Shown: in pieces, positions 1-64,000 of the stretch
Layout of the letters: every line of letters begins with the position of its first letter
How positions within the stretch are numbered: position 1 is the stretch's first letter
The notes under the pieces: model-generated
Databases searched by the model: none
What the model was told of the DNA's origin: nothing
What the model saw: only the letters and a program-made list of their open reading frames with translations
Made by a program: the position numbers and the translations under genes
NCBI RefSeq assembly: GCF_020906515.1
Contig: NC_085854.1
Span: 744,001 to 808,000 of the forward strand
DNA length: 64,000 nt
From: Vanrija pseudolonga
Taxonomy: Eukaryota > Basidiomycota > Tremellomycetes > Trichosporonales > Trichosporonaceae
Reading direction: 5' to 3'

Positions 1-819
<819 letters not shown>

Positions 820-1052
820 TCTGCGTGGATGTTTTGCAGCAAGAGGTGGTTGGAACTTGCTCGATGTCGATGACGGTGGTGGTGGTGGTGGTTGAAATCG
901 AGCAACAGTGGGCTCGAGGGATTATAATTTCATTTTTTGTGTCATTTATCCCGTTTCAGCGACGAGCGATCGGCTGGCGCTGAGCGGGCTGGGTAAAAGT
1001 CGGATAGCTCGGACTTGCATCTCGACGTCGGACTCTACACCTCGATACCACC
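820..1052. promoter_or_regulatory. Shared divergent promoter region of RVB1 and MRPL34
   Basis: Only 233 bp separate the two start codons, which face away from each other, so both promoters must lie here. No clear TATA box is visible. It is inferred from layout alone. Confidence 0.5.
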
Positions 1053-1424
1053 ATGCCTCGCCTCCTCCGCGCCGCCGCGCGCACGCTCGCCGCCACCGCC
1101 GCGCCAGCACCAGCAGCACCATCCCTTGTCGCGCGCCTCGCCGTCCGCGCCGCGCCCGTCCGCTCCACCTTCCTCACCGCCGCCCCGCGCCCCGCCTCCC
1201 TCCTGTCTCGCATCTCGCCCGCTGCCGTCCCCGCGCCGCTGGCTGCGCGCCTCGGCCCCGCACCTACCGCCCAGCAGGTCCGCACGGCCTACGGAAACGA
1301 GTACCAGCCTTCGCAGCGCAAGCGCAAGAACAAGCACGGCTTCCTGTCTCGCTCGAAGACTCGCCTCGGCCGCAAGATCCTCGCCAGGAGACGACTCAAG
1401 GGCAAGAAGAACCTCAGCCATTAA
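1053..1424 (+). CDS. MRPL34: Mitochondrial large-subunit ribosomal protein bL34m
   Basis: A single-exon 123-residue protein. The C-terminal 45 residues carry the bL34 signature: [17 protein letters not shown], then a [18 protein letters not shown] block, matching the bacterial L34 pattern of QPS..KR...HGF.aRm.t..GR.vLarRR.KGr. The first 75 residues are Ala/Arg/Pro-rich with almost no acidic residues, as expected for a mitochondrial targeting presequence, which explains why the protein is longer than bacterial L34 (about 45 residues). It would sit in the mitochondrial large subunit near the exit tunnel. The ATG follows the divergent promoter shared with RVB1 and no intron is needed. Confidence 0.92.
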
Positions 1425-1755
1425 GCGGATTATGTGTTGAGCATGCGGCTTGAGCCCGCAGGCTCGGCCTCGAGAACCGCCCAACGACAGCACACGCCGA
1501 CCTGGCACTGTCACAGAGCCAGGCCACCACCACCCACGATACCCACCAAGTAGCAAAGCACTATTCGCATATGCAGTCACATCCTGCACTCTTGCCGTGA
1601 ATCGTTTCACAAGGTATAACACTGAACTAATGAACAAGGGAGGGGTATGTCTATCATGGGGGGCAGAGGTGATCGTTCGTGGCAGGGTGCACGGGTGAAT
1701 GGTGTACGTCGGGTTCGTTATTGTCGTAGGTGCGCAACCCGTACGGCGGCGCGTC
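1425..1755. other. Intergenic region between convergent MRPL34 and GBD/FH3 gene
   Basis: About 330 bp between two convergent stop codons. I see no gene or strong repeat, only presumed 3' untranslated and termination sequence. Confidence 0.6.
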
Positions 1756-3837
1756 TCACTTCCACTGGGTGCGCGGGAGCCACTCGCCGGCCGAGGCGTG
1801 CTTGCGGAACTCCTCTGGTGGTGATCCGATCATCTTGTGGATGAGGTATGGCATCTTGTCGCCGGGACAAGCGCGCTTGAGGTGGTCCACATATCGGGCC
1901 ATTTCAAGGTGGAGAGTTGGGTAGTATGTTGTCGATGCCTTGCGCATTGTCTGTGGGGTTAGCACACGGATGCTGATGGTACCGAATACCTACCACAAGG
2001 ATGCGGTCAAGGCCGGACGCGATGAGGTCGGTGTGGAACTTTTGGGCGTCTTTGGCATCCTCACCAGCGAGGTGGGATGAGACGTCGTTCAGGAGACGGA
2101 AGTGCATGGTCTGGCGTGAGCTCTTAACAGGCCTCGATCACTCACCACATAGCCCATGGCTTCAAACTCGACACCACCAGTAGCGCCACCAGGGGCCACT
2201 GGCCGCTCCACGACCTTCTCGTCAACCTGGTCCAAGTTCCACAGTGTGTTGTTGCCATGGCACATGATCCTGTGCAGGTCAGCAGTGTGATGAGGCGATT
2301 ACCCACCAGAAGTAGTCGCGGCAAATGTCACTCAGCTCCTGCACCCAAGACTTGAATACACGTGGCCGGTGAGCGACAGTCACAAACTCGTGATAGTCGG
2401 CGGCCTTGTTCTCCTTGGCGGGCATCAACAGCTGGCGAACAAACTCGGTGACGTCGACGTCGGCAGGCGACGTCTCGAAGCGCACGGTGCTGTTTCCAGG
2501 AGCTTTGGCTACCCGAGAGGGGAAGAGCTCAAAGTGGAAGATGAAAAGCTCGACCATGATCAGTCGGCAGGGGATGTCACCAGGCTTCTTCTCAGAGAAC
2601 AGCAGAGCAGACAGTGCAGGGAAGGGACGAGGGTGTGCGGCACGGATCGCGGCCTTGCCGACATCCGACGTCGTGAGCGCCTTGACGCATCTGAGGAGCT
2701 CATAGAGCATCTGGTCATCGTGCTGCTCCTCGCTGCGCGGTGTCAGTCCTCCCCACCCAAAACACAACTCACCGCCACTCGACATCAAGCAAGTCCTGCA
2801 GCCGGTCCAGGACGAGCTTGTATCCTCCCGCCTCGATAAACGTCGCAACCCATCCAGTCGTCTCGTGGCGGAGTAGCATGCGAAGCTTCTTTGCCCTGTT
2901 GACTTCCATGCTCAGGTCCGTGCCCTTGTGGCTGGATAGCCAGTGCACAAACGCATCGGGCCCCTCTGTCGCCTGAAGCTCGGGGCTCGGTGACGGGGGC
3001 GCAAACAAACTGTTTGGTCTAGACGTCACGGGTCTGCTGCCAGGTCTTCCAATGTCGATGCTGTATCCACGGGCCTGGTGGCGTGATGGTGTAGGCGCAG
3101 CAATCTTGGGGGAAGCGACAATGACAAACTGGTCCCCATCGACGTTGAGTGTCTTTGGAGGCACAGGGCCGGATCGACGGGCCGCCTGGGGGCTGTCTGG
3201 GCCGAGCGACGTTGACGACTTGGCCTTGCGCAGGAACGGCGTAGACGCCTTCTTGACCTTCTTGTCCGGTGTCTGGGGGACAGGGAGGCCTAACGAGGCC
3301 AGGATGGCTGGGTTGGACTGGGACGACGAATCAAGGATCGACTGCTTGACGTCCTTTGCAACGCTGCCAAACTTGAGACGGACCGTAGAGGGGACCTCAA
3401 GCATGTCCTGGGGATGTTAGTGAACCCGCCAGCTGTGAATAACCCACAAGAAGCGAGTCAAACTGGGCGTCGACATCCTCTCTGTTGGGTGCCGTAATGT
3501 CCTGCAGCGGTGTTTTGATTCTTTCGTCGGCCCTCTGCCCTGGGTGGTTGATGCTGTCGGTCGAGACGTCCGACATGGACAAGCTTGGGCGGGACGACGA
3601 GGCGGAAGACACAGAGGAGGCCGCTGGGATAGCAGGTGGGGGCATGAGTGTGTATGGCGATGGTTGCTCCTGGGCACTCGGCGACACCTTGGGCTTGCTT
3701 GGAGTTGTTTGTTTGGAGGCGGCACCAAAGGCGGCCGCCTTGACGGTGGCGGGGGCGCCAGGCGGGCGGGTTGAGAGACCGGATGGACCGTGTGATGGCC
3801 GCGGGGCGATGGATGCCCTCTGGCGAGGTTGGGACAT
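1756..3837 (-). CDS. Formin-like GBD/FH3-domain protein lacking FH1/FH2
   Basis: Six exons: 3837-3448, 3407-2773, 2732-2307, 2269-2146, 2110-1994, 1950-1756, making 628 residues. Residues 1-120 are Ser/Pro/Arg-rich and probably disordered. Splicing at 3447/3408 gives DAQFDSLLDMLEVPSTVRLKF, the start of a diaphanous-type Rho-GTPase-binding domain. The armadillo-like FH3 region follows (EVNRAKKLRMLLRHETTGWV, a LLRCVKALTTSDVGK block, then the FRLLNDVSSHLAG block), ending near GEWLPRTQWK. The stop comes right after it, so the actin-nucleating FH1 and FH2 domains of a true formin are absent, and no FH2-like frame follows downstream. It may be a Rho-effector adaptor at sites of polar growth. The domain call is by pattern; the role is inference. 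Confidence 0.75.
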
Positions 3838-4134
3838 GATGCGTGGTTGGGACGATAGAATGTAGACGACACGGACTGTTGGCTGTGGTGGTGGTGGTGT
3901 AGTGATATCAACAATGGGCGGGAAGCGCAACGCAGTGGGCTCTACATGGTCTCGTCGTCTGGGCGGGCAGGCAGGTGTGGACCCTGAGAAGTCAATCGCG
4001 TCCAGCCGCCACACGCACGGCGATTCCGAGAAAATCCCGCTACGGTGACCGCACCCTGGCTGGCGCTTCTCCACTTTCAATGATCGCCACCTAACTTTCC
4101 AACTCGATCTCGACAACAACAACATTCGCCCACA

Positions 4135-6458
4135 ATGTCGGCGCTCAACCTCCCCAAGCCGGTCAACACGTACGCTGGCGAGGATGAGCTGCTCCGCTCC
4201 AACGGCCTGGGCGGCAGGCAAGCCGCCACGGTCGAGGACAGCGATGACATGGGCGAGTACCGCCCTCCTCGAATGTCGGACAAGTACAAGGTCGGCATCA
4301 TCTACCCTCCCCCGGAGATGAGGAGTGAGTCTGAGTGATGTTGGGATGTGATTCTGACGGCCTAGAAATGATCGACAAGACCGCCACCGCCGTGTCTAAA
4401 ACGTCCAAGCCTCAGGCGCTCGAGGACAAGATCAAGGAGTCGCAAAAGACTGACCCGCGCTTCGCCTTCTTGAACGACGAGGACCCGTACCACCAGTACT
4501 ACCGGTACATGGTGGAGATTAAGCGCGAGGAGGCCGAGGACATTGCCAAGGGCATCATCCCTGCGTCGGGCACGCCTGGCGCCGCCACGCCCGCTGTTGC
4601 CCCCGAGCCCAAGGATGAAGGACCTGTGTACGAGCCCAAGCCATTGGAGTTCAAGGTCGACCTGCCCGGCGTGACTGCCCAGGACCTCGACATCTTGCGC
4701 CTGACTGCCTTGTTCCACGCTCGCCGCGGTCGCTCCTTCCTTGAAGCACTCAGCGTTCGCGAGGGACGAAACTACCAATTCGACTTTCTGCGTCCGACCC
4801 ACTCCATGTTCGGCTACTACAACCGCATGGTCGAGTCGTATCAGAAGATCATGCACCCGCCACCCGGTCTTATCGCCAGCGTCGTCGAGGCCAACGCCGA
4901 CCCCGAGGCCAAGTGGAAGACTCTCGAGGAGGGACGCCTGCGCGCCGACTGGGAGAGAGCACGCAGGAAAAAGGAGGACGAAAAGGCCAAGGAGAAGGAC
5001 GAGGAGGCACAGGTGTTTGCCGAGATCGACTGGCAGGACTTTGTCACTGTCGAGACGATCGAGTTTACTCAGGCCGACATGGAGCTCGACCTGCCACCGC
5101 CTACCAACGTCGACAAGCTGCGCGTCATGAGCATGGCCGAGAAGCGCATGGCGGCCATGATCATGGAGGAGCCTGGAGCCGGTGCTCCCGTGGCTGGTGG
5201 AGACAATGTCGAGGAGGTCGACATGGAGGAGGACGAGGACGATGAGGAGGCGAGATTGCAGCGCATCAAGGAGGAGAAGGAGCAGGCGCGCGCACGAGAT
5301 GTGCAGCGTGCAGCTCTCGAGTCCAAGGGTCTCAAGATCAAGAAGGACTATGTTGCCAAGGGTAGGTCGAGGGTGCTACTGGGCTGGGCTAACTCTACAG
5401 GTATTCAGCGAGGAGGCAACGTCGCGACGGCCAAGTGCCCGTACTGTGGACAGTCGATTCCCGAGTCGGAGCTCTCGGAGCACATTCGTATCGAACTCCT
5501 CGACCCCCGATGGAAGGACCAGAAGCGCGACCTGGAGCAGAGGCGGCAACAGCAGCAGCAGCTCCAGATTGGTGCCGATATCTCCAAGTCGCTCAAGGAC
5601 CTCGCTGCGAACCGTACCGACTTGTTTGGTGATGAGACGGACGAGGCGGCCAAGGCCCGTCGCGAGGCCGAGGCCGAACAGAAGCGCAAGGACCGTGAGA
5701 AGATTGTGTGGGACGGTCACACCAACTCGGCCAAGACGGCCGAGACGACCTTCCAGTCGCGCTACAGCGCCGAGGACGCGGCGCGGCGCAGGAATGAGGC
5801 GATGGGTGTCTCGGATAAGCCGGTCAACACTGTCGGCCCGCAAGTCGGCCCGGGTATCAAGGCCCAGCCTCAGCAGCCCATCATGAAGGCCCCACCAAGT
5901 GCCAGCACTGGCACAACCATCTCCGCCGGCCCGACTGGCCCATCGGCTGGCGGCCAGCCAACATACTACTCTGCGCAGGCTGGTGGTGCGTCGGCTGGCC
6001 CCAGCATCAACCCCCAGCGCCAGGCCATGATGTCGGGAGGCGGCGCCCCAGTCCCACAACAGGCGGGTCAGGTTCGATCGGCACCCGACGACGGCCACGC
6101 CGACCGCGGGTCCTTCAAGCGGGCACGCGTCACGAAGCTGCCAGCCGGGCAGCTGTACTCTGAGATCGACTGGATGAGCCTGCATCCCGACCCGATCACC
6201 CTTAGCGTGCAGCTGCCAGTGATGCCCGACAAGCCCGAGTGGAAGCTGGATGGGAGTGTCCTGTCCATTCCGGACCTACCGGTCAACACACAGTTCTCGG
6301 TGCTGCGTGAGCGCATCAAGCGCGCACTGGACGCCGACCTGCCCGTCTCGCGTTTGAGGATTGACTACAACGGCAAGGTGATGAGCAACGGAGCGAGCCT
6401 GGCAAGCGTCAACCTGGACGACGGCGACATGGTGGTCATGGCTGTGCGGAAGAAGTAA
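4135..6458 (+). CDS. SF3A1: Splicing factor 3A subunit 1 (SF3a120/Prp21)
   Basis: Exons 4135-4324, 4366-5361 and 5401-6458 give 747 residues. After a short N-terminus come SURP1 (about 55-110, PPPEMRKMIDKTATAV then PYHQYYRYMV) and SURP2 (about 170-225, FLEALSVREGRNYQFDFL then YYNRMVESYQKIM), an acidic and charged linker, a zinc-like CPYCGQSIPESELSEHIRIE segment, and a C-terminal ubiquitin-like domain (about 670-747). This is the full architecture of metazoan-type SF3A1, longer than budding-yeast Prp21. It belongs to U2 snRNP and is needed for branch-site recognition in the nucleus. The second intron (39 nt) is a multiple of three without a stop. The start is divergent from the GBD/FH3 gene, 297 bp away. 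Confidence 0.95.
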
Positions 6459-6520
6459 CGAGGGAGGCGCTAGATCAGATGTATTTGTATGCATTAGCAT
6501 TTACAGCATGATTAGGTTGA

Positions 6521-8377
6521 TTAAGCCTCGCGGCGGTGTGCCTCCTGTGCGCGGGCGAGCTTTGCCGCGCGCATCTCCTGGCTTTTCTTTACTCCAAAGC
6601 CGTCCTGGAAGACTTCATAGACCTGGCGTGTCAGTTGGCTTCAGCGCGTTGTGCTTACCTCTTCCAAACTCAGGCCACTCGTCTCGGGATACAAGGCCCA
6701 GCAGAAGACCCAGCCGGCAGCACAAGCGCCGGCATACAGCAGAAATGCTCCTGCCGGGCTCGCGCTCTCCATCAGACTCAAGAAGGTGGCGGCCACGAGC
6801 AGGTTACAGCTCCAGTTTGTGGCGGTGCACACGCTCGTGCCGAGGCCGCGCACATCGAGGCGGAAGAGCTCGCCCTGCTGCCACGGAATGTTACCGCAGC
6901 CCGTCGCATATGCCGCGACGAAGAGGAGCATGGACAGCAGCACCGGCGTGGTGAGCGACGCAGGGTAGGGATGTCCGGGGACGAGCACGCCGTCAGTCGG
7001 TAGCGTGAGCTGGTGAAAGAAGGCCGAGGCGAGGACCAGCGCGAGCGCCATGACGGGCACGGTGTAGAGCATGGTATTCCGCCGTCCGACGGGGTCGATT
7101 ATCCGGAGCGCGACGAGCGTGAACGCAAAGTTGACGAGCGCGATGACCATGCCGGTGGCGGTCGCGTTCTTGAATCCGAGCGAGGCGAAAATCGACGCAG
7201 AGTAGTACATGAGCGTGTTGAACCCGCACAGCTGCTGCAGCGCCTGCAGCCCACACCCGATGACCAGCGCGCGCCGGTTCGCGCCGACGCGGATCAGCGA
7301 CGCCGCGCGGTGCGTCCAGGTGGTGCTGTGTTCGGCGAGCACGGCCTGCCGCACCGCCGCGGCCATGATGGCCGTCTTGCGCTCGACGTCGTGCGGAGAC
7401 GCGCGGGGGTATACCCGCGCGAGGACGCCACGGACGGCGGGCACGTCGCCGCGCACCAGGAGGATGCGGGCTGCGTGGGCGTCAGCGGCGGCGGAGGTGG
7501 CGACTTACGGCTCTCGGGGAGGAAGATGAGCGCGCCGAGCTGGACGAGCGCCGGGACCGCGCCGAGGCCGACCATCCAGCGCCATCCGCCGTGCGTGGAC
7601 TCTAGCACCGCACCGATCCCGTACGCGAGCACCTGGCCGAGCGTGCACGCCACCGCGTTGATCGTCACCAGGCGGCCGCGCTGGCGCGTGGGTGCCAGCT
7701 CGCCGATGTACAGGGGCGCGATGCACGACGCGAGGCCGACGCCGAGGCCGACGACGAACCGCCCGCCAACCATGAGCGGGAGGGCGTGCGCACACGCCTG
7801 CGCGAGCGCGCCGGTGATGAACACGCCGTTCGCTAGCCCCAGCACGCCTTTACGGCCGACATAGTCGCTCAGCGCGCCGGCCACCAGGCCGCCCAGCAAC
7901 GCGCCGAGCGTCGTCGCGCTCGTGACCAGCTCCTTCTCGCGCGTCGACAGCGCGTGGCCCAGGTCGTGCCGGATGCTGACTAGCGTGCCGGATATCACGC
8001 CGGTATCGTACCCGAACAACAGGCCCGAGAGGGAGGCGGCGCACACGAGCGTCCAGACGAACGGCGTGATGCTGGGGTGTCAGCGCCGCCGCAGTGCGTG
8101 CTTACTCGTCCTCGCCCGGCACGACGACAGCCGCCTCGTCCACCTCGTCCTTGTCCTCTTCCTCTTCTTCGGCCGTGTCCTCGGGCTCATCCCACAGCTC
8201 GTCGGGGTTATGCAGCCCCAAAGCGTTGGGCGTGAGCCGCCCGCTTGATGTCCGCGATCCAGGCGAGAAGGCAGGCGACGACGGCCCAGCTGCGGCGGCT
8301 GCGGCCGAGGGCGAGAGCGGCGGCGCGGCGGTCGGCAGCGGGGCGTACGCGCCTCGTCCGGAGCCTGGCGGTTGCAT
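6521..8377 (-). CDS. MFS sugar transporter, myo-inositol/proton symporter type
   Basis: Exons 8377-8106, 8071-7509, 7470-6659 and 6622-6521 give 582 residues. An N-terminal cytosolic tail of about 90 residues contains an acidic run (EDTAEEEEEDKDEVDE). The transporter body begins SLSGLLFGYDTGVISG, then KELVTSATTLGALLGGL, DYVGRKG, GRFVVGLGVGLASCIAPLYIGEL, PESPR, DPVGRRN and PETSGLSLEE, the usual marks of sugar-porter MFS proteins with 12 membrane segments; the block wording is closest to fungal inositol transporters (Itr). The C-terminal tail is VYEVFQDGFGVKKSQEM. It would act in the plasma membrane importing inositol or a related polyol. The substrate is inferred. Its stop lies 62 bp from the convergent SF3A1 stop. 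Confidence 0.87.
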
Positions 8378-9029
8378 GTGTGTCGGCGGGTGAGATGGAC
8401 AGGACGACGCCGGCGATCGTGATCACGAGGAGAGTGAGTCGTGTGGGGTTGTTGGTGGTTTCGGCCCTCGGCTCCGGTGGAGTGCGTCATCGGACCGGTG
8501 ATGAGTGGCAGCAGTGGCGGTTGTCGCGTGCGCCGCGGCGGCGTGGGCAGACTTGTGCTGCTCGCGATGAGCTGCGCTTGGCACTGAGCACTGCGCGCCG
8601 CGCCGTGCCCAACTCGTCGTCATGTCCTGTTGCATCGCAAGTCCGAGCACAACGCAACGGTGGAGGAGGGGCTCCATCCGACCGAGCGTGACGCGCAGCG
8701 GCCCAACCCACGCCCTCCGCCGGCCGGCGTCAACAGCCGCAGCTGCCGCCTCGGCTAGGACATGATGCACCTTGCACGCTTGCGCCTGCCTGCACTGTCG
8801 GATGCGCCATGCCACGGCTGAACGAACACCCAGCCGACCCAGAAACGTAAATGGCTGGCGGAAACGATGTCTGCCGCGACGGGCGGGTCCCGGGACGATC
8901 CGACGAGCCGCCTTCCAAACCGACATGCCCAGCGAGCCAGGGAGAGAGCATAAGTGAATAACCGCGAGACGCCAATGCAATGCAGATGCAAACCCAGAAT
9001 ACAACAAGCAGACTACAGCGAGCGACGCA
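8378..9029. other. Upstream region of the MFS transporter
   Basis: About 650 bp between the transporter start and the next minus-strand gene's stop. Open frames on both strands here (up to 148 residues) are Arg-rich, low-complexity products of GC-rich DNA. I see no gene. Confidence 0.55.
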
Positions 9030-9439
9030 CTACGCCACGCCCCTCCACTTGGGCTCGCGGCGCAGCTCCTTCGCGATCGCCAGCGCGAGCGTCGACGCGC
9101 CGAGCAGCCCGCCGACGAGCCACCGCGTCGTCTGCTCCGCCTCGTCCTTTGGCAGTCGCGCGAGGCGTGCTCGTGATGGGCGACGTGCGCGGCGGGGTGG
9201 TGAGGAGGGTGGAATGGGTGTGAGTTTGGGCGGTATTGTGCTGAGCGCGACGAGGGCGGCGGGCGGGCTGTCAACTGCGCTGAGCGTTGCTGGGGAGTTG
9301 TCTGGCGGGGGTCAGCGTTGCCGCGTGCGGGTCACCTACAGTCCAGGCTGTCGAGGGCGTCCACCGGCGCAGCGGTGCCGTTTGTCGTAGCGGCGACGAC
9401 GCACGCCGCAGCGAACACGAGCAGCGCAGAGAGCTTCAT
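9030..9439 (-). CDS. Small secreted or membrane-anchored protein, unknown function
   Basis: Two exons, 9439-9340 and 9301-9030, give 123 residues. MKLSALLVFAAACVVAATT is a clear signal peptide. The middle is Pro/Ser/Arg-rich (PPKLTPIPPSSPPRRARR). A C-terminal hydrophobic stretch, WLVGGLLGASTLALAIAK, is followed by a basic tail (KELRREPKWRGVA), which suggests a single-pass membrane protein rather than a GPI protein. The 38-nt intron is phase 1 and splits a Tyr codon after DSLD. It resembles other small secreted proteins in this window in size and build and may be the edge of that cluster. No family recognised. Confidence 0.5.
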
Positions 9440-10360
9440 CGTGTCTGCATGGGGCGGGGGCGAGGTCGCACCCACCCATCCCCCATACATATGTAAGTAC
9501 ACTGTTGCAGGCAGCAGACAGATCCAGCCCCTGCATCCCATCTTGATAACCTGCTCTCTACTGGTCGTGCCTCGTCCCTGAGGCAACGCTGGGTTGCTTT
9601 GAGTTGCCTGTGGCATGAGTTGGAGATTGCGGGAGGGGCATGACGAGATGACCAGGGCAAGCTGGGTGTGTGGGTTTAGTTTTGGTGCGGGGGGGCTGTC
9701 ACCTGCGCTTTGTTTGGGTTGCGCTACGTGCGGCGGGCGGGTTTCATTGCTGCATTGCTGGTGCATGTCGTCCGGCGCATCGGGCAGCGGTGTGTGTCAC
9801 CGCTCACCGCTCAGCACGCCGCATGCACGCGCACGCCGCAAGAGGTCACGCCACCCATACCACGCGCCGCCGCATATGTACAAGCGCCGAGACGAGACGA
9901 GACCTCACAAATTGCCCAACAACAACCACTGCCACTTCCGGACACACACCCTCGCCACGCCGTGTGAACACCTGCACCAGTACCTATGCCGTAGACATCG
10001 CCGCTGCGCTGAAGCCGAGGGCGGAGCGGGATGCGGGATGATGACCTTGTGCTTGTTTCTGCCTATGGCATTCATCTGAGGGTATGAATGAGGTGGGCCC
10101 GATGCGGCCTGCGACGAGTGAGGTGGGCAGAGCTGAGCGAGCCTCGGAGCGGAGCTGCTGCTGCGCCGCCTGCCTCGCTGTCTGCCGTGCCGGCGGCACC
10201 TTGCCTCGGCCTCTCACCCCGCATGTGCACCGTTACATGGTTGTGCTCTACGGCGCCTCTTACGTGTGACTGGTGTGTGTGTGTGTGACTGCGTTGCTCG
10301 TGCTATAGAGAGCTACCGCGAACCCGCTCGCGCCGGCTGCGCCGACGCTTGCACGACCGC
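9440..10360. other. Intergenic region upstream of the small secreted gene
   Basis: About 920 bp between the start of the small secreted gene and the stop of glycerol kinase. Frames here are short and biased. No gene seen. Confidence 0.55.
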
Positions 10361-11708
10361 CTACTCCTTCCAATGCATCGCCCGCTCGACGGCCCGCTCC
10401 CACCCCCTCCATCGCTTCGCCCGGTCCTCGGCATCGTTCTGCGGCTTGAACGTATGCCTGCCGGCCACATTCACCTCGCGCAGCGTCTCTGGGCGGGCCA
10501 AGTCCCAGCCGAAGCGCTTGAGCGCGACGGCGGCGCAGATGGCCGACCCGAGCGCCGTCGACTCGCGCATGACGGGCCGCTCGACATCAATGCCGAGAAT
10601 GTCCGCCTGAAGCTGCATGCACAGGTCCGAGTTGGTCATGCCCCCGTCGACGCGGAGGACCGACAGCTCGTGCCCCGAGTCCTTGGCCATGGCCTGCAGG
10701 ATTGCGCGGGTCTGGAAACACGTCGCCTCGAGGGTCGCGCGCGCAATGTGCGCGCGGTTCGTGTACGCCGACATGCCGACGAGGGTGCCGGCTGCCGAGT
10801 CGTCCCAGTACGGAGCGAACAGCCCCGAGAACGCAGGCACAAAGTACACGCCGCCCGTGTTCTTGACCTTGTTTGCCAGCGGGTCGATGTCGCTCGCGGC
10901 CGAGATGATCTCCATCTGGTCGCGCAGCCACTTGATGCTCGAGCCCGCCACCGCGATCGAGCCCTCGAGCGCGTACGCCGTCTGCCCGGCTACCCGGAAG
11001 GCCGGGGTCGTGAGCAGCCCGTGCGTCGAGGGGACCGGTCGGTCACCGGTATTGAAGAGCATGAACGCGCCGGTGCCGTATGTGTTTTTGGCTGAGCCCT
11101 GCTCGACGCACTTGTTGCCCACGAGCGCGGCCTGCTGGTCGCCAATCATGCCCGCTACGGGCTTGCCCTTGAACGCGCCGGACGTGATGCTGCCGTAGAT
11201 CTCGGCGTTGGACACAATCTTGGGCAGCGCAGACTCGCGCACGCCAAAGAACGCGAGGCACTCGGGGTCCCAGGCGGTCGTGCGCAGGTCCATGAGCATG
11301 GTGCGCGACGCGTTCGTCACGTCGGTGAGGTGCAGTCCGCCATTGGCGCCGCCAGTCAGGTTCCACAGGATCCACGTCTCGACCGTGCCGAACAGCAGAT
11401 CGTCCGTGTCGTGTGCGCGCTTGACCTCGGCCACGTTGTCGAGCAGCCACTTGACCTTGGTGCCGCTAAAGTACGTCGAGAGGGGGAGCCTGGGAATCAG
11501 TCCTGCTCGCGTGCGCCCACCCACCCAGTCTTGGCCTTGAGCGCCTCGGTGCCCAGCGGCGAGCGGCTAGCCAGCTCGTGCACGGTGTCAGTGTTGCGGG
11601 TATCCGGCCACGCAATGGCTGCGCTGCGTCAGCACACGGCCTGGCCCCGCCCCGCCCCGCCTACTCACCATTGTACAGCGGCTTGCCGGTGCTCCGGCTC
11701 CACACACA

Positions 11709-11739
<31 letters not shown>

Positions 11740-11987
11740 CCGGGGACCTGTTCGAGCCCGATGCCCCTGGCGGCGAGCGCGGTCGCCACGCCATCAAGAC
11801 ACGCGTGCACCGTGTCGATGAGGTCGGCGGGCCGCTGCTCGTGCCACCCGGGGTGGGGGTACAGCTGCTCGTACTCGATCTGGTGGGTGGCCACGACGGC
11901 GGCCGTGTGGTCGAAAGCGATGGCGCGCGTCGACGTCGTGCCTACGTCGACCGACACGATGTACTCTTGCTTTGCGGACACGGTCAT
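10361..11987 (-). CDS. GUT1: Glycerol kinase
   Basis: Exons 11987-11669, 11618-11525 and 11489-10361 give 513 residues, the normal length for the FGGY family. The N-terminus reads YIVSVDVGTTSTRAIAFD (phosphate-binding), then HPGWHEQ and GITNQRETT. Splicing restores AIAWPDTR and KTGLPLSTYFSGTK. Further family blocks are LFGTVETWILWNLTGG, GMIGDQQAALVG, NTYGTGAFML, PAFSGLFAPYWDD, RVDGGMTNSDL and ESTALGSAICAAVAL. It phosphorylates glycerol to glycerol-3-phosphate with ATP in the cytosol, the first step of glycerol use. Introns are short with GTGAGT or GTGGGT donors. Confidence 0.96.
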
Positions 11988-12867
11988 GGTGGAGTAGGGA
12001 GATGCATTGTGCCGCACGCGCGTTGCTTGGCTTTGGGCCGCAGCGGTGCGTGAGGAGGAGGGCGCGAGGAGTCTGGGCGTGTGAGTGAGACTGAAGCACA
12101 AGGTTGTCGGAACGCGGATAACAACACCCGGACGGGCGGGTATCAACGTGACGGGCCGGGACGAGAGAGAGAGAGCGAGCTCGGAAGACGTGAAACACAG
12201 CCGAGAGTGGGCGGGGAACTGCAACGCTCTCTGGGCACACCGGGGCAAAGTAGATGCCGGGGTGGGTGGGCGTACCGTGCTTGCTTTGCTCGGGACAGGA
12301 GCCGCAGGCAGACGGAGCAGCAGTCAGTTGAACCCAGCCAAGCGACCTCGTGTTTGAGAGACCAAGAGGTCGGGCAGCCAACATCACAATTATCTGCCTT
12401 TCCGTGCCACCTCGGCACAACCTCGCCCACCTCCTCCCCACTGCCTCCCCCACCATAACCCACGAACCAGGCCACATGCCCACAGCGCTACTCACCTCGC
12501 AAACCCGCGACGACGAGCGGCGTCCAACGGCCCCACACGGCGCCGTGGAGCTCCGAGCGTTGTCTGGGCCGCAGTTGTCGATCCCCAGCGAGCGGCATGG
12601 GCCTGGGCTGGCGTCGAAGAGCACCGATACGCCGCGCCGAGACGAGCCGGCCCCGAGGCCGTGGCCGCGCCTATGCGCGCGAAGCCCGCAGCGACATGTC
12701 TCATAGAGTCGTGGGTGAGTTGGTGGTGGACACTGCGGGTGGAGGTGGATCGGCGAAAATTGGGCAACAATCCAGTGGTGCGGGGCAACTCGCGTCCGCC
12801 AGCCATGCTGCATGCTCCTTCCTGTCTACAGTGTTCAATGTCCATAACGAGTCCACTCGCGCGCGGG
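11988..12867. other. Upstream region of glycerol kinase
   Basis: About 880 bp between the GUT1 start and the stop of the next minus-strand gene. Several biased frames occur on both strands, none with recognisable domains. It probably holds the GUT1 promoter and leader. Confidence 0.5.
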
Positions 12868-13641
12868 CTACACCACCACGAGAGCGAGGGCGGCAGCCCC
12901 AGCGAGCACCGCGCCGAGGTGCACCCCTGCTGCTGTGGGGGACGCAGCGCTCGACACGCCGTCGGTGCCGTACCCGACCCCGACGTGCAGAGAGTACGTC
13001 GGGTATCCGTTGTCTGGCGGGCCGCCGCCGTCCTGGATGGTGAACGAGTCGCTCTGCGCCAGGACGTCTGTGCCGTGTATCAGCCCGAGTTGCCCAGCCC
13101 GAAACTCACTGCTCTTGCCCGCCTCGACGAGCTGGAGGACGTAGCCTGACCCATAGGCCGCGCCGCCGAGCGCCGCGTCGACGACGTTGACTTGCGCCAC
13201 GCCCTTCGGGATGTCCTTGACGATCCGGACAGGCGCGGACAGCAGCGACGGGTTGGGTGTCGCCGTAGTCAGGATCAGGTCGACCGACACGTCCTGCTTC
13301 TTCCACCCCGCCTTGTTGTTGCCAGTGTAGTTGAGCGACCCTGCGTGCGGGGGTCAGTCTGTGCGCCGCGGAGCAGAGCAGGGGAGTGACGCCGTTCACG
13401 GCGACTCGCGAGCGGGCGACTCGACTCAACTCCACTCACAGCCAGCCGTGTGCGTCGGGGCATTGAAGAGCGCGGGATAGCTCGGCGCCGGGAGGGGGGC
13501 TTGCGCGCCGCCCCCACCGGGAGCGCTCGGCGCAGTGGGCGCACTGGGAGCGACGTCCGTCGTCGTTACCGCCGTGAACTGTGCCGTCGCCGCGGCGGCG
13601 AGGAGCGGCGCGAGGCGCACAAGGGTGCCGAGTATCCTCAT
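12868..13641 (-). CDS. Kre9/Knh1-like secreted cell-wall protein, probable GPI anchor (family member 1)
   Basis: Exons 13641-13440 and 13340-12868 give 224 residues. Signal peptide MRILGTLVRLAPLLAAAATAQ, then a Pro/Ala-rich stretch. The phase-1 intron splits a Trp codon (T|GG) to give GWSLNYTGNNKAGWKKQDV. The following domain has the Kre9/Knh1 pattern: an extracellular beta-sandwich with SGYVLQLVEAGKSSEF, HGTDVLAQSDSFTI closing it. The tail ends in a hydrophobic run (LAGAAALALVVV) typical of a GPI signal. Kre9/Knh1 proteins take part in beta-1,6-glucan assembly in yeasts; the role here is inferred from fold only. Of the six putative members this one matches the family best. Confidence 0.7.
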
Positions 13642-14434
13642 TGTGTCGGTGATGGGTGTTATGCGAGAGTGAGTGAGTGAACAGAGTGTCGAGGGTGGCA
13701 AGCGATGCGTGCTGTATAAGCAGCTTGCTTCTTCTCGCCCACGCACCCCGCTCCTCGCTCCCTCCTCCCTCCTCGCGTCCTCGCATCGTCAATCTTGACA
13801 ATCTTCTCGCGCGTGTGCCGTGTTTGGCACACTCACACCGCATTGATGCACGCCACCCAAACGGCTCGAGCGCGAGCGACGACAGTGGCAAGTGGCACGC
13901 ACGGCACAGGCGCCACGCGCGCGACAACAACAATACCACAAACAACATCCGCAGCGAGGCCACAATCCGCAGCGACAATGGAGCGTGCAGCGAGGTTACA
14001 GGCGACCTCCCGGCTGGTCAAAGGACATAAAGCAGGCATGATGACCCAGTCGTTCCCCATCTCTCCTTTGCCACCCTCCCCCTCCCCCACCACCCACCAC
14101 CATGCCCACCAAGCACACACACTACATCGACCTCCCATCCCACCCCCTCCGCGACCCGCTCACCCCGCGCATGCTCGCCGCCGTGGCAGTCATGCTGGCC
14201 TTTATCGGCGGCTGCGTCGTGGGGTCGTATGTGGGCGAGTATGTGTCATGGGCGTGGGCGTGAATGACGCCAGTAGGCTGCCGATAGTGCGGTTCCAGCA
14301 AACCCAGGCTGCATGTCTTGGCGCGCGGCGCGCTGCTGCGGACAAGTCCGCGATACGACGACGGCGATCACGCAAATACGTAACTCCCAACTCAAATCTC
14401 TCTCTGCTCTGTTTTGAATCAACCCAACACCACC
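13642..14434. promoter_or_regulatory. Divergent promoter region between two surface-protein genes
   Basis: The genes at 13641 (minus) and 14435 (plus) point away from each other, so both promoters lie in these 793 bp. A TATA-like GTATAAG occurs near 13714-13720. No other feature was recognised. Confidence 0.4.
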
Positions 14435-15171
14435 ATGCGCATCGCCGCTCTTCTTCTCCTCGCTGTGCCGTTCGCGTCGGCGCAGTCCGCCAGCGCGAAC
14501 GCGAGCGTCAGCGCCAGCCCCAGTCCCAGCGTCAGCATCAACTCCAGCGCGAGCACCAACGCCAGCAGCACGAGCTCGCAGTCCTCCCTCGGCCCGTCGC
14601 CTACCCCAGCCTCGGCGTCGTCCTCTACCCTGCCCGTACCAGTGCACCCCGGCGTGAGCATCACGACGCCCAACGCGACCACGTACTGTGAGTGTCGCGA
14701 CCGGGCGGTCGCCGCTAACAACCAGGGGTCAAGGGCAAGGGCTACAATCCGGCGTCGTGGACGCCTTTCGCGACCAACAACTCGGCCGCCCTGCCCAAGT
14801 TCAACCTCTGGCTCTCGCACGCCAACGTCTCGATGCTCGGCGCCGCGCCCAGTCTGATAGTGAACAACTACCTCCTGACCAAGGGCGGCCTCGACATTGC
14901 CGAAAACAACGCCAGCACGACCTTCTACGCCGGCCAGCTCGACTCGGTCGTGCCCGGCCCCGGGTTCGTCGCGGCGCTCATTAGCGCCGGGAACCTGTCC
15001 GACGTGTGGGCCGTGTCGGCGCCGTTTGAGATCAAGCCCGACGGCACCAAGCCGTTCGCGGACACCAAGCCCGGCGCAGCGGGCCGCCGCGCTGCGTTAC
15101 CCGCCAGCAACGGCGTCACGCTCCTCCTTGGCGGTGTGGGTGTGGTCGTCGGTGCCGCGCTCCTTGTTTAG
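14435..15171 (+). CDS. Secreted Kre9/Knh1-like protein, probable GPI anchor (family member 2)
   Basis: Exons 14435-14687 and 14726-15171 give 232 residues. Signal peptide MRIAALLLLAVPFASAQS, then a Ser/Asn/Ala-rich stretch with many N-S-S and N-A-S sequons, suggesting heavy glycosylation. The phase-1 intron again splits a Trp codon (TAC T|GG) giving TYWVKGKGYNPASWTPF. The domain closes with VWAVSAPFEIKPDGTKPF, nearly the same as VVAVSGQFEIKPTGTTPL in the gene at 16872-17559. The C-terminus LLLGGVGVVVGAALLV looks like a GPI signal. It is the only family member on the plus strand. Function inferred as cell-wall associated. Confidence 0.68.
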
Positions 15172-15376
15172 CGCGGCGAGCGCGCCATTGCAGCAGCGGT
15201 AGAGCACAGTACAACCTTACAGCGGTAGAGTGCGTGGGAAGGATACCATGCAGTATTATAGTCTACAAGATGCGTAATGTCCTATGTCATGGTCGTGGCA
15301 GGTGGGATGTCCCGGGTATGTCTGGTCATTCGCAGCAGCGTCGTCGTCACAAGCTTGGCCCGGCGTGGGGTGGGCC

Positions 15377-16476
15377 CTACGCCGCCGCCGCGACGCCAGC
15401 GAGCAGCGCGACCGCGGCGCCAATAACGGCCGTCGCGCCGGGGAAGCGCGGCTCGGCGCCGCTCTTGGGCTTCGTAAAGTTGTATGGCGGGGGGAGCTTC
15501 TCCGCGAAGCCGCGGAACTTGATCTCGAAGAACTGGGATGTGGCGTAGACGTCTGCGCGGAGTGAGCGGGGTACAGGCGCAGTGGCAGCCGCAACTTACG
15601 GCTGAGGTCGCTCGGGTCGACCATCATGACCATCCAGCCCCCGGCAGCCTGGCTACAATGTCAGCGCTGACACCACCGCACACTCACGCCGAGCTCGGGA
15701 CGCCAGAGTAGAACGACCCGTTGCCGCCGGGCAGCGTGTAGATGCCGTAGCTGTTCCTCGAGATGGCGAGGTCGCGGTTCACGAGGAGGAAGGTGACCTG
15801 CGTCGCTGGGTCCGGGGCGCCGGCGCCCGTGTCCCAGTTCCAGAGGGCGACCGAGTGGCCCGACTGGACCCCTGGGGGTGTTAGTGGCGCCGACAGAGAG
15901 CGGAGTAGTTGGCACAGAAGAGACGAGGTCGATCGAGGGCTGCGGAAAGACTCGCGGCGCCGACCGGAAGCCGAAGCCTGGGCTGCGGGACCGGGCGCCG
16001 TCGAGCGAGTGAGTGGACGCATGCCCGGTCCCCGAAGCTGCAGCAAGCTTCGCCCACCTCGCTCCCATCAGCGGTGATCACTCACAGTAGTCTGACGAGC
16101 CGGGCCAGGTGATGGCCACGCCGTTGCTCGTCTTGCCGGGGCTCGGGAGCGTCGTGTTGATGGTCGAGACGGCGCTCGTCGTGCTGCTCGGCACCGTGGT
16201 GTGGTTGCCAAACGTGCCGTTTGTCGGCGTGGGGAACGCCGTGCCGTTGAGCGAGAGCGTGCCGTTCGGGCTGAGCGTGAAGTTGCCAGATGGCGCGGGG
16301 ACGGCCGTGCTGTTGCTGTTGCCGTTGGCGTTGCCGCCGTTGTTCGTTGGTGCGGGCTGGTCCGAGCTGCTCGCGCCGTTGCCGTTCCCATTGCCGCCGT
16401 TGTTGCCGCCCGACGTCGAGCTCTGCGCCGCGGCCAGCAGCGGCAGGAGGAAAAACGAGAGTAGTGGTGTTCGCAT
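15377..16476 (-). CDS. Secreted Kre9/Knh1-like protein, Asn/Gly/Ser-rich, probable GPI anchor (family member 3)
   Basis: Four exons, 16476-16086, 15871-15688, 15652-15600 and 15552-15377, give 267 residues. Signal peptide MRTPLLSFFLLPLLAAAQ, then an Asn/Gly/Ser/Thr-rich region rich in N-G-T and N-F-T sequons. The first intron splits a Trp codon (TAC T|GG), giving DYWVQSGHSVALWNWD. The domain includes VTFLLVNRDLAISRNSYGIY and GGWMVMMVDPSD and ends ATSQFFEIKFRGF. A hydrophobic tail (VIGAAVALLAGVAAAA) follows a KPKSGAEPRFPG linker, as in a GPI signal. It shares the intron position and domain ending with its neighbours. Confidence 0.66.
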
Positions 16477-16871
16477 TGTCGTAGTGAGTGGTGTGTGTGA
16501 TGTTGACAACAAGTGCGGGCGGCGGGAGTCGTACGAAAAGGGGCTGGCTGAGAGTGGTGGTGGTGGAGGTTGGCCGCCGCGGCCGGCGCGAGGCACAGCT
16601 TGAAGGATTCCAGGCCGCCGCTGACTGCCGGCAACAGCAACGACAAAAACGACGACGACGGCCACAACAATGGAACGACACGGCTCAAGGCACGAGATCT
16701 CGATATCCAGATGATGAGATGGGTGGACGGGGCATGCAACCTGCCAGCGGTGGTGCGATGGCAACGCGCTGCGTCGCCTATTGTCGTGCTCGTCGTCGCC
16801 TGCGCCGCCGCTCCTGCCCAAAGATTATGTATACATGGCGTACAAGCTACATTATATGCGCCGGCCAGCGG
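16477..16871. other. Short intergenic region in the surface-protein cluster
   Basis: About 395 bp upstream of family member 3. It holds its promoter and the 3' end of the next gene; nothing else seen. Confidence 0.5.
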
Positions 16872-17559
16872 CTAGAGTAGGAGGGCAGCGGCGCCAGCAG
16901 CGGCGGCAGCGAGCGCTGCGCCGGGTATGGTGGCCCGCGACGCGCTGCTTGGCGGACGGCGCGTGTACTGCGGCGAGAGGGGCGTCGTGCCCGTCGGCTT
17001 GATCTCGAACTGGCCCGAGACGGCGACGACGTCTGGGCGTGTTAGCGGCGGCGTGCAGCGAGCGAGTGAGCGAGCGCAACGTACCAGAGTCGACGCCGGC
17101 CGAGGTGAGGAACAGAGTGTACCCCGTCGCAGGCGGTGCGCGGGCGACGATGCTGTTGTTTGCCGGGATGTCGATGGAGATCCACTGTGGTGGGGCTGGG
17201 AGATGTCAGTGTGGGCATGCGCGTCGCCGCTGGGGCCGGGGTCCTTTGTCCCACTCACAGTTGCTCGAGAGCAGCACGGGCGACGTGAACGCCGACACGA
17301 AGGGGTTGGTGATGAACAGGTCGGTCGAGAGGTTGACGCTGCGCCAGACTGCCGAGTTTTGCGCGCCGAGCACCCCTGGGCGTGTGTTAGCATGCTTGAC
17401 CCGCGCCGCGCCGCGCCGCGCGCACGCACAATACTCGTCGGGGGAGGGGAAGAGAAATGTCGTGAGGTTGCGGTTGTTGAGCTGGAGCGCGAGGGCCGGA
17501 GCAGCAGCAGCGAACAGCAGGACCAGCAGCAGCATTGCCGCGCGGGCGATAGCCGCCAT
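16872..17559 (-). CDS. Secreted Kre9/Knh1-like protein, probable GPI anchor (family member 4)
   Basis: Four exons, 17559-17430, 17375-17259, 17195-17085 and 17032-16872, give 172 residues. Signal peptide MAAIARAAMLLLVLLFAAAAPALA. Unlike its neighbours it has almost no Ser/Thr spacer: the domain begins within about 40 residues. The first intron (donor GTGCGT) splits a Trp codon (TAT T|GG) giving YWVLGAQNSAVWRSVN. The domain runs through ITNPFVSAFTSPVLL, WISIDIPANNS and ends VVAVSGQFEIKPTGTTPL. The tail PGAALAAAAAGAAALLL fits a GPI signal. Closest in wording to the plus-strand member at 14435. Confidence 0.66.
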
Positions 17560-17967
17560 GGCTGATAATGGTAGTGGGTAGAGAGTCTTGTCGAGAAAGA
17601 TTCGTGGGTGGGTGAAAGGAGACTGATGTGCATGCCGCGTGCCGCCGATAAGTAAGTGCGCGCGCTGCTCGCTTCTGGTATCGCTTGCTTGTCGTCGTCG
17701 TCGCTCGTCGCCCGCTGCGCTGCACAGCTCCCCTCTCCTTGCGCCGTCCGCCCGCAGCCGCTGGGGCCCACGAGTACAGTGGTGGCGCCGGCGTGGCACC
17801 TGTTTAGCCCGCCGGGGTCTATTATCGCTCTCGCTCTCTCGCGCCCTCGCCTCGGGCCTTTGCCCCTGCGCGGTCTGTCGTTGGCCCCACGCGAGACAGG
17901 GCCTGCACGAGCACACGGTTCTATTCATGCATTGTCCAGAGACCGAGGGCAGCACTCAGGATACTTG
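17560..17967. other. Intergenic region in the surface-protein cluster
   Basis: About 410 bp between family members 4 and 5. Overlapping frames on both strands are shadows. No feature recognised. Confidence 0.5.
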
Positions 17968-19204
17968 CTACAACAGTATCGTGGTCAGCAGCGCAATCCC
18001 GAAACCGGCAGCAGCAGCGACACTACGCCCTGCGCGCGTGCTGATGATGCGCGCGTGCGCGCCCGAGTCCTGCATGCTGGCAGCGACGGGCGGCGGGCTC
18101 ACCCCGCGCCCGAGGACGATAAAGGGGTCGGACGTGACCAGCACCTCTGCGTCGGTCGGCATCAGCATGGCCTCGTGTCGAGCCAGTCGGTACCCACCCT
18201 CGAAGCCCGCGGCGGCGGCCGCGTCAGCAAAGAACACGACGTATCCTCCCCCAGAGGGGAGGTTGGCGATGCCTCTTGTGCGGAAGCGCACGCGCAAGGT
18301 GCCGGGTGGCACTGGCGTTGTCAGCTCGCTCTCTCTTGCCGGCGGCACCACCCACCAGCGGCGGCCAGGAGACAGAGGTACGGCCGCGACGTGTCCGTGT
18401 GGTTAAGGTTCGCGAGGTACAGGTCTGCGGCCACGTCTAGCGGCCGCGAGAGGGTGACGTGCGCGTGCCGGCGTTCGAGCGTCCCTGTGTCGCGAGTCGG
18501 GAGCGGCGGCGCAGCAAGCGACGAGCAAAGGCCGGAAACGCAGGCACGCGGGCAAAGCGGCGGCGGCGGCGATAATATCGGCCGGTCAGTAAGCAGCAAT
18601 GTCAGCCAGCAGCCTCGCCACGCGCCACGCCACGCCACAACCACGTACAGCTCGTACTCGCGTTCGGGTAGGCAAAGGCCACGGGATCAGTAGTGGCCGG
18701 GACGATGGGCGGCGCGGAGCTCGGGTCTGGGGGCAGGCTGCTGCTCGAAGTGGGAGGGGGCAGCACGGTCGAGTTGGGCACCCAGTTGGGCAAGACGGTC
18801 GCGTTGCGCACGTCGGGCATGGTGCTTGGGGGCGTCGGTACGAGGGGGTGGAACGTGGTGGTGGTGGTTGCGTTGGCACAGGCGCTGGCTGTGGAGTTGC
18901 GCGACGCCGTGACGTTGGCGGGGAGGCTGTCGCCGACTGTGGTGATGAGCGATGAGGTGTTCGCGGTGCTCGGGACAGGCGGGGTCGGGTAGGGCACTGG
19001 CTCTGGGAACGAGATTGAGCCGGGGAGCGTTGGAGGAGGAGGAGAGGGCGTGGGAGGAGGAGCAGGAGGGGGAGAGGGCGTGGGATATGGCGACGACGAG
19101 GCGGCGGGCGCGGCGTCCTGCGCCGACGTGACTGGGAGAGAAGCGAGTATACACACGAGCAGGGAGACGAGGAAGAGAGCGAAGGTAGTTGGGGCTGGGG
19201 GCAT
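17968..19204 (-). CDS. Secreted Pro/Thr/Ser-rich Kre9/Knh1-like protein (family member 5)
   Basis: Exons 19204-18649, 18484-18356 and 18311-17968 give 342 residues. Signal peptide MPPAPTTFALFLVSLLVCILA, then a long Pro/Ser/Thr-rich stalk (about residues 30-185; runs such as SPPPAPPPTPSPPPP and many N-sequons). The first intron, longer than usual at 164 nt with donor GTACGT, splits a Trp codon (AGC T|GG) giving SCWTLERRHAHVTLS-type sequence. The domain has VAADLYLANLNHTDT, GGGYVVFFADAAAAAGFEGGY and ends VLVTSDPFIVLGRG. A hydrophobic C-terminus (VAAAAGFGIALLTTILL) fits a GPI signal. The weakest of the six for the domain call. Confidence 0.6.
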
Positions 19205-19416
19205 GAGGGGGGAGGGAGGGGTGGACGAGGTGTCATGTACATCCTCGACGTTGAACAACAATGAAAGAAGCGGTCCATCGCTGCTGATCCCATCGACGAC
19301 GACGCACAGACCTCGCAACTCGCAGGTGAGTGGCACAAGGCAGTGTCTGGGTTTTTACAGCATACATTTCATTGTTCTACAGTACGCTCGCTTCATCGTC
19401 CTTCTCCAACTTGCAT

Positions 19417-21165
19417 TTACACGAGCAGCGCGACGCCAACGAGCGCAGCGACGGCAAGCACCGGCGCCGCGGCGAGAGCACTGCCACCGCTCGGCTTGTG
19501 GCTCGCGCTCGCGGTCGCAGGGGCAGACACGCTCGCCGTCGCCGGCAGGCTCGCGCCGCCGCTCACGCTCGGCACGGCGCCGCCGGCCACCGGGGCGGTC
19601 GAGTTCTCGGCACGCGGCGCAACGACGAGGCGCTTGCCGTTCGCGCCGGGAGCGCCGTCAGCGCCCTTCTTGCCCGCGGCGCCATCGCTGCCAGACTTGC
19701 CGGCGGAGCCATCAGAGCCCTTTGCTCCGTCGCTGCCGGACTTGCCAGCGGACCCGTCGGACCCCTTGCTGCCGTCGCTACCCGACTTGCCAGCGGCGCC
19801 ATCAGCCCCCTTGGCCCCGTCGCTGCCGGCCTTGCCGGGGCTGCCAGCCGAGCCCGCAGCTCCGTCGGCGCCCTTCTGGCCCGCGGAGCCATCAGACCCC
19901 TTGGCACCGTCGCTTCCGGCCTTGCCAGGAGCACCAGCGCTGCCAGGCTTGCCGTCCGCGCCAGCAGAACCAGCGGAGCCAGCAGCGCCGGGCTTGCCAT
20001 CAGCTCCCTTGGAGCCGTCGCTGCCGGACTTGCCAGGAGACCCAGCAGAACCAGCAGCGCCAGGCTTGCCATCAGCCCCCTTAGCTCCATCAGCCCCAGC
20101 CTTGCCCGGGCTACCAGCAGCACCAGGCTTGCCATCAGCTCCCTTGGAGCCATCCGAGCCAGACTTGCCTGGAGATCCAGGCTTGCCATCAGCTCCCTTG
20201 GCTCCATCGGTGCCGGCCTTGCCCGGGCTACCAGCGGAACCAGGTTTGCCATCAGCTCCCTTGGCTCCATCAGCCCCAGACTTGCCCGGAGACCCGGCCT
20301 TGCCATCGGCGCCAGCAGAACCAGGTTTGCCATCAGCTCCCTTGGACCCAGCGGTGCCAGCTTTGCCAGGAGATCCAGCAGCTCCAGGCTTTCCATTAGC
20401 TCCCCTGGAGCCGTCGGTACCAGCCTTTCCGGGGCTACCAGCAGCTCCGGCCTTGCCATCAGCTCCCTTGGCCCCGTCGGCGCCAGCCTTGCCAGGAGAT
20501 CCAGCCTTGCCGTCGGTGCCAGCGCCGCCAGCAGCTCCAGCCTTGCCGTCGGCACCGTCGGCCCCCTTGGCCCCGTCGGCGGCCTTCTTGCTGTCGTCCG
20601 CCGAGCCAGTGTTGGCATTGTCGGGGACCACGTCGGCAGAGTTGTCGGTCGGGTTGTCCGACTTGCCAAAGTTGCCGTTGGCGGTGTTGTCCGCATTGTC
20701 GTCGTGCGAGATGGGGGCGACAGAGTCGGTGACTTTGCCGTCTTCGCCGTCCGCGCCACTAGCTCCGTCTGCTCCCTTCTGGCCGTCTGCTCCCTTCTGG
20801 CCGTCTGAGCCCGACGAGCCGAGGTTGCCATTGGCAGTGTTGTCCGCGTTGTCGTCGTGCGAGATGGGAGGGACATCGTCGCTGACTTTGCCGTCTTCGC
20901 CGTCCGTGCCTGCCTGGCCTGCGCTGCCGCTGTCGGTGTTGTCCTTGCTGTCGTCCCCGCTGTTGTCTGCGTTGGTGGCAGAAGCTGCCTCGTCACCGGA
21001 CGCGCCATCAGCGCCCTTCTTGCCTGGCTCGCCGTCCTGGCGACGGTGCTGCGCGGGGTAGACTCCATCGCGCGCTTCAACGCCAGTGCTGAGCTCGCCA
21101 CGCGGGGTGGGACGCGCTGCTGCGAGCGGCAGGAGGAGGAGGGGCACGGCCTTGCTGATCTTCAT
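19417..21165 (-). CDS. Collagen-like Gly-X-Y repeat surface protein, probable GPI anchor
   Basis: Single exon, 582 residues. Signal peptide MKISKAVPLLLLPLAAARP. A dibasic HRRQD near residues 40-44 could be a Kex2 cleavage site. A short Gly-X-Y start (GEPGKKGADGASG) is followed by Asp/Asn-rich spacers containing a duplicated block (VxDxVxPISHDDNADNTANGN, near 93-114 and 144-165). Residues about 198-510 are about 100 nearly unbroken Gly-X-Y triplets, mainly GAD, GKP, GSP, GKA and GAK; Pro is mostly in X or Y and Lys/Asp alternate, as in triple helices held by salt bridges. A Ser/Ala/Pro tail leads to a hydrophobic end (AVAALVGVALLV) like a GPI signal. Likely a rod-like surface protein; function unknown. 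Confidence 0.85.
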   Translation of the reverse strand: MKISKAVPLLLLPLAAARPTPRGELSTGVEARDGVYPAQHRRQDGEPGKKGADGASGDEAASATNADNSGDDSKDNTDSGSAGQAGTDGEDGKVSDDVPPISHDDNADNTANGNLGSSGSDGQKGADGQKGADGASGADGEDGKVTDSVAPISHDDNADNTANGNFGKSDNPTDNSADVVPDNANTGSADDSKKAADGAKGADGADGKAGAAGGAGTDGKAGSPGKAGADGAKGADGKAGAAGSPGKAGTDGSRGANGKPGAAGSPGKAGTAGSKGADGKPGSAGADGKAGSPGKSGADGAKGADGKPGSAGSPGKAGTDGAKGADGKPGSPGKSGSDGSKGADGKPGAAGSPGKAGADGAKGADGKPGAAGSAGSPGKSGSDGSKGADGKPGAAGSAGSAGADGKPGSAGAPGKAGSDGAKGSDGSAGQKGADGAAGSAGSPGKAGSDGAKGADGAAGKSGSDGSKGSDGSAGKSGSDGAKGSDGSAGKSGSDGAAGKKGADGAPGANGKRLVVAPRAENSTAPVAGGAVPSVSGGASLPATASVSAPATASASHKPSGGSALAAAPVLAVAALVGVALLV

Positions 21166-22117
21166 TGTAGTGTTGGTGTGGTGGCGGGCCGTGGCGCCAC
21201 CTCTGGCCAGCTCTTAAGAAGAGCGTGTGTGTGTGTGTGCTCTCGACATGGTGATCCCGCTTACGTTCAGCTCGCGCGCGTGCTGTCGTGATGCAAGTAA
21301 CAATGGTGCACGGAGGCTGGGTTCCTGTTTGGGCGTGTTGCCAAGGCAGAGTTGTCAGAGGTGTCACAGAATGTCAGAGCACGAAGCACGGCATGTCAGA
21401 GGATCAGAACACGATGGACGACGCACGACGAATGCCAGAACCCAATCCACCCGACACAAAGGGCGCCAGCCTCTCGACACCGATGCCGTTGCCTCCGAGA
21501 TTGAACGGGAGACATTGGCGTTTCGAGATGACTTAGCGACCACGGGTTGGCCCGTCGTGCGGCGATTTACCGACCTTCCCGCCCCTTGCATTTGGGCCTT
21601 TGCTGTTGCACTGTCTGCTCGACGAACAGTGACGTTGATAGTGTTGAAGCATAACTCTGATGTTTGAGAGCGCGGCAGTCTGTCTGGCGAGGACGGGGAG
21701 GACGGGAGTGTGTGTGTTTGTTGACACGTTTGTTGTGGGGGGGGTCGAGTGGGTGTGTGCCGAGTGGGTGTGCCGAGAGAGTGTGCCGAGTGGGTGGCCG
21801 GGAGCTGTGCCTGTTGCCGGTCGGTCGGTCGGTGGATATGATGGCTGAGGGGGGCGACGACATCAGCGTTTTGAGTTTGCATCACGACACAAATCGGACA
21901 CTCACAGCCTTGGCATCGCAATCCTTCGTCACACTCTCCACACAGAACACACTCGACAGCAGTCAGCCCGCCCTCACACACACACACACACTGACAGGTG
22001 GTACTAATTGCATGAAGGAAATACTAGACGGCTCAATGTTCGGGTCCACGTGCGCACGGCCGGAGCACACACGAGGACTTGGGGTTTTTGACAAGGCAAC
22101 TTACAGCCGCTCACCCC
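21166..22117. other. Intergenic region with dinucleotide repeats
   Basis: About 950 bp. It contains a (GT)n run near 21225-21239 just upstream of the collagen-like gene and a (CA)n run near 21975-21990. No convincing gene. Confidence 0.5.
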
Positions 22118-23332
22118 TTAGAGGACGAGGAAAGCCGTGAGCATCGCGAACGCGAGGGCCGCGCCGGCGCGGACCGGGGTCTTGATGTCAGCGGCCGACT
22201 TGGCCGAGGCCGAAGCCGACGCGGACGCAGAGGGCTTGGTCGACGAGGCAGAGCCGGCAGACGACTTGGCGCCCGAGGCGGAGGCAGACGCCGAGCCGGC
22301 AGCAGAGGGGTGGGCGGCGGCAGACGACGGGGCGGCAGCCTTCGAGGTGGGGAGGACGCCTGGATCTAGTTAGCGCTGTCGCTGATGCCCGTACTCACCC
22401 GAAGCGGAGGGGCCAGCAGCAGAGGCAGAGGGGCCAGCGCCGGTGGGAACAGCAGTGGGCTCGGCCGTGACGGCGGAGTCGATGGCAGATCCCGAGGCGG
22501 CATCCGAGGCGGCGGCGCCGGAGGCCGAAACGTCCGAGGCGGAGGCGGCGTCCGACGCAGAAGCGTCCGAAGGAGCAGCCGAGGCGTCCGAGGGGGCAGC
22601 GGCGGCGTCCGAGGCAGCGACGCCCGAGTCGGCGGCAGAGGCCGACGCGCCGGTGTCCTGGCGACGGTAGACGCGACGGTAGACGGTGTCGTCGGTCGAG
22701 TCGGCCTCGTCGGTCTCGTCGTCAGTGCCGTCGGTCTCATCGGTCTCGTCATCGGTGCCGTCAGTCACGTCGGTGGTGTCGTCGAGCGAGTCGGCCTCGT
22801 CGGTGGTGTCGTCGACCGAGTCGGCCTCGTCGGTGGTGTCGTCGACCGAGTCGGCCTCGTCGGTGGTGTCGTCGACCGAGTCGGCCTCGTCGGTGGTGTC
22901 GTCGACCGAGTCGGCCTCGTCGGTGGTGTCGTCGACCGAGTCGGCCTCGTCGGTGGTGTCGTCGACCGAGTCGGCCTCGTCGGTGGTGTCGTCGACCGAG
23001 TCGGCCTCGTCGGTGGTGTCGGCACCGTCGTCCTGGCGGCGCTCGAGGCTGTCGTCGGTGTCATCGGTGCCGTCGTCGGTGTCCTCGGTGTCGTCGGCAC
23101 CCTCGTCATCAGCGCCGTCGTCGTCGGTCGAGTCGTTGTAGTAGTCGGCCGCGTCGTCGACGGTGCCGTCATCAGCGCCGCCAACGACGGTCGTGTCGAC
23201 AACGTCGGGCGAGGTGGTGGTGTCGTCGACCGACGCGACCTCGTACGTCGTGTCGTCCTGGCGGGCGACGGCGCGCGCGGTAGCCGCGAGAGGGAGGACG
23301 AGGAGGGTGAGGGCCTTGGCGATAGCGACCAT
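22118..23332 (-). CDS. Asp/Thr/Ser-rich repeat surface protein, probable GPI anchor
   Basis: Exons 23332-22399 and 22359-22118 give 391 residues. Signal peptide MVAIAKALTLLVLPLAATARA. The body is strongly acidic, with about eight tandem copies of a ten-residue unit (DDTTDEADSV) encoded by a near-perfect 30-bp DNA repeat, flanked by degenerate DDTTDV/TDDETDE units. Dibasic RRQD motifs occur on both sides of the repeat (LERRQDD and VYRRQDTG), suggesting Kex2 processing. A Ser/Ala-rich stalk follows and the tail (AGAALAFAMLTAFLVL) fits a GPI signal. The intron is phase 1 at a Gly codon. The copy number is likely to vary between strains. No known family. Confidence 0.78.
22801..23010. repeat. 30-bp coding minisatellite, seven perfect tandem copies
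   Basis: The 30-bp unit beginning cggtggtgtcgtcgaccgag is repeated seven times without change, with partly diverged copies on either side. It encodes the acidic decapeptide repeat of the surrounding gene on the minus strand. Exact identity suggests recent expansion or ongoing homogenisation. Confidence 0.95.
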
Positions 23333-24595
23333 TGTTGTGAGAGTGTAGGTTGTTGGTGGTGTGGGTGTTGAAGAACAGGTGAAGGGGAAGGAGTGACGAG
23401 GGAGGTGGACGAGGGAGAGAGAGAGTGGAAGGGGTGAGGGAGAGTACAGATGAGGAAGTCAAAGGCCTTGTTTGTGCTTTAAAAGGGGATGAGCAGCAGG
23501 CGGTGCGAGCGGGCTGACTTGCGTGCGTGCGTGCGTGCGTGACAGACTTGGTCGTGGTCGTCGCCGTGGTCGTCGTCGTGGCTCGGCTTGCACTGCAATA
23601 TCATCGGCATTTGACGCCCCCCACGATTAGATCCGTGCGCGTGTGCGTCGAGATGGAGCGAGTGTGTGTGTCGGCCGACGACGCGCTCCTCCATCCCTTC
23701 GCGAGCACGTCGCAACGGGCGCACTGCACACTGCACATTCCACCCGCAATCCAATGCAGATTGTAGCTGCAGTCCACTCGCTCGCTGCAGTCGCTGCAGT
23801 CGCCGGCGTCGGAGCCCCTGCACAGACCCCTGGAACGAATCGCTTTTAGATCGCGCCAAGACGAGGTCGACGAGGGGGCAGTGCAGGGGGCGCAATGGCT
23901 GACTGGCTAGCGCTGGCTGGGGCCGGCGCTGGTGCCATGACCTGACTGGTGGAGCCGCCGGGAGTGGCCGCAGCGAGTAGCGAGGTGGGCTGCGCGCCAC
24001 GGCGAAGTGTCGCAGACGCGCCGTCGCTCGCTTGCATCTTGCCATCGCATCGCGCCATCACAGTCGAATCAAGCCTCGTCGTCCTCGTTGTGAAGTGAGA
24101 CACAATCGCCGTTGTAGCGTCGTTGCTTGCCCGCCTTGTTTGACACTGGCGCCACCAGGGTTCAACGCCACACTGCGCTGCGCGCTTTGACCATCCGCCA
24201 TCCGCAGTCACTCACGCCCGCCAGCCAGCCATCCGCAGCCGTGTTTTGACAGACGACGACTAACCCGCGCTGCGTTGCCACGCACGCACGTTGCTCGAGA
24301 CTGTCACTTTGCGCACTTTGTGTACTTCCCACACTTCTCACGCACCGGGGGAGGGCGCAGAGCAAGCTTCGACGCGCCGGTCAACACGACACGCCACGCG
24401 CCACGCCCTGACGCGTCGTCGCGCCCTCTCAATCAATCAATCTCGCCATCTTCCAGATCCCCCTCATCGTGGGCTGCACTCCACTCATCCCGACTTAACA
24501 CACACACGCCAGATGTCCATACTGATCTAAGGCCACACTATTGACACTCCAGCCACACTATTCACACCCGAGCCATCTCACACCGACACGCGCAC
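23333..24595. other. Intergenic region with a (GTGC)n microsatellite
   Basis: About 1.26 kb. A TATA-like TTTTAAAG on the minus strand near 23478-23485 may serve the Asp-rich repeat gene. A tetranucleotide (GTGC)n run lies at about 23521-23541. The remaining frames (up to 188 residues) have no recognisable domain. Confidence 0.5.
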
Positions 24596-25237
24596 TCACG
24601 CCCACACAGCCCCAGCCACAGCCACAACGACGACCGCGACGCCGGCCGAGAGGGCACGCGCGCCGCTCTTCTTCGGGATGCCAGACGGGTCGGCGAGGAG
24701 CGGCGGGGGCGCAGGCGACACGGCCGCAGCGCTGGTGGTGGTAGGCGCCGCGGTGGAGGTCGGCGCCGGGGTGCTCGACGACGACGTGGTAGCGTTGGCC
24801 ATGACGGTTGCGACGGGAAGGACGGGCAGCTGGGTAATGGGCGAGGTGACGACCTGGCCGGGCGGGAGGTTGAGGCCTGGGTCGTGTCAGCGCTTGTTGG
24901 CGCCATGCGGCCACTCACCGACGGTGGAGGTGAGGAAGTCGGGCGCCTCGACGTCGGGGACGACGCCAGAGTCGACACCGCCGCCTCTGCTGTCGAGGGT
25001 CGCGGCGTCGGCCGACGAGGCATCGGCGGCGGGGGCGGGGGCGGGGTCCGCAGGCGCAGCGTCAGTCGCAGCGGGGTCGACTGAGGAGCGTCAGCTGGAG
25101 TTGAAGCTCCCGGCAGCCTTACCACTGCCGCCATCCTGGCGGACGACGAGTTCGGCGATCCCCTCGCACGGAGCGGCGGAGGCGAGAAGCGCAAGGGCAG
25201 CGAGGGCGATCACGACGAGCTTGGCAAAGGTACGCAT
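24596..25237 (-). CDS. Small secreted Ala/Pro/Ser/Thr-rich protein with APDF motif, probable GPI anchor
   Basis: Exons 25237-25123, 25080-24919 and 24876-24596 give 185 residues. Signal peptide MRTFAKLVVIALAALALLASA, then CEGIAELVVRQDGGSG with an RQD motif shared with other genes of the cluster. An Ala/Pro/Asp stretch leads to GVVPDVEAPDFLTSTVG, closely like GILPDIQAPDYNFSTTG in the neighbouring gene. A Ser/Thr/Pro region and a hydrophobic end (ALSAGVAVVVVAVAGAVWA) after KKSG fit a GPI signal. Both introns are phase 1 with GTAAGG and GTGAGT donors. Function unknown. Confidence 0.68.
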
Positions 25238-25503
25238 GTTGTTGGTGTAATGTCGTGACTGAGGTGCACAGACACCAAACTGAGGTCACCCCCTAAATAC
25301 ATGTCGCGGCTGCCCGCACGCCCAGGTGCTGCTCACGGCCTGCGAGCACGGCGATGTGGGAAGCTGTTGTCCGTGTGCACGGTGCGCGGCGGGCAGCGGC
25401 CTGCTGCACAGCGGCCAGTGTGCGTGGCGCACACGCCAGAGAAAGACTGCATAGCATCCGACTGACCCAATCAAGCAAGTGTCCATCTCACAGTGTGTGT
25501 GTG

Positions 25504-25989
25504 CTAGAGCGCAATGACCGCCGCGAGTGAAAGGAGGAGGAGCAGCGCCGCAGGCCGGAGGGCGTCGGCTGCGCTCTTGGACGGCGAGGGCGCCGCCGAG
25601 CTGGAGTGTGCGGATACAGACGCGGAGGGGGCTGCACCCGCGCCGCCGCCGCTGGACGTCGGGAGTGCCGGGGAATTCGTGACGGTTACCACCTTGCCCG
25701 TGAGGGAACCCGTGTCCGATATCACCTGGGTCGAGAGCGGCAAGCTCGCGTTGTCGAACACGGCGAGGGTGTGGGTGATTGCCGCGCCGGGGATGGAGTA
25801 CGATCCTGCGGCAGGCGTCAGTTCAGTCGACTCGGAGCGCCACACACCCGTCGTGCTGAAGTTGTAGTCGGGCGCTTGGATGTCGGGCAGGATACCGTTG
25901 TCGACTGACGGCGAGGCATCGGCCGCGGGCGCGGCCGCGATGAGCGGGAGGAGGGGGAGCGCGGCGAGGGGGAGGAGGGTGAGGCGCAT
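25504..25989 (-). CDS. Small secreted protein with APDY motif, probable GPI anchor
   Basis: Single exon, 161 residues. Signal peptide MRLTLLPLAALPLLPLIAAAP. The motif GILPDIQAPDYNFSTTG follows, then a folded-looking segment (SIPGAAITHTLAVFDNASL, TGKVVTVTNSPALP) and a Ser/Ala/Pro stalk. The tail (ALRPAALLLLLSLAAVIAL) fits a GPI signal. It lies head-to-tail with the 24596-25237 gene, to which it appears related through the motif and build. A TATA-like sequence lies about 60 bp upstream. Function unknown. Confidence 0.7.
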   Translation of the reverse strand: MRLTLLPLAALPLLPLIAAAPAADASPSVDNGILPDIQAPDYNFSTTGVWRSESTELTPAAGSYSIPGAAITHTLAVFDNASLPLSTQVISDTGSLTGKVVTVTNSPALPTSSGGGAGAAPSASVSAHSSSAAPSPSKSAADALRPAALLLLLSLAAVIAL

Positions 25990-26808
25990 TGCGTGTGTGG
26001 TGTGAGTGTGTGGGTGGGTGGGTGTGGGCGAGTGAGGGACGACCACACGAGTATATGTACCGCTCTCGCTGCCCGACACACCTTGCCCGTGCCACACCGC
26101 CGAGGAGGACATGTACGAAGACAGGAGGGCAGGGCTCGCGGCGGCTCGGGCACGCGGGCGATGCGGGCTTGGCGCGGCCTGAGCATGCTTCGCGGGTTTT
26201 GGGGTGGGTGGGTGGGTCGGTGGGGTGGTGTTGGCGGCGTTCGTCCTCTTCTGCATGTATGCTGGAGGCGGGTGCGCATGCGACGCGGTGCTGTTGCACT
26301 CAGTGTGGCGGATGACAGTGCCACAACTCTGCACTTGGACGGCGACGCCACGCCACGCGCCACCCTGCCGAGCCAATACTTGCCAGTTCACAGATGCAAA
26401 AGGCGATAACGTCCATATCCTCCACCCTGCTAGCAGCATGACAGTAACTATTGAAAAAGAAAGCTTGCTTCAAGACGCTTTGACTTGCCCCTCACCTATA
26501 TTCCGGATCGTCATCCAGGTGGCGGATCGAAAGCATCCGGGCGATCAACTCGAGGATTGCGGGCCCGCGCCCCACCGAGGATCGAACATGCGGTCACATT
26601 GCTGAGTATCAAGCTCAATCCCACGAGTGGTCTTAAGCGATTCACCGACGCGGCGTGAACAGGAAGCGGTGCGAGGGGGCGGCGGCGCAGGCTGATGGAC
26701 ATGGCTGCTGGCTGGCTCACACGGCGGCTCGAGGCAAACTAGACATGTTGCATTTTCTTATCTTCCTGCAGACCACTACACTTCTGATCCCCAACCACCT
26801 CTCCATGT
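25990..26808. other. Intergenic region upstream of the APDY gene
   Basis: About 820 bp. It holds a weak TATA-like GTATATG near 26051-26057 (minus-strand use). A Pol III B-box-like GTTCGATCC on the minus strand near 26579-26587 has no foldable tRNA around it. No protein gene seen. Confidence 0.45.
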
Positions 26809-28434
26809 CTACGCCCGCTGGAACGAAGGGTAGCCGGCCTCGGCCTCCTCGTTACACTTGGTCCTGTACACGCCCACGCCGCCAATGTACGACAAGAGGC
26901 GGCGGGGCTTGCCGGGGACATTGGAGCCCATGTACCACGAGTCGGTCTTGGTGACGAGCGTGGCATTCGCAATGCCGTCGTGGTGCTCGACCCAGGCGTC
27001 CTCGCCCGCCTGCGTGGGCTCGATGGTCGTCTTGCCGTCCTTCTTGAGGTCCTCGATCGCGCCCGTGATCCACTCGGTCTGCTGCTGGAGACACGTCGTC
27101 ATGTTGCACAGGGCCGCACTCGGCGCAAGGGGCACGGCCGTCGTCAGCAGGTTCGGGTAGCCGTGCTTGCCCAGCCCCATGGTCGTGCGGATGTCCTTGT
27201 TCCACTCGTCGGTGAGGCTGCGGCCGCCGCGCCCGCGCACGTCGATGCTCGACAGCGCGCCCGAGCCCGCGTCAAAGCCAGTCGCCATGATGATCACGTC
27301 GAGCTCGTACTCTGTCCCGTCCTTGAGCTTGAGGCCCTTGTCCGTGAACGACACAATCGGGTTGTTCTTGACGCTGACGGCCGTGACGTTGTCGCGGAGG
27401 TACACCTCGAGGTAGTTGCGCTCGAGGGGCACGCGGTGGGTGCCAAAGCCGTAGTCCTCAAACTTGGGCACGAGCACCTCGAGGAGGTGCGGGTCGTGCT
27501 TGAGGCGGTCCTTCATCTTGCCCGCGACAAAGTCGGACACCAGCTTGGAGCACTCGGGGTCGGTGAAGATCTCGGGGAAGGTGGCGAGCCAGAACTTGAG
27601 CGACCCGTCCTCGTAGTTGTCCTCCATGAGCTTCTGGCGTTCGGCGGAGTCGGTGGTGATGGCGTACGTGGTGGTAAAGTCGTGCTCGAACCCGGTAAAC
27701 GTGTTGACGATACGCTCCTTGATCTCCTTGAAGCGGCCCTTGTACTCCTCGGCCTCGGCCTGCCCGATGGCGGGGTTCTTCATCGGCAGCGTGTACTGCG
27801 GCGTGCGGGCGAACACAGTCATGTGGCCCGACTCGGGGGCCATGGTCTGGATGACCTGGATGCCCGTGGCGCCGATACCGACGACGCCAACCTTCTTGCC
27901 CTTGACGTCGACGCCCGCGGCGGGGTAGCGCGAAGTGTACACGACCTCGCCCTTGAACTTGTCCTTGTTGGGGAAGAGGTCGGTGATGGGCGCGGACAGC
28001 ATGCCGCCGCACGAGATGAAGAACTGCGAGTCGATAATGTCGCCCGCGCTCGTCTTGATGAGCCACCGGCCGCGGCCCTCGTCGTAGTGCGCGCTCGTGA
28101 TGCGCGCGTTGAACTTGATGTCCTTGCGCAGGTCGAGCTTGTCGGTGATGTAGTGCAGCCAGCGCTCAATCTCGGGCTGGCCGGGGAACTTTTCGCTCCA
28201 CGTCCACCCCTTGTACAGGTCTTCGTCGAACAGGTACTGGTAGATGTAGGCCTCCGAGTCGAACCGCGCGCCGGGGTACCGGTTCCAGTACCACGTCCCG
28301 CCGACGTCGCCGCCCTGCTCGAACACGCGCACCTTGTAGCCAGCCTTGCGGAGCTGGTACAGCTGGTACAGGCCGGCGACGCCAGCGCCGAGCACGACCG
28401 CGTCGAGCGTCTCGGTGGGGTTGGTGCCAGTCAT
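26809..28434 (-). CDS. Flavin-containing Baeyer-Villiger-type monooxygenase (cyclohexanone monooxygenase family)
   Basis: Single exon, 541 residues, normal for class B flavoprotein monooxygenases. FAD Rossmann motif GAGVAG at 16-21; the BVMO block GGTWYWNRYPGARFD at 45-59; NADPH Rossmann motif GIGATG at 186-191. The fingerprint region reads FKGEVVYTSRYP at 160-171, where the family consensus has F-x-G-x3-H-x3-(W)-P, so the usual His and Trp are both Tyr here. The late block LDVIIMATGFD is also present. It would insert oxygen into a ketone or aldehyde, or oxidise a heteroatom, using NADPH and O2. Substrate unknown; the changed fingerprint makes a non-classical subgroup likely. Confidence 0.88.
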   Translation of the reverse strand: MTGTNPTETLDAVVLGAGVAGLYQLYQLRKAGYKVRVFEQGGDVGGTWYWNRYPGARFDSEAYIYQYLFDEDLYKGWTWSEKFPGQPEIERWLHYITDKLDLRKDIKFNARITSAHYDEGRGRWLIKTSAGDIIDSQFFISCGGMLSAPITDLFPNKDKFKGEVVYTSRYPAAGVDVKGKKVGVVGIGATGIQVIQTMAPESGHMTVFARTPQYTLPMKNPAIGQAEAEEYKGRFKEIKERIVNTFTGFEHDFTTTYAITTDSAERQKLMEDNYEDGSLKFWLATFPEIFTDPECSKLVSDFVAGKMKDRLKHDPHLLEVLVPKFEDYGFGTHRVPLERNYLEVYLRDNVTAVSVKNNPIVSFTDKGLKLKDGTEYELDVIIMATGFDAGSGALSSIDVRGRGGRSLTDEWNKDIRTTMGLGKHGYPNLLTTAVPLAPSAALCNMTTCLQQQTEWITGAIEDLKKDGKTTIEPTQAGEDAWVEHHDGIANATLVTKTDSWYMGSNVPGKPRRLLSYIGGVGVYRTKCNEEAEAGYPSFQRA

Positions 28435-29698
28435 GGGGGGAGGGAGTTGCTATGGGTAGGTGGGGTGTTGGGTCTGCTGTAAAGTGCCGGGGAGTGCTGA
28501 GGAGTGCTGGGCAAGCTGCGGTGGTCGTACTGCGCTTGCTGGGGCGTGCTCTCGCTTGCTTGGGAAGGTCCCACCTCTGCTCCCACTCACTTAAGTACCA
28601 TTCTCGAACGCGGCACCTCCACCTCGGCAGATGTGTGCCACCCGCCCGCAGCTGGATCAACGCGGCACCAACGGGCAACGCGGTCTTGCACGCGGCACCT
28701 CCTCCGGGGTAACGGCCGACGGGTATGACCAAAGTTCAATTGCCATCAGTGTAAGCGATGGGGATGTTGGCTGTAGCGCGGTTGAGAGACAAAGGTCAGG
28801 TGCCAGGCGCCAGCTGCGCGGCGCGACGTGCCCAGCTTCAGTATCGCAAGTCAGTAGTAACCGGCGGTCCCCCACCGCCACGACGCCTTATCGCCCGCAC
28901 CCGCCCTCACGCCCGCTGTTCCCGAGTGCGTATATGCGGGGACCCAGAAAGAGCCGAGGTCGAGGTGTGCGGGGTGACGCAAGCAAGCGAGATCGTCGTC
29001 GATGCCGAGCGGCTCGCCTACATGTTAAGGGGCGCCGAGGGGCTCATGTGACTCGGCGACGGCACCGAGCCGTGAACGAGCGAGGGTAAGGCGCCCGGGC
29101 GGCCGGCATGCCAGGAGGGAGGCACAACAATCGCGCAGCGCACGTACATACGTTGCAGGGCGTGTCGAGGTCCTGAGGTTGATGCCCGACCGCAAGGTCT
29201 CTGCGTGCTGCTGCGTGTTACTGCCCCCCCAAAGGATAATCGAGGTGTGCCAAGGCACAAATAGACAACGTGAGGCTCGGTTCAAGGTGGCGGCTCGGCT
29301 TGACCGGCAGTACGCAAGTGTTGCCAGTTGGCGCCAGTCGGCAGAGTCATGGCAGTGTTATCCGAGACTTGCAGCTTCGAGTTTACCGAGCTTGTTGTCA
29401 CTTGTCCCCGAGGTATTTCCCCCAAAGTCAGTCACACTCTCTCGTCGATCACAGCCATCGCCCAGTAAGTACCTTGGCGGAGCAAGCATGTACAGCAGCA
29501 CGTCAACAACCCGAGCCAGCCCCGCACCGAAGCCTCCACGGGCCCCCGTGGGTGCGGCTGGACATATAGCCGGGCCATTGTTGTCGTCTTCTCGTCGGCC
29601 CATCGGTCGAGCCCAGTCGTGTTGATGCACGCTTGCTGACATGCGTCGGGAGACGCTACTGACCGAGGCGACGCTGACTTACTTGAACAGCGCCCAGG
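28435..29698. promoter_or_regulatory. Divergent intergenic region between monooxygenase and HAD gene
   Basis: About 1.26 kb between divergent starts, so it should contain both promoters. A TATA-like CATATAG lies near 29563-29569, about 130 bp upstream of the HAD gene. No convincing gene inside. Confidence 0.45.
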
Positions 29699-30460
29699 AT
29701 GGCAAGCACGACGACGACGAGCAGCACAGTTCCGAAAGGCGCCGAGTCGCCGCCGCCGACGGCCTCGCCCATCCCCAAAGTCCTCGCGTTCGACGTCTTT
29801 GGCACCGTGGTCGACTGGCACGGGAGCATCGCGCGCGAGGCGGAGCGCATCGTGCCCGGCCTCGATGGGGACGCGTTCGCGCTCGCCTGGCGCGAAGGAT
29901 ACCGGCCAGCCATGGCGCGCACGATGGCCTCTGGACAGTTCCGCGTGCTCGACGAGCTGCACCTCGAGATCCTGCGCGACATTGCGCCGCGCTTCGGCCT
30001 GGCCCTCACCCCCGAGCAGGAAGACGAGCTCAACAAGGCATGGCACCGGCTCGACCCTTGGCCTGATAGCGCGGCGGCGCTCGCGCGCCTCAAGACCAAG
30101 TTCATCATCACGCCCCTGTCCAACGGCGGCATCGGGCTGCTCACGCACATGGCCAAGCGCGGCGGCCTGCCGTGGGACGTCGTGCTGTGCGCCGAGGTGT
30201 TCCAGGCGTACAAGCCCGCGCACCGCGTGTACCAGGGCGTCGGGCGCGTGCTCGGCGTCCCGATTGCCGAGGTCATGATGGTCGCGACGCACCACGACGA
30301 CCTCGACGCCGCGCAGGACGCCGGGTTGCAGACGGCGTACATTGCCCGCCCGCTCGAGTTTGGCGCAAAGCATACCGAGCTCAAGGACTCGGAGAGGAAG
30401 GAGAGGCATCCGCTCCACTTTGACTCTATACATGGCCTCGCAGACCACTTTGGGTGTTAG
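29699..30460 (+). CDS. HAD-superfamily hydrolase, haloacid dehalogenase type II-like
   Basis: Single exon, 253 residues. After a Ser/Thr/Pro-rich N-terminus comes FDVFGTVVDW with the nucleophile Asp32, a cap domain (ALAWREGYRPAM...LHLEILRDIAPRFGL), the second motif TPLSNGGIG, the third-motif lysine in AYKPAHRVY, and the acidic motif ATHHDDLDAAQDAGL. These match (S)-2-haloacid dehalogenase (type II), which hydrolyses a 2-halo acid to a hydroxy acid. Fungal members are common and their real substrates are rarely known, so a general phosphatase or dehalogenase activity is equally possible. It converges on the thioesterase gene. Confidence 0.85.
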   Translation: MASTTTTSSTVPKGAESPPPTASPIPKVLAFDVFGTVVDWHGSIAREAERIVPGLDGDAFALAWREGYRPAMARTMASGQFRVLDELHLEILRDIAPRFGLALTPEQEDELNKAWHRLDPWPDSAAALARLKTKFIITPLSNGGIGLLTHMAKRGGLPWDVVLCAEVFQAYKPAHRVYQGVGRVLGVPIAEVMMVATHHDDLDAAQDAGLQTAYIARPLEFGAKHTELKDSERKERHPLHFDSIHGLADHFGC

Positions 30461-30745
30461 AGTGCGGCGGGGTGGCTATGGCGGCGGCGGATGTAGGAGT
30501 GACGACCCGAATGGCGAGTTTCCTACAGACGATGACAGCCACGACAGCCCCACGGACGAGGACGACGACACTTGGGAGTAATGGTGGGGGGAGGTACTAA
30601 GCAACAGGAACTGGACATCGCGCTAGCTCGGCGCGGCGCCGACGTTCACCAAGCCCACAGCATGTATGCAAGATCTACTACAACGCACTAGAAGCGCAGC
30701 TACAACCAGCAGCTGCAACGCTGCCTCACCCAGCCAGGCCCTAGT

Positions 30746-31948
30746 CTACAGCTTCGGCCCCTCCCTGCGCGGCTTCTTGCCCGCCTGGCGCGCACGCACG
30801 ACGCCCTCCTGGCTCGTAGCGGCGATGAGCACGCCGTCCTGGGTGTACACTCGGCCGTTGAGGACGCCGCGGCCTGTCGTGAGGTCGACGGCGATGGCGT
30901 CGATGACGTGCAGCACAGGCTGCGTGCCGTCGTAGGATTCGGGGAAGGGGTAGTAGTGGATCGTGTGGTCGATTGTTGCCTGGGGCGTGTGTCAGTGATT
31001 TTGCAGGCAGGACTGCGAGCCAGCCAGCCAGTCGCCACTCACAACCATGCCCAGCTTGGGGTCCGACGTGGCCGACAGCCCGACTGTGCGGCCGGCCGTC
31101 GCGACAGTCTGCGAGTCGGTAATGTACCCGATCATGGCGCGCGCCTCGTTTGGCGAGACCTTCCTGCCGCCAAACAGGGGCTGGAGCCACACTGCGCGCT
31201 GAGCCGAGTTCTTGCCGGCCTGCGCGCGCGCGCCGACAGCCATCAGAGGGCGCACGATCACCCGGTCAGCGAGGACGGCCTTGCGCGCCTCCGCGTCGGT
31301 GGGGTTGATGCGCAGCCCGAAATCCGCCATGGTCGTCACGTAGTCCTTCCACCTGTTGTCGTCCCGCGACGCCTCTTCAAAGCTCAGGATGTCGGACGGC
31401 ATCGGCCGCTGGTACCGCGTCGAGAAGGGCACCGGGCCGTCCTCTGGTGGCGTCGCGCCGGTGACCTTGGCCGCGATCTCCGGGGCGATGGGTACCGGCG
31501 GGAGCGTGAAGCTCGCCATGAGGGTGAAGATTGTCTCCGAGTTCTGGATCGCGTGCACGAGTCTGCGCGCGTGTGAGTGAGTGCAGGGGAGTTACGCCCA
31601 CCTCGTAGAGTAGCTCTTGCCCTCGCGCAGCCGCTCGACGCAGTAGGTCACCGGTAGGCGGGAGTCGCACCTGGGGTCGGGTTAGTAACACCGCCCACAC
31701 CTCGCGTCGCCCGGCGACAGCCCCACGCACGGAAGAAGAAAGTAGCAGTGCTGCGAGTGCAGGTCCTTGCCCTCGACCGTGCTGACGGCCGCCATGAGCG
31801 CCTGCCCGATGACCTGGCCGCCGTACACGCCGCGGTTGGACGGCGGCGTCCAGAGGTTCTGCGCCTGGAAGGCCTCGAGCCCGAGCAGCCGGGGGACGGG
31901 CTTGATCATGAGCGCGTGGTGCATCGTGTTGTCTGTCTGCTGTGCCAT
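30746..31948 (-). CDS. Acyl-CoA thioesterase II (TesB/ACOT8 type), probably peroxisomal
   Basis: Exons 31948-31731, 31670-31602, 31562-31043 and 30979-30746 give 346 residues, the usual length of this double-hotdog family. Hotdog 1 shows NRGVYGGQVIGQALMAA and LHSQHCYFLLPCDSRLPVTY, the latter rebuilt by splicing with donor GTGCGT. Hotdog 2 has TIDHTIHYYPFPE and RVYTQDGVLIAATSQEGVVR, which carries the catalytic Gln region. It hydrolyses acyl-CoAs to free acid and CoA in fatty-acid breakdown. The C-terminus is PKL, a PTS1-like tripeptide that fits peroxisomal import. Confidence 0.92.
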
Positions 31949-32411
31949 GGCGAGGGAGGGGGGTGGGGTGTATGCAAGTTGGATCAGTGAGTGAGCAGCA
32001 CAAAGTCAATATCTAGCTGGTGCTGTTGTCGGGAACGGGCATTGCCGAACCCGCCCCTGCCTCCACTGTTCGGTCGTTGCCGACAACGCCGGCGGCCGAG
32101 CCAAGCTTGTGGTTTGTGTCACCAACCATCACAAACCAGCGAGTGAGTGAGTGAGTGGCTTGAAGAAAAGGCCGAGGGGACTCCGCCGTGAAATGCACTC
32201 CGCTCAGGTGTGATGCGATGAGCTGGGTGGGTCGCCGGCGTCGCGAAGTCGACGCCGAGCCAGGCGCAGCGCTGGCGGCCAACACGCCGATGCGAGCCCG
32301 CGCGACGCGCATTGCTGCGCGCCGCCTGCGATTCAGCGCCACGCATTCTCCAGGCAGAGAGAGGGGGGACCGGCTCGGCTCATAGGAACGTAACAAATGC
32401 ATGCATGCGAC
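31949..32411. other. Upstream region of the thioesterase gene
   Basis: About 460 bp upstream of the thioesterase start and downstream of the next minus-strand gene. Nothing recognised. Confidence 0.5.
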
Positions 32412-32908
32412 CTACAGCGCCGCGACGAGCACCACAACGAGGACCGCAGCGAGCATCGGCGGCGCGCGGAGGGCCTCGCCGCGCGAGTGGGACGCGGAAG
32501 GCACGGGCGTCGACGAGCCCGCGGCGGAGGGCGGCGCGGCGCTCGACACGGCGGCGCCGGTCGTCGTCGTCGGCACCGCCGCGACGCTGGTGCTACCCCC
32601 CGCAGCGGACGGGGTGATGAGCGTCGTCGACACGGGGAGGTGTGCGCCGGACGCCGATGCGGCACCGGCGGACGGCTTTGCGGCCGATGCCGAGCCCGAC
32701 GCCGGCGCCGGCGCTGCAGAGCCACTAGACACCGCGGCGCTCACGGTGCTCGCGCCTGCCCTTGTCAGCTCTGCTGCTGCCCGCACCCACCAGCCATGGT
32801 GCTCGGGTTGAAATCCGGCGCCATGAACGTGTCGACTGTGCCCGAGTCTGGCGTGGCGCCGAGGGCGAGGGGGAGGAGGGGGAGAGCGAGGAGGAGGGCG
32901 GCGCGCAT
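32412..32908 (-). CDS. Small secreted Ser/Ala-rich protein with APDF motif, probable GPI anchor
   Basis: Exons 32908-32791 and 32755-32412 give 153 residues. Signal peptide MRAALLLALPLLPLALG, then TPDSGTVDTFMAPDFNPSTMAG, which resembles the PDVEAPDFLTSTVG and PDIQAPDYNFSTTG segments of the genes at 24596 and 25504. The intron is phase 1 at the Gly codon directly after the motif, the same relative place as in the 24596 gene. The rest is a Ser/Ala/Pro/Thr stalk ending in a hydrophobic run (PPMLAAVLVVVLVAAL), a likely GPI signal. Function unknown. Confidence 0.65.
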
Positions 32909-32984
32909 CGTGCTGGGGTTGTTGTTGTTCTGCTGTTGACGAAGAAGTGCTGTTGTCCTCCTCGCTCACCTCGTCGCTGCCACT

Positions 32985-32991
32985 CATATAC
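32985..32991 (-). promoter_or_regulatory. TATA-like element upstream of the small APDF gene
   Basis: TATATGA on the minus strand, about 80 bp before the start codon at 32908. Position and sequence fit a TATA box; no experimental support. Confidence 0.35.
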
Positions 32992-33382
32992 CACCGCCAC
33001 AAGAAGCATCCCTCACTCGCGCGCGCACTATTCGCGGCGCGCTCGACCCCCGCCCGTCGCTATTCTCGTCTCGCCGCGCGGCTCGAGCGTGCCCGATGCT
33101 TGATGGCGTGTGCGAGTTGCGGTGCGGGCCTGCTGCGGCCGACTGGCGTGCTGGCCGCTGCCGCTGCCGCTATCTGGTCAGCTGGGGCCTGCTGTCAGAT
33201 GTCAGATGCACCCCCCGATCCTTCTTGCATTGCCCGCTGTGCTTGCACACGCAGGCGCACACACCCGCCTGCCCGCACCGCCCGTCCGCCCGCCTCGCCG
33301 CATGGACTGGACCGTGCATATGGTAGTGTACAGGTTGAGGTTGGTGGCACAGCCACTTGGTCAGTCGCGGCCCCGGCGCCGC
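32992..33382. other. Intergenic region between small APDF gene and SGNH gene
   Basis: About 390 bp, no gene or strong repeat seen. Confidence 0.5.
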
Positions 33383-35143
33383 CTAAATACTCATGAGGGC
33401 CATGAGGCGGAACTCTGTGCCGCCGTTGGGGTCGTCGGTCTCCTTCAGCAGCTGGGAGCGTCAGTACCACGACGCATGTCCCCGCACGTACCTCGCACTT
33501 GAGCGTGTGCTCGCCTGGAGGCAACGAATCCCATCGATCAGACCGCCCGATATTGTACGGCAGTTCCCAGGCCGCCGCAATCTTCTTCTTCGTGCCCGCC
33601 ACACCGACGACCTCGCACTCGAGCGTGCCGAGGCCGAACTGGTACGAGCGGAGGAAGTAGAGGAAGACTGTGCCGCGCGAGACTGTGAAGTCGAACTCGA
33701 TCGTCGAGCCGGGCGCGTCGGCAACGAGGTACTTCTTGTCCTTCCACGCCCACTCGCGCCACCCGCTCTGGGCCTTGGGCACGAGCGGGAACTTGTCCGA
33801 GCTGGTCGTGATGCACGTCGGCCTGAGACGCGGCGCCGGGTGCCACGGGTCGTACTTTGTCATGAGGAGGTTGGGGAATATCTCCTCGGAGGGGTACAGC
33901 TTGTCGGTTGTCCAGCCGCGCGTGTCGCGCTCGAGGCGGTCCATCTCGCACAGCTGCAGCTCGAGGTACGCGATCATCATGTTGGCGGCGAGCTCGTGGC
34001 CGCGCCCGCTGAGGTGGCGGATGTCGACGCCCTCGAGCGTCTCGGGGTTGGGGTCGGGCACCTCTTTGTGGAACCACTCGAGGATGGGCTTCTTGTCGCG
34101 CGCGAAGAACGGCGCGAGCGCATTGCGCAGCGTCAGTGTCGGCACGTCGTAGAACTGCGCCACGCCATGGTTGACCTCGGCGCCCATTGCCATCTCGTCA
34201 AACTTGAGCGCGAAGAGGCTGGCGCGTCAGCGGCGGGGTTCGGTAGCGCGTCAACTCACTTGAACACGAGCACGCCGGGCTCGTGGTCGGACTCGAGGAG
34301 CTGGCGGAGCAGCAGCTCAAAGTTGACTATTGTGGTCATGGCCGGTGGGTCGTTGATACCTGCCAAAGGGTTAGACACCTGGGAAATCTCCACTCCCGCG
34401 CGCCACTCACCGAGCTCGACGACGACAAGGTCAGCATCCGCGGGCACATGCAGCTGGCTGCACATGGAGAAGTAGTCGGCGCCTGGGAATCGTCAGCCGC
34501 GTTCTCCATCTGATGCCCACCTCGTGCCGGCTGCGCGCCGTTGACATAGACGTTGGTGTCGGCCGGCCGCTTGGCGGGGTCGTACACGCTGCCCCCAGCC
34601 GCAGGGAACGTGGCGTTGAGCCACGCAAACACGCGCGAGTGCAGGTTGAGGTCCGAGTAGGCTTTGGGCTCTTCGTCCTTGAGCCCGTGGCCCATGGACA
34701 CGGAGCCGCCGATCGCGGCCAGCGTGAACGGCTTGCCGGCGCGCATGCGGGCGAGCGCGCGCCGCAGGCGGTGGTTCGTGCCGGCGTAGGACACGAGGCG
34801 GGTCATCGCGTCGGCGCTGGGTGGTGTTAGCTACGAGCGAGCGACAGCTAGAGACGTACCCCCACTCGGCGCAGAGGCTCTTGCCCACCGGGCCGGCGGT
34901 GCAGATCGAGCATGGCGGCGGTGGTGGGGGCGGAGGTGGTGGTGGGGGTGGTGGTGGCGCCGGTGCTGCTGCCTCGTGTGGTGTCACTGCCAGTAGTGCC
35001 TCTCGGTGTGCCGCGTCGTGGTCGCGGGATAACGCGTGCCGCCAGTAGTCTGCGCTATCGGGCCGCTGGAAGAGCATGATGGTGACTACTGCGGCGTAGA
35101 GGGCCACGCCGAGGCGCAGGAGGTTGCGCCGGCGGTCGAGCAT
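33383..35143 (-). CDS. Type II membrane protein with SGNH/GDSL hydrolase-like domain
   Basis: Six exons, 35143-34860, 34816-34521, 34482-34411, 34359-34260, 34218-33492 and 33451-33383, give 515 residues. A short basic N-terminus (MLDRRRNLLR) and one membrane segment (LGVALYAAVVTIMLF) predict a Golgi or plasma-membrane type II protein, followed by a Pro run encoded by a GC-rich repeat near 34918-34960. The SGNH blocks are visible: IGGSVSMGHG (Ser133), ELGIND (Gly218-Asp221, formed by splicing) and DIRHLSGRGH (Asp316, His319). A C-terminal beta-rich region follows (FDFTVSRGTVFLYFLRSY). It would be an esterase or acyltransferase acting on surface glycans; the substrate is unknown. Confidence 0.75.
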
Positions 35144-35946
35144 TGTCGATCGAGTGTGGCTAGAGGGAAGCAGGGACAGAGGTGTGTGCGCCGGTACGGG
35201 ACGTTGTTGTCAACGCGACAAGCGACAAGAGAGATAACATTCAACATTGCGCGGCAACGACGTGGTGCGTTGTCTTGTCGTGGGCAGGCAGGCGCTGGCT
35301 GCAGTCAGCTGGCAGGCGTCCTGGCGGCGGTGCAGATGGGCGCGAGGTGTGTGGAAAGAAGGAACGGCAATGCAGGGTGTGGTATGAGACAAAAATGGTG
35401 CTAGTCGCCAGGGAGATCGGCCGCCCCCTTCCTTTGGGTTCATTCAACAGACACGGGGGTGTGCCCAGTCCCTACCGCGGATGAGGGCAAACGACGTACA
35501 GCGCAAGAGGCAAAGGCTCTCCTTGTCACCCAGTTACACCTGGGATACCGTAAGAGATCCAGACGCGGGGAGACGGCGGTCTGCCTCGAATCCTGGCGCA
35601 GCAGGTCCCAATTCAGGGAGGTCAGCATCAATTGTCAGTACTGGGACGACGCAGCGGAAATAGACATGAACAGTTTCATTTCTCGTGAGGGTGTGGGTGT
35701 CGTGGCCGTCTAGAATCCGTGCTGCCATGCGGCTACAAGGGAGGGTGGTGAAAGGTGGTGTGTGAGGCGGTGAGGGGCTGGCATTGGGATGCTTATTGTT
35801 GGCTTGCGTTGGCCGCATAGGTGGCTAACTTTGTAACTTGTCTTCCCTGGAACGCTGGACGACAGTTTCAGGGGGCTTGATTGAAGGAAAGGGTCAGCGG
35901 CGGCGATAACAAGAGCAGCCACGGCCAAATACGTACCTGGAGTGGC
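35144..35946. other. Intergenic region upstream of the SGNH gene
   Basis: About 800 bp. It includes a lower-GC stretch near 35600-35850. No gene seen. Confidence 0.5.
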
Positions 35947-36588
35947 TTAGAGAGCGAGCGCAGCGGCAACACCGGCGATCACGAGCGAGACCGAGCCAGC
36001 GATGGCCTCGCCAGACGAGGGCTTGCCGGAGGCCGAGGCGGAGGCGCTCGCGTGCGAGGTCGAGGCCGAGCCGGAGGCGGAGCCCGAGCCAGCGGCGTGC
36101 GCGGAGACCGACGAGACGGCCGAGGCGCCCGCAGCGCCAGCCGACGAAACGTGCGAGGCGCCGGCGGCGGCGCCAGAGGCGGCACCGGAGGCGGCTGTGA
36201 GGGTCAGCTCCGCTCTGTGTTGAATGTGGCGAGCGTGTGGCTAACGGCCGCGATTCAAGGACTCACCAGCAGCACCGCCAGACGAGACGGCCGAAGCGGC
36301 ACCAGCAGCGCCGCCAGCAGCAGGGCTGGTGGTGGTCGCGACGACGCCACCCGAGCCACCAGCACCGCCGGCACCGCCAGCGCCGCCCGAGGGGCCGGTG
36401 CCGTCCTCGCCGTCGCTGCCGGGGAGGCCGTCAGCGCCGCCGCTGGGGGCAGCGGTGGGCTCGGCGCCGGCGTCAGCGCCAGAGGCATCGACGCCCGTGG
36501 GGTCGGCAGCGCCGCCCGACGCGTCGGCCGACGACTGGGCGAGGGCGATGGGGAGGAGGAGAGCGATGAGGGCCTTGGTGACGAGCAT
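35947..36588 (-). CDS. Secreted Gly/Ala/Ser-rich protein, probable GPI anchor
   Basis: Exons 36588-36267 and 36194-35947 give 189 residues. Signal peptide MLVTKALIALLLPIALAQS. The mature part is Gly/Ala/Ser-rich with an acidic start (SSADASGGAADPTG) and a short collagen-like stretch (GLPGSDGEDGTGPSGGAGG), then AASGAASGAAAGAS and SGSASGSAST repeats. The hydrophobic C-terminus (AGSVSLVIAGVAAALAL) fits a GPI signal. The intron is phase 1 at an Ala codon. The composition links it loosely to the collagen-like protein of this window; function unknown. Confidence 0.7.
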
Positions 36589-36687
36589 TGTGGCTGTGTG
36601 GTGTTGTGTTGTTGGGTTACAGGAAAGAAAGGACGTGAGGAAGGAAGGAAGTGTGGATGAGGAGAGATGAGGGCGTTGCTTGGGGGG

Positions 36688-36694
36688 CTTTATA
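36688..36694 (-). promoter_or_regulatory. TATA box upstream of the Gly/Ala/Ser-rich gene
   Basis: TATAAAG on the minus strand, about 100 bp before the start codon at 36588. This is the clearest TATA element in the window and suggests a strongly regulated or highly expressed gene. Confidence 0.55.
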
Positions 36695-37731
36695 TGTGTG
36701 CAGGTCGCGGTCGCGTTGGGCGCTTGTTGACCGACGCGTTGGTGGTGTGGGTGGGTCTGTCGCGAGGGAAGGCGAGGAAGGTGAGCAGCGACACGGAGGG
36801 CTGACGACGGCGTCCTCGACAATCTGACACACGCTGCGGCGCAAAATAGAACTAGAAGCGCCCTGTTTCTGTCTGCGCTATGCATGCACACCGACGACGA
36901 CGATGACTGCTGCTGGCCGCCCTTGTTTACGCCGTTCCCACCATTCCTGCAGACGCACGCGACAAGGGGGTCAAGTTTGGCCGCAGCCGTTGGTACCGAC
37001 GGGCGCGTCGACGGCGGCACGGCGGCGGATGGCGGCTGCTGGCGGCTGGTCCGCCGCCCCGCTGCCCAAACGATTGACGCAGTGTTTTGCCTGACGACAT
37101 GGGCTACAGGCAGGCGGTGCAAGTAGCGTTGTTGGGTGCTGACTGGAAGCAGCGACGAGGCGACGACGACGACAACAACAGCACCCTAAAGCACGACACG
37201 ACGACACGCGACCAGGGACTAGCCGTCAAAACAAGGACCACCCCTCCACTGCGACTACTGCGACCGGTGCGACAATTGACAACTTGAGACACGCTTGCAG
37301 TTTGATGACATCACGGGGGTCCGAGGGGGAGGGGGGCAACTCGCAACGACGCAACCCTCCTTCCCCTCGCGTGCCGTCGTGCGTCGTGACACATGTCCAA
37401 ACGAACAAAGCCCCCCGTTCGTGTCTGACCTGAGCTAGAATCTCTAAAGGCGTCACACCTTCACCGCCTTGATTGATTGAATGTGCCCATTCAGTTAGAG
37501 GCACAGGGGTTGGCACAAGTTCGGCACGACTGGCCCCGTCAATGATGATGATGACACGCGACGACGCGACGCGACGTCACACTGGTGGAGCCGGTGGAGG
37601 TGGTCTGGTCGCCGCAGCGCATCCAACACCGCCATTTTCTCTTCTCTCGCAGCAAGTCAAGCTTTGCATTGCATTAACCCGGAGCAGCAGAAACCCAACG
37701 AGACGACTCGGTTCGACGCCACGCGGACATC
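36695..37731. other. Intergenic region in the surface-protein cluster
   Basis: About 1.0 kb with no recognisable gene; both strands carry only short biased frames. Region near 37140-37210 is CGA/ACA-rich. Confidence 0.5.
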
Positions 37732-38550
37732 TTAGAAGGCAGCAGCGCCGACGGCGGCAATGATGGCAGCAGCGACGCTCACGCCGGCGACCTTGCCGGC
37801 CGAGCTGGGCTTGGACGTGGCCGTAGCGGACGCCGACGCACCCGACGCCGAGTCCGACGCGCCCGCAGACGAGTTGCCAGGCTTGGCGGTGCTCGAGAGG
37901 GGCGTGGCCGCCGCGAGGACGTTGAAGCCGCCCGAAGTCGCGATGTTGTCTTGCGTCGTCAGCGTGCCGCGCCGGAGCACTAACTCACTGATGGGGTTGC
38001 CGACGGGCGTGAGGAAGACGTAGTAGTTGCTGCCGGGCTTGGCGCCGGACGCGATCAGCTTGTCGCCGGGGTTGAAGCTGTTGGTGTTTGGGGGCACTGG
38101 GATGCGTGAGCGGTCGCACACGGGAGTACGGCTTACGGTTCGACGCCAGGAGGTACGTCTTGCCGCTGGGGATGAGGCCGGGCGCGTCGTTGGCGAGGTA
38201 CAGGTCGAGCGCCTGGTTAATGGGCGTCCACGAGACGATGTTGGGCTGGCCAATCTGCCCTGCGGCGTGAGCTAACCCCAGGCGGCAGAGTACCCACAGA
38301 ACTGGTTGAAGAGCGGGGCCGTGAACTGGACCGTGCCGATGACGGACGTGCTGCTCGGCGCCGCGGCGGCCGAGGTGGTCGCGACCGCCGAGGGAGTGAT
38401 GACCGACACGGCTGCGGCCGAGTCGGACGGCGCGGCGACCGCCGACGACGAGGCCGCGACGGCGTCCGAGGACGAGGCGGCGGCAGCTTGGCGCTGGAAG
38501 ACGCCCGGGGCGGCAGCGACGAGCGGGAGGAGAAGGAGCGTGGTGAGCAT
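37732..38550 (-). CDS. Kre9/Knh1-like secreted protein, probable GPI anchor (family member 6)
   Basis: Four exons, 38550-38298, 38259-38137, 38096-37989 and 37949-37732, give 233 residues. Signal peptide MLTTLLLLPLVAAAPG then FQRQ, and an Ala/Ser/Val-rich spacer. The first intron splits a Trp codon (TTC T|GG) exactly as in members 1-5, giving NQFWQIGQPNIVSWTPINQ, which fits the Kre9/Knh1 opening pattern (x-G-x-P-x-x-I-S-W-T). It continues LDLYLANDAPGLIPSG, PGSNYYVFLTPVG and ends NNIATSGGFNV. A Ser/Ala stalk and VAAAIIAAVGAAAF tail fit a GPI signal. It lies about 18.5 kb from member 5, so the family is not strictly contiguous. Confidence 0.7.
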
Positions 38551-39315
38551 TGTAACGAGTGTGAGTGAGCGTGTAGCAGAGCGAGCAGAGCAGAGCAGAA
38601 TAGAGAGCAATATCAAAGAGAGAACATCAGGCGAGCTGAGCGCGCGCTCGTTGCTGCTTGGGCCGCGGACCGGGGTATGAACGCGAGCTGGCTGCCGTGC
38701 GTGCTCGCCGGCATGGATGGCGGGAACGCTGGGGTGGGCGAGCCGCGCGCAGGCAGCAGTCCGCAAGCCAGAAACAAACGCCACATGACCTTCCCTTCGG
38801 TCTTGGCTCTTGGCGCGCGGCGCGGGTGGGTTGGGGGAGCATCCAACGCGCCGTGGGGATGCATGCCGGGCGAGCGCGTCTCTGGAACCGCAGTGGAGAT
38901 GCACTTGGGGTTGCGGTGGATGCTTGCTTGCTTACTGGCGCCGCGGCGGCGCCGAGGGCCCGAGTGCGCACGGAGCGCTCTGATCGCGCTCGGTGCTGTT
39001 GTCAGAGGTGCATCACGTGGGTGTTGGCGAGGGTTGTGGCAAGCGTGTGGCATATGCATGGCTGTGAAGCCTCCTCCTATTCTATATGCAAGCTATGCTT
39101 GTCCCTCTCGGCCGCCGTCGCTGTCGGTGTTCGGCTCGACGGGGGGTCGCCACCACCCAGCGTGCAGCCCATTACCGCGCTAATCGCTGGCGCGCGCCCC
39201 ATGGCCGCACAGTGCAGAGATGATACCCGGACAAGGCCGGTGCGCGTCTCGCGACGGGTATATCACTGCCCGAACGAAAGCAAGGCCAACAATGCCCACT
39301 ACACAAACTACTACA
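38551..39315. promoter_or_regulatory. Divergent promoter region between family member 6 and SDR gene
   Basis: About 765 bp between divergent starts. TATATC at 39259-39264, about 55 bp upstream of the SDR start, is a possible TATA element. Open frames inside (up to 168 residues) show no domain. Confidence 0.45.
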
Positions 39316-40341
39316 ATGACCTCTCTCCAAGGCAAAGTTGTCATCGTCACCGGCGGCGCGAGCGGCATCGGGCTCGCGACGAGCAAGGTGAGCCGGTTTG
39401 GTATGGCACCGCGCGCGAGCTGACTCCTCTACTAGGCCCTGCTCGCGCCGGCGCCAACGTCGTCCTCGTCGACCTGAACGAGTCGTCCATCGCCAGCGCG
39501 ACGGCCTCCCTGAAGGCAGGCGGCGACAACCTGATCGTCGTGCAGGGCGACACGAGCGTCGAGGCCACGTCGGAAAAGGCGACCAAGGACGCGCTGGCCA
39601 AGTGGGGCCGCGTCGACGGCGCCGTGCTCGCCGCGGGCATCGGGCACACGCCGGGTCCTTTCCACGACACGACCGAGGAGAACTATGACCTCGTTATGGG
39701 GGTCAATGCCAAGGGCGGTGGGTAGTCGCGCGCCGACCTGTGTCCATCCTTTGCTGACACCCCAGTCTTCCTCGGCATGAAGCACGCCCTCCGCGGCTTC
39801 CTCGCCTCCCCGTCCAAGGGCGAGGGCTGCTCCATCGTCGCCATCTCGTCCGTCGCGGGTCTGGAGGGTGCGTGGGGGTGGGGTGTGGGCGTAGTGTAGC
39901 GCAGCGATAACTGACTTGACGCAGGCCTCCCCTACATCGCGGGCTACTCGGCCTCCAAGTTTGCCGTGCGCGGCCTCGTCGCGAACGCTGCAGCCGAGTA
40001 CGGCCCGCGCGGGATCCGCGTGAACGCGATTTGTCCTGGGTGTGAGTAGCGAGCGCGAGCACTAGCGCAGCGAGGGCGAGCGCGCTGCATGCGCTGCCCG
40101 TGCCAAGCCGATCTGCCTTCCGCCCAGCACCCAGCTGACGCCCCCAGACATCGAGACCCCGCTCACTGCCGCCGCGTCCTCGACCAACATGGAAGAGCGC
40201 GCAAAGGAGCGCTCGAGCCTCAAGCGTAACGGCAAGCCCGAGGAGGTGGCCTCTGCCGCCGTGTACCTCCTCAGCGCGGAGAGCTCGTTCGTCACCGGCA
40301 GCAGTCTGCGCGTCGACGGCGGCTGCTCGCGCTGGGTGTAG
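39316..40341 (+). CDS. Short-chain dehydrogenase/reductase
   Basis: Five exons with an uncertain first junction: 39316-39400, 39436-39717, 39766-39867, 39925-40041, 40148-40341 (259 residues). The classical SDR motifs are present: TGGASGIG for NAD(P) binding, VVLVDLNES with the Asp that usually selects NAD(H), AAG where NNAG is usual, ISSVAG, YSASK (catalytic Tyr and Lys) and CPGYIETPLT. The C-terminus GSSLRVDGGCSRWV is typical. It would oxidise or reduce a hydroxyl or keto substrate. The obvious donor GTGAGC at 39388 breaks the frame, while GTATGG at 39401 keeps it; the second is used here but adds residues to a normally tight helix. Confidence 0.85.
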
Positions 40342-40673
40342 CCGAGTGGCGCGCAGCGCCGCGAGGCGTATGTAGTGACGCGTCTAGCGCGACCAAGTAG
40401 TTGTAGAAAAGCCGATGAAGCAATGTATATGCCAAGTTGCCAAGCATGCATGCACGCCCGCACGCGCAGTGGAAACTCGCCCGATAACGCGCTCGTCGGA
40501 CACGTCCCCGCAAGTGCGGCGGAAACTCGTCCGCGCTGCTGCCACGGACGGAAGCTCCGACGGACGACGGTGACATCACATGGTCACAAGCTCGCTCTCG
40601 CACTACTTCTATCTTTGTGTTGTCTGGACTTGTCTCTCGCCCACCTCACTACACCACCACTACACCACACAGC
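40342..40673. other. Intergenic region between SDR and iminopeptidase genes
   Basis: About 330 bp separating two genes in the same direction; presumed terminator of the first and promoter of the second. Confidence 0.5.
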
Positions 40674-42628
<1,955 letters not shown>

Positions 42629-43642
42629 GGCGCGTGCACGAAGCATACACGCATGAATGATGATGATGCATCGGCATGAGTTTTCGACGTGGATGCATCG
42701 GGTCGGTCGCACGGACAGACGCGCTGGAGCCAGTGCCCAGTGCCCAGTGCCGGCGCGCAGCAGCACGCATGCACGCACGCACGCACGCGTCGGTGCCTCC
42801 TGCTGCAAAATGCTTTGCAACGGGCAGAGGAAGCGGCGGCGAATGCTTGGCCTTGGCGTTTTGGGGCGGTCGGGGCGACGGGCTTCGGGGCGACGGGCGA
42901 GAGCGAGGCGCGAGGCGACGACGAGTGTAAGTAAGCAGTAACGAGGGCAGCGTGGGTGCCGACTCTGGGGGGATTATGCTTAGGCTCGAGGGCTCGTCGT
43001 CGTCGTGGCTGCTGCGGTGGTGTCGTTGTTATTGTTCTTGTCGAGCCACCACCACCACGTTGAGCGCCCTGCACACGGGAAGCTATCGAGCTCCCCGTCT
43101 TTGGTCAGTTCATTAGCAGCCAAGACCCGGCCTTGTTCTTTTCCAGCGTGCGATACGTTCGGTGAGTGCGCCGGATGCAGAGCCGTGGCGCAGAGCCCTG
43201 ACTTGCTGCTGCTGCGCTGCTTTGCTTGGCCCGGTGACATCGCCGAAAGTTGCCATGTTCTGTTCTGGGCAGGGCGGAAGGGCCGCAGCAGACACGGCAA
43301 AGGTCTGGACCCCCCCGACGACGACTCACCTCACCCCACCCACGAGGAACAACGACGCCGAGTCGAGCTGACTGAGGCAACTGCAGGTATCGGAGCCACC
43401 ACCACTCAATTGCATTGTATCGTCGTTCGCCGTCGTCGAGCACCAAACATTCATCCTCCTTTGCAACCCTCTTCACCACTACACGACCCGCACATCGCAC
43501 CGTTACAGACGACTCCCCGCCGCCCCCACCAGCCCCACGACCCCGCGCCTGGCCAATCCATCACTACAGCACTCACCGGCGCAACGGCCCGGGCGTTTGC
43601 CGCTCAGCCAACAAGGCCAGCCCCACATAATCAGTCACCACG
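42629..43642. other. Upstream region of the protein kinase gene
   Basis: About 1.0 kb. It contains GCAC/CACG-rich short repeats near 42765-42790 and CAC-rich runs near 43035. No gene seen; probably promoter and long 5' leader of the kinase. Confidence 0.5.
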
Positions 43643-46111
43643 ATGCTGCACCAAGTCCGTGCGCCGAGCCCGTTCGACGCGGCAAGCCTCCCCCCGCGCG
43701 GCAGCTCGATCGCGGCCGCCGTCGCCGCGGCCGCTGCATCGACATCAACAGGCATCAAGCGCTCGTCGAGCGTGCCCCGCATGCCGCCGGCCGTCACGCC
43801 CCAGCCCCGCACCGCGTCACATCCGCCCATCTCGACGGCGTCCCGAAACGACCTCTTCAACACGGCCTGGGACGCGCCCACCCCGCCGCCCCCGCCGCGC
43901 CTCGACGTCTCGCTGCCGTCCCGCCGCAGCCGCACCCCGCCCCCGCCCGTCGTCGTCGACCATATCCCGCTCGCCACTAGCCCCGCGAGCCTCCCCACAT
44001 CCCCGGGTTACCTCTCCGCCGCGCCGTCCCCCACCTCGCCGCTTCGCCATAGCCACACAGCAACAGCGCCTGCCGCGACAACAATATCAAAAACGTCGAG
44101 CTTCTTCGCGTCCGCAGCGGCAGACACGCCCCCGCCAGCGCCAAAGCTCGCGCCGCCGGGTATCGGCTTAGGGCCGGCACCTACCCCATCGCCGTTATCG
44201 CTCAGCCGCGCGAGTTCGCTTCGCGCAAGGACATTACCCAGCCTCCCGTCGCCTCCCCCGCCGCCAGACGACGCAGCGGCACACGACGCGCTCTCCCCGC
44301 TCCACCAGAGCCCGAGCTTGCCCAGCACGTCGACGAGTGCTACCTGGCAGCCGCCGCGGCCCCCAAACGCAGACGACATCCAGCTCAGGCTGTACCCCGA
44401 GCCGGCGTACCTCCTCGGCGAGGGGCGCTACGCGCGGGCGTACCTCGGGTCGTACAAGCGCGTGGGGCGGTCCGGCGGCTGGACGCTGTGCGCTGCGAAG
44501 CGGCTGGCCGCCGACCGCGAGTCGCAGACCATGGGCCTGCGCGAGGCCTTCTTCCTCAACCGGCTCAAGGGGGAGCCGGCGGCGCGCGCGACCAGCCCGT
44601 TGAGGGAACGCGCGCACCAGCGCCAACGCCAGAACGCCCGAGGACGCGTGTATGTCGTCAAGTTGATTGCTGTCAAGGAGGACGGCGGGGACGAGGCGCC
44701 GCAGCGCGCGCATACGCGCTCGGCCAGCGACCAGGTCGACGGCGCACCGACAACCCCGTCCCGTGCCCTCCGGCACCGGAGCAGCACAATCTATGCGAAT
44801 GGGCGGCAGAGCGTGGATCTTGAAGCTGCGCTGCCGGCGCCGACGGCTAACGTCTCGCGGCTGGTCCTCGTTCTTGAGCATGCGCCGCTGGGATCCCTCG
44901 ACAGGCTGCTCCGCACCTCGCCTGATCTAGTAGGTCCCGAGCTGTGGGGCCGCTGGGCGCGCGAGGCAGCGGAAGCCCTCGAGTGGGTGCACTCGCGCGG
45001 CGTGGTGCACGCCGACGTCAAGCCGTCAAACCTGCTGCTCACCGACGACCTGCACCTCCGCCTGAGCGACTTTGGCTCGTCGCTCCTCATCCACCCGGCG
45101 CACCCGCCAACCGACGGCGTCGGCCTCGGCACGCTGCCCTTCTCGCCGCCCGAGCTCGTCGACCCCGCCGCGCCCTTCTCCTTCCCCATCGACGTCTTCG
45201 CGCTCGGCGCAACGCTGTACCAGTGCATCACTGGTCGCGAGCCGTACCGCGGCTGCCGAGGCGTCGAGATGATCCACCATGTGCGCAACGGCGGCCTGTG
45301 GGACTGGGAGGAGCGCGAGCGGCTGTCCAGAGTGGGCGAGGAGGTCGTGCCCGGCACTGCGGCTGGGTCGCCATATCCATCGGCATGGCGAGACGACAAT
45401 GCGCCGATAGCGATGCCCGACGCGACTCTTGTTCGCCGTGGTGGCTCGTTGCGCGTCCCAGGGCCCGGAGCGCGGCCCGCCCGGTCCGCCGCTGTGGCCC
45501 TCGACCCGCCATTCCACGTCTCGCCACCGAACGACGACAGGCCCGAACGGCCGGGCATCCACCGCGTCGGGTCGGCCGAGTCGATCAAGGCGAGCGACGA
45601 CCTTGCTGTATCCGATGCCGGCGACTCGCCCGCCGGCGCCAAGCTGTGGGCGGCGTGGAGACGGTCAGGGCATGGCATGACGCCGATCGAACGGCTCTTA
45701 CGAGGCGACGACGAGCCAGACCCAGCGCTCGCTGAGCCGGGCTCGCCTACGCCGATATCCCGCGCGAGCTCGCTCCGCTCCCCGACCGGCGCGGCGGGGG
45801 TCACGCGCTCGTCGTCGCTAGCGAGCCGGTCCAACTCGCTGCGCTCGCGCCGCTCGCCCACGTCCCTCCGCTCACCTACGAGCGCGCTCGACGCGCCCGT
45901 CGCCGTAGCCGTGGTGCCGCCACCCGACGCCGCAGCGTACGAGGACGGTGCGCCGGCCATGTTCTTCCTCGGCTCGCCGCCGACCCGCGTGCCGGACGAC
46001 GTGCGCGACGTCCTCCGCGCCATGCTCGATCCCGTCGCGAGCACGCGCCCCACGGCCGCCGAGGTCGTCGGTGCTTGGGACGAGCTGCGTGTCGGTGTGC
46101 CGGGGGAGTAG
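43643..46111 (+). CDS. Serine/threonine protein kinase with long disordered N-terminus and an insert before subdomain XI
   Basis: Single exon, 822 residues. Residues 1-245 are Ser/Pro/Ala-rich and probably disordered. The kinase domain starts near 250: LGEGRYARAYLG (glycine loop, 258-269), CAAKRL with the ATP lysine, LVLVLEHAPLGSLDRLL, then the catalytic loop HADVKPSNLLL (His456; the usual HRD is HAD), LSDFGSSLL (Asp476), GTLPFSPPEL and IDVFALGATLYQCITGREPY. After DWEERERL comes a disordered Ser/Arg/Pro-rich stretch of about 200 residues, and only then the final helix block VRDVLRAMLDPVASTRPTAAEVV. The domain thus seems split by an insertion. Catalytic residues are intact, so it is probably active; the pathway is unknown. 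Confidence 0.88.
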   Translation: MLHQVRAPSPFDAASLPPRGSSIAAAVAAAAASTSTGIKRSSSVPRMPPAVTPQPRTASHPPISTASRNDLFNTAWDAPTPPPPPRLDVSLPSRRSRTPPPPVVVDHIPLATSPASLPTSPGYLSAAPSPTSPLRHSHTATAPAATTISKTSSFFASAAADTPPPAPKLAPPGIGLGPAPTPSPLSLSRASSLRARTLPSLPSPPPPPDDAAAHDALSPLHQSPSLPSTSTSATWQPPRPPNADDIQLRLYPEPAYLLGEGRYARAYLGSYKRVGRSGGWTLCAAKRLAADRESQTMGLREAFFLNRLKGEPAARATSPLRERAHQRQRQNARGRVYVVKLIAVKEDGGDEAPQRAHTRSASDQVDGAPTTPSRALRHRSSTIYANGRQSVDLEAALPAPTANVSRLVLVLEHAPLGSLDRLLRTSPDLVGPELWGRWAREAAEALEWVHSRGVVHADVKPSNLLLTDDLHLRLSDFGSSLLIHPAHPPTDGVGLGTLPFSPPELVDPAAPFSFPIDVFALGATLYQCITGREPYRGCRGVEMIHHVRNGGLWDWEERERLSRVGEEVVPGTAAGSPYPSAWRDDNAPIAMPDATLVRRGGSLRVPGPGARPARSAAVALDPPFHVSPPNDDRPERPGIHRVGSAESIKASDDLAVSDAGDSPAGAKLWAAWRRSGHGMTPIERLLRGDDEPDPALAEPGSPTPISRASSLRSPTGAAGVTRSSSLASRSNSLRSRRSPTSLRSPTSALDAPVAVAVVPPPDAAAYEDGAPAMFFLGSPPTRVPDDVRDVLRAMLDPVASTRPTAAEVVGAWDELRVGVPGE

Positions 46112-46380
46112 GGTAGTGGGACAATGAGCAAGAACAAGGCGGCGTTCGACGACACCCACCCATTCCCGTGTCTTGTGAGCACCGCCCGCCCACCCCACAC
46201 GGCCTCATCGCCACCAAGCCCCCAACTCAAGCCCCAAGCCACCACCCACCGGCTACTGGCTGTACTTGTCTTGCTTGCCATTCCTTCTGCCATCTAATGC
46301 TCAAATGATGCCATGTTGTATACAATAGTGCTACAGTAGATGCTACAGTGTTGTACGTGCGCCGCGCGTGTGCCATGGGA

Positions 46381-47428
46381 TTAGAACCCAAAGATGTCGT
46401 CCATGGCATCGCGCTTCTTCTTCTTGGTCTTGAGCTTGGGCGTGGGCGCTGCGTCGGGTTTGGGCTTCTTGGCCTTGGGCGTGGGCATGTCGGGCTTTGG
46501 GCTGCCCACTGCCGCCTTGGCTCCAGCCTCGGCTTTTGGCTTCTTGGCCTTGGGCACGAGGTCCTCGCCGACAACGGCCGTGGGCTTGGGCTTCTTGACG
46601 CCCATATCGTCGGCTTTGGGCTTCTTGAGGCTGTCGTCGAGCTTCGGCTTCTTGACTTTGGGCGCGTCGTCGGCAGCGACGCCCTTGGGCTTCTTGGGTA
46701 TTGGCTCGCCGTCGACTGATTGCTTGGGCTTCTTGGGGGGCAGCACTGGGCGCGGCGACGCCGACGCCGAGGCGATCGTCGTGTCCCTGCTCTCTGCGCG
46801 GTCGGCGACAGTCTTGGGCTTGGGCGTCGCGCTGCCGTCCTCGCGGGGACGCTTGGGGCTCGCTGCGGCCGAGCGCTCGACACGCTCGCCGAGCTCGGCG
46901 ACGTCGAGGTCCCCAATGAGCGCGGGCACGACAACGGCAGCAGCAGGGACGGGCGTCTGCTTGCCGCCAAGACCCAGCACCGCGTCGTCCAGGCCCACGC
47001 TGCGCCCCAGGCCCAGCGCGACGGCGTACAGCCGCGCATAGGACGCGAGGAGCACCGTCTGCAGCGGCATGAAGTGGTGCAGCTGCACCATGCGGCGCGT
47101 CGCCGCGGCCGCTTTGACGAGGTTGGCTACGAACTGCGGGCGGTGAGCGGGGCACGCGCGAGATGGGGCAACGTACGACGGGCACGAGGGTGGCCAGCGC
47201 CGCCTTGTCGTCGGCGCCGAAGGCGGCGCCCACGCGCCGTGCCAGGCGGACCGCGCCGACGAGGTGCCGCAGGAAGAGCTGCGACCGGTGCTGGGCGCGG
47301 CTGCGCTGGAGTAGTGTGGCGAGCACGGCCGTCTCCGTCGACAGATGGAAGCCTACGCTGGTGTGTAGGCTGTACAGGTGGGCCGGGCCGGTCGCCGCTG
47401 GAACTACTGGTGCTGGCGCCAGCGACAT
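46381..47428 (-). CDS. RMP1: RNase MRP protein subunit Rmp1-like, nucleolar Lys-rich tail
   Basis: Exons 47428-47177 and 47133-46381 give 334 residues. Residues 1-145 form a helical domain like Rmp1/NEPRO: LATLLQRSRAQHRSQLFLRH (Rmp1 has LL..RNKNQHR..SWW) and later MVQLHHFMPLQTVLLASYARLYAVAL, matching the second conserved helix. From about 170 the protein is Lys/Pro-rich with repeated KKPKxD/PKPKKPK motifs (over ten copies) and ends KTKKKKRDAMDDIFGF, which is basic and suited to nucleolar retention. Rmp1 is specific to RNase MRP, which cuts pre-rRNA at A3. Yeast Rmp1 is about 200 residues, so the tail is extra. Converges on the kinase gene. Confidence 0.72.
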
Positions 47429-48122
47429 GTCGGATGGGTGATGCGGGATGTGCGAGCTGGCGATTGATAAGTTTTGGTCGGTATTGGTATTGATTGGTAC
47501 TGTGGTAGGCTCAGGGTGCGCGGGAGGGTGTTCCGGTGGGGACTGGCGTGGGCGGCGGTGGCGAGTGAGTGCGCTGGCGGGTCCGTTGGCGGCAATCATG
47601 CCGTCGTTGGTCGGTCGGTCGGCGGCGCCGAATGCGGCGAGCGAGCTTGTGCTGGGTGTAGTAGCGCTCGGCGTCGGCGCTCGCGCTGGCGCTGCAATCC
47701 GGCGGTGCCCTGCAGGGAGGTGAGTTGTGGTAGATTGAAACTGGGTAACTGAGTGAGTGTGTGAGTACCTTGTGCGTGTCGTGTCAGTCAGCAGTTCCCG
47801 CCGCCGCCGCGTCAGGCCTGAGTAAGTAACAGAGTTTGGCCCTGTGGTGGGTGGATGCTGCTGCTGCTGCAGCAGCGGCGCCGCGCTGCACCCTGTAAGC
47901 ACATAGTTGCGCGCGGCACGCACAGTGAGAGAGAGCTCGGTCGGTCGAGAGAATGCACACAATTGATACAGTGTCGAGTTGCACGTCGACACACTCACAC
48001 CATAGCCCACCACCACGCGCCTTTCATTCCACCCGCGCCGGCATCCTCGTCTCTCTCTTTTGCTCTCCTCTCCATCATCGATTCCATCTCGTCACGACCA
48101 CCCGCATCCACCCGCCGCTGCA
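47429..48122. promoter_or_regulatory. Divergent promoter region between RMP1 and kelch gene
   Basis: About 690 bp between divergent starts, with CTG/CAG-rich runs near 47855-47880. No gene inside. Confidence 0.45.
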
Positions 48123-51057
48123 ATGGACTCGAACGGTAAGCCCCCTTACCAGCCAGCGCGCTCGTCCTCGCCGGTTGCAACACCCCCCTCACGTGGCTGC
48201 TGCTACTGCTACGCGTCGATGCAGCAAGCCCGCGAGCCGCGTTGCAGCCACCCCACCCCACCCACCCCAACTAGTTACCCCAGACCCACACCAGCTTGTC
48301 GCTTGTCGTCCTACGGCTGCAGGCTGCGGCTACTGCTGCACGGCTCAACGAGGATGCGACGCGCCATGCGCCTGCGCACCAGTGCCAGTGCCAGTTGCCA
48401 GCCAGCCCGGCCCCGCCAACAGCCCCCCCCCCCGTCGCCCCTTCGCCCCTTCCCCCTCCTTCCTTGCACCCTTCCCCCCCTTTCCTAATCTAGGCAATCC
48501 TCCGCGTAGCACAACGCACCACCACAATACGCCGCCCACACCACTCAGTCACTCTCACGCGTGCACCACCATCTCGCGCGTCCCTTTTACTCCTCCTTTA
48601 CCATCCCACTCATCCACACTACCCGCATCCACCACCCACCACCATCCCTCCTGACCTACCCACAACGCTAACCACCACCATCACCTACAGGCAGGCAACG
48701 CGCATCCCTCCCAGGCTCGTCAACATTTCGCAGGCTGCCAACCCTTACCCGCTCCCCGTTCCGAAGGACAGACAAGGGATCCTCGCCCTCGCCAGAACCC
48801 ATTGCCGAAGCCAACGCAAACGCCAACAACGCCGCTAGCACGTCGGCATCGCGCGGGTCAACCTTTCCATCACTGGCTCGCGTCGTCGTCGACGACTCGT
48901 CGCTTTCCTCGGCTCTCTTTGGCACGCCGATCCCACCGATCGCCGAAGACCCTAACTCGGCGTCGGGCTCGGCACCTCCTTTGCCAGCTAGCTCGACTCC
49001 CAACCCACGCGCAAGCGCAGCACTCGGTGGCCTAGGCTCAACCTCGGACCTCGCTGGCATCGCCGCAACCCCGCCGCAAGCAATCTCGGGCTCGCAGAGC
49101 TTGTACGGTTCGTCGTCGCCCCTCGTCGCCTACCCCTACAAGCCGGCCGCGAACCGCACCCCACTGCCCCACTCGTCGCCGCTCGCAACAGTAAACGTCA
49201 ACGCAGCAGCAGGCGCGTCGCCAGCAAACTACGACCTCGAGCCCATCACCTACCCCGCGCACTTGGCCCAGCGGAGACCACCTGGATCCAGCGCGTCTCC
49301 CCCACCACACGGCGCTTCGTCGGCTGCAGCCTCGCGCTCACCATCGGGCTCGAGCCCACCGCCCAACATTACCTCAATCTCCCCGCTCCCGGCGACCACG
49401 CCGGTGCCCTCTGCATCCGCCCCTGCTACGTCCCCCGTGGCGCCGGCCGTCCCAGCCCGCTCCGCTCATCGCTACCGCGACTTTACTCTTGGGTCGACCG
49501 GACTCGTGTCGGCCATGAACCTCACGACCCAGAACCTCACTGCCCACCAGGCTATCCAGAATGGTGTCAGCAGTGCGCCATCTTTGAGAACGCTGGCAGC
49601 CGTAGGCGAGAATCAGCAAACAAGACGAGTCAGCTCGGCGCGCCAGCCGTCCAACCCTTCCCAGGACGACAAGAGCGCAAAGGTGCGAGAGGCGGCCGCG
49701 GCAGCAGCCGCAGCTACTGCTGCAGCCAACGCCGCCGCAGCCACCTCGAACGGCCTTTCCCTCGAGCCTCTCCTTCCTTCCGGCAAGGTTCCCCGCGCAC
49801 CGCCAAGCGAAATGTACTTTGCGCCTATACCTGCGCACGGTCGCCCGCCCGCTCAGCCGATCCGTGCGCATACTGGCACGCTCGTCGATGACAAGATCTG
49901 GGTCATTGGCGGCGTCGACTCAAAGTCATGCTGGCGAGGAGTGGCCTGCTTTGACACGGAATCATACCACTGGACAATGATTGAGACGTTTGGTGACGCT
50001 CTCCCACCATTACGCGCTCACACGACCAACATTGTCGGCAATACCCTGTATCTCTTTGGTGGAGGCGACGGCCCGACCTATTCGAATGACGTCTGGGCGT
50101 TTGATACGATCTCGCATCGCTTCTCGCGCCCGGAAATCACCACGCCAAGGGACAAGCACCCACCGCCACGACGCGCTCATACCGCGCTCCTGTACCGCAA
50201 CTTTATTGTCGTTTTTGGCGGCGGAAATGGTCAGGCGGCACTCAACGACCTCTGGGCCCTCGACGTGTCGGACCCCGACCACCTCTCGTGGCATGAGTGG
50301 ACGACGCATGGTGACATTCCGCCAAAGAAGGGTTACCACTCGGCCAACCTCGTCCAGGACAAGATGGTGGTGTTTGGTGGCAGTGACGGCCACGCGAGTT
50401 TCGGCGACGTACATGTGTTGGACTTGCGTAAGTGTAGCCAGAGGGCCGAGGGCGACGCGCGGCGGTCATGCGTCACCACCACACAGCGCACCACATGCTG
50501 ACACGCTGCCCAGAATCCCTGGAATGGACACACATCGACGTCTCGCCGCAGCAGAACCGCCTGTCGCACACGACCTCGCTCGTCGGCAACTTCTTATACA
50601 TCATCGGTGGCCACAACGGCCACGCGTACGCCCAAGACGTGCTCGTGCTGGATCTGTGTAAGTGGAGCGCAGCCTGGCGTGATGTAAAGGCCGCGAACTA
50701 GGGCTGACGCCGCACGCAGTGAACTGGCACTACGAGTACAAGTCGCCGAAGGGCCTGCCACCACCTGGACGAGGCTACCACGTCGCGGTGCTTCACGATT
50801 CCCGTATCTGGATCAGTGGCGGCTACAATGGCGTTGAAGTGTATGACGACGTCTGGGTTTTAGAACTCGGAGCAGGGTCATACTTGACCCAAGTGGTGAG
50901 TTTAGCAATCCGTCACGCGCACCCCTCTGCGGCATTATGCTGACCCTCCTAGGCCGACTTTCAACTCGACGAGAAGAAGGTGCCCCACAAGGATAAAGAC
51001 GGCAAGCCTGTATTTATCGCCGCGCCAGGACATGTGCGCAACGGCAACCGGATCTAG
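48123..51057 (+). CDS. Kelch-repeat protein with a long disordered N-terminus
   Basis: Exons 48123-48135, 48691-50427, 50514-50657, 50720-50895 and 50953-51057 give 724 residues. The first coding exon holds only four codons and one base; a 555-nt intron follows. Residues 1-397 are Ser/Pro/Ala-rich with an Ala run (EAAAAAAAATAAANAAAA). From about 398 come five or six kelch repeats: KIWVIGGVDSKSCWRGVACFD, LYLFGGGDGPTYSNDVWAFD, FIVVFGGGNGQAALNDLWALD, MVVFGGSDGHASFGDVHVLD, FLYIIGGHNGHAYAQDVLVLD, RIWISGGYNGVEVYDDVWVLE. This is a beta-propeller, probably for protein binding, as in Tea1/Ral2-like polarity or signalling proteins. A specific orthologue cannot be named from sequence alone. Confidence 0.9.
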
Positions 51058-53206
51058 GCAGAAGCGTCGCGTGCGTTGCGGCCTTGTGCCTGAGACGTGG
51101 GTTCGAGGCTAGTGTGCGTGGGCACAGCGCAGGGTGGCGTAGTCTGGCGCGGTTGGCCCGGGCGCGACTGGTGCAACTGGGCGCAACACGCGCGCGCGCG
51201 TGAGCGCGAGACATGTGTGGACCGGATATGCGGACGGATGGACGGCGTACTGCGAACGATGGACGGTCGAGACGAGGCGGGGCGAGTCGCGAGTTTGGCG
51301 GCTTCAAGCCGCCGCCCCGTGCCATGATCATCTGATGCTCTTTTGATTTGGGATTCATGCTGGTTATTTGGTGGACGCCTGGCCGCGTACCGCGTACGCT
51401 GGTTTACACGACTTTTTTTTTGACTCCTCCTATTATTAATGCATGTCATCTTGTGTATGAAGTGTGTGTGTGTCAGATCTGGATGTAAGACATGTGACGT
51501 GCGCCGAGACGACCGAGACTGGAGCGAGGCCAACTGACGGCTGGGCGGGAAACTAGACACAGTGGGCCAGGCTGGGCTACGGGACTGGGAACTGCTTGGT
51601 GTGGTGGTGCTGTGCATGCCTCGGTGTGGATGGGGTGCGGGCAAGGTGGACGGCTTGCGGGTGCCATGCTCGGTCTTTGGTGGACGGGACGGCGGGTGGG
51701 TGGGGTGTGTCAGTCAAAGTCAGTGATGGAGGCTAATGTCCGGGGTGGACGCCGCGGGCTAAATGAGTGGGTGGGCCGGTGTGGAGCGAGAGGAGGCCGA
51801 TGATGACGCTGCCTAGGTTGGTTGCGGCGCGTCAGTCAGTGGGCGAGCGGCTGTAGGTGGCAGTCAGTAGGTAGCAGCAGCAGCGGCAAGCGGCAACCGT
51901 CAAGCGTGGACGGTGGTGGGCGGCATATGCACGGCATCGAGGCATCGCGGCGCGCGCGCGGCGTATTCATGTCCTTGTCCGCTTGTTGCAGTGGTGGTGC
52001 GGCCTCGCAGTGCGCAGCGTCAGTGCGGCGGCAACAACCCGGCGTACCCCCCGGTCGGCAGTCGGGGCGTGGGTGTGGGCCGTGGTGGGTCGTGGGCGAG
52101 GCGAGGCGAGGCGAAGTGGTGCCTCGCGCGCGCATTCTGGGCACGCATGCACTGTGGTCTGTCGTCGAGGCGCTCGCTCGCTGCATGCCTCGTCTCGTGC
52201 ATGCATCGGCTCGCCCGTTCGGACACTGGCCGTATGCAGCTTTTCGCACCTCGTCCTTGTCCTCGTCCTGCTGCTCCTCCACTATTGCCTCGGTTCGCGC
52301 TCGGTTACTAGGACTCCACCACGCTCGCAGCGCGCATTAGGGTAGCTGTATACCTCGCTCGCTCGCTCGCTCCACCGCCGTACGCGAGTTTACGTCGCTT
52401 GCTTGCCGCCGTCCGTCGGCCATTGTTTGCCCTTGTCGCCTCCACATCGCCCGACCACCGAACGAGCCGGGCACCCAGGCAGGCAGGACAAAAAAAAGCC
52501 AAGCGCAAGCCGAGGGTCACAGGTCGGACTTGGCCGCCCCGCCGCCGTCATACCGCCCAGGCCGACGCCTTTTGTCATCATCGACGACCGACGAGCGAGC
52601 GACGAGCGACGAGCTGCACTGCATTGCTTGCAGCTTGACGCTTGCCTAGGCGCACTTGCGACAGGAACAAGCTTGCACTACTTTTGATCCGTTACAATCC
52701 ATCCGACCTGGTCTATTGTGAGTCGTCGTCTCTCGTCTAGGTGCCTCCTTCTGGGTGTTGGCTGGCCAGCCGGCCCACCCGCCGTCGGCCATGTGACGCG
52801 CGAGGCAACAACTGGCACCTGCAGGTGCTGCTGCTGCTGCTGCTACGGGCGGCAAAACTGCATACCCCAATGCTCGTTGCTGCTGCTGCTCCATCATCAT
52901 CATCATCGCAACGAGCAGCACGGCACTGCGGCGACAAAGGGCATCTTTGCCTTCTTGCACACTGCGCGCGCGCACACACACACGCACCGAGCAGCACACC
53001 GCCGCCCAGCCCCGCACCACCGCCGCCGCCGCCACCAGCAGCCCCGCCCAGCCCACCCACCAGACCCACCGTTGCTTCGCGCGCTCCCACCCTCCCATAA
53101 TAATACACACTCCACCTCGCTTCCACCACTGACACACAAATTGCCTCTTAAATAGCATCAGCAGCGACAGAATCAACTTCAACACTACTCTACAACCCAC
53201 CCACCC
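51058..53206. other. Long intergenic region and 5' leader of the RING gene
   Basis: About 2.15 kb without a recognisable gene. Frames on both strands are biased and short. It has CTG/GCT runs near 52826-52844, CAT-type repeats near 52892-52905, and CA-rich segments near 52970-52985. The promoter of the RING gene must lie here. Confidence 0.5.
52718..53155 (+). other. Possible 5'-UTR intron of the RING-H2 gene
   Basis: GTGAGT at 52718 and TTAAATAG ending at 53155, with a branch-like CACTGAC about 25 nt before the end, lie upstream of the start codon at 53207. It is a reasonable leader intron but would need transcript data. Confidence 0.3.
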
Positions 53207-56200
53207 ATGCCGCCGGCCATCGACATTGTCGGCCGCGCGCCCCTCCTCACCCCACCAGCAGCAGCAGCCACTGGCGCCGACTCGCTCTCCGCCTCGCCGG
53301 TCGCTTCGCTGTCGTCAGCAGGCTCGATGAGCGAGGTGTCGAGCGCGCTCGGCGCGACGGGTGGTGTTGGCCGCTCAGCTGCGCCATTCGACGCCCTCTC
53401 GCTCAACGCCGCCGCGGCCCGCACGCCGACTTCGCTGCCCGCCGCCGTGACGCCAAGCACCACCTGCGCCGCAGCGCCGCCCGCTCCACACCACCCACAA
53501 CAGGCACCCTCGCCCTCATCGTGGGCGGCGTGCGTGCGAAAACGCGTCAATGTCGACGTTGACCAAGACGACTTGGCGCAGGCAGGCCCGTCAACAGGCC
53601 CAAAGCGCCGCGCTTCGCCTTCAGGCGAACCCATTGCTATTGACCCGACGGCTTCGCCGCCCGCCCGCTCCACCCGTTCCTCGGGCCGACACGGCGCCTC
53701 TGCACGCACGCAACAACAGCAACAGCAACACCAGCAGCAGCAGCATTCGCCGCGCTCGCCAAGAACGTCACCACGTGCCACCTCTTCGGCGTCCCCCCGC
53801 TCAGTCCACTCGTCGTCCCCACCACACCACCGCCCGGTGCTCCCAATGCCCGCCTCGGCCAGTGCTCCGACGGTCGCCATGGCCCCGAGCTCGGCGACGC
53901 CACCCGATCGTCCGCCCCGTGCATTTGGCCCTACATCGTACAATGCGTTCGATTACGCCTTCCCTCCCCAGCGCCAAGATCCAGTACAGGCTGCGCCAGC
54001 GCCTGCAGCACCACCAGCTGTTTCTGCACCTCCGCCGGTACCCTCACTCAGCATCAACGGCTGGACCGGTGGCCTCGACCAGAACGGATTCTTTGGAAGG
54101 GCCGCAAGACTCGGGAATCGTGTAGGAAGCAGCCACTCGCCTCTAGCCCCCGACGTCATCGACGACTGGGGCTTGTTGACAGAGATGGGTCCAGTCAGTC
54201 GCACCGAGCTCAGCTCAGTCACACCCACCGCAACAAGGCCGGTTCCCGCCGCAACCGTCACCATGCCCAGGCCCGCAGACCCAGACCGCATTCGTCGCGA
54301 TGTGATCCTCAGCATGAGACGCTTGAGAGCCGCGCAACAGGCCCTCGAGGGCGCAGGCTGGGGCTCGGGGGCAGCGCCAGCGGCGGCTAGGCCAGGCGCA
54401 TCGGTCGACAACACCACGGACCTGCGCTCCCTGGCCCCACTCACCCCAGGAGAGATCGAAGCGTACAGACAAGAGCTCGTCACCATGGGCAACTCGCCCG
54501 CCGACATGCGCAGAAGACAGGTCATGCAGGGTAGATTCCTTGCGACCGCATCTTTGTTGCATCCGCTCGCGGCCGCGTCTCGCCTCCCACATGCCCCCAG
54601 GGAGCAGCAGCAGCAGTCACAGCAGTCACAGCAGCAGCAGGCACATCTGGCACCGCAGTTGGCCACTGCCTTCTATCCCGAGGCCCTCCCTCAGCGCAAC
54701 TCCTTCCAGTCGGCGCAGGCGTCGAACCTCCCACAGTCCTCACACTCGTCCCTTATGGAACGCACATCGTCTTTCGGTCGCTCAGCCCAGCCGAACCAGT
54801 CCAACCTCTTGGTCTGGCAGCAGCACCGTGCCCAGCGTTTGGCCGAAGCACTCCAGGGCGTGTCGGGAGGGGGTGGCACCGCAGCCAATGCGGTCAGCAA
54901 CGCCGCCGCACCCAACATCACGGGCTGGGTTATGGACCCGGCATTTGGCTACGCGAGCAACACCACGACTGCCGACAGGTCCGCTACCCAGGGCGACCGC
55001 GACAGGTTGAACGCCCTCGGGGTTCTCCCCGCCACAGATTGGCTGTCGCGCCTCGATGGTACGTTTGCGAACAATGACGCGGCGGCAGTCCAGACCCAGG
55101 CTCCGTCTGGTCTTGCAGCTCGCAGTGCTACGCGCCATCTCGCCACGCCGGCCGCCGCCCCCGCCCAGCCTGCACCCACTGGATCTCGTCTCTCGGCACG
55201 TAACCTCGCCGATTTCCGCCCCCGCGAAGAGCGCGCAGTTCCCACCAATATTGAGGACTGGCGCCGCCGCGTCCAGCCTCTCCCGACGGACACGGCGCCT
55301 GACCGCCGCCCTGCCTCTGTCCCTGCGCGCCCACACGTCCGTGACATGTCCGCGCGTATAGACCAGGACGTGACCATGTCGACGCGAGACGAAGCCACTG
55401 CCGCTACCCCAGCGACCAGGCCAAGCAACGAGGAAAGGGCCCCTCGCCTCCCCAGTGGCAACCCACTCTTGCGCGCCATTGAAGAGAGCGCCATTCGATC
55501 GGAGACCAACAGGTTTGCGGACGCTGCGGCCAACGGTGGCATCGTGCCGATCGACACGACAGAGTCGTTTGACCCCAACTACCGCGTAGACGCGTTCGGC
55601 CACCCGCGCCGCAGCGTCGACTTTGACTCGCACGCCCGGCAAAGTCTCGCCGAGCTCGCCCGCCACGCCAATCAGATTTCGGGTCTCGCCATGCCCCCAG
55701 TCCCAACACAGACCACCGAACGAACCCGTGAATCGTTCGCGCCTGGCCCGCGCGCTGGCAATAGCTTTGACACTGAATGGCTGCAGGGCGGCGCCTGGGT
55801 GCGCAGCGCGCGCCAGCGTCAAATGTTTGCGGCCCAAGTGGATGCCCAAATGAACGCCATTGGCCGCGGCAGTGGCCTCGACGGCGCGCACGCCGAGCCC
55901 ACAGCCTCGGGCTCGGCGCTCGACCCCCAGTTCTTCAGATCAGGTCCGCCCGTCGGCCTCATCTACCAAACCTCGGCTGGGGGACCTTATCACAGCCATG
56001 GCCGCCCTCTCCCTCTGCACGTCAATGCGGGGCCCTCGCTCCACACCAGACGCTTGCTCCCCATGGCCCTTCAGCTGACCATTACGCCCGAGATGGGCCC
56101 CAAGGAGCGGCAGCAGGTCGTGTGCCAGATCCTTCGCGTCATGCTCAGAATGGCCCCCGGTCAGCGCCGCAGCCTCGCGGCCAGCTGCCTCCGCCAGGTC

Positions 56201-56563
56201 AAGTGGTGCGACGTCGAGACGGACAATGCCGACATGGAGCGCGACGAGTGCTGCGCCGTCTGCCAGGACGACTACGAACCCAAGGACGACGTGGCGATCA
56301 CGCCATGCAAGCACATGTACCATGCGTCTTGTCTCGACGTGAGTGGACGGAGGGTGTGTAGTGGAGCCTCTGCTGACTCTTCCTAGAAATGGCACGCCAC
56401 CCCCGCTGCCTCTACGTGCCCCATGTGTCGGCGCGACCTCGCGGCGTACGGCGTCCTTGCCAAGGTGACGCCTGAGGGCATCAAGGAGGCCCACAGCCTA
56501 TGGATGGCCGCCGTGAACGCGGACCCGCCGCTGCCCAACGGCCTCGGTGTCGGCCTGGCGTGA
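53207..56563 (+). CDS. Large RING-H2 zinc-finger protein, probable E3 ubiquitin ligase
   Basis: Exons 53207-56338 and 56387-56563 give 1102 residues. The first ~1000 residues are Ala/Ser/Pro/Gln-rich and mostly disordered, with Gln runs (TQQQQQQHQQQQH) and a conserved-looking segment FYPEALPQRNSF. The RING-H2 finger is near 1016-1066: CAVCQDDYEPKDD, then TPCKHMYHASCLDKWH, formed by splicing inside the finger, then STCPMCRRDL, which matches C-x2-C...C-x-H-x2-H-x2-C...C-x2-C. A short segment before it (TPEMGPKERQQVVCQILRVML) looks folded. It would pass ubiquitin to unknown substrates. No transmembrane segment seen. Confidence 0.88.
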
Positions 56564-57946
56564 TGTCGCAGGCCGTCGAGTGACCCAGCGCCAGCCAGCC
56601 CCTAAGCCCCCCAAGCTCCATTCTCACCTTCCCCTACTCCCAATCCATCCCCATAGCCCTTCCCACCTCCACACGCGCGAACCTTGTTGTTGATCACTGC
56701 CCATTGTGCCATCCATCTATCTCCGCCACTGCATCTACATACATCCGCTGTCGCATCCATCCACCGTACCACCCAGACTCTCGCCCACACCCACGCGGCT
56801 TGTACCCCATGTGATGTATCGTCCACCCCCACAGCAGCCACGAGCGGCGCCACTGACCGGTGCTGACACCCTGCAACTGTCCGCGTCCGTCTCCGTGTCC
56901 GCTCTAGCCTCCCCGAGTGGTCCGTCCGTGTCAATCGGCGCGTCATCGACAACTAGCCCGGGTGACATTGACAACTGTGACTAGCCCGCAATACAATCGC
57001 GCCCGTCAAGGGATAAACTCGGAAAATCAAACTCGTATAACTTGCCTTTAGTAGTAGCCCCGATTCCAGCGGGGCTAGCAGCAACGACGAGCACATGGGA
57101 CGCGTGCGGTGCGAACCGACATTCCACACCACCAAAAGGCACCTTGCAGCAGCAATCTGCATCCGGCGCTAGCGTAGCGTGTGTCGTGTCGAGGGTGCTT
57201 GCATGTTGCGTGTGTGGCGCTCGCTGTATTCGCACTGCCCGATCAACGGGGTGAGTCGCTCGGCGGTGGTGCTGAGCATGCATGCTTGCTGCTGTCGTGG
57301 TGGGCATGGGTGAGTGGTGGGTGCCGAGTGGTGATCGTGCTGGGGTCCGTAGTGTCCGGAAGTGAGTGGTGGCGCTGACCACTGGCCACTGGGCGGGGAG
57401 CGCACGCCAAGACGGACCGACCGAGCGAGCGAGTGAGCGAGTGAGCGTCAGCGGGTCGTGCAGACGCTACGCCTGGGCCGTGGCGAGGTTGCGGGGTCTG
57501 GGCCCCAGACTGAGGTCCACGCCTGCCTGGGCACACAGCTCGCGTCACGCCACCGGGCGGGCGGTGTTGTGGTGGATCGTGGCACTCGTCCGGTCAGTCA
57601 AGTTGGGCAGAGAAGCGTGCCCGCTGTGGGGTTGCTGAGCTGCTGTGTCTCGACTGGGGCTAGAATAGGGCGGCGTTTATCTGGGCTCGACGAATCGGGG
57701 GGCTGCAGCGCTGTTGTATGTAGTGGTTGGTCAGTAGCAGCTCGAGCCACGGCTTCTGCCAGACCTCACGTGCCATGAGCCACGCCGCTGCGCGCTATGT
57801 ACAGTACCAAGTTGCACCGTCAAAGCATGTATGCACCGTGCGAAAGCTACGCTTGTGGTTGAACGCAAGCTCGCATAGCATGACACGCAGCAACACGGTG
57901 CGAGGCCCAGGCCATTGCGCCCCCCAGCGCCCCCAGACACCAACAA
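56564..57946. other. Gene-poor region between RING gene and tRNA
   Basis: About 1.4 kb. The only coding-like trace is the short PEX7-like fragment at 57023-57145. Otherwise nothing recognisable. Confidence 0.5.
57023..57145 (-). pseudogene. Fragment resembling the N-terminus of the WD40 peroxisomal receptor Pex7
   Basis: A minus-strand stretch of about 41 codons reads KVPFGGVECRF, APHASHVLVVAASPAG and IGATTKGKLYEFDF. The pattern (G-x-x-V-x-F-x-P...L-x-V-A-x-A...G-x-G-x-L-x-x-x-D) is that of the first blade of Pex7. No further WD40 blades follow downstream and no clear start lies upstream, so it looks like a decayed copy or a chance match. Confidence 0.25.
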
Positions 57947-58028
57947 TCTGCTGTGGCGAAATTGGCAGACGCGATGCACTTCTAATGCATGTCCGGAAGG
58001 AGTACAGGTTCGAGTCCTGTCAGCAGAG
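57947..58028 (+). tRNA. tRNA with UCU anticodon (Arg), class-II-like long variable arm, no intron
   Basis: 82 nt: acceptor stem TCTGCTG (57947-57953) pairs fully with CAGCAGA (58021-58027), discriminator G. D-arm GCG/CGC; anticodon stem ATGCA/TGCAT around loop CTTCTAA, anticodon TCT at 57981-57983. The variable region (GTCCGGAAGGAGT) can form TCC/GGA, as in Leu or Ser tRNAs. The T-arm ACAGG/CCTGT has the loop TTCGAGT. A-box TGGCGAAATTGG and B-box GTTCGAGTC are intact. A TTTT run at 58079-58082 could be the terminator. The D-arm wording (GGCGAAATTGGCAGACGC) is like bacterial or organellar tRNA-Leu. Confidence 0.8.
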
Positions 58029-61000
58029 ACGGGTGGTTCGAGCCCGGGCGGGGGAGGAGGGGCCGGGGCGAGGATGTCTTTTGCGGTCGACAGTGGGTGT
58101 GGGGGGAGGTGGGGGAGTCGTGTGTGTGTGGGGAGGGAGTGATGGGCGGACGGCGTGGGGGAGTTGTGTGTGTGTGGGGAGGAGTGATGGCTGTGCGAGC
58201 TGAGGGTTCGCCACGCCGCGCCGTGTGTGTGCACGTCACGACTACGGCTCGCCTGGTGCGAGCGCCTTCCATCACTTGTTTTGTGTGGTGGCGAGGAATC
58301 GAGAAGCGTGCCGATGTGCTGCATGTCGCCTTTGTTGTTCTCGCCGCTTCCACAGTGGCGACAGGGCGGATGTCTTCCATGCCTCCCAGCTGCCCTGCTA
58401 CCTCTTCGCAGGGGTGGGAGCGGGGGACTGATTCATGGGAACATGGGGATCGTGTTCGAGGGACGTATGCTCGCTCGATAGAATCTGGTTGTGGTCGGGC
58501 AATATCTGTACATACGGGTTGTCCGCCGAGCTGCACTCGACTGCCACACTCGATCTGTGCCCCGCCGGGGGGAACGACAAGGAGTGGCACCGAGTCCAAG
58601 CTCGGCTTCGTTGGAAGCTTGCGAAGCGACAATGGGCGCGTGGTTTAGGAAGCTGCCAGATGCCATGCATTCGAATGAGTTAACTGGGTTCAGCACGAGG
58701 TTAGTTGTGTAGCAATGTACCATGGCTGGTGGCCACGTAGAGTGGCACCACATGTGGCTCGTGACAGTTCATCTCTTTATCGCACTGGGTCACTTCTCTG
58801 ACCGCACGTAGTGGGGTCCTTCAGTCGGTCTTTCCTCCGTCTGAGGAGGGCCGGGACGATGTATCCCCAAGAGCATCTTCCACACCTGAAGGTCCATCGA
58901 CGCCTAGGCTGCTCATCTCCGGCTCGACGGAGCAGCTACAGCTCAGCTCAGCCACAGCCCCCAACCTCACAGGTGCCGCAGCCCCCCTGTCGGTCGTCAC
59001 GACCCAGAGCCCGGTACATGAAGCCCCACGAGCGACCCGATCGTGTTGGATCGTGTTGTATTCTGCCCCTCTGGGGACATTTGTGACGCCGCCTCATGTG
59101 CTGTTGACACGACTCGCCACACCTCGAAGTGCCACTATGTACATACAAGCCTCCCCAACGCCACGCTCGTGACACTGTGTCCCCATTTCCGTCGGCACAT
59201 TCTCGTGTCCGAAGGCCATGCCGTTGTGAGTGTTAGTCAGTACCTGCGACGACGTGCTAGCATCGATGCCGCTACATCTTATCGATCCCAGCGCCACGGC
59301 ACGTCGACTAGCTGCCTTCCAGCCATCTGCTCTGCCGAGTGCCACACCTCCATCCTCGCCCACTCTCTTGTCGTGCGAGTCGGCTCGTGCGTCCCACCAC
59401 CCGATGGTGGTGCCTGGGTCCCGTATCATTGCAACACTACTGCAGCCTCGCTCCCGGTGATTGCGAGAAAAAACAAGTATGATGCCGTTGCGGAGGTATG
59501 TAGCAGCCACAAAACTCAAAACGCGACCCGAACGACACCCGCCACAACTTAGCAAGCACCCCCGAAATCTGCTCCACACACCATCAACCCACAGACCATG
59601 CGTCACGCGGTGCCGACATCGACAGAGACCACTGACTCCCGGTGACGAAATCCCGCTGCCAAGTCGACACCACCGACAGCAAGTGCCACGCGCCACATGA
59701 AACGCGCGGCAGCGAGCAGCCGCAGCGTAAGAGGCATGCAGCCCGTAGCACTTCCGCTTCGTGCTAGCGCGCCACGACGTGCCGGACACTACAAAGCCGC
59801 TACGTGTAAGTACTTGCAGTGGTGAGGTGGGCCCCACCCACCGCTTGCGCGCACTCCCGCGATGAAACGCGCGACACACGCGCTAGTCACCTACAAAGTA
59901 CCCCACGGGCCCATCGCAATCGAGTGGCGCTGGTCGAGACCACGTCTGATTAGATTGGACCGGACCACGGGTATGCCCACTGTCGTAAGCTGAGCATGCG
60001 GTGGGGTGCGGTCGACGTCAGCTGCGAGCACGGTGCACGGCGCCCAATTGCCACGAGGAGACGTCGTTTCCCATGCGATGTGATGGAGCTAGCTGGCCTA
60101 GCTGGCAAGCTGGGCTGACGCTCGCCACGAGGCGGATGCCGGCTAGCTTTAGTTGGTCGCTGGTGAGTGAGTGACATGGTGTGCATCGATACGAGCCCTC
60201 CGAGTGTCGCTCCGAGTCCAGCGAAGCTAGCGTTGCCATTGGGCGAATGGCGAAATACGGAGCCTCCTGGCGCCCATTCCTCCGGGCCTAGACGCGTCGG
60301 ATCGGAGGGATCTGATCTCGCAATTGGATCGAGCGTGAGGCCACTTTGATCGGTGGGCAACGGCGCCTCCGCCACGCTCCCCCACGGCTATTCTCGTCTG
60401 TCGTCGATTCCAATCTGGGTGCTGATAGACCGCGGCTGCGGCTATGTACCAGCAAGTAAAGTAAGAACTCATTACAACGCGGATTGAAACAGATCAGCGC
60501 GGGACGCTGAGACTGAGTGCGTGCGTCTGCGATTGATCGCCGCTGTGAGATGTTGTGAGAGGTGTGTCAGTGTACTCGCTCCAGCCGTGTTAGCAGTGCC
60601 TGTCTCTGGTCGTCGTCTCGTGCATACCTGCTGCGAGACATGGCTCGGCGCCGAGGTGTCTCGATCCCGGCGGCCGCGTCCGCAGTCGTGGCTGGCTCCA
60701 TCAATTGCTAGCTAGTACATACTAGCAGTCTCCCGCGGCCAACTGCGACTCAGACACTCAGTTGGTGTAGGATGGCCGCGGCGCAGTGACCTCGGCTGCG
60801 GTTTAACCGCCACAAGGACAGTGTAGCCGACCGCCTCGCATGCTCGTACGAGGGCTGGAGGGAGGGCTGAATGCAAGGCGCGGAGGTTCTATGGGGTTCG
60901 CTTGGGGTGGATGTTGTTTGACTGCCACGGCGATAGCCTTGCCCGTGCATTCCCCGGTCCGCGGCGCATGCATGTGGTCACATTACGGCGCGAGGCGCAG

Positions 61001-64000
61001 CGCCTCACGTTATGTGTTGTGGTTGTTGTCCTTGGCTCTCTGCTTGGCCAACTTGGCCCCGAGGTGCCTTTGTTTGGCGCCGCCCCGCCTCCCCCCGCCT
61101 TGTCCTGGTGACTCGGGCTGGCCACGCTTCTGTACCCATGACTAAGCACGACAACTACATACAGTGCCCTCGTAACTGCCCGTTCCTCCTCCGGTGACAA
61201 AAACGCAAGTCTGGGCTCGGACAAGGAGAGATCTGATTCTTTATCCCGCGCGGGATGTCTCCGGCCCGGTGAAGCCGGCGTGTGCTCAATTGCTCCTCTT
61301 GTTGTTGGTTGGACGTGTGGTACAGAGTGTGTCTCCTCGGAGACTTGTATGCTCCGCAACGCCTCATCCCTCAACGCACACCTGAGGCGCACCGGCGCCT
61401 TCTCGTAGCGTACTCCGGCGCGTACGCACACTGTTGTGTGCGTAAGTGCGCTTGCGAGCGTAGACGAGCCGCGCATTCAGATTCCAGGAGACCGTTTCAA
61501 CATGAACTGGGGGGCCTCGCCGGGTTCCTACCGCTGGTAGAGGTGCCCTTGTTCTCGTAACGGCGCCATGGATCCTGATCCGACAGTTGTATCCGCGGTT
61601 CCTAATTACGGAATACCAGGGTAGTAGGGCTTTTTGACAGTTTACGAGAATGAACTGGTTACGAGAGCATGGCATGTAGGTACAATGCTTCACAACGTGT
61701 ATCTTCCAAGCCACGGCGAGGGCGGCGGCGCGTCGAGGGTGGTGCGACGGCGGGCGAGGCAATTCGAGGGGGTGCACCTCGGCGAGCGGATGTCGGTTGG
61801 TCAAGGGGGCGTCAGTTTGTTCCAGTAAGGTTGGCCCCGGAGAGTTATCGTATCGAGAGATCTGTGTCCTTTGTTCCCGCCACGCTCCGCCATGCCGCTG
61901 GGGGTGAGGTGTTTCAACGATGTGAACAAGCGCTGCTTCGAGCACGAATGTGGCACAGAAGTGCGTACTGCCGCGGCTGGAAGCCTGGAACACCCTCTGA
62001 GCTTGGTGGCCGAGATGTCACACCTAGTGAGATCGATCTCGAATGCCAGACTTGGACAAGTCTGTCAACATCAGTGACACGGGTATGCTGGCCGCAGGCC
62101 TCCTGGTAGTGAGCACACCCGCGGATATGGCCGCTCGCCACACTCGCCTCTGCCGGCCGCTCGCTTCCCCCGCTATCGTCGCACTTATCTCAGTGCACGT
62201 CGCACTCGCAGCCCGCCAGCCCCGCCGCGTTCGCTTCGGTAGCGATGAGGGGAGGACGTGATGCCCGCCTCGCGGCGTACACGTCAGTCACACGGACCGA
62301 CGGCCGGGCGGACGGACGGGTGACGGACATGCACAAGCCGAAACGAGACATGGTCTGGGTGGCCGGGCGCCGAAGTAATTATCGGCCACCACTTGCACAG
62401 CCGTTGCTGTGGCATATTCGGCGGGTGCGGCCAACAGGACCTTGGCGTCCTCTCTGCGGCGGCGCTGCCTGAACAGCCGTACCCGCCATTCAGCACAGTC
62501 AGCCTCCCGTCAAGGTTTATCGCGGCTGCGGCTGCCGTTGCGCGGCGCATCGAGCGAGCGAGCCAGCGAGAGCGTGCGCAGCCGGGGGCGAAGCCCGCCG
62601 CGGTGGCCCCGCCGGTGAGGCCGACCCGTCTGCTGCACGCACGCTCTCGGTCTCCGCCTCCGATTCGGCTTTCCCATGCAGGCGCCGTGGCGTCAGCCGC
62701 ACGCCGGTGGGCACGCGGCCACGAAGACGGCTGTAGGGCGGCTGCAGAGTCGGCTGATGCGGCAGTTGCGGATTTAAAGCGGCAAGTCAGGGCGGAGCGA
62801 GCGGAGTCTAACAGTGTCCCCCTGCTGGCTTACTCACCGCTTGGGCTGGGCTGGCTTGGCTGGCGACAGTCACAATTGGACGGGGAGCGTGCAAGGACTG
62901 GCTGACGACCAGCGACCAGATCTGGTGACAGGTCGCCGCAGCCACACCGCGTGGCCATTGTCGCGGGAGTGGAGGAGCACAGGGAGGAGGGGAGGAGAAG
63001 GGGGCGTGGTGTATGCGGGCGTGCATGGCGGAGGAGGAGGAGCTCTTGGCCAAACAACAACATCAACGAGATGACTTTACAGTTTGCTGGAAGGAGGAAC
63101 AAGGAACGAGGGCAAACTTTCCAGGACATCGTTACCGTCTGAGCGCCTCTCTTCAGCCCCGCCCGTCCTATCAACGTACTGCGCCGCCTGCTCTGTTCTT
63201 TACGTTGAGGAACAAGGGCTCTGAGGCATGCGCAGAGCTACCGCATTCGGGGGCCACCACCCTTAGCACTGTCGGTGCGGTGGGACGAAGAAACAATGGA
63301 CAGCAGTTAGCAGCAGGTACAGAACGGCACGGGCGCCGAAATTCTAGGACGCAACGAGGCCCGCGGCGTGGCGCTCGACGGCGCTCATCCACTGAATGTC
63401 GTTATGGCGCCTGTCGCATCGTGAAACGAGGCCGAGGCAGGTGCTCTTGGGGGTGGGAGGCTGGACTGAGCTGGCGACGTGGCGTGGCGCGGGCTGGTCA
63501 GTGACCAGAACGTGTGCACGCCGCAGCCAGTGATGGACAAACAACGCCCAAGAACCCCATCCTATGGCGTTTCTCCGTCAATCCGCTTTTGTGTTGTCCT
63601 GCGTCGGTGCAGACGCCGGCGCGCCGCTGGCGCCCGTGGGTGCACCGTGCAGATCGTCATAGTGGGGTATAGCTTGTGCGCCAACGATGCGCCAAGTACG
63701 CCAGCTGATCATAGTGATCATCACTACTCGGATGCGAAGACGTTCTTGCACCACTGGCCAGAACGGGTCACGCCACCCAAAGCCCGCTGCATCATCGCGA
63801 CCCACACGAAGTGGTTGTACCACTCCACTGGACCTCCCTCCCTGGTTTAATTTTGAGTCAGCTTGCATGCCAGTTGCTGCTTATTCGCGTTTATAGTGCG
63901 GTACCGGGTGCTCTAGCCAGGGTGCTGTGTGCTCGGTGGGTGGGGTGGGGTGGGGGGGCATGCAGCCTGAGTCGTCGAGCGTTACGCTTGATCGGGTAAG
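58029..64000. other. Gene-poor 6-kb tail of the window
   Basis: I find no supported protein gene. The longest frames (261 residues at 59094-59879 minus, 219 at 57989-58648 plus) have no domain, no signal peptide and no sensible splice context. Base composition is less GC-rich than the gene regions in places (for example near 60420-60480). No transposase, reverse transcriptase, terminal repeats or telomere-like repeats were seen by eye. It may be an intergenic desert, a regulatory region, or DNA of strain-specific origin. Confidence 0.5.
58109..58200. repeat. 46-bp imperfect tandem duplication, G/T-rich
   Basis: The unit gtgggggagtcgtgtgtgtg at 58109 recurs at 58155 with few changes and a one-base deletion; the period is about 46 bp. 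It lies about 80 bp downstream of the tRNA and is strongly G/T-biased on the plus strand. Confidence 0.75.

Follow-up and report, generated by a model that had tools for sequence, protein, structure and literature searches.

A cluster of genes for putative GPI-anchored surface proteins in Vanrija pseudolonga

What kind of locus is formed by the closely spaced genes for surface-type proteins in a 64,000-nucleotide stretch of Vanrija pseudolonga DNA (contig NC_085854.1, positions 744,001 to 808,000; hereafter the window), and what brought them together? We consider it likely that they represent an old, genus-level array of genes for GPI-anchored wall proteins, grown by tandem duplication of two founders and containing three low-complexity genes in addition. 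GPI anchoring of the 12 encoded proteins is predicted from their composition, and their wall location and function are putative.

Extent and density of the cluster

Thirteen gene models were spliced by hand, and signal sequences and GPI-like ends were judged by composition. Among the 16 genes recognised between positions 12,868 and 38,550, 12 have both a signal-like start and an uncharged hydrophobic C-terminal end (only K14 is encoded by the plus strand, the other 11 by the minus strand):

K13: 12,868–13,641, minus strand, 3 exons, 210 aa; signal-like start, Ser/Thr/Pro stalk, KNH-like domain, GPI-like tail; identical to NCBI LOC62_06G008087
K14: 14,435–15,171, plus strand, 2 exons, 232 aa; built as K13; identical to LOC62_06G008088
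K15: 15,377–16,476, minus strand, 4 exons, 267 aa; built as K13; splice sites consistent with the second half of V. albida Q8F55_006602
K16: 16,872–17,559, minus strand, 4 exons, 172 aa; built as K13 with the stalk nearly absent; domain modelled as a beta-sandwich; identical to LOC62_06G008090
K18: 17,968–19,204, minus strand, 4 exons, 325 aa; built as K13 with a Pro-rich stalk; orthologue of V. albida Q8F55_006603
C21: 19,417–21,165, minus strand, 1 exon, 582 aa; collagen-like, 105 unbroken Gly-X-Y triplets, GPI-like tail; Pfam PF01391, 190.2 bits
D23: 22,118–23,332, minus strand, 2 exons, 391 aa; Asp/Thr-rich repeat (30-base unit, 8.5 copies), GPI-like tail
A25: 24,596–25,237, minus strand, 3 exons, 185 aa; APD motif, GPI-like tail; contained in LOC62_06G008094
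A26: 25,504–25,989, minus strand, 2 exons, 147 aa; APD motif, GPI-like tail; residues 1–86 equal LOC62_06G008094
A33: 32,412–32,908, minus strand, 2 exons, 153 aa; APD motif, GPI-like tail
G36: 35,947–36,588, minus strand, 2 exons, 189 aa; Gly/Ala/Ser-rich, run of six Gly-X-Y triplets, GPI-like tail
K38: 37,732–38,550, minus strand, 4 exons, 233 aa; KNH-like build, Ser/Thr/Ala stretches flanking the domain on both sides; orthologue of V. albida Q8F55_006596

Four other genes are enclosed:

26,809–28,434, minus strand; flavin monooxygenase-like (FMO-like), 48.2 bits
29,702–30,460, plus strand; haloacid dehalogenase-like (HAD-like) hydrolase, 41.4 bits
30,992–31,948 (ends approximate), minus strand; presumably acyl-CoA thioesterase-like; no Pfam match for the 174-aa piece searched
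33,383–35,143, minus strand; GDSL/SGNH-like, with an N-terminal hydrophobic segment and polyproline; PF13472 at 19.9 bits, below the cut-off of 32.9

All 12 models begin with a hydrophobic stretch (highest mean over 9 residues 2.1–3.3 on the Kyte-Doolittle scale), and the last 14 residues are free of charge in each of them. The dense cluster of surface-type genes given in a preliminary description is thus borne out, as are its three builds (Kre9/KNH-like, APD-motif and repeat proteins); its count of eleven has to be raised to 12. That these genes make up most of 26 kb holds for gene number (12/16) but not for length, because they cover only 10,586 of 25,683 bases (41% of the span). The builds are indeed mixed; calling them unrelated was an overstatement, because two families that seem to be locally duplicated account for nine of the 12 genes, and one of these, the K family, has members elsewhere in the genome too.

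The density of GPI-like ends was compared with a background of 200 kb (20 stretches from a single contig, C1) at three settings of strictness, by rules written after the models were known. At the strictest setting, 12 ends were found in 25.9 kb, exactly those of the 12 models, with one in the remaining 38 kb of the window and three in the background (0.15 per 10 kb). Such ends are thus about 30 times denser in the cluster than in this one-contig sample (Poisson P about 2e-14). The loosest setting gave 14 ends inside (two of them outside the model set), two elsewhere in the window and 17 in the 200 kb (P about 1e-7). With a slightly stricter variant, which missed K18, A25, A26 and K38 and chose a wrong upstream start for K13 and K14, 10 ends were found in the window and two in the 200 kb; pairs of start and end numbered eight inside, with none elsewhere in the window or in the background.

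The end outside the cluster, at 40,649, is false and lies opposite a frame read as a peptidase.

This false end and a G+C content of about 66% are what could be cited for a gene-model artefact, in which G+C-rich DNA yields spurious Ala/Leu/Ser-rich frames that mimic signal sequences and GPI ends. We regard this as very improbable: the identical rule yields only the three ends in 200 kb, the models of K13, K14 and K16 match NCBI V. pseudolonga proteins exactly, that of A25 lies unchanged within one, and four models have V. albida orthologues.

The K family and its distance from Kre9/KNH

The six K genes (K13, K14, K15, K16, K18 and K38) align as one divergent family. Since the paralogues are only 16–32% identical to K38, they are likely to be old. 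In genome-wide searches K16 retrieves K14 (E 1.6e-4), and a single-sequence search with K38 retrieved no paralogue from this genome. An intron interrupts one shared Trp codon in all six genes; of the other shared intron positions, a second occurs in 3/6 and a third in 5/6. Intron phase says little because 21 of the 22 introns across the models are in phase 1, and the case therefore rests on position.

Three other contigs carry further K genes: a triplet on C4, a pair on C2 and a single gene on the third. The Trp codon is unsplit in all four C2 and C4 members for which this region was read, a pattern that fits duplication in place.

A profile built from the six window genes and three V. albida orthologues detected three members outside the window at 29.5–36.2 bits; it gave 20.6 bits for L001, a Kre9_KNH protein of the same genome, the best of 300 shuffles reaching 8.0. 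Only L001 among the four KNH proteins of this genome scored well. A comparison of the K profile with four KNH domains, profile against profile, was negative: it scored 15.1, less than the 18.1 obtained with the K profile reversed, and one of 100 column shuffles was as high. The Pfam model (Kre9_KNH, PF10342; gathering cut-off 24.6 bits) matched none of the six window K proteins at E 1. V. albida K38 reached 18.4 bits over positions 2–94 of 94, below the cut-off, and one of three C2/C4 members reached 16.0 bits, the other two giving no match. Other families compete at this level: a C4 member weakly matched DUF4453 (E 0.012) ahead of KNH (0.021), and the top weak match of a C2 member was the beta-sandwich Glyco_hyd_101C (0.0023).

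Structure prediction gave beta-sandwiches for K16 and V. albida K38, with matches to Ig-like, Fn3-like and carbohydrate-binding-module domains; the fold predicted for the K domain is Ig-like. Like Kre9/KNH proteins, the K proteins combine a signal-like start, a small predicted Ig-like domain that ends in x-x-S-x-x-F-x-[IV], a Ser/Thr-rich stretch and a GPI-like tail. They differ in scoring below the Pfam cut-off and in the intron within the Trp codon of the domain. The domain lies at the mature N-terminus in K16; in K13, K14, K15, K18 and K38 the stalk precedes it. The low-complexity stretch is mainly before the domain in K13, K14, K15 and K18, whereas in L001 it follows. An excerpt of PMC5872309 reports KRE9 homologues (defined by PF05390, another domain) only from Ascomycota among the fungi analysed there. 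From sequence comparison, the K genes appear to constitute one divergent family that is remotely Kre9/KNH-like. Such a family would mean that an Ig-like wall domain can escape detection by family models while still forming gene clusters, and its shared intron positions can serve to trace it in other species.

Conservation, upstream sequence and the origin of the array

Conservation in related species, the lack of which the preliminary description had named as counter-evidence, proved to be partial in a second Vanrija species, V. albida. There, Q8F55_006596 corresponds to K38, Q8F55_006602 to K16 plus K15, and Q8F55_006603 to K18; these four K orthologues fall in a run of eight gene numbers, where their order is changed. 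Reading by eye, the V. albida proteins back the splice sites of K15, K18 and K38, and Q8F55_006596 retains the domain of K38 and the same last 29 residues. A protein search found no V. albida relatives of K14, A25 and A26, which is weak evidence of absence. Two broader protein searches were incomplete: one scored 7,998 candidates and missed K16 (172 aa) and V. albida K18 (198 aa), while the other recovered these two and missed the K15 protein of V. pseudolonga itself.

Upstream stretches of 500 bases from the 12 genes were compared with 200 random sets, which were not matched for promoter position. No clear common motif emerged from these stretches, only weak hints at most: GCAGCGAC precedes seven of the 12 genes (3% of the random sets reach seven), and simple repeats, 9-mers such as CACACACAC and ACGACGACG, precede six (0.5% of the sets).

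These data bear on the idea of a co-regulated wall or matrix module, the genes of which are kept together by joint expression in one cell state (hypha, biofilm or spore) and build one coat. Its content, mixed yet entirely surface-type, would suit such a module, as would the proximity of the four V. albida orthologues and the upstream words, which exceed most of the random sets. However, these words either are weak or consist of simple repeats, the random sets lack matching for promoter position, K genes occur at other loci too, the order in V. albida is rearranged, and two or more unrelated metabolic genes (FMO-like and HAD-like) are enclosed. We thus consider a co-regulated module unlikely.

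A neutral leftover, in which paralogues pile up by chance where they were born, with the three repeat genes as bystanders, is possible but doubtful. The age of the K paralogues is in line with it, and the C4 triplet and C2 pair show the same duplication habit. On the other hand, paralogy with K is not evident for C21, D23, G36 or the A family, and yet they share its 25.7 kb, against 0.15 GPI-like ends per 10 kb in the genome sample; both tail and domain of K38 are kept in V. albida.

In the array of GPI-anchored wall proteins that we favour, two founders would have been duplicated in place, K to six genes and A to three, with C21, D23 and G36 as low-complexity surface genes in the same array. 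Each of the 12 proteins would enter the ER via its signal peptide, exchange its hydrophobic tail for a GPI anchor, be glycosylated on its Ser/Thr/Asn-rich stretch and end up in the wall or plasma membrane. There the K proteins would present their small Ig-like domain, by analogy to Kre9/KNH most likely a module contacting wall matrix or glycans; C21 may take the shape of a collagen-like rod, and D23 may make up an acidic layer.

The array resembles known tandem clusters of fungal secreted-protein genes, such as the Ustilago maydis clusters and the adhesin families of yeast and Candida, in that secreted or GPI proteins which change fast and lack known domains are locally duplicated. It differs in mixing two duplicated families with repeat proteins in one internal contig stretch. 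The kind of cluster is thus known in general, while the mixture and these families appear to be new; a search of titles and the beginnings of abstracts found no work on this cluster, which is not proof of absence.

A more far-reaching reading is a genus-specific coat module, in which K, APD, collagen rod and acidic repeat proteins are produced jointly and build a single extracellular layer. We regard it as quite improbable; if true, it would be a fungal counterpart of a collagen-plus-Ig matrix, of which we know no described equivalent. To our knowledge, wall proteins of Trichosporonales are little catalogued. If the array were co-expressed, it would provide a compact system for studying a fungal outer coat with a collagen-like part. 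A relative, Trichosporon asahii, infects people according to an excerpt of PMC12864254.

The A family and the repeat proteins

The three A genes account for three of the seven genome-wide matches to the APD pattern, all within 8 kb, and each has an intron behind the motif. The 42-base intron of A26 directly follows the motif, as in A25; a search with A26 retrieves A25 only at E 0.34.

The Gly-X-Y repeats of C21 far exceed the PF01391 cut-off (27.2 bits); the triplets are rich in Ala, Ser, Lys and Asp, and no domain besides the collagen repeats was found at Pfam E 1. Metarhizium MCL1 is a fungal collagen-like surface protein. C21 resembles such proteins in its signal, long Gly-X-Y region and GPI-like tail, and differs from them in that its 105 triplets are unbroken, no other domain is found at this threshold and its host is a yeast of a saprotrophic genus. 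Vanrija is so described in an excerpt of PMC12820176.

Outside the array, the single gene noted at 9 kb (S9; 9,030–9,439, minus strand) does have a signal-like start. Its charged C-terminal tail places it outside the GPI-like set and is no conflict, a hydrophobic end having been claimed only for the eleven.

Gene content and density of the array

The window occupies C6:744001-808000 of its source genome (24.87 Mb, nine contigs). Twelve gene models between positions 12,868 and 38,550 combine a signal-like start with an uncharged hydrophobic end, which bears out the cluster of hydrophobic-ended surface genes put forward in the preliminary description. Four further genes were recognised between them.

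Gene models of the array and intervening genes
K13, K14, K15, K16, K18, K38: build K, six genes
A25, A26, A33: build A (APD motif), three genes
C21: collagen-like
D23: Asp/Thr-rich
G36: Gly/Ala/Ser-rich
Intervening gene: FMO-like (Pfam, 48.2 bits)
Intervening gene: HAD-like (Pfam, 41.4 bits)
Intervening gene, 33383-35143: GDSL/SGNH-like (19.9 bits, under the Pfam cut-off of 32.9 bits)
Intervening gene: presumably a thioesterase (174-aa piece searched, no Pfam match)

The GDSL/SGNH-like protein has a hydrophobic segment at the N-terminus and a proline run; it could act on wall sugars.

The claimed density is real. Under the most stringent of three rule settings, the array has 12 GPI-like ends (uncharged and hydrophobic by composition), exactly the 12 models, against one elsewhere in the window and three in 200 kb of background (20 stretches, every one on contig C1), an excess with P ~2e-14. 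The loosest setting gives 14 inside, 2 outside, and 17 in 200 kb (P ~1e-7). Start-plus-end pairs occur 8 times in the array and are absent from the rest of the window and from the 200 kb, with four models missed by the pairing rule. Because the end-finding rules were set once the models were already known, their recall is not independent.

V. pseudolonga proteins LOC62_06G008087, 008088, and 008090 agree residue for residue with the hand-spliced K13, K14, and K16. The strain could be DUCC4014, an assembly of which is mentioned in PMC12820176. NCBI numbering runs from 8087 (K13) to 8101 (K38), which is 15 genes: our 12 plus 4, less one as A26 and A25 (24596-25989) are fused into a single annotated protein (8094). 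For span genes that no protein search returned, we infer the NCBI tags. The NCBI model of K38 (37732-38550) has seven extra residues at intron 1 compared with both the hand model and V. albida. A gene to the left of the array encodes an FGGY-domain carbohydrate kinase, which we read as a glycerol kinase. The small protein S9 (9030-9439) has a signal-like start, a second hydrophobic stretch, and then a charged tail; it looks single-pass rather than GPI-anchored.

Kinship within the array

The K paralogues share 16-32% identity with K38. A genome search with K16 retrieved K14 (E 1.6e-4), and one with K38 found only K38 itself. In all six window K genes, one and the same Trp codon is interrupted by the first intron, a second position is common to K16, K18, and K38, and another, ahead of [NHDE]-[VN]-x-[AV]-x-S, is shared by five of the six. 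As 21 of 22 introns are in phase 1, phase agreement adds little. For K15, K18, and K38, V. albida proteins lend support to our splice sites.

The pattern A-P-D-[FY]-x-x-[ST]-T has seven genome matches (reversed control: four), three of which are A25, A26, and A33 inside 8 kb. All three carry an intron behind the motif, that of A33 one residue further on. A whole-protein search with A26 reached A25 at just E 0.34; the case for kinship among the A genes is therefore made by motif, intron, and location.

The Gly-X-Y repeat of C21 runs for 105 triplets without a break, with X usually Ala/Ser/Lys and Y usually Ala/Asp/Pro/Lys; the protein matches PF01391 with 190.2 bits. The collagen cut-off is also passed at six other genome places, two of which have an internal stop. 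Besides C21, the genome has a collagen-like open frame of 511 aa at C6:1210237-1210719, and C1, C2, C3, C4, and C7 have one weaker place each. In D23 a 30-base unit is repeated 8.5 times almost identically, and G36 has one run of six Gly-X-Y triplets.

Relation of the K family to Kre9/KNH

A genome search with PF10342 (Kre9/KNH) hit four loci, all outside the window, and the six window K proteins did not match this profile even at E 1. Weak matches came from V. albida K38, at 18.4 bits over the full length of the profile, and from one K gene on C4 (16.0 bits, slightly stronger to DUF4453); the best weak Pfam match of a C2 K gene is Glyco_hyd_101C, and a second C4 K gene had no weak Pfam match. 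When a K profile was run on the four KNH proteins of the same genome, one scored 20.6 bits (300 shuffles: at most 8.0) and the other three were unremarkable; profile-profile comparison of K with KNH was negative. AlphaFold, given seven sequences for each, models K16 and V. albida K38 as beta-sandwiches; among solved structures these best resemble modules of the Ig, Fn3, SKICH, and carbohydrate-binding types, with middling scores. The K proteins are thus KNH-like in build and probably a distant KNH branch; we do not assign them as KNH members. According to a review passage, what each of these beta-1,6-glucan genes specifically does is for the most part hypothetical (PMC7389562).

Two V. albida proteins, P0002 and P0009, carry the UniRef labels FAS1 domain-containing and galactose-oxidase-like early set domain; Pfam showed neither named domain, and precomputed Pfam domains were none.

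Conservation, origin, and K genes elsewhere

In a database of 5.8 billion proteins (51 candidates scored), K38 returned two proteins, its own V. pseudolonga entry and V. albida Q8F55_006596. A joined query matched V. albida Q8F55_006602 (K16 and K15, fused in the annotation) and 006603 (the K18 orthologue). If numbering follows the chromosome, these four K genes lie inside eight V. albida gene numbers, with K38 on the opposite side of K15-K16-K18 compared with V. pseudolonga. Conservation in V. albida holds for K15, K16, K18, and K38, but with changed order and no V. albida match to the K14, A25, and A26 pieces of the joined query, an imperfect test of absence because it also missed V. pseudolonga's own K15. 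K14 has a database relative (P0005). The three protein searches, including the K38 and joined queries, returned no relative from named genera besides Vanrija.

The DNA pattern for F-E-I-K-P-x-G has eight genome matches (reversed control: 0): K14, K16, three on C4 inside 1.8 kb, and one each on C2, C7, and C5, the last rejected as its frame is unrelated. S-x-x-F-E-I-K was searched once for each kind of Ser codon, with 12 matches (control 0) in one search and 2 (control 1) in the other; they include a second C2 K gene 2.5 kb from the first. The K family is therefore not restricted to the window. In all four C2/C4 members with the Trp region read, the Trp codon is unsplit, which fits one founder duplicating inside the window.

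The array is a real, dense, and partly conserved set of surface-protein genes. Its best explanation is that two families grew by tandem duplication long ago, with three low-complexity genes for surface proteins in addition. That genes for secreted or GPI proteins form clusters is known; new here are the families and their mixture. Within 500 bases upstream, GCAGCGAC occurs in 7 of the 12 genes (7 reached by 3% of 200 random sets) and repeat-type 9-mers in 6 (0.5% of 200 random sets), a weak sign of co-regulation, the random sets being unmatched for promoter position.

The three C4 K genes (C4:2861896-2863664; L043, L044, L045, L050) make up another tandem group; in two, the frame continues into a GPI-like tail. 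The C2 genes adjoin each other (C2:990665-993700; L007, L042), with the YWV motif unsplit. An S-x-x-F-E-I-K match lies outside the window, 3.8 kb to its left (C6:740220-740240), and could mark an extra K gene near the cluster. Probably a single K gene lies at C7:760713 (L049), where one frame has both SATSKPFEIKPKG and a hydrophobic stretch closing with an Arg close to the end.
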